64,000 nucleotides of DNA from positions 5,642,001 to 5,706,000 of the forward strand of contig OU612069.1 in NCBI GenBank assembly GCA_914767715.1, read 5' to 3'. Positions 1-64,000 of the stretch are shown piece after piece. The stretch is from Membranipora membranacea (lineage: Eukaryota > Bryozoa > Gymnolaemata > Cheilostomatida > Membraniporidae). The position numbers and the translations under genes are program-made. Numbering within the stretch: the stretch's first letter is position 1; every line of letters begins with the position of its first letter. Below the pieces are notes generated by a model. It was not told the DNA's origin and made no database searches. It saw only the letters and a list, made by a program, of their open reading frames with translations.

Positions 1-324
1 ATTGCTCACTCATTGATGGAACCATATACATTCTGAGTGAGCGAATTTAGGAGGGATTTTGTAGAATTGAAAGACCAAGTAAGTGCTACTTTTTATCTAT
101 GTAGTAGTGATAATTTGCTTTAGAAAAGTATTACTCATTCTAATTGAAGGACCCTCTGGCTAGAATGATAGGCCTGCCACTACCAAATTATAATTAATTG
201 CCGCCGCGGTTTATTGAAGCCTGACACTGGAGATCGAAGGTCCATGATGTTAACCATTAGCAGACCATTCCTCACTCTCAATATCCAGTAGCCGATGAAA
301 ACTATCACATGTTCTTATCTTTAG
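1..324. other. Upstream flank, no confident exon
   Basis: The first exon I can support starts at 325 and opens in mid-codon, so at least one coding exon must lie upstream. GT donors of reasonable shape occur at 37 (GTGAGC) and 78 (GTAAGT), but neither preceding reading frame gives the phase needed to join the exon at 325. I see no gene that I can support here. Confidence 0.4.
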
Positions 325-596
325 CAAGGATGGAGACATACCCTTAGGATATTATAATAAGGCTGCCCCTTATGACGATGATGAGGATGAGATTTGTTCC
401 CCCAGAAGCTCAACAGATGTTATATCTAAGGGTCACCACAAACCAGTCAGCAGGTCGGCTGTCAAAACCGAGAGGCTGACTGCTGCTTCTATAGACCACG
501 CTGAAGCAGACCACCCAGAAGCAGACCACTTAGAAGCGGACCACCCAGTAGTAGAACATAAAGCTCTGTTAAAGGCTGTCAGCTCTACTGTCAAAA
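325..596 (+). CDS. Exon with acidic patch and EADHP repeat
   Basis: Follows the acceptor TTATCTTTAG and ends at GTAGGT. It opens with one base completing a codon and ends in phase 1. It has about 90 open codons, with an acidic run and three imperfect copies of an EADHP/L unit near its end. Confidence 0.6.
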
Positions 597-3235
597 GTAG
601 GTGAAACATTTAAATCTAAACCGATGGTCAGTACTAGATCAAGTTCAATCCATACGACTGCCTTCGGAATTGCTCCCTTCTACTGGTCACTGCGGCATGA
701 CCAGTGGAGGGGAAGCAACACCTAATGCAGGCAAATAGACAAAACTTTGTGTAGGCCCGTATCCACAACTCAACGTCAAGTTCTGAGAGCTTTAGAGAAT
801 CCGATATTTGAATATTATTGCCATGGAAATTCAACTGGTTGATTAGACAGTAGTGTTTAATTTTTGAATCATTCACATAATTGATTTATGCGGTGGCCGT
901 CTGACGAGGGGGGGGGTGAGTTGAGGGGGCTCAGACTAACGTCTCTTGTTCTTATGTTGTGTACAGGGGAGGCCAAAGATATAAACTCGACAGCTGATAA
1001 TGTGACAGCATCCGAAGTTAAAGTGGAGAAGAAAACTCCTAAAGTAGTGGATCCGAGCACAGCTAGTAGAGCTAAACAACCTGTTAAATCTAAAGCCATA
1101 AGAAAGTCAACAATAAGTGAGTCATGACCTGTGTCAATATTTAATGTGTATGGTTGTGCTTTCACCTTGGGCTATTATCATATTCATATTTCAACACGAT
1201 GATGCTAAATGGTTGATCACGGGTTGAGGTTGTCGAATGAACCGGCAGAGCTGTCTCTGACAGGGGAAGGTAACAGATGGTGCTGTTACTTTTTTTAAAC
1301 TGGCTAATATTTGGTTGAATTGAGAGCCTTGTGGTAAGCTGAATAGCAACCTTAGGACACAGTTGATCCTTCAAGCTGAAAGAAAATTCTTCTCAATCTT
1401 CTTCAAACACCTAAGTTGTCCCCCATTATAGATTCACAGGTTATAATAAATTGTGACAAATACACTTTTTTTTGAGCATATTCCCTGAATAGCCATAGAT
1501 TATGTGGTATGAGATAAGTCACATTAAGTATTTGCCACAGTAAATATCTCAACCCTTAGGCGCAACTATTCCTTAAAAGTTGTTCTATATTTGTTTTGTT
1601 CAGTTGAAGTGAGGTCAAGGCCATCTAAAAAGCGAAAAATCAAGGTGAAGGAATCCTCTGTGGAGAAGATAACTCCTAGTACAAAAACTTGCTGTCCCTC
1701 AGCTACAAGTAAAATGTTGACTGCAACAAGCAAGACTCCTAAAACTAAAACACCAGGTAATGAACTGTATTTTTTATGATAAGATAAGAATTTATTGAAA
1801 CTCTCGCAGAAACTATTTGGTAGTTTTGAACGAATAAAAGGAGCAAAATTCAAAAATTGGGTCATTGAAAAAAGGTATTGGGGCAGGGAGGGGAGGGGTC
1901 TTTGAAGAGACTAATGCCAAAATTGATATCAGATTGTTTCTGGCATGAAACCTGCCAAAAGTTTAGTTTCGACTTATTAGCTGGTCATCCGTCATTTTCA
2001 CAATTTTTAACATGATGTTTCAGATTCAGGTTATCGCTCAGTGAGGAAGCTGTACAACGCTAACTCAGGATACAGACTAGGTAGTGATGATGATCTGAGT
2101 CAGACTTCTAAATGTAGTAGTTATCCTAGTCAGGGTACGGGACGCGGGCGTAGAGCCCTCAAAGATAACAAGAAATCCAACAAACTTAGGTAATTATAAA
2201 TATTCTAGTCAAGGTACGGAATGTGGGCGTAGAGCCCTCAAATATACCAAGAAATCCAACAAGCTCAGGTAATTATACATATTCTAGTCAAGGTATGGGA
2301 CGTGGGCGTAGAATCCCCAAATATAACAAGAAATCCAACAAACTTAGGTAATTATACTTATTCTAGTTAAAGGTGTTGAGCCCTCAAATATAACAAGAGA
2401 ATTAACAGACTCAGGGAATTGGAACTTCTTACAGTATGATGTGCTCTTATAGGCTTGTATCACTACAATGTAAAATAAATATATATCAATGTCTTGCAAC
2501 GCTATAAGTTTACAGTGTTGAGTTGTCAATTAAATATTTTGAATGATGATCCAATGTAGCATTGGCAAGTAAGTCTGATCAAAAGAACTTTTGATACAAA
2601 TTATCAATGACTCAACACGTCTAATTATCGTCATGTCATTAGCTAGCCTGTCTTGACAAGCTTTGTTCGGTGGGGGGAGGGAACAAAGCTTGTCAACTCT
2701 GGCATGCTCGACTGTCGAGCAGCCGATATTAAATTTTGTCTTCTATTGCGATCGGGAAGATGACTCCTTTATCTCACTAATCAAATTGTATAGTCGAGCA
2801 GCCGATATTAAATATTGTCTTCTCTTTCAATCGAGAAGATAACTCCTTCATCACACTAATCAATTTGTATATATTCCTATACAAATTGATTAGTGTGATG
2901 AAAGAGTTATCTTCTCGATCGAAAGAGAAGACAATATTTATTATCGGCTGCTCGACAGTCGAGCATGCAAGAGTTGACAAACTTTGTTCCCTCCCCCCCC
3001 ACCGAACAAAGCTTGTCAAGACAGGCTAGTCATTAGCATGGGTCAGCATCTTTGATCTGTATGCTGTGTAGTGATATGGAGTTGTCTCCACACAAAACAA
3101 GGGAACCTAACTTCTAGTTATTATCAAATTTGAATTGTTTTACCTGCAAACTATATATACTCACTTTACAGTAAGAAAAGAACTCTGGCTACACCATCGA
3201 AACTGAAGGAGATTATGAATCTGATCAAGTTCTAA
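325..3235 (+). CDS. 3' part of a Lys/Ser-rich, probably nuclear protein (five exons)
   Basis: Five exons join in phase: 325-596, 967-1116, 1604-1756, 2024-2189 and 3172-3235 (TAA stop). They encode about 267 residues of a C-terminal part; the start lies outside or was not found. The first exon has an acidic patch (YDDDEDE) and a degenerate repeat EADHPEADHLEADHP. Later exons are rich in Lys, Ser, Thr and Pro (RPSKKRKIKVK; repeated KTP, TPSK), and one carries a GRGRR patch. The end is KEIMNLIKF. No enzyme motif or fold is recognisable. Basic low-complexity segments suggest a nuclear or chromatin protein, but that is inference. All introns have AG acceptors and GT donors with matching phases (1,1,1,2), so the gene is probably real although the family is unknown. 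Confidence 0.68.
967..1116 (+). CDS. Lys/Thr-rich exon
   Basis: Begins after TGTGTACAG and ends at GTGAGT, phase 1 to phase 1. It reads EAKDINSTADNV and then VEKKTPKVVDPS, a basic and hydroxylated stretch like the rest of the protein. The length (150 nt) is a multiple of three, so the exon could be skipped without changing frame. Confidence 0.62.
1604..1756 (+). CDS. Lys-rich exon with NLS-like RPSKKRKIK
   Basis: Begins after TTTGTTCAG and ends at GTAATG, phase 1 to phase 1, 153 nt and therefore also frame-neutral. It contains RPSKKRKIKVK, a good monopartite nuclear localisation candidate, and TP-rich repeats. Confidence 0.64.
2024..2189 (+). CDS. Exon ending in GRGRR, source of the 79-bp tandem repeat
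   Basis: Begins after GATGTTTCAG and ends AG|GTAATT, phase 1 to phase 2. It contains two SGYR motifs and a basic tail (GTGRGRRALK). Its last 68 bases and the start of the intron recur in tandem downstream, so several copies of its 5' splice site lie in a row. Confidence 0.63.
2122..2420. repeat. 79-bp tandem repeat, about 3.7 copies, overlapping an exon end
   Basis: Units start at about 2122, 2201, 2280 and 2359 (TATTCTAGTC or near), an exact 79-bp period. Unit 1 is the coding exon end with its donor. Units 2 and 3 carry the same CTYAG|GTAATT donor, and unit 4 is partly degraded. The copies are diverged by point changes (for example TGTGGGCG for CGCGGGCG). Confidence 0.85.
2643..3029. mobile_element. 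Foldback MITE-like element with TCATTAG target duplication
   Basis: The ends CTAGCCTGTCTTGACAAGC and GCTTGTCAAGACAGGCTAG are exact inverted repeats. Complementarity runs through most of the element to a short centre near 2872-2880. Both sides are flanked by TCATTAG (2636-2642 and 3030-3036), a 7-bp direct repeat typical of transposition. The left arm carries an internal duplication (about 2705-2790 repeated at about 2793-2870). There is no coding capacity, so it is non-autonomous. It lies in the last intron of the upstream gene. Confidence 0.85.
3172..3235 (+). CDS. Terminal exon, stop TAA at 3233
   Basis: Begins after CACTTTACAG. Its first T completes an AGT serine codon with the previous exon's AG. 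It encodes KKRTLATPSKLKEIMNLIKF and stops. The join across 982 bp keeps phase 2. Confidence 0.6.
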
Positions 3236-4510
3236 AGCCTGACTATCCTACCATCAAGCTACGGCACTGGGTCATTATCAGTGTTAGCAGTTATTATCTT
3301 TTTGTTGATGACCCTAATTTACTATACCTTTTTTTCATACCTTGATGTCTGAGAAAGGGCACACAATCACAAACAAGTTATTTTGATGTATTTTTTCATT
3401 GTTTTTTTGTTATTCAAATTGTTCGCTGACTTGTTGACATATTTTTCGGTATTCGTGATTGGTAATTTGTATTCGGATAATAATATTTTTCCCTGTCCAA
3501 AAAATGTTAACAACTGTTGTTTCTAGTTTTTATCAACCTGTTTCAAATTAAAAAAATATATTTGATAATACCATACAAATATCCAGGCATCCTATTAGGT
3601 GTACTGTAAAGTCTGTGTTGTGCAACAAACAGCTCAAAAATTAGTTTGAAAGTATGCAGCAATTACCTAGCTCGTCTTAAAAGGCGTCTAGTCATCATAA
3701 TCATTGATATAGTGGCATATACTCAACACTTGGTTCTTTTCTTTCAACACACATACTTCATAGCTATCTTATTTAAATGTGGCAACTGTTGGATACAACT
3801 TCAACATTGTGCAGTAACTGAGGACAGGGAAATTAGGAATATTCAACCCGAACTCCCTGCTGAGAGTAACTGTACACATAATCATTCACCTAGACCTTAT
3901 TGAGCTGAAGTGAGGCACTTTTTAATCTTGGGGTGACATAAAGCCGTTGAGTTGTGCAATGGCAATGATGAATGTTATCACTGATTGGGAAATCCAGGTT
4001 TTGTTGATTATATTTGTCAGTTTCAATGATAAATGCAGTTCAATTATAACCATAGGAATATAAAATGGGTTTATGTCTATGATTGTAACACTATTGCTTC
4101 TGAATAATTGAATGTTGTTACTTCACTATCAAATGACTGGTTCGATACTATGGCACCATATAGTGTCTTCTCTAGGATATTGACTAGGCCTATGAGAATA
4201 ACCAAACTTCACTGTTTCAGTAAAACACCATCAGCTTCCAGTGAACAACATAACCACAGGATTCAAAGTGCTACGGAGTACCGTAAATACACTCTGAACA
4301 CTCCCTTGTAATGATTCAAGGTTACAAATAAGATAAGATGGTAAGAAGTTTATTGAGTTGAATGATATACATTTCTAAATAGATAAAGCAAACCCACCAA
4401 AGACTCTAGTACTTAGCATGAAACAAATTATCTACAGTATGATGTATCTCGTGTTGTCATGGTGATTCTGACAGGATTTGTTCAATTCTTGCATTTTTAT
4501 TCTACCCTAT
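3236..4510. other. 3' flank and intergenic, nothing recognised
   Basis: AT-rich sequence after the stop at 3235. Short ORFs at 3646 and 4108 lack splice context, composition or motifs that would support coding. Confidence 0.4.
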
Positions 4511-4519
4511 TGAGAAATC

Positions 4520-4625
4520 TAGAGAAGACAGAGCGCCCCTGCCTCCCTTATAGAACTTTGGGCTTGAATCCCTGATCTAACGATCAGATTGACTTGCCAT
4601 CGCGCTGATCTCCTGAGATTACAGA
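4520..4625 (-). repeat. Possible tRNA-derived SINE head
   Basis: On the minus strand a segment reads GATCAGCGCGATGGCAAG (D-arm or A-box-like), then an anticodon-arm-like palindrome CTGATCGTTAGATCAG, then GGGATTCAAGCCC, close to a pol III B box and T-arm. Spacing is that of a tRNA. No CCA or clean acceptor stem is seen, so a functional tRNA is unlikely; a SINE head is more plausible. Confidence 0.35.
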
Positions 4626-4629
4626 CCTT

Positions 4630-5331
4630 CTAGATGAAATTAAAACCAGTTGAGCGGTTGCTTCACTCAAAATAACACACTGCACACAATCTGTAAATGT
4701 CTATAATAAACACACTGAACACACTGACATTGAGACTACACTATTATCATGTTTATCTCTGATCATTAGAGACGATTTAGAAAGAGTACCTAACTTGAAC
4801 CCGCTGATGATGGTACTTCCCTGAACATACCTAGTGAATCAAATTGAAAGTAGAAATAAATCCATTTCAATAATCCATACTGTCCTGAAGGGGCACTTAA
4901 AACAGGTGCTGGTGAGGGGTGTTGTGAGGCCAGTGGCAGGTGCTATATTACAGCACTCGATGTCTATTTTATAGCAGTGTTGTGGTTGCTGTAGGGGCTG
5001 CATGAGTGCTTTAAAGCATGTCACACATCATACAACAGTGGCCGTACCGGGCGTGCATCGGTGTTGGATTGGAAAAAGTACCTAAAATATATCCTAGCAT
5101 GCACTCTGGACTGCACCAACGAATCCCTCCTCCAAATTGCTATCACATATGACTAGATGTGATGCTGTATTCCTTTGTCCATTATGATGTCTACAATGCA
5201 GTGGCTATTCCCCTTTTATAAAAACCATGTTACATGCTAGATGCCTCTGTAATTGCTCCCAATAATAAATCCATAAACACCACAAAAACATACGCAATAA
5301 TGGTGACACATGCTGGTGAAAGTTTACTCAG
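4630..5331. other. Intergenic, nothing recognised
   Basis: No convincing exon, repeat or RNA. Short ORFs on the minus strand near 4839-5024 and 5230-5412 have no motif and no matching splice sites. Confidence 0.35.
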
Positions 5332-5429
5332 ACTATGAGGGAGGCATGCAGTATAAGGAAGATGAACTCGAAGACAAACTCCTGGCAAACCTATACACTG
5401 AAAACAGAGCACCTAAGAGAAACTGCTAA
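5332..5429 (+). CDS. Isolated exon-like ORF ending in stop
   Basis: After AG at 5330-5331 an open frame of 31 codons (YEGGMQYKEDELEDKLL, then NLYTENRAPKRNC) ends in TAA at 5427. The composition looks coding (acidic, then basic), but no upstream exon was found and no family is recognised. It could be a terminal exon or a relic. Confidence 0.22.
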
Positions 5430-5613
5430 AACATGTCAATAGGTAAGGTACTTGAATATGATTGTAAAGATAAATAGCCAACGAGGCTGCTAAAAAGAAA
5501 AACATTGTTTTGACTGTGATTGGTAATGAAACTCTGAACTTATAAGCTTGAGCGTCCAAATCAAAGTAAAGGATTCCACATTTGATGCTCTTGTTACATT
5601 ACTGGATCTACAT

Positions 5614-5741
5614 TTAGAGCTGGAGTCAATGCGGTGTCGGAAGCTCTTAGGCTTGACATAAGAAATCAATTGCCTAATGAATCGGTTTCAAATTATAATG
5701 GAGCTTTATCAAAACTCAGCATGAATGCAAAGTTTGCTACA
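5614..5741 (+). CDS. Isolated exon-like ORF before a GTAACT donor
   Basis: The acceptor-like CTACATTTAG precedes an open stretch AGVNAVSEALRLDIRNQL and then SVSNYNGALSKLSMNAKFAT, followed by GTAACT. Codon composition looks coding. Family unknown; it may belong with the exon-like ORF about 180 bp upstream or be part of a decayed element. Confidence 0.25.
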
Positions 5742-5818
5742 GGTAACTCTTCATACATCGTCTTCGTATTAAACTGATTTGTGGCCTGCATGTAAGCAAA
5801 AGTGAAATTTGTGAGGCA

Positions 5819-5845
5819 TTGATTGATTGATTGATTGATTGATTT
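5819..5845. repeat. (GATT)n microsatellite at retrotransposon 3' end
   Basis: Six to seven copies of GATT/ATTG. It lies just beyond the 3' UTR of the minus-strand non-LTR element, where CR1/L2-like and related elements often end in short microsatellite tails. Confidence 0.7.
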
Positions 5846-7363
5846 CATATATTTTTCATGAGTATTAAAAAAAACACTGTGATATTTGTTCTGGGTGTAA
5901 ACTGTCCATAAAGTAGTGTAAAAAGTGTAAAAATATATGCACTAAAGCAGATTGTTTTAATAAAATACGTGAGATTGTGGGAGAGCAGAGGAGGGAAAAA
6001 AATAAAACAGCGACCAGAGAGTTAGAACAGGTTTGCATTTATGATGGGGACTAAAACATGATAAAACGAGTCTGTTCCCTTTGACGACCTGATCTTAGGA
6101 GCACGCAGGCGTCCTGACGGCATTGTCTCGATGATGCTATGAATAAAATGAGCCTCATCTCGATAGATCGTCAGCACATACTTCTGACATCTTAGTTTGA
6201 TCGCTTCGTCTAGACTGAGTTGGATATTAGCACCGTGTTTTGTGGCTTAATTCAAAATCGATTGCATAGCATTTTGCTGAATACTATGCATGTGGGGATA
6301 ATATAGAAAAATAGCAAACATCAATTTCGACTCAATTAAAGTTCTATAAAGCTGCGTGACTAGTTTTGTATCTGCACCCAGAGCATGAAAATGCCTCACA
6401 ACATATAATCTCTGTTTAGCTTTAGAAATGACCATATCTGCATGCTCACTAAATCTTAATGTGTTATCAATCAATATGCCAAGATACCTGACAGAGCTGG
6501 AAAGCTCGATAGGCGTGTCGTCTAACACCAGCTGCGGGACATCAGGAGCGACTCGGGCGGAAGAGAAAACCAACTCATGTGTTTTACCTGCGTTCAATAA
6601 CAGTTCGTCAGCAGCGCAGACACTGGCAATGCGGCTGACTTCATCAAAGTACAGCATGTTGTCGGTAGTAGGGTCACCAATAAAGCCCAGCAGCACTGTA
6701 TCGTCAGCATACTTTATCACGGTAGCTTGGTCATATGAAGCCCGGATACTATTGGTGTAGAGGATAAAGAGAACAGGACTCAGCAGTGTCCCTTGTGGCA
6801 TGCCGGTATTAGTGATTAATAAGTCCGAGATGGCATCAGGGCTGGTGCGGGTGTACTGCAGGCAGTTGGTAAAAACTCAAAACCCAGTTCATGATAGAGA
6901 CGTCGAGGTGAGCCATTCTGGGGATTAGGGTACTAACGTTGATGGTGTTGAAAGCGGAGCTGAAATCTAAGAACAGCGCTCTGACGTAGTTGGTTGGTCT
7001 GATGTCGATGAAGCGAGTTATTGTAAGTGAGTAAGTAGACACATCAGGGCATCTTGCGACGATCTTTTGGTCTGATACGCGAACTGCAGCGGGTCGATGT
7101 TGGTGTTGGAGATTATATATGGTTTTATCAGCTTCTCAAGCACCTTACATAGATGGCAGGTGATGGCATTTGGTCGGTAGTCTTTGTTGCACTTTGGGTG
7201 TGGCACTTTCGGAACAGGCTTGATGACAGCAGTGCGCCACAACTTTGGAGTTGTCCCCTCTTCGATGGCACGATTATAGAAAACACAGACAGTACCTGCT
7301 AGTTGATCTACACAGTATTTCAACACCTTTGTTATGATCTTATCCGGACCGGGACCTTAATTT
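5846..7363 (-). mobile_element. 5'-truncated, frameshifted non-LTR retrotransposon (RT ORF2)
   Basis: Minus-strand segments read, in order: GPGPDKI (about 7355), NKDYRPNAITCHLCKVLEKLI (RT motif 1; 7018-7326), ALFLDFSSAFNTIN (first catalytic Asp; 6836-7042), PQGTLLSPVLF and YADDTVLL (motifs B and C; 6247-6801), then, in another frame, a tail with LPSGRLRAP-type context (MPSGRLRAPKIR) ending at the stop 6022-6024. The segments need frameshifts to connect, so the copy is dead. The endonuclease half is missing (5' truncation). Motif style and C-terminus resemble jockey/CR1-like elements of invertebrates and fishes. Confidence 0.87.
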
Positions 7364-8818
7364 GTTGAAAGAGGGTGATGCATTAACCTCAATTATTGTG
7401 ACATCTATAGACATGACAATTGGGTTGTTGCACATAAGCAACCCAGCTCAAACAATAGCCAACCAGCAGCAAGCAGCTTGCATACCGGCGTGAATAGAAT
7501 GCGTCTTGAAGGACCTCATGATAGTAGAGAAACACGCATTTGCTGGTCCCCATAAGGTTGATGACTGTCAAAATGAGCACATGATCATGATATGTAGAAA
7601 TTGTTCTAAAAAAATTTTTGTAAATGCTGATGACCATGGCAAAAGTGGTAACGTGAGTGCTATAGAGATGGTATTCACGCTAGAATTCAATATCATGGCA
7701 GATCGTCGCATACCGATCGATATACAAATGAAGGTTGAAGGTAAATATGTCAATTTATAGTTGGTTACAGGGCGTTGTTGGAGTCTTTTATCATTAAAAT
7801 TGTATACCCGTCAAAATTCAGTCATTGTAAGTTGTCTGCTTGTTTTGACTTGACATTAAATGATTATAGTGGCAATCCAGTGAAGGTTTTAGGTGAGCTT
7901 TCTTCGTTGGGTATTGGTTGGGTTGTTGATCGAATTCCCAACCATTATTCTTAACTGACACTGTCCTTCTCTTCTATGGTTTCAAGCCAAAAGCTGCATT
8001 AAAGTGAACTGATAACTCTAACAGAACCTTTGCCTGTCACAGAGAATATCGTATCTACTGTTGAAGTCACAATAACAGTGAGCTTCCCAAAGTAAATAAT
8101 CCGTCATTTCTACATGTGGTTTGCCTCACATTGGGTCCTCATCCAGTGAACCAAAGGGACCTACTAGAGATAAAAAGAAATGCATAAACGATGATTTTGC
8201 CTCTGGTGCGCAATGTCCCAGAATATAGAAATTGCCCCTCATGGGTGCTTCAGAGATGTTTTTTAAACATTATTCAGTTAATCGTCCTAAAAAATCCTCC
8301 TCGAAGACGATTATCCCTTTTAACAAAATAGCACAACGCCATGACATGGCGTCACGCTGAAACCATAATTTTCAGAATCAGTGTTTGATCAAATTTCCAA
8401 TGATATACAAAATGTTCAAATCGGTCAACATTGGAATCATATCCTTAAGGCCACCGTGCTCTGCTCAAGTTATCCTCTAACTCTTACTTGAAACTACAGT
8501 CAGTACAGTTCACTTAATTCAAATTTTTGGAGACCACAAAAATTTGTTCTAATTAAGCAGAGTTTGAAATAAGTGACATGAGAATGCATTGAGTTGAGAA
8601 CTGACTATAGGGACCAATTTTCCTTGTCTGAATTAACAGGAGTTTTGAATTACAAAGTTTGAATTAACCAGCTTACACTGTACTTTGTTTTTTTCTGACT
8701 CCTTGAGAGGTTTACAAAAATGACAGTCTATCAAAGTCCTTCCCTGACCATTGAATGTGTTGCAGGTAATATCCAAACTAAAGAATAATACTACAGAGAC
8801 AAATTAACCCTGCCACCA
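7364..8818. other. Between retroelement and ROCO-caspase 3' UTR
   Basis: A plus-strand ORF at 7506-7760 (84 aa) shows no family and no splice support. The rest is AT-rich, and no other gene is seen. Confidence 0.35.
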
Positions 8819-8824
8819 TTTATT
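8819..8824 (-). terminator. Candidate polyadenylation signal AATAAA
   Basis: First AATAAA on the minus strand downstream of the stop at 9588. It would give a 3' UTR of about 0.77 kb. Usage is not proven. Confidence 0.45.
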
Positions 8825-9587
8825 TTGCATCATCTAGCTAGAGAAAAAGAAGAAAACTTAGAAATCGGAAAACATCATGTTTTAAAAAGAATCTAACTAT
8901 TGTATATGGTTAATAAAAATATTAAAATACTAAGTTTGAATACATATCTGACTTCTGTCTATTAAACAAAGCATTCAAAACAACTAGAGAAAGGAACCCA
9001 TCATAGAACTCTCCTTATCAAGTTAATGATAATAGTAATGTGTAGTAAGTAAAACCATAGTGGTTTGTAGAATGTTATGACAAAGTTGTCATAGGGATAT
9101 CAGTCATCCTTGAGCATCCTATTCAAAATAAACGCAAGTTTGTGTTACCTGCGGATGTATAAATATAAATCAAGACAATAACTCAAAGTATCCAATATCT
9201 GATAGGGAAATAATCTAACCTTGTAAAATAATCTTAATCAAACTGAAGCATGATACACATGGGATTGTAGTGTAATATAGGAATGAAGCTCTACTGTCTA
9301 CCCTAAGCATTATGTTGATAATAAGGTTCAGTGTGAATAGAAAATGTAAGGAGCAAAAAAACACGTGTAGACATTTTCTATATTAGTCATTACACCAACT
9401 TGCTCCCTGAACTGATAGCAGCAGATTACTATAAAAATGGTAGAAAATATGTAGCATATGGGTGCCTTTTACGGTATAATGTTAGCTCATTGTAAGAATG
9501 TGATTGAATATTATGATGGCGCGCTATTACATTCACCAAGTACCCTTGTCTTGTTGTATGAGTGCAACCACTGTGAGAGGATGGTAG

Positions 9588-9670
9588 TTATGTATGTGTG
9601 ACAGTCCACTTATAATACTCAGCAGACTGGACTACACGCCCCCCTCGTTTTATCTCTCTGACTTCTTTCT
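9588..9670 (-). CDS. Coding exon 13: basic C-terminal tail and stop
   Basis: 83 nt after the strong acceptor TTTTTTTCTACTTGTAG. It encodes KEVREIKRGGRVVQSAEYYK and WTVTHT, then TAA (9590-9588). The tail has no known domain. The phase fits exon 12, and the total CDS length becomes a multiple of three. Confidence 0.75.
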
Positions 9671-12600
9671 CTACAAGTAGAAAAAAATCTGATAACAACA
9701 GATAGAGATTATTAAATTAGCAGATCAATTCTACTGACAGCATTCAGGATTATTTTGGATATAATTATATACATTATGAAGTTATCGTCAGATGCCCTGC
9801 TCATCCATAATAATATCTTTAACTTGCCTCATTTATAGTACTAGTACATGAGTCAAAAATACAGTATCATATAAGCATCCAAATAAGAGGAGTGAGCTTA
9901 CCTAGAAGTGGTTCAATCCTAGTAACCACCTGGTTTGGCACATTCGCAAACATCTCAGGTGAGTTCTGAATTTGGACTCCAGGTAGCAGATACAGTTTTC
10001 TCAGATTAGTGAATGTGCAGACAGTTTTAGGCATCTGAGAGACATAAGAGGCAGCAGTGGGAGCTGCAGCAGCACCTCTGTTCAGGTTCTGATCTGTTCT
10101 CTCCACTCCATATCTTGTCACTGATTCTCTTACCTGCAATTTTGATGGTTGAAAATGGTAATGCATCATCTGTAAGAGTTTGAATGACTTCATGATTGGT
10201 TAAATGATTTCAGAGAGTGTAAGGTTGAATTATATTTATGAAATATTAGAGGTGAGAATGACTCCGATCAAGAGATTTACTTCAATTGATGCATCAGTAG
10301 TTTAGAGTAAGTTGGGTTAGTCAGTTGCATTTATAGGCACTTAACCGTTTGTGTCCATGAAGAAATATCTCAATATAACAAGGAACTTATGCAAGACTTA
10401 CTATTTCAGCCAGAGATACAACATCATGCCTATGTCCCAGGGTGTATAAGGTCGCCACCAAAGCCCTGATGAAGGGTGATCCAACGCCAGGGTTCCTTGG
10501 TGCAGCAAAAGCTACAATAGAAATTACTCTATGATACATAACAAATCCATTGACCCATTAATACCTAAGGTGGCTGTAGTCCTGCTGTAATTTTATTATG
10601 GAAGTATTCTTGAAATAATCTTCAAATGATAATACGAGGGATAGTCCCCTCTAGTGCGATGGAATCATGACTGTACTGTACTGACTGTACTGTACAACCC
10701 CAAACAACTGCCACTTCTAAACTTATATTGCTGTTTAAGCTGAATTTTTCTGCTGTTGAATACTCACAATCAAAGCTGGACTGCATAATGATCATATCTG
10801 ATACAGATATGTCTTGTGTATCATTGTCCACTTCAAAGTCATTAGAACTCGGCATTGTCACAACTTGAGTGCTGCTATCAGTTTGGGGAGCTCTAACAGC
10901 TGCTGTTCCAGTAGTGAGGTCGTCTCTCAACATTTCCCGATTACCTTTTTGAAAAAACGCGGATATGATCATCAGCTGCAAGACTTAGTAGATATGCTAT
11001 AAGCCTGTACTGTATTGTATCAATTTCTTGATTTTATAAGCTAACTGTCTTGTTGTTTATGTCCTTTCAGTTTCAACTTCAGACATAGTGTTATAAGCTA
11101 CATTCTACTTAAAAACAAAATCTGGTGCTGCTGCCTGATATTATTTCTCATTCAAATTTAACAAAACTTACTGCCAGCACATGCTTGTATGATCACAATC
11201 TTTGGTCGGCCTCTCATCACCGAGAAGTTCTTAGGAGAGAGTAGATTGTAAATATCCGTTAGTCTGATGAAGACTCTGTCAGAGCCAATAATACAGCCCT
11301 CGTCTCCATGACTGGTCAGAACGAGTACAAACGCCCCCATATGCTTGTGTACTGATTGACCGCCTTGATCTGTTAACTGTGTCTCGCAGTGTATGGCTTC
11401 GATGATTTCCTAGTAAAAAAATACTAACGTAAGTCCTCCATAAAAGGTTTAGTTTCTCAAATTATTGACTGAGATAGTTTACTGCATTGATGTCATAGAG
11501 CAGTTACCCTGGAGCGTGGTCTGATATTGTCAAGGAGGGATGATTCTAAAGCCTGGTCATTCGTAACAATCAATCGTACATGTAAACAATTCAAAGATTG
11601 TAAATGTTTAGCTTACCCTTGCAGTGTAGGTTTTGTGTTCACCTACAGTAACAAACCCTAGTTTGTCAAGCATACACTTGATATTCTGATAGTCATGTTC
11701 AGAACCTCTCCTTGTCTGGTTGTAGTCGTTAGAGACAATCAGAGCACGTCCTCGGCATTCTGTCATCTGGTAAACAGTCTGAAAATAATCAGAAAATGAA
11801 GCCTTGATGATATTTGAACTATTTTGTTGCCTCGTAAGCTTTAAGATCTGAGAATTGTACCAAGGAACTTCCGAACCACAGCTGTAATTATTCACTTCAT
11901 AGACACAGCCTTCTAAGTTTGTGTGAAGACATGAAAATATCGATCAAAATCATAACAAAGTAGCAGCTTTATAAACCTGGCTTTCAGGGATTAAACTCTG
12001 ATCTGCTTGTTGTGGTTCCATATCTATCTGGGGTTGTCTTCTTTTCATGATCTCCACTACATCCTGAACTTCGGACATCTGGATCTCTGGTATGCTCTGG
12101 CCAGGATCATCTGCTGTGAGAACAGGAGGAGGGTCAGGTTTTACATAGTGCTTATTAAAATTTGAATTTTCTCTGCCTGTTTTCTTTTCACCGTAGAAAC
12201 CAAGTTTCGCATGATAAATTCAGTAAAAGACAGCTGTTGACTGACCTGATCCCGCAGTTGTCTCCTCCCTTCTTATGTAGTCATCAAGAATTCTGACTCC
12301 CTCCTCACTGATCTTAAGACCTGTTTGAAACAACAGCAAAAATGGCAAGGTTAGCACCCCTATTGAAACAATCACTTGGTTAACATGCAATCCCGAAAAT
12401 TAATGCTACAAATGGTAACAAATGAATTAATCGTATCTGCTGAGGCAGATAATGATATTTTTCCATGAACTTACATGGATATCTGAGAGGTAGCGGGACA
12501 CGCCTCCTCCCATCGTTGGTGTCACATGGACAAGTCTCCTCTCCAGTGTAGGTGGTATGACGGGGCTCTGGCAGTTTGTATCCGACACTCCTGTTGAACC

Positions 12601-15600
12601 ACTCAGGATTGACAAATGTTGCTGGTGATAACTGTTTGGTCAGTAGGCAATGAGAGCAGTAGAAGACATGGTCATATCGAACTCCTTTCCACACGGAATC
12701 CAATTCAGATGTAAGCCGCTTCATTGTTTCTAGTTGGGTCTTCCAAGCATCGCTGATAAGCCTGGCCGGTGTTTGCGTGATGAGTGTCACTTGTTTTTCT
12801 TTCTCATTATGCAATAGATACCGCAAGACTCCGCTCATATCTTGCACACTCGCTCCATTTATACCAGCTTCAGGTGTGTTGAATGGATTGACACATATGT
12901 CTAGAAATCCTGCAGTGATTACATGATATACGTATTGCGGCACGGTGAGGCCGTTTAGATACAGATCGACTCTCAGCTGAAGGTGATTTGTGCCTTCTGT
13001 TGGGTTTGGTATGTTCTTAGTGCTGAAGTAGGGAACGATGAACTTCTCACTGCCATCACTTTCTTTAGGTCCAATGATCAGGTGAAATGTTTTCAGCAGC
13101 GTGATACCAACATCAACAGGTAGTTCCGTTTCATTGCTGAGCAGATTGTGTAGTAATGCAGCTCTTATGATTCCTGTGGCTTTGAAATCATTGACCATGC
13201 TGACATACTCTCTTCTGTCCACAGGTCTTCCCTTGTATCTGTAGGGTCTAAATTTGGTTATGCGATGTTCCCATGCTTGAGAATCTGCATGATCGTAAAG
13301 TGTCCTTATGACATCAGCAAGAACTGAAGGGCGATGGAATAAATAGTCACTCAGCTTCTCAACGTCCTGAAACCACATTATTCTTCCTGCTTCTTTGACG
13401 TACTGCAAAGCATGCTCACTGTTCTTACTGAAACCTTGTATGAAGTCAGTAACAGAAACATAAGGCTTTTGCTCTTCAGCAGTAAGCTTATTCAGCACTT
13501 CATACCAACTACCGGGTATATCAGTGATCAGCTTAGCCCCTGCTTCCTTTAGTGCGCTCTTTAATGATTTGATATCCATCTTGCTCGATGAAGCCGAGAG
13601 CTCTAGTATTGTTGTGATCAGGGGCTGTGCTGTGTCGATGAAAGATGTCATTGAAAAAAATGAGCTGTCAGGCATAGCAACACCCTCTTCTGATTGAATT
13701 ACATCTAAACGCAGCTTCTCTGTTGCTGATAAAAGCTGTTTCTTCCTCAGTTTGAGGGTCTCGTTGCTAAGCAGATCACCATGAGTCAGTACGAGCACTG
13801 GTCTTCCTAGATTTGGTTGTGATGTATATAGGTGCGCTATCCACTGGAAGCATACATCCTGAGCTGCAGCCTCTACTCCATGTGAAGTTACTAAACTGTC
13901 AAACTCTGCTATATCTACCACTAGAAGTGGTACAGATTGTACTTTGGCGTTCACTTGATAGGCAAGGTGATACACCTCATGCCCTCCCAAATCAGTGAAT
14001 ACCAACTTCAATTTCTCATCAATGTCAGCCTCGCATACATTGAAGACACGTGTTGCCTCATCAAGCTTGATGTCGATATCCGAACGGGTTGTCAGCACAC
14101 GCTGATCCTTCTGTACGCTCCTCACAATGCTTGTTTTTCCTGCTTTAGTCTTGCCTATGACTGTTACCGGAATGAGCCTGAAAATGTTATCTTTTTCAGC
14201 ATGGAGATCCTGCAGATACTTCATTACAGCTTTTAAACCCCGTTTGCAGACAGCATAGGGAGGAGATACTAGTGCTTCGCATCGGTTAAATTTGAAGGAC
14301 GTTAGCGTGCTGATATTGAAGATACTTTCAGGTATAGAGGAGAGTGATCTGTTTCCGCTAATATGAAGTCTTTCCAGTTTGGTGAGTTGCCCCAGGCTGC
14401 ATGAAAAAATAAAAATATATTTACTTTCAATCATAATGAGCGTTGCCGACATGGGGATGAACTTTCAATCATGACTAGACAAGTGCAAGGTACAATGAGT
14501 GGTATGGTGGGTTGGCCAATGTTGCACAAGAAGATACAAATGTGTTTAAATTGATGCCATATTGCATAAACAACTTCCCAGCAGTGTCGAACAGGTCCTG
14601 GCATATTTGAAATTTGGGGAAATTGGCGCAGTCATTGCAGCCTCGCCCTCAAGGCACACACTATTTCACCGCCACGATGTGGTGAGTGACAAACACTTGT
14701 GATTTTATCCAAAATTTTTTAAGCCAACTAATGACTTACTACTAAATTGTGAGTTTGTTACTTGCAACAGGGCCAAATGATATCCAGCATCACAACGCCC
14801 GCTATCCCAGCAAATTAAAAAAAAAGTTTACTTTTATTTATTTTTCAATGTAATGCAATGTAATGTAGAATAATAAGTCATTCTTTCGTTTGCTATTTAT
14901 CACTTCTGTTGTGACAGCTCATCCCCACCCTATTAATTTGATCAAAATTGTAGCGCTGATTGTTTTTCATTCTTTTGCTAATCTGCTAACCAATTTCAAC
15001 ATAAGACCACCTCCAGTATGCAGTGAATTTATTACTTTGTGAGGCCTTATGCTGTTCTCTAGGCTTTGGGAGTCAAGGTTCAACCCTGAACCCCGTATCG
15101 GGGGGTTGGGGGGGGGGGGCCTACAGCGCTTTTCCCAAAGCTGAGAATAATTGATATGACACTGCGCTGCACAGGATACTCAATGATGGCAGGTTCACAT
15201 TTATCATTGAACTTGGGAAATTTTAAGTTCGATAGGCCACATAATCGTGAAGAAACCGTCATTTCGCTCTATTTTTCAGTAACAAAGTTTTCTTATTCAA
15301 TGGTAATCGGCTACATTTAGTTATTTTTTACAGGATAATACACCCTTGGCATCGTAACTTTTAACATAATATTACTTGATAGAGTTAAAAGTCTCAGATT
15401 ATCACTATCAAAAAACTTGTCTTCTTGAGTTACTGTACAAATTGTTTTATTTTAAATTGAGGAGGACTAATAAATTTGCTAAATATAGTCTCATCATAAT
15501 GCATTTCCGTTCTGGTCGATTTTCTTGCTAATTGCCAAAAATAGATATAATTAATTAAATTAATATTATGCCTTATTGATAACTTCCCTCTTACTAGGAA

Positions 15601-18600
15601 AGGTTGCTCCAACATAATAAAATGATAATAATAATAATGAAAATTTAAATAAAGATAATAATGATATATGTTTGTATTATGCACAAGTATCTTATTGGAT
15701 TAATAAGTATTGCAACTCAATAGAGCGATCGAGGTCATTGATACAATATCTGATAGTTATTTTGTATCAAGTTTACCCTGTTTACTTAACAAAGTTTGAA
15801 AAGGTTACAGTCCAGTAGATCTAGGATAGGCAAGATATATTCCATCCCATAGAAAGATAAGTAAAGTAGATATTTCATGTCATCTTGGAAAAGCTCCATT
15901 GGGGTATGTACTGAAATGCCGATAAGCTGCAAACCCGACATGAGGAGCATAGAGCACCATTGACAAGTGCTGCTTTACACCCTCAAGGATTATTACTTTC
16001 CCTATGTTAATTATAGATCAGTTTTTGAGAATTGGCACCGGTATCGTAATATTTCAGACAGTATATATGACACATAATATTATATCATACCTAATTTCAA
16101 TCCGGCAAATTCGCAATTCAAATCCGTATGCAGCATTACTTTGAAGAGTATTAAGAAACCACATCACTTGCTGGTGTCTCGCTGAACATTGTTCCGGTAT
16201 GTTGTTTATACTTGTCTTCCAAAATACTATTTCCAAGGTGGTATAGAAACATTGCGACAGCAGAAATCATATCCCATTACACTGATTATATTGGTTGAGA
16301 GGACAATCTAATGTTCTCATATTATTGGAATGAGAAGTGTCACCATTATGAGGAGAGAAAGCACTGTACGTTGTGACAGTTTTACGAAAAAAACATTACC
16401 ACAATGCATTTAATTTTGAAAATCATCGGTGGCTATGAGGTGGTTGTCACGGCATTATAAAACAAACTTCATGGGATGATCATAAAATAATTCTGTAGTG
16501 ATAGAAGAACTGTGATGCTATAACATTTTTAACATTGAAAAATTTTTGATAGCATGATCATAACATCATTAAAGTGCTAATTATAAGCTGTTTTCTCGCA
16601 TTTAACAGTGATGTACCGTCATGTCAAAAATAATGTTTGACTAATACTTAGAACCAAAGATTCTGCTATATCTGAATCCGAACATTGTGATTACCATTCT
16701 GTATCCTATTAGGCAATAGCCAAATCCCATCATTTACACACCATGTAATACTTGATAAAAGTTTATGCAAAACAAGGTTACAATGTTCACCGTTTGCTGG
16801 GTTTTTGACCTGCATTTGTAACAAGAAGTCAAAAAGTTATGAGGTTCTGGAATATAGGGATCACAAAAATTCCCAGGGATCAATTAGCATTTATAAACTT
16901 GGATTTTTAGCTTTGTGATAGGTAAACTATAAAGATTAATCCCTTTTCTTTTATATCTACTGGTAGGAATACACAACAATTGTCTTAAACAAACTGCTCA
17001 CATGGATTTGTAAATAAAAGGCAGTATCACCATGTCTAGCATACTCTGCAAGTCCTCGTCGAAAAGGTAATAAAACTGCCAACACAGGTCTCCAAAATTT
17101 AAATTCACACTTCTGCTTTTAAATTTTACTAATCGCAGTCACGTAGATATGTTGGTAGTTGGTTGTTTGACTGAACTAAATACAACATCTTTATTTTCAG
17201 TTTTAACGCTTTGTATATTTGGTATTTTTTCAGGTCCTTGCCATCATTTTAAGGACAAATCCTCCACCTGTACCATTTAAACATTTGTAAATATATTCAA
17301 CTGTCAACAAATTGATTATAAACCTAGACATGACACTATATGGATATTGAGGCACTGAGGGACTTAATTGTGGGCAACGTTACGTCATTGGAAGGTGTAA
17401 AAGCAATGATGCTATCATTGATTTTCTGTCTACAATCCAGATTTTTTGTTCATAACTCGATCAATTTTGATCGGATTTTGAGATTAAAAATTACAATAGA
17501 TTTAGCAGCTCGTCTCATTTACGCCATACAAGATTTGGAACTCAGTGACCTGTTACCCCACAAATTTGATATACATATAGAAAGTCTTTTGTTCTGCTAT
17601 GAAAAATCCACATGAAATTTAGAAGAATAGAAACAAAAGACAGTGGATATTCTAGTTTGTATCAACTGTTGTGTCTTTTGATTGAAAGCCCAGCAGTTTT
17701 GAATTTGACACCCTATACTAGAATTAAATATAGATTTAATTTCACGCAGTTAAATTTTAATTTGATTCTGCAAGGTTTTGGTCTTTATATTTTTAAATAT
17801 GCCTATCGTATACCATGCTCACTGAGTTAGAACTTTATCGACAGAGGACTGAGGACTAGGGGGTATAAAGATTCCTTAGCAAAACTTTTCAAATTGATGA
17901 TAATCCAGAGCGGCAGAATTTCACTCAGGATGGCAGCATTAGAGCTGCAACAGTTTAATATCCAACAGTTTCCTCTACTCTTTTGTCTCTATGATACTTT
18001 TGAGTTGCTTGTCACAAGCTGGTATTGTTGGTATGTCGGGTAGATGCAGTAGTGAATTCACCTAGGGGACTTGACCCTACCAATTTTCAGCGTGTCAATT
18101 TTGAAAAACCTCTTGTTTTTAATTACCAAGTGCCCAGAGGGCCTCATTGTGAGATTAGTTGGAATTATGAATGGATTACGCTGGTTTACTTGGTGCAATA
18201 GCCGATTACCATGATTTTCCCCTTTGATCTGAGCAAATAACTATAGCCACCGCCACTAGGCACTGATTTTCTTCATCCTTGATTTCGGTACACCAATCTA
18301 CACATATTTAAAATTAAGACCAATAAAACGATGGTCTTTTATAAAAGACTCAGGCAATAAAATTGGAGTCCATAATGGCAAACAATATGATATGGTCTTC
18401 TACTCTAAAGCTCATCTGCAGGAGTGAACTCTCACTGCAGGAGCCATCGAATGTTCTCAGGGTTGACAATAACAGGATAATCTCATTTATTGAACCCACC
18501 ATACACAGACCATTTATGAGAGATTTCACAAAGGAACATTACACAGGACACTTTTTTGTGTAAATACCTAGAGATAATAATCAGCCTTCACTCTATTGTT

Positions 18601-21600
18601 TCTTTGGAGATTAGGCATCACATCCATTTTAAATTTAATGTAAATGAAATTATCCTAAGAAGACAGGAGACACCTATACTTGTTTAGGTGAACAAACTCA
18701 GAGTAGTTCTCACAAGATGATGTCCCATAACAATAACAAACCCAGGTGAAAACAACAAGCGGAATTTATGGTTATGGTTAATCTATCACATTTGGCCTAT
18801 TTTAAAACTGGCAATATACAAAAAATGTAAACAATTTGTATTTAAGAGTTAACAGCTGAGAATAAATGTGTTCCCCTGATCTGACAAGACACTAAGACTT
18901 GAGTTATCTTATAGGTATTAAAAAATTAAGAGTTTACTGTGATAACATTAACCCCCTTCAGGTGTACTGAAATGACTTAGGTAAAATAATGAATAAATCT
19001 GCCGGTCCCTGTTTTAGAATCCCAATGTTTCTCTGTCATGTGGAGGTTTCCAAGATTTCTGGTTCTTCTATCATACTTGAGTACTTTTTGTATTCTGCTC
19101 TCACAATTAAATTTTGGTTCCATTTTCATATTAGGAACAATAATTTAAGTCGGCATTCAATAATCTGATATTATTTTAAGTGATGTCATGTTAGAAGACA
19201 GGACTACAGGTTCATATCAAATCATCATTGTGATATTAATATTGCATCATCGTATTGTGCTGAGTGTGAGGCTTCTACACGATTCAATCCCTTTCATTGT
19301 TTTAACCTTTTGTAAACAAAAGAATCCTTTATATGCTGAGCCTGATTTTTTTCAATAGAGGATAAATGTAGCATGTCAGCTTGCATCCAAAGTTTATATG
19401 AGAAAACTGAGAATAAATTTTAAGAAATGCTGCATCTTTCAATCGTTTCGTGATGGTTTTTGCATCAAATTAAAAAAATGTAGGGGGAGATAAGGAGGAA
19501 ACCATATAAGTCACTGAGAAGCAGAAATAACATCAATTTGATAACAAGATGCTGCTGTTTGTAAAGCAATTTTGAAACTCGATATCCGATCGAAATTGAT
19601 TGAGTTATGAACATAAAACCTGAATTGTTGACAGTAAATCAATGATAATATCATTGCTTACTACACCTGCCAACGACGTTGCATTGCCCACAATTGAGGC
19701 CTCACTTCAGCTATATGTAGTGTCCTGTCTAATTGTATAATTAAGTCTATGGGTGCTATTGATAATGTTACAAAAATTAATACAAATTTGTTATCATATT
19801 TCAATTAAGGTGCAATAATCTAGTATTTACCCTGAAATATACAGCCTATATCTTGCTCATAAAATTGGTCACAGCTTTAGAGTTTCACAATACACAAGTT
19901 AGTAATATTTACATCTAAACTTATCCGTGATAATTTATTATCATTTCGTTGAGGGACAAAAAATTATGCTGCTAGATACTTTTTTACCACTCGCACATAC
20001 AAATCTTCTGCAAAAAAGTGTAGGTATCTTTACCAGTAGGGGATGATCTAATGACGTCATTTGCCGAACAATCATGTAGGGTTATTGACATTTTAAATTT
20101 CTGAATGTTTTTCCATAAAGTGATTGTTATTATTATAATTACCTAACTATGGCATTAATTACTTCTTGTTATGAGAATAATACGGAATCTTCAGGTGGGA
20201 GATGTGGGATGAAAGTCAACAAAAGTATTTTAATATAGAAAAAAAATTTTGTGTGATATGGTTATTGCAGTATTTTCAGCAATAGTAGGGGTGTTGGTTA
20301 GAAGATGTCTCTTTGCCGATTTAAGCCTGCATTACAAGACTAAAATCCATGTTTTACAGCACAATTGGAGCAATTGAACTTGTAAGAAGATAATTCCTAA
20401 TTTAGCGATATGTTGGTCAGTGCTGCCAAAAAAATGAATTTATAATGTCATTCATCGTAAATATGTAGCAAATTTAATTATTCTCAGTAGCGAGCCTGTC
20501 TGCCAACATGTCTGACAATCAACAAAACCAATAAATTGGTAACAACTGTGAAAATTATTACACAAGGTAAACTAGTCAAGGATTGAATATTCCACTTGAT
20601 TTCCTCATTGCTCCAATGAATATATTTAAAATAGTCCTAAGAGTGGATAACAAATGCTTAAACATCCTAAATCTAATTTGACTTAAAACTGTCACAAGGC
20701 AAAGGCATATCAATTCTATCATCAAGCGGTACCGTTATTTATACCTTGAACAGTATTCAAATGCATGTAAGTGATGATGTAATAATTGTTTGAAATAAGG
20801 TTGTATTCTTAACCATGTGGATTCATATTCCTTGGGTGGCTCTGAGGCTGTTATTTGAGATTACTGTAATGTTGTTAGTGTGCACACCTAATTCAACCTG
20901 TTGAAGGCGAGAATTTGGCTATTATTCATATTGTGTAGCTTGCTGTATGGTCATTACCTTTGTGTGTGATACTACCATGGTTATGATGATTGTGTATACA
21001 TTTTGGATTCCTATTTGTATATATTTTTTTGTTTACGTGTTCTGCAGCTAGCTGCCTACCAAATCTGTTTCTCAGTTTGTACTTGACTTTGAGAAGCCTA
21101 GGTGATGACAGTGATATATTGAGTTGTTTCTTCTAAAATCTTTCATTCAAGTAAGTTTTTGCAAAGAGCAAGTGTCGTTATAAATGACTTCTTAATTTTT
21201 GTGATGTTTTTGTTATGTCCTCTCAAGCAAAGTTTTATTTGTTTTACTCTTTCACTTGAGCTTTTAAGCAGGAAATCTGAGAGTTGCCACATCTTTGCGT
21301 CTTGATCTTGAATATATTTCACAGAACAAGAAGTTCCTTATCCATAAAAAATAAGCTATAATCAATAAATTGGCCTGTGCCATAAACAGAAGTCAAATTT
21401 ATCCCTGTTGTCAGGGGAACACCATGGCTACTGGGATTTAAAAAAAAATTGAAAAACAATAAATCTATTACAGAATAGGTGCTCAATTAGTCTGTGCCCC
21501 AATCTCTTACAACCCAGATGTTTCTGTCCAGTGACCAGCAATGCTTTATAAGTAACACCAGACAATACTTAATAACTTTGTCAAGGTATGTAGGCCTACT

Positions 21601-24600
21601 ACGATACAATACAATTCATTCTATATATGTGTGGTACCCAGTCACAGGTTACGAAGTGCAGTGAAGTGAATAAGTTATGGTTGTCATCTAACATGTCAGC
21701 CCTTTGTTGTTTGATCTCAACCAAATTTTGTATGCAGTACATGCTTGGCACTGAGAATAATATAAGAAAATATGACTGTGTATACAGAAGCTTACTGTGC
21801 AAGTCAACACAAATATTTTCCTGAATTGATATTGGAAACAATATTATTGTGCTGATGTTATTAGAGTAATGTACGGCTTTCGGTTAGAAAATGTGTTGTT
21901 CCCCTATTTAAGCCTGCATGACAAGAATAATAATACCATTTTTAACAGCATGATTAGATCGTTTGAATTTGTAAGAACACATTACCTATTTGAGCAATAT
22001 GTGGGTGTAGACGTGTGATACAGATAGTGGTGTGATATGTGCTGCCCAAAATTATATTCATATTTATTCATATTTTTATTTATCGTGATATTCATTGTTT
22101 AGTTGAGCCAATTGTAACATATTAAAGGCTATTATTTTCAGTTACATATATTATGAGCCTGCCTGCCAGCATGTCCGACAATCAACAAACCTAATCAGGT
22201 GGTAACAACTGTGATAATACTTAATTTCCTTTTTTTACGGTATATACTTTTGAGAAATAAACTCCTTTAGCTCATATAATCGAGAAAGGGTAGCCTAGTA
22301 GCTGACATTGCATTTTACAAGGAAAAATAGAGCTGCATTGAAACCTTCAGCAGGTACTGATTTTCGTATTTGATCACTCACTCACTGCAGCTGATGGAAT
22401 TCCAAACTATCCACCTGTGTCCATGTATCCTGTGCCCATCTGTTGGACACTGTTGGCATGCGACCTGTACTGAACAGGTGTTGACTGACGGGCAATATGT
22501 TTTAATGGATGGACAGGTTTTTGCTGGACGGATAGACAAAGAAGTATGGCCAATTTTTTTTCAGCTCTTTCCACCTCTTCTGACTCGCGCTAAATAATAT
22601 TACTTGGCGGCAAAGTGTTTTTAAACTAATCAATTTAGCAAGCCATCTGGGAAAGAGGTGTGTGTTGTGTAGTGCCCCTATACCATGTGCTGGTTACATT
22701 GTTATAGACACAGAGGGGCAACAAAAAATTACATAGTATACCACCTGTATTATTGGACTAGACCTTATCAAAAAAGACCTAAATTGACCTAGATGAACAT
22801 GGATGCAATGGCTGGTTCATGCCACAAACTTAAAATTAAAAAACCGATCATTGCATCCTCATATGACAGTGCGGCTAGTGGGATTCCAAATTGTCCACCT
22901 GTGTCCAAATGTCCTTTGCCCATCTGTTGGACACATTCGATGGGAAAACCTGTACTAAAAAGGCATGAGCAGATGGAAAATTTGTTTTAATGGAAGGACA
23001 GTATTAACTGGACGGTAGACCAAATTGAATGGCCAATTTTTTTTCAGCTCAATGACCCCCTCCCACTTGCTCTAAATGAAAATACATTGGCGGCAAAGCG
23101 TTTTTAGACTGATCAATTTAACAAGCCACCTGGGAAAGAGGTATGCGTTTGGTATACCATGAATTGGGTACATTTTTTTATAGAAACAGAGGGGCAACAA
23201 AAAATTACATAGTATACCACCTGTATTATTGAACCTTATTGGAACAGACCTAAACGGACCTAGATGAACATGCATGCAATGGCTGGTTTATGCCACAAAG
23301 TTAAAATTAAAAAACGCTCAATTCATCCTTATATTAACTAATATGGCACTTGTTTGTACTTCTTGTGACACGCCTATTAAGACAACTATAGGGGAATGAG
23401 TGACAAAACAGCAGACTGATCAGTTTAAACATTCCTACATCTCTAGCTCAAATTTTGTGAAACTCACTTCTTTTTGCAATCATTGATTTAAGTTTCATAT
23501 ATCCCCAATGCAACGTTAATCGAACCAAGTCACAATTTATTGAAGCAGTCTTTTAGAAACCAGTCTTTGATTTGGTCAAACACTTATTTTCTCTTGACAC
23601 ACTCATTCGAGAAAAAACTGTCTGTCTAGCAATCCTGCATAAGGAGAGCTAGTTGTGATACTGTTGAGATATTTGAAAACTAGAAGCATAAAAATGACAA
23701 AAAGAGTAGGTAATGGTAATTTTAAAATTTCTTTTCACTTTACATGAGAGCTCCAATTCGGTGTCGATCAATGAAACTTAAAAGATGACCAATTTTGAAT
23801 TGTGTGCATGATAAATATTGCTAATATTGTTAAATTGTTAATATTGAATCGTAATATAATTGCACATGTATGTCCTTTCATTTTCCTTGCGCCTAATTAA
23901 ATCGATGATGCACCAACTAAATTATTTGCACTTTAAACCGAAGTTCCTAATTTCAAGGTTCCCTGAAAGGAAATTTGGTGTAATAGGGTCAGACCAATGT
24001 TGTCCTGACCTCTTTTAGTGTCGCTATGGGGAAGCGCATCTCACTTACTCAAAAGTACTACTGTTGCAAGCATCTGACTCACATTTTTTTTTCAGATATT
24101 CATAGGTATTTCTAGTGATGCAAGTTACACGATTCAGATGTGAAACTCAATCTATAATTGCTGACTAAAAATATAGACTTAATATGTAAATATAAATGCT
24201 TAATTAAACTTGTTTTCTAGTGATGCATGTTATGCGATTCAATTTATCAATCCATAGTGACATTTCACTCTATCCATCAAAATGTGGACTATTCACTAGC
24301 CTTACCTTCGAACTGGTATAATTGTGATGCATTGATACTCGATGCATCAAAGAGAGATATTATGACAGTCTCCTACTTTGATTTTGAGTTGATTTTCTCT
24401 AACTAATATTTCAGGGCACGTAGTCCTCAAATATTCCGACAAATTTACATATTTAGAATAATTTTAGATAAGAATATGAGTTTTATGCAATAATTTGTAT
24501 GTCATATTGTAATATGCTACCGGTATCTCAAGTTGTCAGATTTGATGTCAATTACGCACTGAGTACCTGTGCTTCCTGCTTCTTATAGACTTATTTCACT

Positions 24601-27600
24601 GCCTTAGGTAGAGGTTATTATTACTTCCATACCAATTATCCTAACTAGGAAGACTTACGCAACATATGTAAGAGGGTGATAATTTTGTAATTTTATTGTG
24701 TATTTACATGTAGCATAACCACTCCAATGGATAGATGCTAGATTCCTCCTAATTTCCAATACTAAATTTTCTTATCTTCTTCCCTTATTTTCATAAGTTT
24801 TTGCATCATTTCAATTGACTGCCCCATGCATTATCAGTTATTACAACATATTTTGTTCTTATTTTTGTGGATTTCTTATATTCTTATATTTTGTAGATAT
24901 TAATAAAATGTAGAATTATTACCTGATGATTCATAAAAATATTTTCTTTCAAGATTTCATGATCTTATAAAGTTGCACGCTACTTGTCTTTGATGCAGAG
25001 TTTGATAAGTTATAATTTTGATTTAATTCTTGACAATTAAAAAATATGCATTTAATAATATGGCAATGTTGCCAAAATGTTACCATGCCATATAAATAGG
25101 CTTCCTCATGAAGACGATACTGCACCATCATTCTTTAATGTTATTTCTTAACATTTTTATAACATGGAAATCTGCTGTCACCTGGGGTTATTGTAACGTT
25201 ATAAAATAATTATGTTCTCATGATGTCGGGTAAACATTTTTGAAAACTGTTAATCGGCAATATTTAAAATAACATGATCATAACATTGAAACATGTCCAC
25301 AGTTTTCGCAACTATAACATCACACAAAATCGCTCTGACGAGGAATCTTGAAGGTTATAGCAACGTTATCATACTGGTATAGAAATGTTTACCGTTTACT
25401 GGGATGTTGTCCTGACCTCTTTTAGCATAGCTATAGGGAAGGGCACCTCGCTAACTCAAAGTTACTACTGTTGCAAGCATCTGACTGACATGTTTGTTTC
25501 AGATATTAATAAGTATTTCTAGTGATGCAAGTTAAGTGACTCGGATGTGAAACTCAATCTATAATTGCTGACTAGTGATGCTAGTTATGCGATTCAAATT
25601 AACAATTCACAGTGACATTTCACTCCATCCATAGAAAAATATGGAACATTGACAAGCCTTTGCTTCTGACTGGTATAAATGTATAATTGTAATAAATTGT
25701 TACTCAATGCATCAAAGACAGATGCAATGATCTCATCTTATTTCGATATTGATTTGATTTTCTCAAACTTATTTTTCTGGGCATGTCCTTCTAGCAGTCT
25801 GACAAACTAAAACATGAAGCAATTTGAGAAAAATGAGATATATGTACGAAATTTAAATCCAATGTCAATGAGATTGAACAAAACCTAACCCTATCAGAGC
25901 AAACTTTGAGAGAAATCGTAAGTTTTTGAATAGAACGTTAGCTGCAGTCGTGTAGGCAGGGTAAATAAAACCAAAGATTGAATATTCTACTCCATTTCCT
26001 TTCTGCCCTAATTGATATATTTAAAAGAGATGCTTAAACATCATGAACCTAAATTGTTACTTAGATCAATTAATCATCGATATACAGGCAGCTGAATAGA
26101 GTGCTAAATTGTGGATTAAAGGTTGATTGTATGATGAGATAAATCTTGACGAAAAACTTCCTGAAAAATTTATCCCCCATGTTTTACAAGATTGTGCCTA
26201 TTTTCTACCTCAACAGATATTTTTAAATCAATCCGTATTAATAAATGTTTTATTGGGCTTCCTGAAATATTAATAGAATGAAAACAGAATTAACACGGAA
26301 TCACTGGTTGCCAAGAAATTCACATGTGAAGTTTTCTCATGCGAAAGTGTACGAGATCACTTTGCAGTGAAAGTAAGCCAACGACTACCTGAGTACTATA
26401 TTGTGAGTTCATACTAGCCACATGGCCAACTGATACCAAGTGTCACTACAACTGCTATCGCTACAAATTCAATACAAATTTAACTCGACTTGATTTTCTC
26501 AGGCACGACCTCATCTTGGCCGACAACTGTAATGTAAAATGATAAGTTATTCTTTTTTTCAGTTATTTTTTTGTTGTGACAGCTCATGCCCGCCCAATTA
26601 ATTGTTGATTGTTTTATTCGTTTGTTAATTTTCTAATCAAGTTTTACCTAAAACACGCCTCAAAGACCCAGTAAATTTATTAATTTGCGAGGTCCCGTTG
26701 GAGGGAGGGGTGGGGGGGGGGGGCTTACACCGCCTCTGTCAAACCTAAAAAGCTTTATCTCTCTAACCCAAGAGTTTATTTGGTGTTGAAACTGCGCTGC
26801 ACAGGATAGTCAATGATGACAGGATCACATCTGAAAGCTAAAAATCCCTCCTGGTTAGGAAGCCCTAACCTGAGCAACCCTGATTATCACAATAGACATT
26901 ATTTTAAATGACTTAGATTTAGATGTGTTTATAATCTTAGCAATCTTAGAAGTTGTGCCCATTTCATATTTTCTTAAAAGTTAGTAATTGATAGATCATT
27001 GAACTGAGGCAGTTCTTGACATTTGACGGGACAACCTGTACTGAAAAGGCATAAGCAGATGAAACATTTGTTTTAATGGACAGACAGTTTTAGCTGGACG
27101 GATATACCAAATTGAATGGCCAATTTTTTTCCAGCTCAATGACCTCCTCCCACTTGCTCTAAATTAAATGACATTGGCGGCAAAGCAATTTTGGACTGAT
27201 CAATTTAACAATTCACCAGGGAAAGAGGTATGTGTTGGATATACCATGAATTGGCTACATTTTTATAGAAACAGAGGGGCAACAAAAATAATAACATAGT
27301 ATACCACCTGTATTATTGAACCTTATCGGAACAGACCTAAATAGACCTAAATGAACAAACATGCAATGGCTGGTTCATGCCACAAAGTTAAAATTAAACG
27401 CCCAAAAAGCTCAATTCATCCTTATATTATCTAATATGGCACTTATCTGTTCTTCTTGTGACAAGCCTATTAAGACAATAATAGGGGAATGAGTGACAAA
27501 ACAGCAGACTGATCAGTTTAAACATTCCTCCATCTCTAACCCACATTTTGTGAAACTCACTTCTTTTTGCAATCATTGATTTTAGTTTCATATTTTGCCA

Positions 27601-30600
27601 ATGCAACGTCAATCGAACCAAGTCACAATTTATTGAAGCTGTCTTTTAGAAACGAGTCTTTGATTTAGTCAATCACTTATTTTCTCTTGACATACTCATT
27701 TAAGGTCAAAATACTGCAGCCTGTCTAGCAATTCTGGATAAGGAGGGCAAGTTGTTATACTGTGGAGAACATTTGAATACTAGATGCATAAAAATAACAA
27801 AAAGAGAAGGCAATGTTAATTATAAATGTCCAGTTATGTCTATTCACTTTACATGAGAGCTCCAATTCAGAGTCGATCAATGAAACTTAATAGATGATCA
27901 ATTTTGAATTGTGTGCATGATAAATATTGCTAATATTGTTAAATTGTTAATAGTTGATCGTAATATAATTGCATATGTGTGTGCTTTCATTTTCCTTACG
28001 CCTAATTAAATCGATTATGCGACAACTAAATTATTTGCACTTAAAACCGGATTTGCCAATTTTAAGTTTTCCTCAAAGAAAAGTTATGTAATGGGGTCAG
28101 ACCAATGTTTTCCTGACCTTTTTTTTATCGTCGCTATAGGGAAGTGCATCCCGCTTACTCAAAGGTACAACTGTTGCCAGCATCTGTCGCACATGTTTGT
28201 TTCAGATATTAATAGGTATTTCTAGTGATGCAAGTTACGTGACTCGGATGTGAAACTCAATCTATAATTGCTGACTAAAAATATAAGCTTATTTTACAAA
28301 TATAAATGCTGAAAAAACTAACATTGCTATTGATGCTAGTTATGCAATTCAATTTAACAACTTTCACAGTGACATTTCACTCCATCCGTAAAATATGGAA
28401 CATTCAGTAGACTTGTATAATTGTTATATATTGATACTCATTGCATCAAAGACAGATAATATGATAGTGTCTTATTTTATTTTGATTTGATTTTCTCAAA
28501 CTAATTTTTCAGAGCATGTCCTTCATGAAGTTCAAACAAATGTTAATATTTAGGAGAAATTTTAGGTAAAAATATAAATTTAAAATCCCATGTCATTGAG
28601 ACAAAACCCACTCATAGCAAACTTTAAGACAAATCATGTTATTCAAAGGTAACACACTAATTGCTTACTAACTTATGACTCACACCACTGACTACTCTCA
28701 TTGAAATACTGGACTGTCCTTCTTCATTGTATATTAGCCATCCTACTCCGTTTGTAATTTGTTGCTCCCGTCTTACTCAACTCCAACAATATTTACCGTC
28801 ACATGAAACAAGTACTCAGTGCTCATTTGATTGTGCATTTGTTACCGTGTTTTCGAGAGTACCCAGCCCCCTTCACCGTGCTCGGCTACCGGCGCCTTGT
28901 TGTGGTTGATTTTAGTGTATGGGCAAGGACTTGCTAACCTGATCTGGTCTCGGGTGCCGTGTGGCCTGTTGTCTGATAATCCACTGGATACCCCTACAGT
29001 GTTGTCCCAGATTACTAACAAATGTTGTCTTTCAATTTTTCCTTATCATCTCCCTTATGTGTTAATAACCCACTGCTGAAAACCCTACGATTGTGAGTGT
29101 GACGCCAAAACCCCCCTTGACTTGATCCCTTGCGAGTCGTGGCTGTGAAGCTATACAAAAAACCTAACTGTTACATCTCCGATGACTGATATACTGTTAT
29201 TTGCATCCAGATAATCAAGTTTCCCTCTGTTATCACTATACAGCGTATCGCCCTTACTCCGACGGCGATCAACCTATCGGAAGAATCGGAAGAATTTTAC
29301 ATACAGTCTGATATAGTACTGTTGCGAGCATCTGACTCACCTGTTTGGAAGGCTGGTCAAGTCACAGCACTTAGCCTTTATAGTCTTCAACGATTGAATT
29401 TGCCCCAATTCAGCAGGTAATGTGTGTAGGCCATAATTATGACTGACATCTAACAACTCCAGTCCTTGCAGTTTGGAGATGCTGTTGAGGAGAAATGATG
29501 TAATGTTAAAATACCATGCAATACAGCTTGTCAGTTCATGGAGCAAAAACAATTGAGCGACAAACTTGATTAATGAGAGAAAGTTTTAGATTGATCAATT
29601 AACTAGGAAGAATTGTACCTATCAGATTTTGATTTTGGTGGCTGAATAGATTTGGGTTTCCTTTTAATGCAAGTATCGGAGGAGTCAATAGTAACCATAA
29701 ATAAATTGAGTTGCAATCTGACGTTTCAGATATGAATAAGTATTTATAGTGATGCAAGTTATGCGATTCAAATTATCAAGTGACGTTTCACCCCATCCAT
29801 AAAAAACTGACTAGCATTTGCTTCTGACTGGTATAATTGTAATAAATTGTTACTCAATGCATCAAAGACAGATGTTATGACCTCGTCCTATTTCGATATC
29901 GATTTGATTTTCTCAAACTTATTTTTCAGGGCATGTCCTTCAAGCAGGCTGACAAACTAAATCATAAAGCAATTTGAGAAAAAATGAGATGAGATAAATG
30001 TATGAACTTTAAATCCAATGTAAATGAGATTGAACGAAACCGAACTCAATCAGAGCAAACTTTGAGAGAAATCGTAAGTTTTGAAATGGAACGTTAGCTG
30101 CAGTCGTGTAGGCAGGGGTAAATAAAACCAAAGATTGAATATGCCACTCCATTTCCTTATTGCTCTAATGAATATATTTAAAGTAGTCCTAAGACTCAAT
30201 AACAGATGCTTAAACATCATAAATCTAAATTGACATAAACCTGAGACAAGACAAAGGCATATCAATTCCAACATCAAGTGGTACCATTATCTATACCTCT
30301 CAACAGTTTTAATATGTATATAAGTGATGATGAAATAATAGTTGAATTAAGGTTGTATCCCTAAACATGTTGATTCATAATTCTTAGGTGGACCTGTGGC
30401 TATTATTTGAGATTACTGTAATGTTGTAAGTCCGGAAACCTAATTCAGCCACTTGAAGGCAAGAATTTGGCTTTTATTCAAATCGTGTAGCTTGCTGTAA
30501 GGTCATAACCTTCGTGTGTGATGCTACAATGGTTATGATAATTGTGTATTCATTTTTCGTTTCTTATTAGGATATATTTTCTTATTTATGTGTTCGGCAG

Positions 30601-33600
30601 CTAGCTGCGTACCAAATCTGTTTCTCGGTTTGTACCTAATATAGAGAAGCCTAGGTGATGACTGTGAAATGTAAAGTTGATTCTTCTAAAATCTTTCATT
30701 CAAGTAATTTTTAGCAGAGAGCAAGTAATGTCTTTATATATGAAATTAATTTTTGTGATGTTTTTTATTATGTTCTCTCAAGCAAAGTTTTGCTTGTTTT
30801 ACTCTTTAACTTGAGCTTTTGAACAGGAAATCTGAGACTAGCCCCATCTTTGCGTGTTGATCAGTAAGTCCCAAATGCCGATAATACTGATAAACCTATG
30901 GCATAAAATTAATAATTAAATTAAAAATGGCAATCAGTTGCCACAACTCTGAAAATTGGTATTACATATCTTTTTCAGCATATCAACAACACTCTGAATC
31001 ATCAAAATCAAAAATAAAGTCTGCTATGGCTGGCCGGTGGCTATATTTTGGTGTGCTTAATGCTGTTTGCTGACAAAACACTAGGGTCTAGAAGTTTTGA
31101 AATATTACCACACAACGCAGTGGAATTGCTGTGTGTGCCCCTGAGCGATGTAAGATGGTTGAGATACAATGCTTGGATGCTGTTTGGATTTGCGAGATCT
31201 AGTTTCTATTATCAGTGCTAATAGTGTTGCTTGATGTGTAAATTTGCTGTAAGGTTATGATCTGGGCAAGATACTGAAACTTGGTGGCCTGAAGTTAGAA
31301 GAGGCAAGCTCATAAAACTTGACAAGTTATCTTAAAGGTATAAAAAAATTAAGAGTGTATTGTGATCACATTAACCCCCCTGTACTGTAATGACTTAGGT
31401 AAAATAATGAATAAATCTGCCAGACCATGTTCTAGAATCCCAATATTTCTCTGTCTTGTGGAGGTTTCTAAAATCACTGGTTCTTCTACCATACCTAGGT
31501 ACTCTTTATATTCTGCTTTCACAATTAAATATGGGTTCCATTTTCATATTACGAACAAAAATCTAAGTCGGCATTCGATACTCATAATCTGATATTATTT
31601 CAAGTGATGTCATGTTAAGAGACAAGGCTACAGGTTCACATCAAATCTTCATATGCTAAGCCTGATTCTTTTCAATAGAGGATAAATGTAGCATGTCAGC
31701 TTGCATCCAAAGTTTATATGAGAAATGCTACATTAAATGAATGGAAAATACGATAGAGTGATACTAAATAATTCATCCATGGGCAACGTCACAACTAGGT
31801 CACACAACAAATTTGATGCTTCAAGCATCTGTAGAAGTGCACTTTAATTGAATCATCTGGTTAATAAAAGATAATTTTTTGCCAACATTTCATCATGTTA
31901 TATGAAATTCATGATTTTTTCCATTAATTTGTGGATCAAATAGCAATTAAACCACCAAGCCTGGACAATAACTTTCAAACATTTTGTGATGGTCTCTGCA
32001 TCAAATTTTAAAGATGTAGGGGGAGATGAAGAGGAAAGCATATAAGTCACTGAGAAGCAGAAATAACATCAAGTTGATAACAAGATGCTGCTGTTTGTAA
32101 AGCAGTTTTGAAACTCGTAAATCCGATCAAAATTGATTGAGTTATGAACATAAAACCTGAATTGTTGACAGTAAATCAATGTTAATATAATTGATTACTA
32201 AACCTGCCAATGACATTGCGTTGCCCACAATTGAAACCAGTTATACTTCAGTTATATGTAGTGTCCTGTATAGGTGTATAATTAAGTCTATGGGTGCAAT
32301 TGATTATGTTACAAAAATTAATAATTTTTTTTTTATCTTATTCAAATTAAGGTGCAATAATCTAGTATTTACCGTAAAATGTACAGCCTATATCGTGCTC
32401 ATAAAATTGGTCAGAGCTTTACAGTGTCACAATACATATATTAGTAATATTTTCTTCTAAACTTATCCGTGATAATTTATAATTATTTAGTTGAGGGACA
32501 AAAAATCATCCTGCTCGATATTTTGTTATCACTCGCACATACAAATCTTCTGCAAAATAATAATTTTAGGTATACTCTTAATCTTTGCCAGTAAGGGATG
32601 ATCTAATGAAGTCATTTGCACAACAATCAAGTAGGCCTATTGAGTTTTTCAATCTCGGAATATTGTTCCATGAAGTAATTGTTATTATTATAATAACCTA
32701 ACTATGGATTTAATTACTTCTTTTTGTAAGAATAATACGGAATCGTCAAGTGGGAGATGTGTGATGGAAGTCAACAAAAGAAGTTTGGTATAGAAGAACA
32801 TATTATTGTGATATGGTTATTACAGTATTTTGAGCAATAGTAGGGCTTTCGGTTAGAAGATGTGTCTTTGCCCATGTAAGCCTGCATTACAAGATTAAAA
32901 TCCATTTTTTACAGCACAATTGGTGTTGACTTGTGAAACAGATAGTGGTGTGAACTTGATCAGTGCTGCCAAATAAATGTATTTACTATGGTATTCATAA
33001 GCCTATCTGCCAACATGTCCGACAACAGCAAAACCGATAAGGTGGTAACAACTGTGAAAATTATTACACAGGGTAAATTAGTCCAAAGATTGAATACTCC
33101 GCTCCATTTCCTTATTGCTCCAATGAATATATTTAAAATAAACCTTAGACAAGACAAAGGCATATCAATTCCTTCATCAAGCGGTACCGTTATTTATACC
33201 TAGATCAGTTTTCAAATGTATGTAAGTGATGATGTAATAATTGTTTGAAATAAGGTTGTATCCCTAACCACGTGGATTCATAATTCTTAGGAGGACCTGT
33301 GGCTGTTATTTGAGATTACTGTAATGTTGTAAGTCCGTAAACCTAATTCAGCCAGTTGAAGGCGAGAATTTGGCTTTTATTCAAATTGAGTAGCTTGCTG
33401 TATGGTCATAACCTTTGTGTGTGATGCTACCATGGATATGATAATTGTGTATACATTTTTTTGTTTCTAATTAGGATATATTTTCTTATTTAAGTGTTCT
33501 GCCGCTAGCTGCGTACCTAATATGTTTCTTGGTTTGTACCTAACTTTGAGGAGCCTAGGTGATGACTGTGAGATATAGAGTTGTTTCTTCTAAATTCTTT

Positions 33601-36600
33601 CATTCAAGTAAGATTTAGCAGAGAGCAAGCGACGTTTTAAATGACGTTAATTTTTGTGATGCTTTTATTACGTTCTCTCAAGCAGAGTTTTACTTGTTTT
33701 ACTCTTTCACTTGAGCTTTTAAGCAGGCAATCTGAGAGTAGCCACAACTTTGCGTCTTGATCTTGAATATATTTCACAGCACAAGGAGTTCCTAATTCAT
33801 AATAAATAAGCTATAAGCAATAAATTGGCTCGCGCCATAAACAGAAGTCAAATTTATCCCTGTTGTCAAGGGAACACAACGGCCACTGGGATTTGATAAA
33901 AAATTGAAAAGCAATCAAGCTATTACAGAATAGGAGCTCAATTAGTCTGTGTCCCAATCTCTTACAACTCAGATGTTTTTGTCCAGGACCAGTAATCCAT
34001 TATGAGTGACACCAAACCATACTTAATAACTCTGTCAAGGTATGTAGGCCTATTACGATACAATATAATTCATTCAATATATGTGATGTACCCAGTCATT
34101 ACGAAGTGCAGTGAAGTGAAAAAGTTATGTTTGTCATCTAACATGTCAGCTCTTTGTTATTTGATCTCAACCAAATTTTGTATGCAGTACATGCATAGCA
34201 CTGAGAATTTTACTCTGAATAATATAAGAAGATATCACTGTGTATACAGAAGCTTACTGTAGTAGCCGAATGATCACTGAAAAAAAGCGAAGGCTCTTAA
34301 AAATTATTGATCCTACTAATCTGTTACATTCCCTTGTACAAAGACAGCTAGAGATTTATAGTTGTATCATCACCAAAATGCAGCGGTGTTTCTTAGATCA
34401 ATTATTCATTGATATACAGGCAGCTGAATAGAGTGCTATTTTGTTGATTTAAGGTTGATTGTATGATGAGATAGATCTTGACGATAAACTTCCTGGGAAA
34501 TTTATCCCCCTTGTTTGACAAAATTGTGCCCATTTTCTACCTCAACAGGTATTTTTCAATTAATTCTTATTCATAACTGTCTTACCAGGCTTTGTGAAAT
34601 ATTAAGAGAATGAAAACAGAATTAACCTGGAATCACTGGTTGCCAAGAAATTCATATGTGAAGTTTGTTCATGCGAAAGTTCACAAGATCACTTTGCAGT
34701 GAAAGTAAGCCAATGACTAAGTGAGTACTAAATGGTGAGTTCATTACTTGCAACAGGGCCAACTGACACCAAGTGTCACTACAGCTGCTATCCCTACAAA
34801 TTCAAAAAAAACTCAACTCGACTTGATTTTTTTCAGGCATGACCTCATATTGGCCGACAACTAAAATGTAAAATGATAAGTTATTCTATTTTTTCAGTTA
34901 TTGCTTTTGTTGTGACAGCTCATGCCCGCCCAACTAATTATTGATTGTCGTATTCGTTTGATAATTTTCTAATCAAGTTTTACCTAAAACATGCCTCAAA
35001 GACCCGGTTAATTTATTAATTTGTAAGGCCTGTTGGAGGGGAGAGGGGTGGCTTACAGCGCCTCTGTCAAATCAAAAAAGCTTTATCTCTTTAACCCTAG
35101 AGTTTATTTGGTTCATTGTCAGAAGATATCCATAGTGTGGTCATGCTGGTTGTCTAAATGCCAATAATACTGATAAGACTAAGGCAGGAAGTAATTTAAT
35201 TAAAAATGATTATCTGTTGCCAGAGACCTGTGGAAATTGATAATGCATCTTTTATACAGCATATCAACACTACTCTGGATCATCAAATTTCTGCTGTGGC
35301 TGGCTGGTGGCTTTAATTTTGGGTGCCTCTGTTGTTTGGTACTTAGGATATGTATAATTGAAAACTTTCAACCATATCAAAATCAGCTGAAAATAGTCAA
35401 AATCAAAGACGGCAGCCCCCAGGCCAAGAAGCAGAATCTCAGTAGATGATGATTTTGATGAGATTATTAATGACAGTGACAGTGAAGTAGATTCTTCTGG
35501 ATCAGATGATGAAGGTGAGTTGTTACTCATTTCATTTTGGAAGTTTTTATCAAACTAGCACTCTTTACAGCCAAAATACAGCCTGTGAAGAGGGTCTCTC
35601 AAAAATCAGATTTATTTTGCTGATTTATTGGTGTCAATGTAAACAACACTCACAGCCCTCACCTCCTACCTCAGTGACAACCTAATTATTTTACGCCCAT
35701 GCTAAACTGTCAGACCATCATTCTGGTGTATTGTAACTGACCATGAGTACCTTTTTTCTGTACATTAGATATCTTAGAAAATGATGGGATTCCCAAGATC
35801 TGATGATGCATTGAGTCAGTTGAGTCATACTTGTGTGACTCACTAGGCTTACTAGGACTTGTCTCTAAATGCATTCATTTGTATATTATTTTGTTTCAGA
35901 CAGTGATCCAAATTACATAGATGCTACTGGTGACTCAGATAATGAAAGTAGAGTGGGAGATGGCCCAGGGAGTGATGCTGGAGAAGGTAGTGATGGTGCA
36001 GGTAGAGAACCAGGTCACATTGGCAGAGATATGATTGATCAACAACTATCATCTGAAGAGGAGGAACCAGGTATGTTCACCGTGCTAATTATGTCCAATG
36101 TGATATAGATATATACACATATATATGAAATATATATAATCCATTACGGTTGTGGCGTTTATTTTATAAAATGCCTTCTATTGCTAGACTTACATGCGTC
36201 AGATAGAGTTGTTTATTGAAACATGCGAGCCATTGAGACATGAATGTTTATATGAACACTGGTGCAAGGGTTACAGGTTATAGCCTCACTTCATGCATAG
36301 GCCTATAATATGAACTATTTTTGCTTGAATAGAACCCGCTGGTAGGGGACGTGGTGGTAGGGGACGTTGTGGTAGAGGACGTGGTTGAGGTGTTCGTGGT
36401 GCTGCTGGTAGAGGTGCTGGTGTTAGAGGTGCTTATGGTCGTGTACGGGGTGGGAGAGGACGTGGTCCTGGTGTGAGACGGAATAGACCTGATGGAGGTA
36501 TGATGTCGACAATTTCGTTTTTGGCTTTTTATCTTTTTCACCTACGAATGCAACTGCTCATCACACTGAGCAGAAAAAACTTTGTACCCCTGAATATAGA

Positions 36601-39600
36601 ACATGTATTCATAAGTTTATGTCTATTTATCTATCTCTATGCGGCTTCTTACCTTCACGTTTATATACATGTAGATAAGATACCACAGTGACGCCATGCG
36701 GCGAGCACTTACCTCCACGTTTATATATATGAAGATGAGTTCTCTTTGCATGGTGACACATGATAATATGTAGTTATGTTATAAATCAAAACAGATTATT
36801 GTTTTGTTTTTCTAGATGAATTTGTCTGGCAGATGGCTACTGACGCAGCTCGTCAGGTACCTGACGGTACTGCTCAGCATGGTGTAAATACAACAAAACT
36901 TCCAGCAGGATGTAGTGAGATAGATGCATTCTCTGTAATTTTCGATCGTACCTTTTACACTACCGTCAAATCTGAGACCAACCGCTACGCTCGAAGTAAC
37001 ATGTCTGACCCACAGGCCGAATCATGGAAAACTGTAACACTGTCATGCATGTACCGATTCTTCGCCATAATCCTTCACATGTGTATCGTGAAAAAAACAA
37101 CCATAGCAGACTATTTCTCCACAGATCCTGTACTGTATAGTAGCTTCGCTAGTTCAATTGGCATGGACCGCAACCGATTCCAGCAGATACTTAGGTACTT
37201 GCACCTGAATGACAATGCCAATCACGTACCCCGTGATCAGGATGGCCATGACCCACTTTTCAAAGTACGGCTGATATTTGACAGTCTGTTAGCTAAGTTT
37301 TGAGAGTTGTATACTCCTTGGTCAAATCTAACTGTCGATGAAGCGATGTGCCCATATGTGGTAGGGTAGGATTTCGGGTTTACATGAAAAATAACCAAAC
37401 AAGTATGGAATGCGAGTAGAGTGTGTATGCGAATCTAACAGTGGCTATGTATGTCAGATGGAAGTCTACACAGCCACAGGAGACAACACCGTAAATGGCC
37501 TGGTCACCCATATACTCAATCCCTTTGAAGATAAAAATACAGAGTTTACATGGACAGACGCTACTCATCTCCTATTCTATTCCGTGAGTTACCGACTAAA
37601 AGCATTTATGCAGTTGGTACTTGTATGTTAATTCGTTGAAATTTGCCAGGTGACTTTGCACAAAATCTGCAGAAGGGTGAGAGGGTAGCTAGGCAGTGTG
37701 GTGATATTCGGGCTACTAAGTGGAAGGACAAGAGAGACGTAATAACTTTGTCCACCGTAGATGCTGACGTAATGATCGACACAACAAATCCCAGGTCTAG
37801 ATTTCATGATCACCAGGTAATGAAGCCGCAGACTGTCCTAACTTACAACAGCAATAAAGCTGGTGTTGACAAGCACGACCAGATGGCGAGCTACTACCCC
37901 ATGGGCCGAAAGTCGCTCAAATGGGAGAAGAAGCTCTTCTTCTGGCTGTACGTCATGGGAGTTGTAAACTCATTCAAAATCTACAAATTCTCAAATCCAA
38001 CATCCAAACTCAGACTATCACAATACATCATAACATTGGCCAAAGAACTATTGAAAGAAGCTGGTATCGAAGAGCGAAATCAACCCCCGAATGCTGCAGC
38101 TGAACCACGCAGGCATGTAACTGGCAATCACTTTCCCGTCTCTATACCACCCAACCCTGTAAAGCAGAACCCCACTCGACTTTGTGTGAACTGTTCATCC
38201 AAGCCCGGCCCTAATGGCAAGAAACCTAGACGTCAATCAAGACACATATGTCTGGAATGACAGGTAGCTCTTTGCGTGTTATGCTTTCATCCATATCACC
38301 GCCCTCATAGCAGACACTCTTTAGGTAATCTTTGACCTTTGCTGACATTCATGTATATATTATGCTTAGCTTCATTGATATTACATTTCAGAACTTGTCA
38401 TGCATGGTATATAACATATTTTATTATACAATCATGTTTCAATATATTACTTCATGGCTTTTGTCTTTTGAAATGCTCGTAAACTTTCCACAAACTTCTC
38501 ATACATCGAATATAGATTTTACTAACAGTCTGACGCTCTTTTATACCTGTATTTCTTTTGTTTTTTACTGTCTCTCACAATTAAAAAGAAATAGAGATGT
38601 CACCACAGCATTTTTGATCCCTCCTGACAAAAAACCAGTGATAATCTTTGGTTCAGACTTGAGATTTGGCATGAATTCAAGCATACACGACCAGTCAATC
38701 AGGGAAAAAAAATTCTCTTCTCAGCTGATTACGGCCTCCACTTTACCCCTAACCTAGCATGCTATATATTTCTCTAACCCTAGAAAATTTGTGCTCATTG
38801 GAACGATCATGAGCTGGGCATTCCGATGATATGCATGATAACAGGGCTTCTACCAGCTGTGTTTCGGTTATGCTGCATTGAAAATCCCTGAAAGCGCCCG
38901 GTCATAGCATGTATCGTTATATAATAGGCGGTCGGTAGTCAAAGTGTTAATCATGTATTTGTAAGTAATCTGAGTAGGTTTATGATTATGAAGTAATTTT
39001 GTCTCAGAATGACAGGATTTCTATACCGCTTAGTAGCCTGAATCTTATTATATTGCATACCTACATACATTCATGAGTGGGCATCTATGTAAAATTCATG
39101 TTTCATGGTGTGTCTGAATGTCTGAGGTAATATAGACAGCTTGTCCTTTCCTGTGTAAGGGATATAGTATTGAACAATAGCAGGTATAAACAAATAGAAG
39201 TGACAATTGTCACTAGCCAGTGTTTTTTTTCTAATATTTGATACAGCCCTATACATAATAACTATCAATTGATTGGATTCTTTAGCATTTTGGGACGATA
39301 ACTATTCCTTGTTCGCTGTGAACAAAATTTGAAGTGTTGGTAGCCTAGGAGAACAAATCTAGATGAACTTGGTGATGTCTCAAGAGAAAATTAACACTTT
39401 TTGTTTGACCATAGGAACAGTAAGAATCGCAACGCAACGCAATGCATCGCAACTGGATATATATTATTTGCAGATGACACTAATAATTTATGCTCAGACC
39501 CACCAACTTCAAAATAACATCTTTGTAATGATAAAGAGTGCAGGTCCGCAGCAAATCACTTCAGACTAAACACCAACAAAACTTTTAAGCTCGTTTCAAA

Positions 39601-42600
39601 GCTCACAATAAATTAGGATGATGAACCTCTAATACAGATTGTTTTACCTACACATTATAAATGGCCTGGAATTTTGGGACTACGCATAACTCAAGTTCAC
39701 TGACATGTAAAAATTGTGTATTAGTACTGGCCTGTGGCTTTTCTTTTCAGTGCCTTTGGCAACTTTGCTGAAGTTGATGTGGTATACTGTTAGCAGTTGT
39801 AACCTAGGATTGGCATTATCTTTGCGTTAGGCTGATGTTAGAGAGAAATAAGAATGAATTGGAAGGAGGAAATATAGCCCAACTGACATGGATACCGATA
39901 ATTTTCAGAGATGCTCATCATTTCATGGTGAGATTGACACACTGTCCGGATTTGCCAATTCTTCATTCCAATTATATTATGAAAAGTTCAGAATGTGATC
40001 CACTACTGAGTACTTTACCACGAGCTTGCAAGAGCCAGCAGTAGGCACCCCTGTGCTATATCTTATGCTATGCGCTATGGTGATGGAGATAGTTATACAG
40101 AATGCACAAGGCAGTGTGAATGGGATTTAGGTTGCGAATAACCAAATACTTCTGCCAATGAGGGCATTTATGGACAAGGCTCAGGTTGTGGCTTCAATCT
40201 TTAGACTGTATGAGTTGATAAAGAGATGTTCGATGCAATTCAAACCTAGCTAGAGCCAGTCCCTGCCTTTGTGTTGAGGCAAACCTGTACCAAATACCTA
40301 GGAACTGAGCTTATTCCCACGCCTGCAGAGCAGCCGGCGAAGTGCTTACGAAGATGTTATAGCTTGCTGATCACAGACAGGTTTCGCTGTCACATTTTTA
40401 TCCTGCACACAGTATTGGTTGTTGCTAGGCAGACCATTAATTCAAGACATAAAATGGGCAAGAACTTAACCTACTCAGTTCATTAAAAGTATTTTGGCTT
40501 CAAGTTGCTGTAGAGTTATCTTCTCATTTTCATAAAATGTCGTACCAGGCACCTATTATGAATTAGAAGTTATCTCACTATGCCTAATTTGTCATATCCC
40601 GTCCTTGTATCCGGCTAAACATGCAAACTTAAATGAGAGAATTCTTTAAACAAGAAGAATCTAGGATCAAAATCAAGCACCAAGCGGAACAATCAATTGT
40701 GTCAATCTGGTTAGATAACTCTTCATAAACCCCTTATACTTGCGTGATAGTAACAGAATAGAATAGATAGCGATATAGCGATCTACTATTTCCAATCTAA
40801 ATTTAATACAACTGGTTTTAAATTTTGCTGGACCAGGTCAAAATTTTTGAGTGGGTGTATTAAATGAGGTGGCATGATTTTTCTACTGGTACTTGAATCA
40901 ACCCACCTTATGCAGCGATATGAATAAAATCTGAGCAAGAGATACCCAACCAAAAATTATGAAATATTTTAATACACAAGAAGGCTTGACACTATCACAT
41001 TTCAAACAAGGATTGATCGAGGAAACAATGTCAAATAAAAATTATTGAAGATTATTAGGGTTGTTTCAAACATAAACTACTGTCTTTCAAGCCAAATATT
41101 TAAGTATGGATTCGGCAGTGTGTCTGATTTGAGCAAAAACAAGTGTCACATTCAGATCCGAAATCCTTCCCTCAAAAAAGCCCTAATGGTAGTAGTATTG
41201 CTATTATGAAGGCATGTTATATCAGATATAAAATACTTCTAGTTTTTAGTTACTATTCGATTATGATCAGGTAAACACAAGAGATGGCATGAGGGACTTT
41301 AATTTAGAAAATTTCCAAATGCAGTCACCAATAGCTCCGTGGCCATATGCCATCAACAGAAGTCAATATAGTTAGTTTGGTATCCAGATAAATCACAGTA
41401 TGAAAGGTATTTACTATGGTATCTACCTGTCATGAGGATATTGCTCACTGTGTTAATGGCTTTGATACCATACAGAGAGCAAGGAGTTACAGGGGCCCAC
41501 CTGTATATAGGAGAGCAGTATAAAGCAAATCATTTGATTGTATGACTAAACAAGGAGACATTGCGACAACACAAACCAACACAACTATGAATCTTTTCAC
41601 CAAACCATAACCCATTCCCTGTTTTTAAAAATAATTTTAATTAGCCACACAATTACACAATATGTTATGAAAGGCAACACATGATAACACTCTATGAAAA
41701 GAATGCCTCTGCTTACAACTGAAACTGCTAGCATAATGAATTACGCTGTGTTAAACACTGTCTAGCTCTTCCATCTCAATTTTAACTTATAAATCCCTAT
41801 GCTCAGTACAAAGATATGCACAAATTTTGGTAACCTTCGATTTATCATAATAGGTAAACTGCAATTCGGTATTCATAGATAAGTTTCTTGCAAAAATCCG
41901 TAATCAAAGAGAAACCCGTGCCTCTCTATTGACAAGCCCTCGTGGCTTACCAAACCCATGACCTCCAACGCATGTGCGCTGAGCAACTGACACTCTTAAC
42001 GTATGCCACCAACTCTTAAGTCCGTCTCATTCTTGATAGCAAGCTTCCTTCATTTAATAATCGAAGCCAATAATATATATTCTATTTTAGCCACAATTTC
42101 TAAATTGGAAGATGCGTATCCGTTTGTGTTGACCAAATAAGCCATCATCAAATTACAAAGAAGATCTTTCTGAACACAAAGAGTGAGTATATTATTGTGA
42201 AGGCAGTGTAATATGAGATTAAAACATAATAATAACCATTCACGTCATGGTTACACTAGCTTGCCATGCACTTCTAGTAGCTTGGCTCTGGAGACTCTAC
42301 TGGTCATGGAGCATGTCAATCGAGTAGTATAAAACACAAGTACTTTCTCGACAATCAGATGGTTGACAAGGTGAAAAAAACCTATATTTGGAAATTATAG
42401 CTAAACTACAAATGAATAAAATTCTTGTTGAGATATTAAACATCGAAATAAGATGGGAAACTAAACAAGACCAACTGTGCCTAAGACTTGTTTCCACATG
42501 TGATGTTGGATGATGAGATTTTCTGCTTTTTTACTGATTTCGAATCGGCACCATTAATAATTTATTTCATGATCAGAATATTGTGTAAAATGTATTATTA

Positions 42601-45600
42601 ACAGTTTATAATCTTTGGTATCAGCAGTATTAGGCTACCTGTAGCAGATTGTAACTGAACTTGTTGTATTAGGGACATAGTATCATTGTGCCTCATACAT
42701 TGATCGAATTGAACGCTTGTTATAGAACGTGTTTTGCTTAGACAAAGAGAGTATATCAAAGGCTAAGGTCTCTGGTGTATTGCGCGCTCGTAAGCATACA
42801 TCAGGCATACTTTTAAAAAACAGATATGCATGTTACATTTTGCTTGCATGCAACTTACAATGATGCAAATATTGGCACATCTGGACAGCCCTATTCTGAA
42901 TAACCAAAAACATTTTTGAAGAAATCGGACTATTGGAAATAGTTTGTGATACATTTGTTGGTAAAGGCCGTTTTTTGTAGATTTCTTTGAGAAATAATAT
43001 ATTTCTAAATATTATTGTGGGTCGTCGGGTTTATATTGGTATAATGCATAATAAGATGTGGGTTTTATTCACCGATGATAAATACACTTCTGTAGAGTGA
43101 AGTTCAAAGTTTGGTCAGGAGGAGGTAATCACCAAATTGAGCCCATACTTTTGATGAACTGAGCAAGTTAGATAAAAGCCCTAAATAATTATTCAACAAG
43201 TTATATTTGATCATAAGTTTGCATTTTTTATCAATGTTTTGTCCTCAGGTCAGTTTACAATTCAGTGATTCACTTTTAAACTTTTGGCTAACTTTTCTGA
43301 GTTGTATAAGCATGTATGAGGAAAGGTCTTGAATTTCTTGACCTTGTCTGAGTACCAAATTTTAGAGAACGGTGGTCACCAACGTTGTGTTCCACAGTCA
43401 ATCTATGTCACATTATCATCCTGCGCACAGGATTGATTGTTACTAGGCAGCCCATCAATCGAAGCATAATATCAACAAAAAATTTGCCTAAGTTAAATTC
43501 AGATACAGGAGCAAATTTTCACATTGGCCTATACCACCATATATAATAAGTGATAAATGGATTCATGTAGAATGTAATGTGTATTGTTTTACAATAAAGT
43601 ATACCTAGCGTGCTGACTTATGATGAACTACAACACATTGGAGTATGCTTATCGTGGTAAGGTTAAGGCAAAATCTGTAAGTGAGATACATAATGGTCAG
43701 CTGCAACAAATCCTAGACAAAATGAACGAGAACAAGAGGTCAGCTGACAACCAGCACAAGGCCTTAATGGCAGCAGCAAGCAAGATCAACACTCGTCTGA
43801 ATGCCATCGAGTCTGATTAAAGAGGTTTCTTCACTTCACTGGAATATGCACAATGAGATGTAACTGATGTAAAAGCAAGGTTTAAAGAACTCAACAAATA
43901 CAACAACTACAAGCTCATAATGAAGACAAATCAGATAGAGCTTTGGCCGTCATCCACACTGTCGATAAAATCAACGAACGCTGTAAATAGCTAATATCCC
44001 GGAGAGCCGCAATGAAGCACATCAAGAATTGTCCTATCACTAGCAAGTCACCTGGATACTACCATCTCACCAAGTGACATAGATGCCTTGTAAGCCTTTC
44101 ATTATATTTAAATAATTGGTCTGGTATGCTAGAAATTTGAAATCCTTTGTAGACCATTGTTAATCGGACAATATTTAGCTTTGTATCGGCAATATATTTT
44201 GGTAATGAACTTTCATGGGGGATGGGGTTGTGCACGAATGTCATTACTGTGGTACATATTGGATGGTTTCACATGTAAAATACCATATTAACAGCAGCCC
44301 AATATTTTTAATCTTGAATTCAATCAATCTAAAAGTCATGTCATATCCTCTACCTCCCATGTCAAACCTCATACCCAAACTCTCATACTTGATGGAAATA
44401 ATTTTGAACGGCCTGAAAAATGAGATACCTTCCTGTAATAGTGGATAAATGTAAAATGTTTCATGAGCATGTGCAATCTGTTTTTATCGGCATCAAGAAG
44501 AATGTGTATGTTGTGGATGATTTTGTGTATCTAGCTCTAAACCTATAGCAACTATGTTTTTCAAAAGCCCCTGATCCATATTTGTTTACCTTGTATATTT
44601 ACTATAGCTACACCAATTACCAATAAGGCTATCAGAAGAATGTCAAAATTTCTCAATAGGCTGCAGCCCAACAATTTCAATGGAATAGAGGCAAATCAAG
44701 GGAGTTGGGTATATCCTAAGCAACTGCTGTTATGAAATTAATTTTGTTTGTTCGTTCAGATGATCTGAGCCAATGGACTATGCCAGATGACTGCTTCACA
44801 GGTCCTCAAGATGTTCACCCAAACACCGCTGCTTGAAGTCTGAAATTACCTAACAGCTCATCGCGACTACCTGCAGGTTCTGCAAGGCATCCTATTGGCA
44901 AAGCGTTTGTGTATTGTGTTTTCATGCATCCAATTCAACTGACATGGCATGCTTACAAAAAAATCAATTTTCATGGGTACTCATTTTCTGCATTGGGTGT
45001 GACCGTTCAAAAGCCAATGATGAGAGCAATTTTCTGTTAGTTTTCTCAACAACTTGAAGATGTTATGTATTTGATTGTGTAGATAATTCCGTCCGGTGTA
45101 TTCTGAATTCCTGCTCAGCAGTTGTGGCTAGAGGGTAGGGAAATTCAGGTGTATAGGGAAAAAAATCCATTGCAATTCAACCCTGGTTCATACTCTGCAA
45201 CTCGGAGTGCAAGTGCAAGTGCATCTCTACCTACTGTTTTTCAAAGTTCCTTGTAAAAATTGGATTTTCATGTAATGAATCAAACCGATTTTATTATGAT
45301 ATTTTTGGTCGGACCTAAGAATAGTGGTAGATATGGCAAAGATTCAATAGGTGAATATGAATTGAATTGAAGGAAAAAATTGTTACGATGGTGAAAATAA
45401 TATGCGAAAAAGAATAGAATATAAGAGTAAGATTAAGTATTAATTTTATATTCCGTTAACCTAAATGACAAAAAGTCAATATTATGCATTAATAGTAACT
45501 TTTAGCCAAACGGCGCAAAATTCAGATCCCTGTACTCCCGTAAGCAATGCTGTGCTGCCAAAGGAGTAGAACTCAATTTCAAAACAGCCTCTTGAAGACC

Positions 45601-48600
45601 CCAAGTGGAAGATTTAAAATATCACAAGCATGCTATCCAAATATTGGTGTCGCTCATTGCTGTTCTAACATCCGCTTGTTTCAATGGATCTTTTTCTACT
45701 CTTTCTTGTTTGAATTTCATACAGTTTGTTAATGATGTCACAGTTATCTTTTCTTGTGAGAATGAAAAATTGATTGAAATTTGAATTTTTCCATATTCTG
45801 CTAGCCATCCTTAAGATTCAGATCACTTTAACTGTTTTATTACAGTACCTCAACCCTTACAGTGTTACGATGTTGTGATGGGATATCTTTCAACGCAATT
45901 CCTGAATACATTTAGTTAGGCTTGAGAGTAAAATTGGCTTACTATTTAATATCAATTTTTAGCTTGGTATAATATGTGTAGTTGTATATCTTTGCCCAAT
46001 TTTGTTTTTGGCAGCGTGTTATATTTTGTAATTTATTGAGGTGAGTTTGTGCGTGAGAAATTTCAATAATTTTTTTGATATTTGAACTGCATATCGAGTT
46101 ACCGGCTTTTTAGCATAATTATATTTGTGTTTTCCTTGGCTTTTATGTTTTGAACATCATGACATCAATGACAAACCATAGTTGTCATGACGTCAACTAC
46201 TCCTCATTTGCGTTGCTGGTACTGTGCAGGAACTTATCTACTAATTCAAAGGTGAAACAGGATTGGGGTGCTCACCACCACTAAGCCCTGTTATATCCCA
46301 TGTCACTTATAACTATGAGATAATGGCCTGTCACGTCTCTAAATGCTGAGACATGATCAGTATTGTATTGTAGGGTGAAATGAGGAAAGTTAAATTATTC
46401 TCGCAATATTATCTACTTAAAAACATTTAAAATTTAGATAGTACAGTTGAACTTTGTATGGTTGAGGTAAACAGTAGCTGTTTGGTGTCAGTAATAGGGC
46501 ACCAATTTGAGCACAATGATAAACACTTATCGGCTTTTCTAGGCTTTTAATATAGATATCTGCGATGAGATCAAACAGCAAATAAAATGAAATGGAACAG
46601 CTGTTACAACTACTACTAGTACTACTAGTACAGGAAGTGCGGATATGACTTACCACTCTGGTAGACAAGTGATGCCGCAATGGTACACGGTCAAGCGCTT
46701 TAGAGATTTCAGATCTCCTAACTCTGTGGGTAATGTCCGTAGCTTCACGCTATCCACTAAGTATAACACCTCAAGTTCTTTCAGACTGCAGACACTGTGG
46801 TGGAAAAAAACATGTGAAAAACCATAAATATAATACCATTGTAGGAAATAATGCGCAATAAAAAGCGACAAGAGAACTTCCAACAAAGTCAGAGTTTGAT
46901 CATACTAGTATCATTGATATTTCAAACTAGAATATAGTAACCTTTGATAGTGAATCATTTGTGACTCTAGACATAATAATATAAACATAATACATTGCTG
47001 TATGTAATTTCATGACTCGTGTAACTACACTCTGATATTAAGTTATATAAAGATAAACAAAGATAAGTAGTCTGTTTGCAAAGAGTGAATGGGCTAGGCG
47101 AAACAATTCATTTCATTGGCATCTATATCATTACTTGAGAAATTGTTTTTCAAAAGTGCCGAACAAGAAACCAAAAAAATCGACTGAGTGTTTATAGATT
47201 ATTATTGTAGCATGTAATATTTAATTATGGCTTTCTTGAAAAAAGAAATGCTGCCTCACATTCTTAAAACGATGCCTCCAGGTACCTCGCTTTGCAGATG
47301 CTACCTACCCTGGATAAAGTATATGCTATTTTCTTATTGAGTTCTGTGCAATAGTGCTAGGAAATAATAAACAATATATTATTGGCAAAGATTAAATTCA
47401 TCTAGATAATTATCGAGCTTTGGAGTTATCATACTGAAATATTATATTTTGGAAAAACTTAGGGCTTTTTTAAAGGTTACAAACTTGCGAAGGAGCAAAC
47501 ACGATTGGGCAATACATTGTAAAGATGAGAAAAGGTTTTCTTAAAAACCCATACATAGTTTCTCTGACATTATATTTTGCAGTCTAAATAGGTTTGGATG
47601 TCCTTGTGATGCATGTATTACAGGAGGTAACATTTACCATAAATAAATTGACTCGATCTAATTTTTTTTGGATATAATGGTTTGTAGGTATTTCTTGTGA
47701 TGCAGGTGTTGCAAAACAGATATGGAAGTTAATATATGAATGCTCATTTAAACCCACAACTTTGCTTGCTTGAGGACCAATCGGTGTTGTTGAAATGTAG
47801 CCTACTTCCTATTTATGTTGATCATTCTCAAAGTAGATTTATATTACCAGACTCAAAAACTCTTTGAATATTTGAATGCTTCATTCTTGCGAGCGATCCC
47901 ATTTGAAGTTTTGGGTTATGCAAATTCAGGAACGCATTCAAATGTCATCAGAGCAAAAAAATTTACCAAGCTTCAGACTATGGTATTAGCTGCTTGCCGT
48001 TGAGTGTTAAGAAAAGTGTTGAAAGTGAAAATGAATGTCGATATGGTTTTTGAATGTAGGTCATGTTACTATTGTTGGCTTGGGTATGAATTGGAAGGAG
48101 AAAATATAATCCACATGGATACCCATAATTTTCAGAGATGCTCATCATTTCATAGTGAGATTGACACACTGTCTCGATTCGCAAATTCTTCATTCCAATA
48201 AATTTTATAAAAAAAGTATGAAATGCGATCCACTACTGGGTACTTTACCACGAGCTGGCATAAGCCAGCAGTAGGCAGGGGATGAGATGTGCTATATCCC
48301 CTTCGCTATTCGTTATGGTGATGGATATAGTTATACAAAATTTACAAAGCAGTGTGAATGGGATTTAGGTTGCGAATAACCAAATACTTCTGCCAATGAG
48401 GGCATTTATGGACAAGACTCAGGTTGTGGCTTTAATCTATAGACTGTATGAGTTGATAAAGAGATGTGTGATGCGATTCAAACCTTTCACAAGACAGTCC
48501 CTGCCTCTGTGTCAAGGTAAACCTGTACCGAATACCTACTTCATAGAAACAGAGCTTATTTTCACGCATGCAGAGCAGCCTGCGAAGAGCTTAGGAAGAT

Positions 48601-51600
48601 GGTATAGTTTTCTGATCACAGACAGGTTTCGCTGTCACATTATTATCCTGCACACAGCATAGCATTGCTAGGCAGACCATCAATTCAAACATAAAATCAA
48701 CAAAAACTTAGCCTTAGTCGGACTCAAAGCCCTAAATAATTATTCAACAAGTTATATTTGATCAAAATTTTGCATTTTCATCCTTGTTTTGTCCTCAGGT
48801 CAGTTTACGATTCAGTGTTTGATTTTTAAAATAATGTTGGCTAACTCTTCTGATTTGTAAAAGGTTGAATGAGCAAACATTATTTCTTATTATTTCTAAC
48901 GGTTTCTAGAGAAACCACCTATAATAAAAATAATTATGACGTGTATGTATATAATGACAGAACACATCATTTAAAATCATTGCCATTATTTGCTCTTACA
49001 ATAAACCATGTCAACATTTTTTTTCAAAAAAACCTGGACCTTTAATTGATGCAACTACAGAGCCTGTGTAGAAATAAGTATTAATTTCATATTCAAATGA
49101 CCATAATGAAAAAAAGTCAATGTTATGCATTATTGGTAACCTTTATCCAAACTGCGAAACATTCAGCTCCCTGTACTCCTTGTCAGAAACGCTGCCAAGG
49201 GAGCAGACCTCAAGTTCAAAACAGCACCTATAAAGGAGCAGCCACATGCCTTTGGAAAACTCTTGTGGAAGATCCAAAATATCAAAGGCATGCCATCCAA
49301 CGAGTTTACAGGCCAGGTAGAATATTGGTTTCTCACTCATAGCTGTCCGAACATTTACTTGTTTCAATGTAATTTTCCTACTCTATCTTGTTTGAATTTA
49401 CCCACGGGTTGTCAATGATATCGCAAATGTCAGTTCAGTTCAGTGAAACTATGAGAAACGCAAAGTTTTGTGGTTGTATCGGGAGTGTATTGCAGTTGAA
49501 AAATTGAAATTCATAAGTTTAGCTAATCTAGGGTGACTCATAATATTTATTACCTATTTATTTGTTTAAAGAGGTTTTCTGGAAAGTTTACAGATAACAG
49601 AGTAGTTAAAAAGTAACTTGTTGACCTCTAACACACAACTTAATAAAAAAAAAGGGGTTATACACAAATAAATGATGATGTTCTAGTAATAGGAAAGTAA
49701 GCTGTATATGGCATTATAGAAAAAGAATATTATATATATATTATCATAATTATTGTACTTGTAATGATTATTAATAATGTATTCCTTAAAAGATAGTGGG
49801 TTGTCAGCCGTTTTGCATTTCAATCTGAAATTGTGCAGTAGATTTAAAAGAGCTATTGTGCCAAAATGTGTCCTGAAGGAAGGCTTTATTACTGAAAATT
49901 TACGTCTCAGGGAGTGTTGGCGTTTATTAAACTTTTGCACCAGGTGAATAATGCGCTTTGATGCTTTATTTGTGGCTACTTTCTTATGTGTAAATTTGTG
50001 AAATAGGTTATTTCTTCTACATTTTAGGGTGAGTAAGTTTTAGAGTGATCTACCAGTTGTGACAGAGAACTTTTTAGGTGTAGATATTATTTTGATTCTA
50101 ATTTCTTTATTCTGGACTCTTTCAATTGTGTCTGCAGTATTCTAAGATAGATCCAACAAGAAATTTGTAAGTCATGTGTCATATATTTTTTTCAGAATTG
50201 AAAGTTGGTATACTACTCTGTTCGCTTTAGTTGCCGTTTCATTGACATGGATATGGAAAGATAAATCAGTATCCGGGTAACCCCCAGTTCATTGATAGAG
50301 AGTTTTGTCTCACTTTTTGAGGTTTGAAAACTATTTGGTATAAGTTGTTAATGTTTCTGTTGGAAAATATGCAGAATTGTGTTTTTTCAATGTAGAGTCT
50401 CAGTAAGTGGCTATGATACCAATCTGATGCTGTCTGTAGCAGAGTATTGGACTCCGCTAGTACTTCATTTATGCTTGTGGCTGTTCAGTAGATTAGTGTA
50501 TCACCTGCATAAGTGAATTTTCAAATGTTGATAGAAATCCATTGATAGCTAAGTTAAAGAGGATAGGGCCCAGAATGGAACCTTGAGGTACCCCACAGGT
50601 GATTGCTTATGAACTAGATCGTGACAACCCTAGTTTCATTACTTGATATTCATTTTGAAGATAGATCAAAGTAGTGCTGTTGCAGAACTAAAGTACTGTT
50701 TTTTTTCCAATATGTATAGAAGAAGTCTGTGATTGATTGTATCTAACGCTATTTTCGGACATCTAAGGATGAGGCTCCAATGTAACAAGGAGTGGGTTGG
50801 TCAAGTTTAATTTCCCATTGTTGCAGCACAGATAGCAACATTTGCTCGGTTGAATGATTCTGAAAAAATCCGAATTGTAAGTCTCAGAATAAGTTGTGTT
50901 TCTTTATGTAAGACATCATTTGATTTTTCATGTCAAGTTCAAACATCTTTGACAGGATTGGAAGCGAGGATATTGGTCGATAGTTTGATGGGTCACATTT
51001 GTAACCCTTTTTATGAACTGTCGTGACAGGGGAAGGTTTCAAGCGGTCAGGGAAGATTTACCGGAATAAAAGGATAGCGGGTAGGCAATTAAGTAAACTA
51101 TTATTTTATCATTGCTGGTATGCCACTTAAACCACCACTCTTGTCTGCGTTAAGTGAAACTGATATAATATAGGCTTCAGTATAAAAGATGATAAATCTC
51201 AAGTCCATGTTTGGACAATCAATTTAGTATATCAAACACATAGAATCAATGATGATCATGACAAAAAGTCCTTTTAATGGTTTTGGTTGAGCCAGTCTTA
51301 TCAGTCTCTGAATTTGTAGATGTATAATGTATGCTTGCTGGTCAGAGACGTATTATAAACTCAGCCTATGCACCAGAAGGTTCAATCAATCTGATTTTCA
51401 TCATGTTCTCAGTTTTGCAATCATTTTGGTCAAGTTTTGGATCCTCAAACAACTTAAATTTAGCAAATAATAATATTGTGACAGTGAGTGAGCAGAAGCT
51501 TCACATTGTGACAATTAACTTCCAGAGCCATCCTTAAGCTTCAGATAACTATTACTGTTTTGTAAGATACCTGAAGCCCTCACAGTGTTACAATGATAAG

Positions 51601-53502
51601 TGATGGGGTATCAAGTTATCAAGAAATTTCCAACGCGATGCCTGATTACATTTAATGGGGACTGAGAGTAAAGAGATTGAAATAAAAAGCTTACTCTTAA
51701 TATCAAATTTTAGCTTGGTATATATTACATATATATATATATTAAGCACTCAAACGGTGGCGGGTTGCTGGTAGAGGCATTTCATTCTCAACCACTTTCT
51801 GAAGAGAAAGTGGTTGATAATGAAATGCCTCTTCCAGCATCCCGTCATCGTTTGAGCGCATAAACTAACCAGTATCCTGATATTGCGCAGCACAACTGAA
51901 GAATACAATTAATGATGACCTTTAATTCACACAACTTATCATAAATTTATCATAACTTTGTTTATAATTGTATGACCCTGTAGCTAAACACTACTCTTAG
52001 GTTTTATGGGCCACGGGGTCAAATTTCCAATGTTCAGAGACTAGTTGGAAAATTTGGATATCAAAGTTATATTATTAATAGCATGATCAGCGGTATTCTA
52101 TACAGAGCGAGAATGACATAAAGCTAACTGGTTAGTCAATGTCTACACGATAGTGATCAACTGCTCTTGAACAAGATAATGGCAGTGGCATTAAACTACT
52201 GGGTGAAGAGCAGGATAAATTTGTATTCATCATAATTTGTTTGGTTATTTTGTTAGATTTATGCACTGGTGTTGGCATGATGCTCTGTAAAATTGACAGA
52301 AACGCATCGCTGGGTTGTGTTTTTATGATTTCATATTTCGGAGTATTTCATTTGTGATCACCTAAAAATTGCCTAATGTAAACTATAAAGCAACATCATC
52401 ATTAATGTTGTTATATCAACCTCACAAAAACATTTATGAAGATGATTGTATATTGACTAAAAAAACTCACATCTACTGCTTGTTGTAAATCTCATTACAG
52501 TACAGGCAAAACAGATTGGATTCTATCAAATTTTAGAATAACCCGCCCTTCCTACACATGAAGATGAACCTGAGAAGCATTTAAAACATTTTCACCTGGA
52601 TTGTCAAAAAAAGTGTCAATTCAGTTAGAAACATTTTATCTTGGAAATCGAAATCTCCTCTGATTTATCAGCAATAGGCTATGATTGTTGGTCTAGTTTC
52701 ACACTATTGAAGAATACATTGGGCATCAGCTCAACCTGCATGATAATTTTTCGTAGTACAGTGTGTAGGCACTCAGTTATGCATAAAACACAACATTGGG
52801 TTATACAAACTCAATCGTATATGGTTGAACATTTACCTCTGTAGCTGATCTACATGTGGTGTGTACTCGAGCCAGAGCTCTTTCAGGTGAGGAGCTATCT
52901 CATGTAGATAAGGAGGGATATTACCTCTGATCATCATATGTGTGATATGGAGACATTTAGCTTCTGCTGTAAGTTCTGATAATGTCAGAGATCTTAGTGA
53001 GTCCTCATCACAGTAAGTTATTTTTTCTATCTCAGGTTCTCCAGCATGTCGGTACCATACATCATACCCTAGACAACAAGTAAATAATGAAAACAATGCA
53101 ACGCAAATATCAAATGATTAAGGAGGGAGCGATTTTGTTAGTCCCTCAATTGAAATTATTTGGTTGTGGGACGGTGTACCTGATCCTCATAAACCTCACC
53201 CCATGATTGAGCGCCAGTCAAATAAAAATCTTAAAGATAAGAAATACAAAACAGCAACACTAATAGTGATAAAGGATTTAATTGCTTAATCAAATCCAGA
53301 TGAATTACACAACACTGCACATTATATTCTCATTTGTTTGCCATTAAATGCATTTGCTAGAAGTAAACTTTGGGCCAAAACTCCTACCTTGGGTCTCATC
53401 AGCTCTTGTGCGGCTAACTCTTGGAATATTTAGAGGAGCTCTGAGCCTAGGTTCTTTATCCTGTGGCCTGCTCTTAGGGGGCTTACTTTTAGTGTTTCCC
53501 AT
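9588..53502 (-). CDS. LRR-Roc-COR GTPase fused to a caspase (13 coding exons)
   Basis: Exons in transcript order: 53502-53388, 53068-52837, 46794-46654, 29481-29341, 14396-12475, 12320-12246, 12176-11977, 11778-11617, 11409-11172, 10944-10768, 10511-10402, 10133-9902, 9670-9588. Every junction has AG and GT and matching phase; the total of 3,828 nt gives 1,275 aa plus stop. Seen: myristoylation signal (1-7), LRRs (about 60-255), Roc GTPase with P-loop at 291-299, DLGG at 345-348 and THGD at 414-417, COR (about 503-771), a CxxC patch (790-793), a Pro/Gln-rich linker, then caspase p20 (943-1075) with His1030 and Cys1073 and p10 (about 1125-1223), and a basic tail. Known: Roc-COR proteins are GTP-dependent dimer switches, and caspases cleave after Asp. 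Inferred: ligand or GTP state drives caspase dimerisation at a membrane. Further LRR exons may be hidden in the long introns. Confidence 0.88.
9902..10133 (-). CDS. Coding exon 12: end of caspase p10
   Basis: 232 nt, phase 0 to 1, acceptor AAAATTGCAG, donor CTAG|GTAAGC. It encodes VRESVTRYGVER, an Ala-rich insert, then QMPKTVCTFTNLRKLYLLPG, the usual end of the p10 domain (TLRKKLYFFPG type). The remaining residues form a tail. Confidence 0.85.
10402..10511 (-). CDS. Coding exon 11: caspase p10 core
   Basis: 110 nt, phase 1 to 0, donor ATA|GTAAGT. It encodes FAAPRNPGVGSPFIRALVAT, then LGHRHDVVSLAEI. It aligns without gaps to the caspase-3 SWRNSKDGSWFIQSL region: Arg1140 equals the P1-binding Arg207, while the Trp before it is Pro here and the GSWF Trp is also Pro. 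The S2/S4 pockets should thus differ from vertebrate caspases. Confidence 0.87.
10768..10944 (-). CDS. Coding exon 10: interdomain linker and p10 start
   Basis: 177 nt, phase 1 to 1, donor GAT-T|GTGAGT. It encodes a Thr/Ser-rich linker, then NDFEVDNDTQDISVSD (candidate activation sites Asp1115, Asp1117, Asp1120) and MIIMQSSFD, the first p10 strand. The linker between Cys and p10 strand is about 50 residues, long enough for processing. Confidence 0.85.
11172..11409 (-). CDS. Coding exon 9: caspase catalytic His and Cys
   Basis: 238 nt, phase 0 to 1, acceptor TTTTTTTACTAG, donor A|GTAAGT. It encodes VLVLTSHGDEG (catalytic His1030) and KIVIIQACAG (catalytic Cys1073). The family pentapeptide is QACxG; Ala replaces the more usual Arg at the fourth place. 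Gln1071, which lines the P1 pocket, is kept. The spacing of His to Cys (43 residues) is caspase-like. The active site therefore looks competent. Confidence 0.92.
11617..11778 (-). CDS. Coding exon 8: caspase p20, first half
   Basis: 162 nt, phase 0, acceptor CTGATTATTTTCAG, donor AGG|GTAAGC. It encodes RGRALIVSNDYNQTRRGSEH, then DYQNIKCMLDKLGF. This is the classic caspase N-terminal strand and the RxGS/T-xxxD motif. Arg965 sits where caspase-3 Arg64 binds the P1 Asp, and helix 1 continues to KLGF as in animal caspases. Confidence 0.9.
11977..12176 (-). CDS. Coding exon 7: Pro/Gln-rich linker before caspase
   Basis: 200 nt, phase 1 to 0, acceptor AAGAAAACAG. The donor CCAG|GTTTAT is weak, so this exon end is the least certain in the model. 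It encodes KPDPPPVLTADDPGQSIPE, then MSEVQDVVEIMKRRQ and LIPESQ. It is a flexible linker, and ADD could be a caspase self-cleavage site. Confidence 0.66.
12246..12320 (-). CDS. Coding exon 6: helical linker
   Basis: 75 nt, phase 1 to 1, acceptor TTTCAAACAG, donor CAG|GTCAGT. It encodes LKISEEGVRILDDYIRREE, a short charged helix after COR. The frame fits only when both neighbours are joined. Confidence 0.72.
12475..14396 (-). CDS. Coding exon 5: last LRR, Roc GTPase and COR
   Basis: A single 1,922-nt exon (acceptor TTTTTTCATGCAG, donor CAT|GTAAGT, phase 2 to 1) holds the end of the LRRs (LGQLTKLERLHISGN), the whole Roc and the whole COR. Roc: P-loop GKTKAGKTS, switch II DLGGHEVYH, G4-like THGD. 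COR: IPGSWYEVLNKL, EAGRIMWF, RPSVLADVI. After COR comes YCSHCLL and a CPCD patch, as in MFHAS1-like invertebrate ROCO proteins. All catalytic GTPase motifs are intact. Packing these domains in one exon contrasts with the finely split caspase part and suggests that the caspase exons joined a pre-existing ROCO gene. Confidence 0.92.
14397..18904. other. Intron 4, 3' part: diverged repeats
   Basis: Holds a diverged copy (about 14690-15220) of the segment found at 26.4 kb and 34.7 kb, a G-run at 15100-15119, segments rich in ATAACATT (16450-16640) resembling 25140-25400, and an inverted 250-bp copy (17325-17560) of the unit at 19445-19730. No exon was recognised. Confidence 0.6.
14690..15220. repeat. 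Diverged copy of intron repeat family R4
   Basis: Shared blocks with 26400-26830 and 34730-35110 include a GTGAGTT...GGGCCAA segment, TGTTGTGACAGCTCATSCCC and a G-rich run. All copies have the same order and orientation. Confidence 0.6.
18905..22170. repeat. Long intron repeat R1, copy A
   Basis: About 3.2 kb that recurs collinearly at 31325-34430 with point changes and indels. Shared landmarks are AATAATGAATAAATCTGCC, AATTGATTGAGTTATGAACA, GCTTGCTGTATGGTCAT and TTTTGTATGCAGTACATGC. No intact ORF is found. It may be a large non-autonomous element or a segmental duplication within the gene. Confidence 0.8.
22385..23340. repeat. Tandem pair, unit about 489 bp
   Basis: Two head-to-tail copies share TCCAAAYTRTCCACCTGTGTCC, CTGGACGG and GAGGGGCAACAAAAAATTACA landmarks. 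A third partial copy is at about 27010-27410. Confidence 0.78.
22860..24560. repeat. Intron repeat R3, copy A
   Basis: About 1.7 kb collinear with 27000-28640. Shared landmarks are GCAATGGCTGGTT, AACAGCAGACTGATCAGTTT, ATGAGAGCTCCAATTC and CAAGCATCTGACTCACA. No ORF. Confidence 0.77.
25400..26830. repeat. Intron repeats R2 and R4
   Basis: 25400-26060 matches 29312-29346 plus 29720-30130. 26090-26830 matches 34420-35110, ending in a G-run (26701-26723) like the one at 15100. Same orientation throughout. Confidence 0.7.
27000..28640. repeat. Intron repeat R3, copy B
   Basis: Same order and strand as 22860-24560, about 4.1 kb away. The similarity stops near 28640, where an unrelated, more GC-rich segment begins. 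Confidence 0.77.
28640..29311. other. Unique GC-richer insertion next to LRR exon 4
   Basis: Interrupts the surrounding repeat families and has higher GC than its flanks (for example 28855-28985). The short ORFs here have no motif. It could be a solo LTR or other insertion, but no terminal repeats were confirmed. Confidence 0.35.
29341..29481 (-). CDS. Coding exon 4: second LRR cassette, same size and phase
   Basis: 141 nt, phase 2 in and out, acceptor CTCCTCAACAG, donor AG|GTGAGT. It encodes ISKLQGLELLDVSHNYGLHT, then LPAELGQIQSLKTIKAKCC and LTSLPN. Length, phase and position of the junction within the repeat (just after LPx) equal those of the preceding cassette, so the two are duplicates. 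The donor region is itself part of a repeat family present elsewhere in the next intron. Confidence 0.87.
29720..30870. repeat. Partial copies of R1 and R2
   Basis: 29720-30130 matches 25500-26000 (R2: a TAGTGATGCAAGTT block through CGTGTAGGCAG). 30130-30870 matches 20560-21310 and 33060-33760 (R1). The join of two families here shows nested or recombined copies. Confidence 0.7.
31325..34430. repeat. Long intron repeat R1, copy B
   Basis: Collinear with 18905-21830. It lies in intron 3, while copy A is in intron 4, so the repeat flanks the LRR exon at 29341 on both sides. Several indels of 50-300 bp separate the copies. Confidence 0.8.
35111..35396. repeat. Copy of segment at 30880-31100
   Basis: Shares AATAATACTGATAA, CAGCATATCAACA and GCTGGCYGGTGGCT landmarks with 30880-31100. 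It immediately precedes the acidic exon of the piggyBac-like gene. Confidence 0.55.
35397..38260 (+). pseudogene. piggyBac-like transposase gene, broken
   Basis: Plus-strand exon-like pieces with consistent phase-1 junctions: 35397-35514 (acidic, DDDFDEIINDSDSEVD), 35900-36070 (acidic, ends SSEEEEP), 36333-36497 (RGG-rich, in-frame TGA at 36386), then the transposase from 36816. The body has SEIDAFSVIF, a TGA at 37301, then ELYTPWSNLTVDEAM (first Asp, about 37337), a frame change, YMDRRYSSPILF (second Asp, about 37553), another stop, then KWKDKRDV, NKAGVDKHDQM (third Asp, about 37868), LKWEKKLFFW, and a Cys-poor tail where piggyBac has a Cys-rich finger (CVNCSSKPG). The DDD triad is thus traceable but the copy is dead. 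It lies antisense in intron 3 of the ROCO-caspase gene. No TTAA-flanked ends were found. Confidence 0.88.
38261..39425. other. Intronic, nothing recognised
   Basis: AT-rich sequence after the piggyBac pseudogene. A 141-codon ORF at 38332 has hydrophobic low-complexity composition and no motif. No repeats shared with other parts of the window were noticed. Confidence 0.35.
39430..39720 (+). pseudogene. Reverse transcriptase remnant (FADDT motif)
   Basis: A plus-strand stretch reads LFADDTNNLCSDPPTSK, then, after stops and shifts, NHFRLNTNKTFKLVS. This is the spacing of RT motif C followed by the NxxKT motif of non-LTR elements. Only this fragment remains. Confidence 0.45.
39825..40480. repeat. 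650-bp duplicate, copy A
   Basis: Collinear with 48065-48730, sharing GAATTGGAAGGAG, GGATTTAGGTTGCGAATAACC, GAGTTGATAAAGAGATG and CACAGACAGGTTTCGCTGTC. A shorter third copy of the end lies at about 43380-43500. The ORF fragments are not convincing. Confidence 0.78.
40500..43600. other. Intronic, mostly unique AT-rich
   Basis: Apart from the block at 43160-43500 shared with 48660-48850, no repeat, RNA or coding exon was recognised. Minus-strand ORFs at 42297 and 42763 have no LRR or other motif. Confidence 0.4.
43620..44010 (+). pseudogene. Coiled-coil ORF relic
   Basis: The ORF 43620-43820 encodes a heptad-like helix (LQQILDKMNENKRSADNQHK, then SKINTRLNAIESD). Past two stops and a shift the same character goes on (DVTDVKARFKEL; then QLQAHNEDKSDRALAVIH and TVDKINERCK). 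It looks like a decayed coiled-coil protein such as a retroelement ORF1, but no diagnostic motif is present. Confidence 0.42.
44011..46653. other. Intronic; block shared with 49.1 and 51.5 kb
   Basis: 45470-45600 matches 49105-49230, and 45790-45990 matches 51525-51725, in the same order. This suggests that one longer unit was split by later insertions. Nothing coding was found. Confidence 0.5.
46654..46794 (-). CDS. Coding exon 3: two-repeat LRR cassette
   Basis: 141 nt, phase 2 in and out, acceptor TTTTTTTCCACCACAG, donor TG|GTAAGT. It encodes LKELEVLYLVDSVKLRTLP, then ELGDLKSLKRLTVYHCGITC and LPE: two about 23-residue LRRs of the LxxLxxLxL...LP type found in ROCO and bacterial-style LRR proteins. 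The frame joins exons 2 and 4 exactly. Confidence 0.85.
47600..47745. repeat. Intron block upstream of LRR exon 3, related to that upstream of exon 4
   Basis: Shares GGAGG...CATAAATAAATTGA and GTATTT(N)TAGTGATGCA-type landmarks with 29670-29770. Position relative to the LRR exon (about 0.8 kb versus 0.2 kb upstream) differs by insertions. Confidence 0.5.
48065..48730. repeat. 650-bp duplicate, copy B
   Basis: Partner of 39825-40480 in the same orientation. Here it is followed by a block (48720-48850) also found at 43160-43300, so the two families travel together. Confidence 0.77.
49690..51160 (-). pseudogene. Non-LTR retrotransposon RT, decayed
   Basis: Minus-strand pieces in order: SGGLSGIPA (about 51145), NYRPISSLPILSKMFE (about 50985), CGVPQGSILGPILFN (about 50590), FTYAGDTL (about 50510; the usual YADD is YAGD here), DLSFHIHVNETATKANRV (about 50235), and a C-terminal ORF at 49683-49940 (QKFNKRQHSLRRKFSV, LSFKEYIINN). 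Several stops and shifts separate them. It is a jockey/CR1-like ORF2 lacking the endonuclease. Divergence from the copy at 6-7 kb shows a different family. Confidence 0.85.
51746..51859. repeat. 114-bp hairpin with 4-nt loop
   Basis: The arms GCACTCAAACG...CCACTTTCT and AGAAAGTGG...CGTTTGAGCGC pair almost completely around GAAG. It lies next to a (TA)n tract. It could be a tiny foldback element; the stem (about 55 bp) is longer than normal animal pre-miRNAs. Confidence 0.75.
51860..52836. other. Intron 2 end, nothing recognised
   Basis: AT-rich sequence between the hairpin and coding exon 2. No additional LRR exon was found on the minus strand. Confidence 0.4.
52837..53068 (-). CDS. Coding exon 2: LRR N-terminal cap
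   Basis: Acceptor TTGTTGTCTAG, 232 nt, phase 1 in and phase 2 out (AG|GTAAAT). It encodes GYDVWYRHAGEPE, then leucine-patterned sequence (SLRSLTLSEL; HLKELWLEYTPHVDQLQ). It reads as the capping and first irregular leucine-rich repeats. It lies 319 bp downstream of exon 1. Confidence 0.8.
53388..53502 (-). CDS. Coding exon 1: N-myristoylation signal, basic leader
   Basis: The first in-frame ATG (53500-53502) after an acceptor (TTTTAGCTTGTAG) gives MGNTKSKPPKSRP. Gly2, Ser6 and Lys7 fit the MGxxxS/T consensus of N-myristoyltransferase, and the following Lys/Arg residues would add membrane binding. The exon encodes 38 residues and ends in phase 1 at AAG|GTAGGA. The open frame upstream has no ATG, only TTG, so this start is preferred. 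The 5' UTR exon was not located. Confidence 0.78.
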
Positions 53503-54800
53503 GATTATCCCTTGGCACCTACAAGCTAAAAGAGTTATAATAAATAGCACACTGATATTTGTGTAGGTATATTGATTTTTTACTCTGTTGCCCAACCATG
53601 TATTATGAACATGAAGGGATCATTCTGAGATGAAACACCGATGACTACGAGACAATTGAGCATCTGCGACTAGAAATCAGAATAAGAAATATCAATCAAT
53701 CCAGTTGGTAAACTGTAATCACATCGCAATTTTCATTACCAATATTCATCTTATGTTGCAGTTGACCAAATTTGATTTGATTAATACGCTAACTAACCTG
53801 CACAGTAATTTTATAATTTTCCAAGGCTTACAACAATATAACATGCTTTTAATTAACATCGGCAATGCTTCCCTAACTCGCAACAAACTTGGACGCCACC
53901 TCAGCCGCTCACTCTGTAGCCACCATTCTGGTACCATCACTCAGTGGCTGCAAATCATTTATGAAGGCAATGCCCCCCTCTAAGATGTTGAACTATGGAC
54001 ATATTTCTGAGTTCTAATTTGAGACTTTCTTCGGAGTTGTCATCTCTGCAGTTCGGTACTTTTATCTCACGTCGCATAGGAAGAAGGAGTCATAAAAAGG
54101 GTAATCTTTAAAACTGCGTATAATAGGATAACAATGATTTTTTATTCAGAATCTTCACCATAGAGATCTGATAGGGATATAGTTTGGGAAATGATTTTGG
54201 AATTTGGGTAGTCATTTATATCAATTTCTGCCTGTTTTTCGGAAAAATTTCTTGGAGTTTTTCATGAATTTTGTCACTAAAATTGAGATTTATCAGCTTC
54301 CAAGCCCCCTGTTGATTTTAAAACCCTGTCCCTCAGGGTTTTCAATAATGCCTATGATGAATCAAGACACAACTTTATCCTAACATAAGCGGTTTTCAAG
54401 ATAACATGACATTTACACGTATGTTGAGAGAATTTATAGCAATGAGAAACCAAACGTGAATCCTCTTCTACCCTTTCAGACCAGAAATAATCTTCACTCT
54501 GATAGCCAGCCGCCAGCTGCCACACTCAGCAACAACACCCAGTAGCAACACTCAGCTGCTGAGTTGTTCTCAGCCTGCATTTCATATATACATTTAGACT
54601 GCCAAGCGTGATACATGGGTGGAACTTCAATCCATAAATCTACATCTGCTAAAAGAACCTTTGTTGGCTTGGAATCATCTCAAAGTATCATTTTTAGTAT
54701 TATGCAACCAGGCTGAAAAAAATTTTGTAACAGAAATCAAGTAATCAAACCTAGTCAACCTCATAGCCAACTGGAACTTAGATGAAGTACGATCCAATTC
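53503..54800. other. Upstream of ROCO-caspase start
   Basis: Should contain the 5' UTR exon and perhaps the promoter of the minus-strand gene, but no TATA box or CpG-rich stretch stands out. ORFs on either strand near 53.7-53.98 kb are overlapping shadows without motifs. Confidence 0.3.
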
Positions 54801-55095
54801 CCTGCCCTTGAAGTTGCTTCCCCTGTCGAGCAGGCAGTCGCTTACCGTTACAGTTGGAGCATGATTAATCATTCGATTAATTAGCGATTGAATTTCTTAG
54901 AAGTAGCTGGGCTAGCTTAAATATCCTGCAACAAAAGTTGCACGTCATACAAGCCATCACTACAGCAGAAAAAAGTCACGAGCAGACCAAGAAAGCGGCA
55001 TAGTGTGAAAGCACTTACAGAAAAATGTCAAAAGTCAAACATGTGACAAACTGATTGTCTTTCCCTCATGACTATGTTAACATGAGATGCCTTAC

Positions 55096-55224
55096 CTTGC
55101 TAATGTTCAGTAGAAAACTCTTTACACGATCTCTCTGTCTGATTAACTTCTCTGAAATGGTATTATATCCCCAGTATGGTAGTAGACCGTCTACACATCC
55201 TGATTCTCTAAGTTGCGGAATTAT
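55096..55224 (-). CDS. Open CARD-like exon (phase 0, 43 codons)
   Basis: Acceptor TTTCAATGCAG and donor AAG|GTAAGG bound exactly 43 open codons: IIPQLRESGCVDGLLPYW, then TISEKLIRQRDRVKSFLL and NISK. The pattern (LxxxG ... E/K-I ... RxDRVxxLL) is that of CARD helices 3-5. It is the only intact copy in the array. Partner exons are unproven, and it cannot join coding exon 1 of the ROCO-caspase gene directly because the phase-0 reading there stops at once. A separate minus-strand gene or a relic are both possible. Confidence 0.42.
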
Positions 55225-56936
55225 CTGCATTGAAACGAACAATAAGATATAAATAATTATCTTTCCGTTTCCCGGTCAGAGCTCAGCAGTAATAAATGAA
55301 CTCTGCTACATATTCTGGTAATAAATAGTTAACACCTTGTGGTCCCAAAAATCGTATTCCACATATTTAGAAGGCTACGTAATGTTAACCGGTATGTTAC
55401 AGGGGTGTACATGAATCACCAAGCAGCCCCAGTTGTGAGTGAGACAAGTACAGTCCTCTATTTCAGGATTCAAGAAATTATTGGCATTGAAGCAATAAAA
55501 CATTTTCATGCAACAACATTGTAGCATTCTGAAAAATCGAACAGTGTAATTCATAAATCGCTTCATTATATTACCAGTTTCTGAAGAAATGAATGTTTAT
55601 ACATCTCTGACTAACACTATCAACATAAGATAAGATAAGTATGTGGTAGGCTAGAATCGAAAACTCAAATTTCTACACCGAACATGAGTACATGCCACTA
55701 TCACTAACACTGCCTGTAATCTTGTTATAGGCCTACTTGTACATGTACTTTAGTACAATAGAGTCAAGTCAAGATCGGGCCCTTATTATTGCCAATGAAA
55801 AGCTAAGTTAGATTTATGTCCTTATCGACAATGGATGGACAACTTCCAATCTTAAAGTTACATGTATTGGCTTAGAAGCAATGCAAATAGAATAGTAAGG
55901 GCCAAGGTAAATTATTTCTAGCTAACAAAAATTAGACCAATTTTATGTCATTTATAGAATAATATGTGCTGTCCCACTCTGTAATCATTGTATCATATGT
56001 CAGGTCATATCAAGTATTTGGAGATACTACCCCTGTCAAGCTGGTAGTGGCTTACCAGTAAAATGGGACCAAATGAATATACAGGCATATCGTATCAAAG
56101 TTGATTAACTGGCGGCTGACTTCAAAGGAAGTAGTCAGGCCTCATGCTTGAAAACCCTGTGATCATCGCATAAAATCAAGTTGCCGCCTCTGCAGCCTGC
56201 AACCGCTAAAGAGATCAAATAAATTGTCTTTAATCAACCTTCCGCCCAAACGATTTTGCAGACCTAACAAATGTGATAGCGAGTTTTCTGCTTACCTCCA
56301 AGGGCCAAATTTGACAGCTACGGTAACCTGAACATGTATGTAACAGGGGTGTATCAACATTAATATCCAGCCCTGCGGACGAAACACCGTTCTCATTTTC
56401 AGGATTAGGGTTTTCTTAGTAATGAGGCGATAAAAAAGTGTCAGTTCCATTAAATAATCTTGTTACTTTCTAAAAAAAATCAAACACTGTAAAATGAGAA
56501 TGAAAACTTAAGCGTGTAAACCAAACATGAGTACATGTCACTGCCTAACACTGCCCGTTATCTATAGCTGCCAGTCTACACTGGTATTTTAGTCCTATCT
56601 TCAGTCATAGAAGACTGAATATTTCTGTAATGATATGCTGACCTGAACCATAACTTAAATTTGCCGTGTGAAGTTTAATAATCCTAATACCAGCTACCAA
56701 ATCATCGCCAAAAATGCCCTCATTTATGCCATCAAATAAACTTCTGACCACTTTGAAAATAACCTGTGTAGGTTAAAATCATCGCAAATAGCATCGTTAG
56801 GGCCAGGGTGTACAAATTCTAGATATCACAAATCATCAAGTTTAAGCCAACTGGCAACTCTAATGCCCTGTATTTGGAGTTGTTCCCATGTAGAATGCGA
56901 GCATGATGACGACCTTAATATTATGAGTTGCCCCAC

Positions 56937-57054
56937 CTTATTGCTGATCAGTATACTGCTCCTCATATGATCACTCTGGCTGATCGACTTGTCTCTAAGT
57001 TGTCGGGAGTAGAACGTCTAAGACTCCTGATTCTCCAACTTTTTATTGAATTTT
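56937..57054 (-). pseudogene. CARD-like exon copy, broken
   Basis: 118 nt with acceptor and GTGGGG donor. It aligns to the intact copy (GESGVLDVLL core) but has stops and deletions in every frame. Confidence 0.45.
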
Positions 57055-58677
57055 CTGCAAGTAAAATAATAAATAACATGAGTATATGATTGATTGCACT
57101 GTTCCGGGCTCAAAAGGATACATTCTGTCGTATTCTTTTACTGCATGTTTATTCACCTCATACAGTCCTTACAGCTGTGATATAGAGTTTTCCGCTTGAG
57201 TGCAGGGGCTATATTTAACGGTTACTGCAACCTTAACAGTATGTGACAGGGGTGTATACAAAAACCAATCCAGCCCCGAGGATGAAAGATAAAACACACA
57301 GCCAGCCCTTAATGGCGTTCGGCCACGCTCGCCATTTAGGGCAGGCCGTGTACTAGGGGTTTGATTTATTTGTGTATACACTGAACACCAATATCTTCAT
57401 CAGGATTGCAGGAATTCTTAGAGTGAAATAATAAAACATTTCCTTGAAGGAATCATGCTGAATTCCAACAAATCTACCACTGTAAAACCTTAATCACGTC
57501 ATTATATCACCATTTTATATGGGTACCTTAATACACCCCTTGGGTAACGCATTATCAACATAATATATGCTTAGTAAGTGGTAGAAGGCCGGGAATGAAA
57601 ACTCAAATATCTAAACCAAATATAGTACATGACACTGCCTAACACTGCCTGCTATCTAAGGTTGCTTGTTAACGCTGATATTTAGTATTACAGTCTTACA
57701 GATTTTTATGAATATACTCAACAGGGTCCTCACTTATTAATGCCGATGTAATGTACAAATTTGATTTATGTCCCTATTGACAAAGGATGGACAACTTCTA
57801 ATCTTGAAATTTCAAATGATGTTTCAAGGGTGATTTATTGACTAATGATGCTATAATAATTTTTGAGAATCAAAGAAGAAATTTGTGACTTCAAGTAAGA
57901 ATATTTTGTTTACCACCAAAGAAGGATTTATCGATCACTTTGTGAACCCTCACTACAACACTACAACACTGCAACTTAAAAATATCATGCAGAATTTTAT
58001 GGGGCAGGTCGAACAACTTACTCACATAAATTACGAATTCAAACCTTGTTTATGACATTTATAGTATATTGTGCGATCTTATTCTCACCAGTCAGAGTTA
58101 GTATATTGTGCGATGTTATTCTCTGCATTTGGAGTTACTCTCCCATTGAGCTGGTACAGGCTAACCAGTAAATTGGAACCAACCAAAAATGCAGAAGTAT
58201 TCGATAAACCTAGTCCAACTGGCCACTGTCCTTCTCAGAAGTACCCAGACCTAACGCTTGAAAACTCTGCTAGTATTGCGTACAATTAAGGTGCCGGCAC
58301 AGCACCGCTAACAATCCACTAACAGACCATGATCTGTCTTGTACTGGGATAGGATTTACAAAATGAAACTAGTTAATAGATTGATTGCCTTCTCAGCCTA
58401 TTGGCTATGATCAAAGCGTCATGGCCAATGGCTGACTAGTGCCTGTTTCAGTTTTTGGCATCTTGCTGCACACCCAAGATGAGGAGGTCCACCATGGCCT
58501 CACCTTTAGGATGCATTCTAGATCACTAGGATGTATCATATTCTCACTAGGAGGACTTCGGGCAACTTGCGTCCCTCTTTAGGGGCAGCCCACCCTCTGT
58601 TTTGTCATAAGCAGGGCCTTCAATGAGTCTTTCACCCAAATGACAGGTTTCACCTGTGTAGTCTTACCTTACTTCTG

Positions 58678-58796
58678 TTCAGTAGCCGCCTCTTCATATG
58701 ATCTCTTCGTCTGATCAACTGTTATGTTCTTGATATTGGAGCAGACCGTCTACGCCTTCTGATTCTCTGACTGTCTGCGGTATTGTCTGCATTGAA
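58678..58796 (-). pseudogene. CARD-like exon copy, broken
   Basis: Starts TIPQTVRESEGVDGLLQY, then hits a stop. After a frame change it reads RRRDHMKRRLLNRSK, matching the RDRVKSFLLNISK end. Splice borders are kept. Confidence 0.5.
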
Positions 58797-59242
58797 AAGG
58801 ACAATTAGATGTGGATATATGATTAATTTGGCTGGTCAGAGCTAAGATATAATAAAGCAACTCTGTCATATGTACTGGTACTGAACGGTTATTTGTCTCT
58901 TGCAGTCCATACCGTCAATTTCCGCTCAGTTAAAGGGCTACAGTTTGTAACAGGGGTGTGTTAATATCAAAGCAGCCCGGATTAAGAAAGTAGAGCGATC
59001 TTTTTCAGGATTCAAGAAATTATTGGTATTGAAACAATGAAATATTTCCCTCAAATAATCTTTGCTGCATCCCAAAAAAATCTAACACTGTAAAACTCTT
59101 ACATCTTCATTATATCACCATTTTTTAAAGAAACCTTTATACACCCCTGACTAACATAAAGCCAACTGACAACTCTAATGCCTTGTATTTGGAGTTGCTC
59201 GCCACATAGAATGGGAGCCCTTTATATCATGAGTTGCCCCAC

Positions 59243-59390
59243 CTTATTGGGGTTAAGTAGACTCCTCTCGACATCGACCTCTCAGTTTGATCTCTCTGAT
59301 ATCTCTGTCTGATCTCTGTCTGTCTGTTAAAGTGTTGTAGGAGCAGTCAACACACACACACACCTCTTGATTCTCTGTTTATGGAATTAT
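59243..59390 (-). pseudogene. CARD-like exon copy with (GT)n insert, broken
   Basis: Same borders, but it contains a (CA/GT)n run (59350-59363) and stops. Internal TCTCTGTCTGATC duplication lengthens it. Confidence 0.42.
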
Positions 59391-59829
59391 CTGCAATAAA
59401 TAAAATAATCGATGACAGTATATGTTGCGTTGGCTGTGTCATGGCCTCGCTTCTCGGCCTATTGGCTAAGATCAAAGTGTCACTGCCAATGGCTGATTAG
59501 TGCCTGTTTCAGTTTCTGGCAGCTTGCTGCACACTTACAATTAGGAGGTCCACCATGGCCTGCCGCTAACATATACATGCCAACGCAGCAGTCTACATCG
59601 AGTTAGAACCAACTAGCCTGCATACTGACCTGAGCACTTTTTGCTGATAAACCAATTAAGGGAGCACTTCAAAGTTCCGGACAACTGGATCAAACTAAAT
59701 CTAACTGCAGCAGGAACAATCAACGAAAAAAACGAAAGTGGCTTGCTTGATGAAAAGAGTTACAGGAAAAACAAATTGCCTTCTTTACCCCTTCTGACCG
59801 GGTGCCTTTATCTTCTTGTGTAGCCTTAC

Positions 59830-59974
59830 CTTATAACTGTTCAGTAGAAACCTCTCCACACGATCTCTCTGATTGATTGAATCTCTGTATCCAGGTTACA
59901 TCCTATGGAGCACAGACAGGCTTAGAATAACACCTACACCTTTCTCCTGATTTCCCAGTTGCTTATGTAACTTT
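59830..59974 (-). pseudogene. CARD-like exon copy, one stop
   Basis: Reads KLHKQLGNQEKGVGVILSL, then a stop, then RDSINQRDRVERFLLNSYK before GTAAGG. The RDRVxxFLLN block is well kept. Confidence 0.5.
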
Positions 59975-60100
59975 CTGCATGCAAAAGAACAAGTGGATAT
60001 GAACGGATGATTGATGGTGGTGGTCACAGCTCAGGAGTATATAATTATTCTGTTATATACTCTGCTTCTGGCTGCTATTCTACCCTTAGAGTAAGTTCTC

Positions 60101-61361
60101 CCGATTGTGTAAAAGTGATATCAGCTAAATTAATTGGCTATGGTAACCGTTGGCGTCAAAATATGACGTAGGTTTAAATCACAAAGCATCTCATAGGAAA
60201 TGTACACTTTCAGCGTTTCCTAAGAGCTATCCATTAGGGTTAGCTGAGTAGCATAAGATTGAGCATTGGCAAGCTTGATTTGATGTAAGAATGAGGAAGC
60301 ATATCATCCCCTGTAATGAGATCTATGACTCATTAAAACTGATTACAGCAACCTTACTAATACTGTTGCCTAGAGCTCAGTTTTAGATATAAATTCCTGT
60401 GCCTGCATGAATACAAAATTTGGCACACCAACCTTTACTGTTTAATTTTGTCGTACGCGTCGGAATCACGATGAAAGAAAACTGTCAAACGCCTATGAAA
60501 TTTGTCCTTATCGTCATGGTGTGCGTATAATGCACATCAAAAGCAGTGTAACACTGCCTTGCAAGCGGCAGCAAATCTCAAGCGTTTATATCAAGTGCTG
60601 GGGCCAGTTTTGTGCTGCAATACCAACTAGCTATCGGAGAACTTGAGTGACCTCTGGCGTGTAGGCTACATTATTGTGACAGTATTCTGTATAAAAAAGT
60701 ATGAGCTTGTTGTTCGAACTGCACCACTAGCACTGGCACTGGCCCTAGCACTGACACTAGCACTAGTACTGGCAATGGCAATAGCGATATCAATAGCACT
60801 TAGGACATGAACCCAATCTAGACACCAGCTTTCTATTACTCATACACGTTCATCTTTGTGTAGCAATATGCCATCTAGACAATATAAATTGGTGATTCAG
60901 TTAAGGTTGTAGCTTGATACATTTTTGAGCACCATCGAGACAAGCACCATGTAGGGTTATAGTGTATAGGCTCTAGATGTCATGTCATCTATTGGGAGAG
61001 TGTACAATTGTGGTTATTAATGGTCGAAGAGTAATCATCTATAATCTCCTATGTAACAAAACAAGGAAGTTTTTTGCTTGCTATCCAAGCTAGTTGTTAT
61101 CCGCTGTATGATGTGTGGCAATTTAAAAACTCACAGCAACAACACTAAAACTGTTGCTTAGAGGTCATACTAATCAATCTAAATTGCTGCGGTATCATGA
61201 ATATAATCACAGAGTAAGGATAAGCAGAGGGGACACTTCAATGATCGTTATAGTGCCTGCGGTTTTTATCCACTGGGGGAAATTCATCAATCTGGCCACC
61301 TGCCAATTTCAGAATATATATAAGTTACAGTGGAGTTTTGTCATGCAGACATAGCCACCTT
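60101..61361. other. Intergenic, nothing coding recognised
   Basis: Contains only the hexamer tract at 60720-60800. No splice-bounded exon or repeat shared with the CARD-like array was seen after about 60.1 kb. Confidence 0.4.
60720..60800. repeat. Degenerate hexamer tandem tract (GCACTR-like)
   Basis: About a dozen imperfect 6-bp units of the type ACTGGC/ACTAGC/AATGGC in a row. Confidence 0.7.
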
Positions 61362-61748
61362 TGATAGGTCATAATTCATTCTGTATTTATCCTAAAGACT
61401 GATTTCTAACTTTTATGAAATGTCCAATCTTCGAGCTATACACCATATTATTGTCATTTTTTGCTAGGATACATAGGCTATGAGTAATCCAGGTTTTTAA
61501 AATGAGTTTTATCATATAGATTTACATAGGACTTAGGTCAATGCACGGACATTTCCTAATTTTGATGACCAGCCGTCTATCAATTGTCACATGTAAATCT
61601 ATATGACAAAACTCATTTAAAAAACCTGGATTACTCTTAGCCTATGAATCCTAGCAAAAAATGACAACAATATGGTGTATAGCTTGAAGCTTGGACATTC
61701 CAGCAAAGTAGGAAATCAGTCTTTAGGATAAATTGTGATAAACTATCA
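61362..61748. mobile_element. Foldback element, arms about 150-165 bp
   Basis: The left arm (61362-61527) and right arm (61591-61748) are near-perfect inverted copies (TTTATCCTAAAGACTGATTTC with its complement; GAGTAATCCAGG with CCTGGATTACTC) around a 63-bp loop. The outermost TGATAG bases also pair. No target duplication was confirmed, and there is no ORF. Confidence 0.8.
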
Positions 61749-61805
61749 GATGGTCTGATATGTCACATAAACTGGGATCGCTGACAGAAGATTGAATATC
61801 AATGG

Positions 61806-62411
61806 TGTGAGACCAGTAATTGCAACTTGTATAGATTTTAGCTTGCTTGATGGTTTCGAATGGTCATCTACTTCTTGTAATCTAGGCAACTATAATTTGC
61901 TAGCTCAAGGGTTTAATCTTGTAACCAGGAGATTATACTATAGAAATACTAAGTAGATATCTTTCCAACTCTAGCTATTAATCCTTGCTTATATTGCCTG
62001 GTTTTATAAACTGGTTAGAGAACCTTGTTTATCAATCCTGGTTTATATTGCCTTGTTTCATAAACTGGTTAGAGAACCTTGTTTATTAATCCTTGTTCCT
62101 TGTTCCAATAATAAGTGAGTTTATTATTCAGTAATCCTTGTATTGTAGTGTAAGAGTGAGAAGCTAGAGAGTTCTACTTAATCAAGGCCCAGTATGCTCC
62201 TTATATACTGGGGGAACAATAGGAGCGCACAATCTAATCAAATAAAAGATTAGCCAATAATAGCGGCTGTATCAGTCTTATAAAGCATGAGTGGAATTGG
62301 CCCAAAGTAATACTATGATTCACTTGAGTGCATCTATTTAAACAAAGGAGCTGGCCTTAATACAAAAGATAAACATTGAGTGCATAGCATACACTCATAG
62401 CGTTCTCATCA
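61806..62411 (-). mobile_element. Probable 3' LTR of a retroelement
   Basis: Read on the minus strand it starts TGATGAGAACG, just after a purine tract, and ends TCTCACA. Inside are a TATA box (AGTATATAAGGAG), then about 100 bases further an AATAAA signal, and a U5-like part with a 54-bp direct repeat (TTAGAGAACCTTG at 62013 and 62067). About 606 bp between TG and CA. The matching 5' LTR would lie outside the window. Confidence 0.62.
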
Positions 62412-62425
62412 TACTCCCTTCCAGC
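62412..62425 (-). promoter_or_regulatory. Polypurine tract candidate
   Basis: GCTGGAAGGGAGTA on the minus strand lies directly before the TG that would start the LTR. This is where plus-strand priming occurs in LTR elements. Confidence 0.55.
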
Positions 62426-62515
62426 ATTGAAAAATAAAACAATGCGACCAAGAATGGGAAGCTTTGAGTGAGTATGTCCATATGATTGTCTATAATCCTT
62501 GAGTTTAATTTTTGG

Positions 62516-64000
62516 CTAGTATGTGTTGACAGGATATTTAATCCCGACACGCTCTTTAGTAAGAGTAGCCATCTTCTCGTCTATGCTGGCTAATGTCCGA
62601 ACATGGTCACCTTTGAGCTTGTTCAAAAAGGCTAGTTCCCGGTCTATGTACTTGAGTTTGAGTTGTTGCTCCTGGTAAGAGACTCTGTAAGGTTGAGTTT
62701 CTGTAGCTGGTTTGGGTGGTCTGTTAGACTTGTAGTAAGTGGTGCTGGTTTCTGGTTTCCTCGGTGTTCCTCTGATAGGAGATATAGGTTTGGGGATGGT
62801 GGGTAGCTTTAGATCTGCGTACCTTAGGTCTATATCCACAGGTGGGGGTAGCGGTCTTCTCCGATCTCTTGAGGTGGACTGTCGGTGGTGTGTAGCACTT
62901 GAGTAAGGGAGAGGAGGACAGTTTTTCTGGATCTGGATTTTGTCTCTAGCTGCGTGCCAGCTTTCTCGGTCGATTTTAGTTCCATAGCTCTTGGTGTGGT
63001 GAGCTTTTTCGTTGTGGTGGTATATTCCTGTGGCTGAGCTAGATAGGACTCCGCATGTATTACAGGCGTGGACTATGTAGTGGGCCCAGGTGTGTAAACA
63101 AATCTGCTCCTTTGATTTCTCCTTGGTGTTCATTCCACATAGCCGACATTGGTTGGTTTGTTTTATCGACTTCAGTAGCTCCTTCTGTCTACCGATCGTG
63201 AACTCCGAGACATAGATATCTCTTCTAGGTTGCTGAAAAGATATGGACCTATTAGCGATAGGTTCAAACCTAATGTGGCTAATCCTGATGGGTGATTTTC
63301 TTGGAATTATGAGCAATTCCTCCTCCTCCTGTTTTTGAATTCTAAGCGATTCATCCTGGTTATGTTTTTGAATTTTGAGCAATTCATCCTTTTTACATTG
63401 CCTCTGAATTTTATCTAATTCATCTTTAGCAATGTCAAGACTGGTTAGGACAGGATTATCAATAATCTGTTCAACTCTTACCTGCACTTTTGAGGGTGCT
63501 TTCTTGATAGGAGCTGATGGTCTACTGATATTTTCTGGTTCCTGGTTAGCCTCAGTAATGGTCTCCTGACCAGTGGTGGTTTCCTGATCCATGTCCAGTA
63601 AGCTATCCTGATTCCTGGTTTGGATGACAGGAATAGTTACCTGGTCAGAGTCAGACTCAGAGGAATCTGAAGAGCTGTCCGAGAGAGATGAGTATTTTGA
63701 AGGTCGCATGTTGTTGTTGTTGTTGTGTTTAGGTAATGTCTGGTCATTATCACCTTTGCATGCTCTATTTATGCTACCTGTTACGTAATAAGTGGGAGGA
63801 GTTTTAATTGCATAACTGCTCCTCCCCCACTTAACAGGTAGTCTTTTAATTGGTCTCTCTATGGGATTAACAGATTTCTTGTGCCTAGAGAGGCATGGCC
63901 ATTCTTCCTCGTCCAATGGCGTTAGAGTATCCTCCTGAGCTGGTTCCTGATTGGATATCTTATATACCACAAAATCTTTAAACTTTTCCGGAAGTTTCCG
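62516..64000 (-). CDS. C-terminal part of a retroelement polyprotein with CCHC/C2H2-like finger (partial)
   Basis: The frame is open from the window edge to TAA at 62516; there is no ATG at its upstream end, so it is cut by the window. It starts RKLPEKFKDFVVYK, the type of sequence found near the end of LTR-element pol proteins. About 480 further residues follow: a Ser/Asp-rich acidic stretch (SDSSSDSSESDSD), an Asn run, a charged helical part (about 180-222), a finger at 275-324 (CxxC, HTWAH, HACNTCG, HHNEKAH), a Pro-rich part, and a C-terminal coiled coil (about 432-475). Intronless. It ends about 90 bp before the purine tract and LTR. Function of the tail is unknown; it is not a recognisable envelope. 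Confidence 0.7.
   Translation of the reverse strand, partial: RKLPEKFKDFVVYKISNQEPAQEDTLTPLDEEEWPCLSRHKKSVNPIERPIKRLPVKWGRSSYAIKTPPTYYVTGSINRACKGDNDQTLPKHNNNNNMRPSKYSSLSDSSSDSSESDSDQVTIPVIQTRNQDSLLDMDQETTTGQETITEANQEPENISRPSAPIKKAPSKVQVRVEQIIDNPVLTSLDIAKDELDKIQRQCKKDELLKIQKHNQDESLRIQKQEEEELLIIPRKSPIRISHIRFEPIANRSISFQQPRRDIYVSEFTIGRQKELLKSIKQTNQCRLCGMNTKEKSKEQICLHTWAHYIVHACNTCGVLSSSATGIYHHNEKAHHTKSYGTKIDRESWHAARDKIQIQKNCPPLPYSSATHHRQSTSRDRRRPLPPPVDIDLRYADLKLPTIPKPISPIRGTPRKPETSTTYYKSNRPPKPATETQPYRVSYQEQQLKLKYIDRELAFLNKLKGDHVRTLASIDEKMATLTKERVGIKYPVNTY

Follow-up and report, generated by a model that had tools for sequence, protein, structure and literature searches.

The window analysed here, a stretch of 64,000 nucleotides at C5:5642001-5706000 of the Membranipora membranacea genome (339 Mb in 18 contigs, which suggest about 11 chromosomes), carries on its minus strand a gene running from 53502 to 9588 (Table 1). 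Its 13 exons have GT-AG borders and compatible phases, and together they give a predicted product of 1,254 aa that contains an LRR region, a Roc GTPase, a COR region and a caspase. The original prediction likewise had 13 phase-consistent exons, but a protein of 1,275 aa, a length that our model does not reproduce.

Table 1. Exons of the LRR-Roc-COR-caspase gene and other features of the window
Feature	Position in window	Strand	Content
Exon 1	53388..53502	-	Start codon, MGNTKSK N terminus; based on open frame and donor only
Exon 2	52837..53068	-	N-terminal module (YDVWYRHAGE...) leading into the LRRs
Exon 3	46654..46794	-	Two LRRs, phase 2-2
Exon 4	29341..29481	-	Two LRRs, phase 2-2; recognised through similarity to the exon of a paralogue
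Exon 5	12475..14396	-	Last LRRs, Roc GTPase (GKTKAGKT, DLGG, THGD), COR, FYCSHC region
Exon 6	12246..12320	-	Linker
Exon 7	11977..12113	-	Linker; weak donor gtttat
Exon 8	11617..11778	-	Start of caspase p20 (RGRALI..., TRRGSEHD)
Exon 9	11172..11409	-	Caspase p20 with putative catalytic His (SHGDEG) and Cys (QACAG)
Exon 10	10768..10944	-	Asp-rich p20/p10 linker, start of p10
Exon 11	10402..10511	-	p10 (FAAPRNPGVGSPFI)
Exon 12	9902..10133	-	End of p10, C-terminal tail
Exon 13	9588..9670	-	Tail, stop codon
Transposase	36785..38260	+	PF13843 in two frames, within intron 3; presumably piggyBac-type
Reverse transcriptase fragment	6247..6876	-	
Reverse transcriptase, weaker match	near 51 kb		Within intron 2
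Open frame	62516..64000	-	494 aa, running off the window end; zinc-finger-like CRLCG and CNTCG by eye; no Pfam match at E 0.01

The exon coordinates give introns 2, 3 and 4 lengths of 6.0, 17.2 and 14.9 kb, and an automatic exon search between exons 2 and 3 returned weak candidates only. Part of the analyses used a 12-exon version of the gene without one LRR exon (29481-29341); reading through any of its 11 introns meets a stop codon. We take the N-terminal MGNTKSK to resemble an N-myristoylation site, and no similar start was recognised in the 1.17 kb upstream of exon 2 in the paralogue L022. Contamination was rejected as an origin of the gene, given that the window sits within a 29.96-Mb contig, and so was a pseudogene, given that internal stops are absent from exons 5 to 13 in 13 copies. 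Eight of these copies can be read to a stop codon, and the other five extend beyond the fetched stretch.

In the 12-exon protein, Pfam matches LRR_14 (E 1.5e-10) and Roc (3.9e-6) above their cut-offs. COR-A falls below its cut-off (E 3.3e-5, 24.3 bits versus the required 35.3; 1.5e-4 in the 12-exon protein), and COR-B was not matched in this protein. Across the whole genome the COR-A profile finds nine places, two of them above cut-off, indicating that the Pfam model barely sees this family. Within an alignment of eight Roc-COR members, Roc was matched in all eight, as was COR-A at E 0.1 or better (best, 2.5e-6). The P-loop GKTKAGKT, the DxxG motif (DLGG) and the THxD motif (THGD) read alike in copy L012 and in the window exon. 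A Foldseek search with a predicted model of exon 5 returned LRRK1, LRRK2 or C. tepidum Roco entries as its ten best matches, with low TM-scores (0.24 to 0.31, query normalised) from a mediocre model (mean pLDDT, 63.8). By its domain order the predicted protein is thus a ROCO protein, with a P-loop-bearing Roc domain and COR directly after it. It lacks the hallmark of NLR/STAND proteins, as neither NACHT nor NB-ARC is among the 14 Pfam families matched at E 1; a weak nSTAND1 match (0.038) occurs in one of the eight aligned members.

The C-terminal part matches Pfam Peptidase_C14 at 1.3e-27 over profile positions 1 to 227 of 233, above cut-off, in the 12-exon protein. Its closest sequence match in the PDB is CED-3 (3.4e-13), spanning both p20 and p10, and its SHG and QAC align with the CED-3 His-Cys dyad. 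The Arg, Gln and Arg that correspond in the alignment to TRNGT, QAC and WRN of CED-3 presumably form an Asp-binding pocket, and Asp occurs in the p20/p10 linker of the paralogues compared. From these sequence features it is a caspase of the C14A type, with the His-Cys dyad, p20 and p10 on one chain with an Asp-containing linker, and the pocket residues. The catalytic His and Cys are present in all 11 distinct loci with a full motif region. The active-site motif here is QACAG rather than QACRG, and QACAG, QACSG and QSCSG all occur across the family; one caspase match with no known ROCO link (L001) is without the catalytic Cys. A search with the caspase region gave no match at E 0.001 among 2,244 candidates. 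Overall, the domain is very likely to be an active caspase, with a presumed preference for Asp.

Do the Roc-COR and caspase parts belong to one gene? The junctions within the LRRs and within the caspase are supported by domain continuity, so the critical ones are those joining exons 5, 6, 7 and 8. Exon 5 ends in a good donor, and exons 6 and 7 are open and supply the frame needed by exon 8. Read in frame, the two exons score 0.458 and 0.266 bits per codon as coding sequence, above the 99% level for open pieces of intron (0.240 and 0.098, respectively), but their off-frame readings also look coding-like (0.304 and 0.257). Among 13 copies on C5, exon 6 has no nucleotide difference and a single protein variant, and exon 7 has two protein variants with a dN/dS of 0.25. 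Another point against a single gene is that, among six distant paralogues, similarity to linker exon 7 was found only in L006, with no clear linker exon in the other five. Neither AATAAA nor ATTAAA occurs between the Roc-COR and caspase exons (exons 5 to 8); the first AATAAA after the stop codon lies at 8824, and another is inside intron 10. A phase-1 GT donor closes the Roc-COR exon in 26 of the 26 distinct loci where it is readable, the window included (L021 and L027, whose alignments fell short of the donor, stand outside this count), and the caspase intron borders are mostly kept. All seven database homologues (33 to 53% identity) have Pro-Cys at the place where exon 5 ends, and in all seven the frame stops no more than about 70 residues on, which by eye looks like entry into an intron.

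The window gene is one member of a large family. The genome contains at least 145 caspase matches (515 candidates), at least 69 Roc-COR matches (69 of 419 candidates scored) and at least 149 matches to exon 2 (150 of 191 candidates scored). Longer stretches were fetched at 20 caspase matches, and in 19 of them Roc-COR lies upstream on the same strand, at a spacing of 633 to 1,060 bp; 12 of the 19 are 93 to 97% copies on C5, and the other seven have Roc-COR identities of 27 to 43%. The exception, L023, has the caspase exons and no Roc-COR match, and is counted against the linkage. Eight further loci are short, and Roc-COR was seen in three of them (L003 at 58%, L004, which overlaps L028, and L006); the other five span just 1.5 kb on each side of the caspase. 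Seen from the opposite end, 25 of the 69 Roc-COR matches listed are followed within 8 kb by a same-strand caspase match (at 722 to 1,722 bp), compared with 0.18 expected under uniform placement, and none of the 69 has one upstream or on the opposite strand. Since the same genome keeps Roc-COR upstream of the caspase, the doubt that neighboring genes had been misjoined is largely removed.

The order extends to the 5' part of the gene. All 11 units of a cluster on C3 have exon 2, Roc-COR and caspase in this order, and the same order repeats, with gaps, on C5. For 56 of the 69 Roc-COR matches and 76 of the 145 caspase matches listed, an exon-2 match in the same orientation lies upstream within 100 kb, versus 0 and 3, respectively, in an opposite-strand control. 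Conversely, 123 of the 149 exon-2 matches listed have Roc-COR or caspase downstream in the same orientation at a distance of up to 100 kb, and 26 have no such partner. Between 4.1 and 7.7 Mb of C5, 13 ROCO-caspase genes of the window type alternate along 3.5 Mb with five Roc-COR genes that are more distant (46 to 47% identity), and the distance from exon 2 to Roc-COR is long in this region, about 40 to 180 kb.

The 44 Roc-COR loci with no Pfam caspase match nearby were considered as ROCOs with other effectors. This was rejected for the five that were fetched, four of which (L031, L032, L034 and L035) pass the Pfam caspase cut-off. The fifth, L033, has no caspase match at E 0.01 and is caspase-like by eye, with MSHG and IQACQ exons. 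These five of the 44 loci carry a second, more divergent type of caspase, with SHG or THG and IQACQ exons and a p10 motif of RPHTLLLMS or alike; L031 is also one of the five distant Roc-COR genes on C5.

With the phase-1 donor kept at every readable locus, an interval that is free of canonical polyadenylation signals, linker exons that are open, phase matched and conserved in 13 copies, and an adjacency that holds at 27 to 43% identity in seven stretches, it is most unlikely that the caspase is a separate gene just downstream of an LRR-Roc-COR gene, the two being duplicated as a block and possibly forming a working pair. The points in favor of such a pair are that the single transcript is a prediction from genomic sequence, that exon 5 is readable for 31 residues beyond its donor to a stop, that the linker exons diverge fast, and that in one of the 20 stretches, L023, the caspase has no Roc-COR partner. 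If intron 5 (154 bp) were retained, it would add those same 31 residues before the stop, and the frame in the seven database homologues likewise ends soon after the donor, as it might if one gene made two products, the spliced fusion and a short LRR-Roc-COR form that damps it. A stop soon past a donor is expected by chance, however, and we regard this arrangement as unlikely. The claim of the original prediction that LRR, Roc, COR and a full caspase lie in one gene is therefore upheld by the splice phases, the Pfam matches, the linkage in 19 of 20 stretches and the donors in 26 of 26 loci, and the gene would very probably be expressed as a single polypeptide from a single mRNA.

How has selection acted on the different parts? 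Values of dN/dS were pooled over pairs of the 13 near-identical C5 copies with their kinship ignored and with rough Roc and COR limits that we set ourselves; within exon 5 they are 2.89 for the LRR end (45 codons), 1.73 for the next 27 codons, 0.36 for Roc, 0.43 for COR and 0.69 after COR. For exons 8 to 13, the values are 0.29, 0.36, 0.73, 0.28, 0.77 and 0.30. Nonsynonymous and synonymous changes number 32 and 4 in the LRR end versus 70 and 38 elsewhere in the exon (P = 0.006), and all 13 copies have distinct LRR variants. In two repeats of the LRR end, all 10 positions on the solvent-facing concave side, which we assigned by the LxxLxLxxN pattern, are variable, versus 6 of the 35 others (P = 2.5e-6). 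The rates at the LRR end compared with those of Roc and COR, together with the variability of the solvent side, fit a diversifying receptor with a conserved effector. Between the paralogue L020 and the window, an LRR exon is 67% identical and the Roc-COR exon 94%. For exon 2, 12 C5 copies assigned by position give a dN of 0.170, a dS of 0.161 and a ratio of 1.05. This dS exceeds those of exons 5 and 7 to 13 (0.009 to 0.051), suggesting a younger or homogenised 3' half and a 5' part that is older or less homogenised; taken alone, this contrast is not selection.

The suggestion in the original prediction that the LRR acts as a sensor thus finds backing in behavior like that of a ligand-binding surface, and we consider it rather likely that the LRR senses non-self or danger. 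Could it read self markers instead? A diversifying LRR surface and many clustered copies would fit allorecognition or cell identity as well as detection of microbes or damage, but a caspase effector suits the sensing of damage or infection at least equally, and we find the reading of self improbable. The effector itself might be a noncatalytic signalling or decoy module, as the variants of the Cys motif and the very divergent second caspase type in sister genes could suggest; with Cys and His in all 11 distinct loci compared, retention of p10 and the pocket Arg where matched, and a dN/dS of 0.36 in exon 9, this is very unlikely. The preferred reading, which we hold to be probable, is that the product of the gene is an intracellular receptor-protease, one of a large and still diversifying family, acting as sensor, switch and executioner. 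Counted against it are the weak donor of exon 7, the QACAG motif, the ratios of 0.73 and 0.77 in exons 10 and 12, and the high dS and modest dN/dS of exon 2.

In such a receptor-protease, a ligand would bind on the concave side of the LRRs and alter the nucleotide state and shape of Roc-COR, and this change would bring caspase domains together or free them. The caspases would then activate by proximity and cleave themselves at Asp in the p20/p10 linker, and perhaps also at Asp in the linker between COR and caspase, with cell death or inflammation as the putative outcome. Sensor, switch and executioner would sit on one chain, and the CARD or death-domain adaptors on which NLRs rely would not be needed. 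Initiator caspases are activated by proximity; a change in the shape or oligomeric state of Roc-COR would therefore be a natural trigger, and activation through Roc-COR rearrangement is a slightly favored possibility. The activating step proposed originally, COR dimerisation, is doubtful and may be the wrong way round, because the C. tepidum Roco is, according to the available text of PMC11052575, active as a GTP-bound monomer.

NLRs and Apaf-1 combine sensor repeats and an NTP switch, in the form of a NACHT/NB-ARC ATPase, with a separate caspase output. The gene described here resembles them in sensor repeats, NTP switch and caspase output and differs in its Ras-like GTPase and in having the caspase on the same chain. 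The LRR-Roc-COR-caspase architecture is not unique in life, since LRR-AP-GTPase-COR proteins of bacteria, with effectors at the C terminus that include a caspase, are described in the accessible part of PMC8195603. The two share the domain order of LRR, Roc-type GTPase, COR and caspase, as well as fast-evolving LRRs and several paralogues per genome; in contrast to the bacterial systems, the bryozoan gene is of animal type and contains introns, its caspase is CED-3-like and includes a p10, and its family is large and clustered.

Among animals, ROCO proteins with immunity-type effectors are represented in the portions of the literature at hand by actiniarian (sea anemone) NG1, an LRR-Roc/Ras-(weak COR)-TIR protein (PMC5094078), and by Aplysia TIR proteins with ROCO domains (PMC9334734), both of which have TIR in place of the protease. 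Trichoplax has an expanded set of at least 17 ROCO genes with cell-death and other domains (CARD, death, TIR, TPR, LRR), differing from the present family in that these are adaptor domains; in the available text of PMC4104024 the word caspase occurs once, within the name of CARD. The "LRRs-caspase" hybrid genes of amphioxus (PMC2575513) likewise join LRRs to a caspase with QACXG, where X is R, Q or G and not A as here, and they are set apart by their description, which in the available text mentions neither Roc nor GTPase. LRRK1/2, MFHAS1 and DAPK1 share the Roc-COR core and have, as far as PMC6337361 is accessible, a kinase, a death domain or nothing where the caspase stands here. Up to 40 ROCO domain combinations are counted in animals in PMC11378527; caspase is absent from its available running text, and the figure that itemises the combinations may include one. 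No animal ROCO-caspase was found in the open-licence literature searched, including the available parts of PMC6321704 (on placozoan immunity), PMC7159879 and PMC3501461. The novelty originally put forward for the architecture therefore holds for animals in this literature and fails for life as a whole: the bacterial form is already known, and what would be new is an LRR-Roc-COR-caspase in an animal, as a major receptor family by scale.

The many similar genes in this genome may thus form a family of one-piece danger sensors. Tentatively, and with somewhat less than even confidence, we propose that one more class of intracellular immune receptors, on the scale of NLRs, has arisen in an animal lineage, with well over 100 ROCO-caspases whose Ras-like switch, in place of a NACHT ATPase, would directly drive the attached caspase. 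The family would amount to one-chain inflammasomes of two caspase types with a fast-changing sensor. If true, a Roc-COR switch can be coupled directly to a caspase in animals as it is in bacteria, and this architecture can grow to the size of an NLR repertoire. The family would also offer a compact system for asking how the nucleotide state of Roc-COR drives an effector, a question shared with LRRK2 and DAPK1, and protease cleavage would give an easy read-out. One further locus, L030 (C11:3043500-3053400), has on its plus strand one uninterrupted frame of 2,442 aa (2-7330) in which several dozen LRRs (uncounted) precede Roc-COR; the frame ends at the same kind of donor, and a divergent caspase lies downstream.
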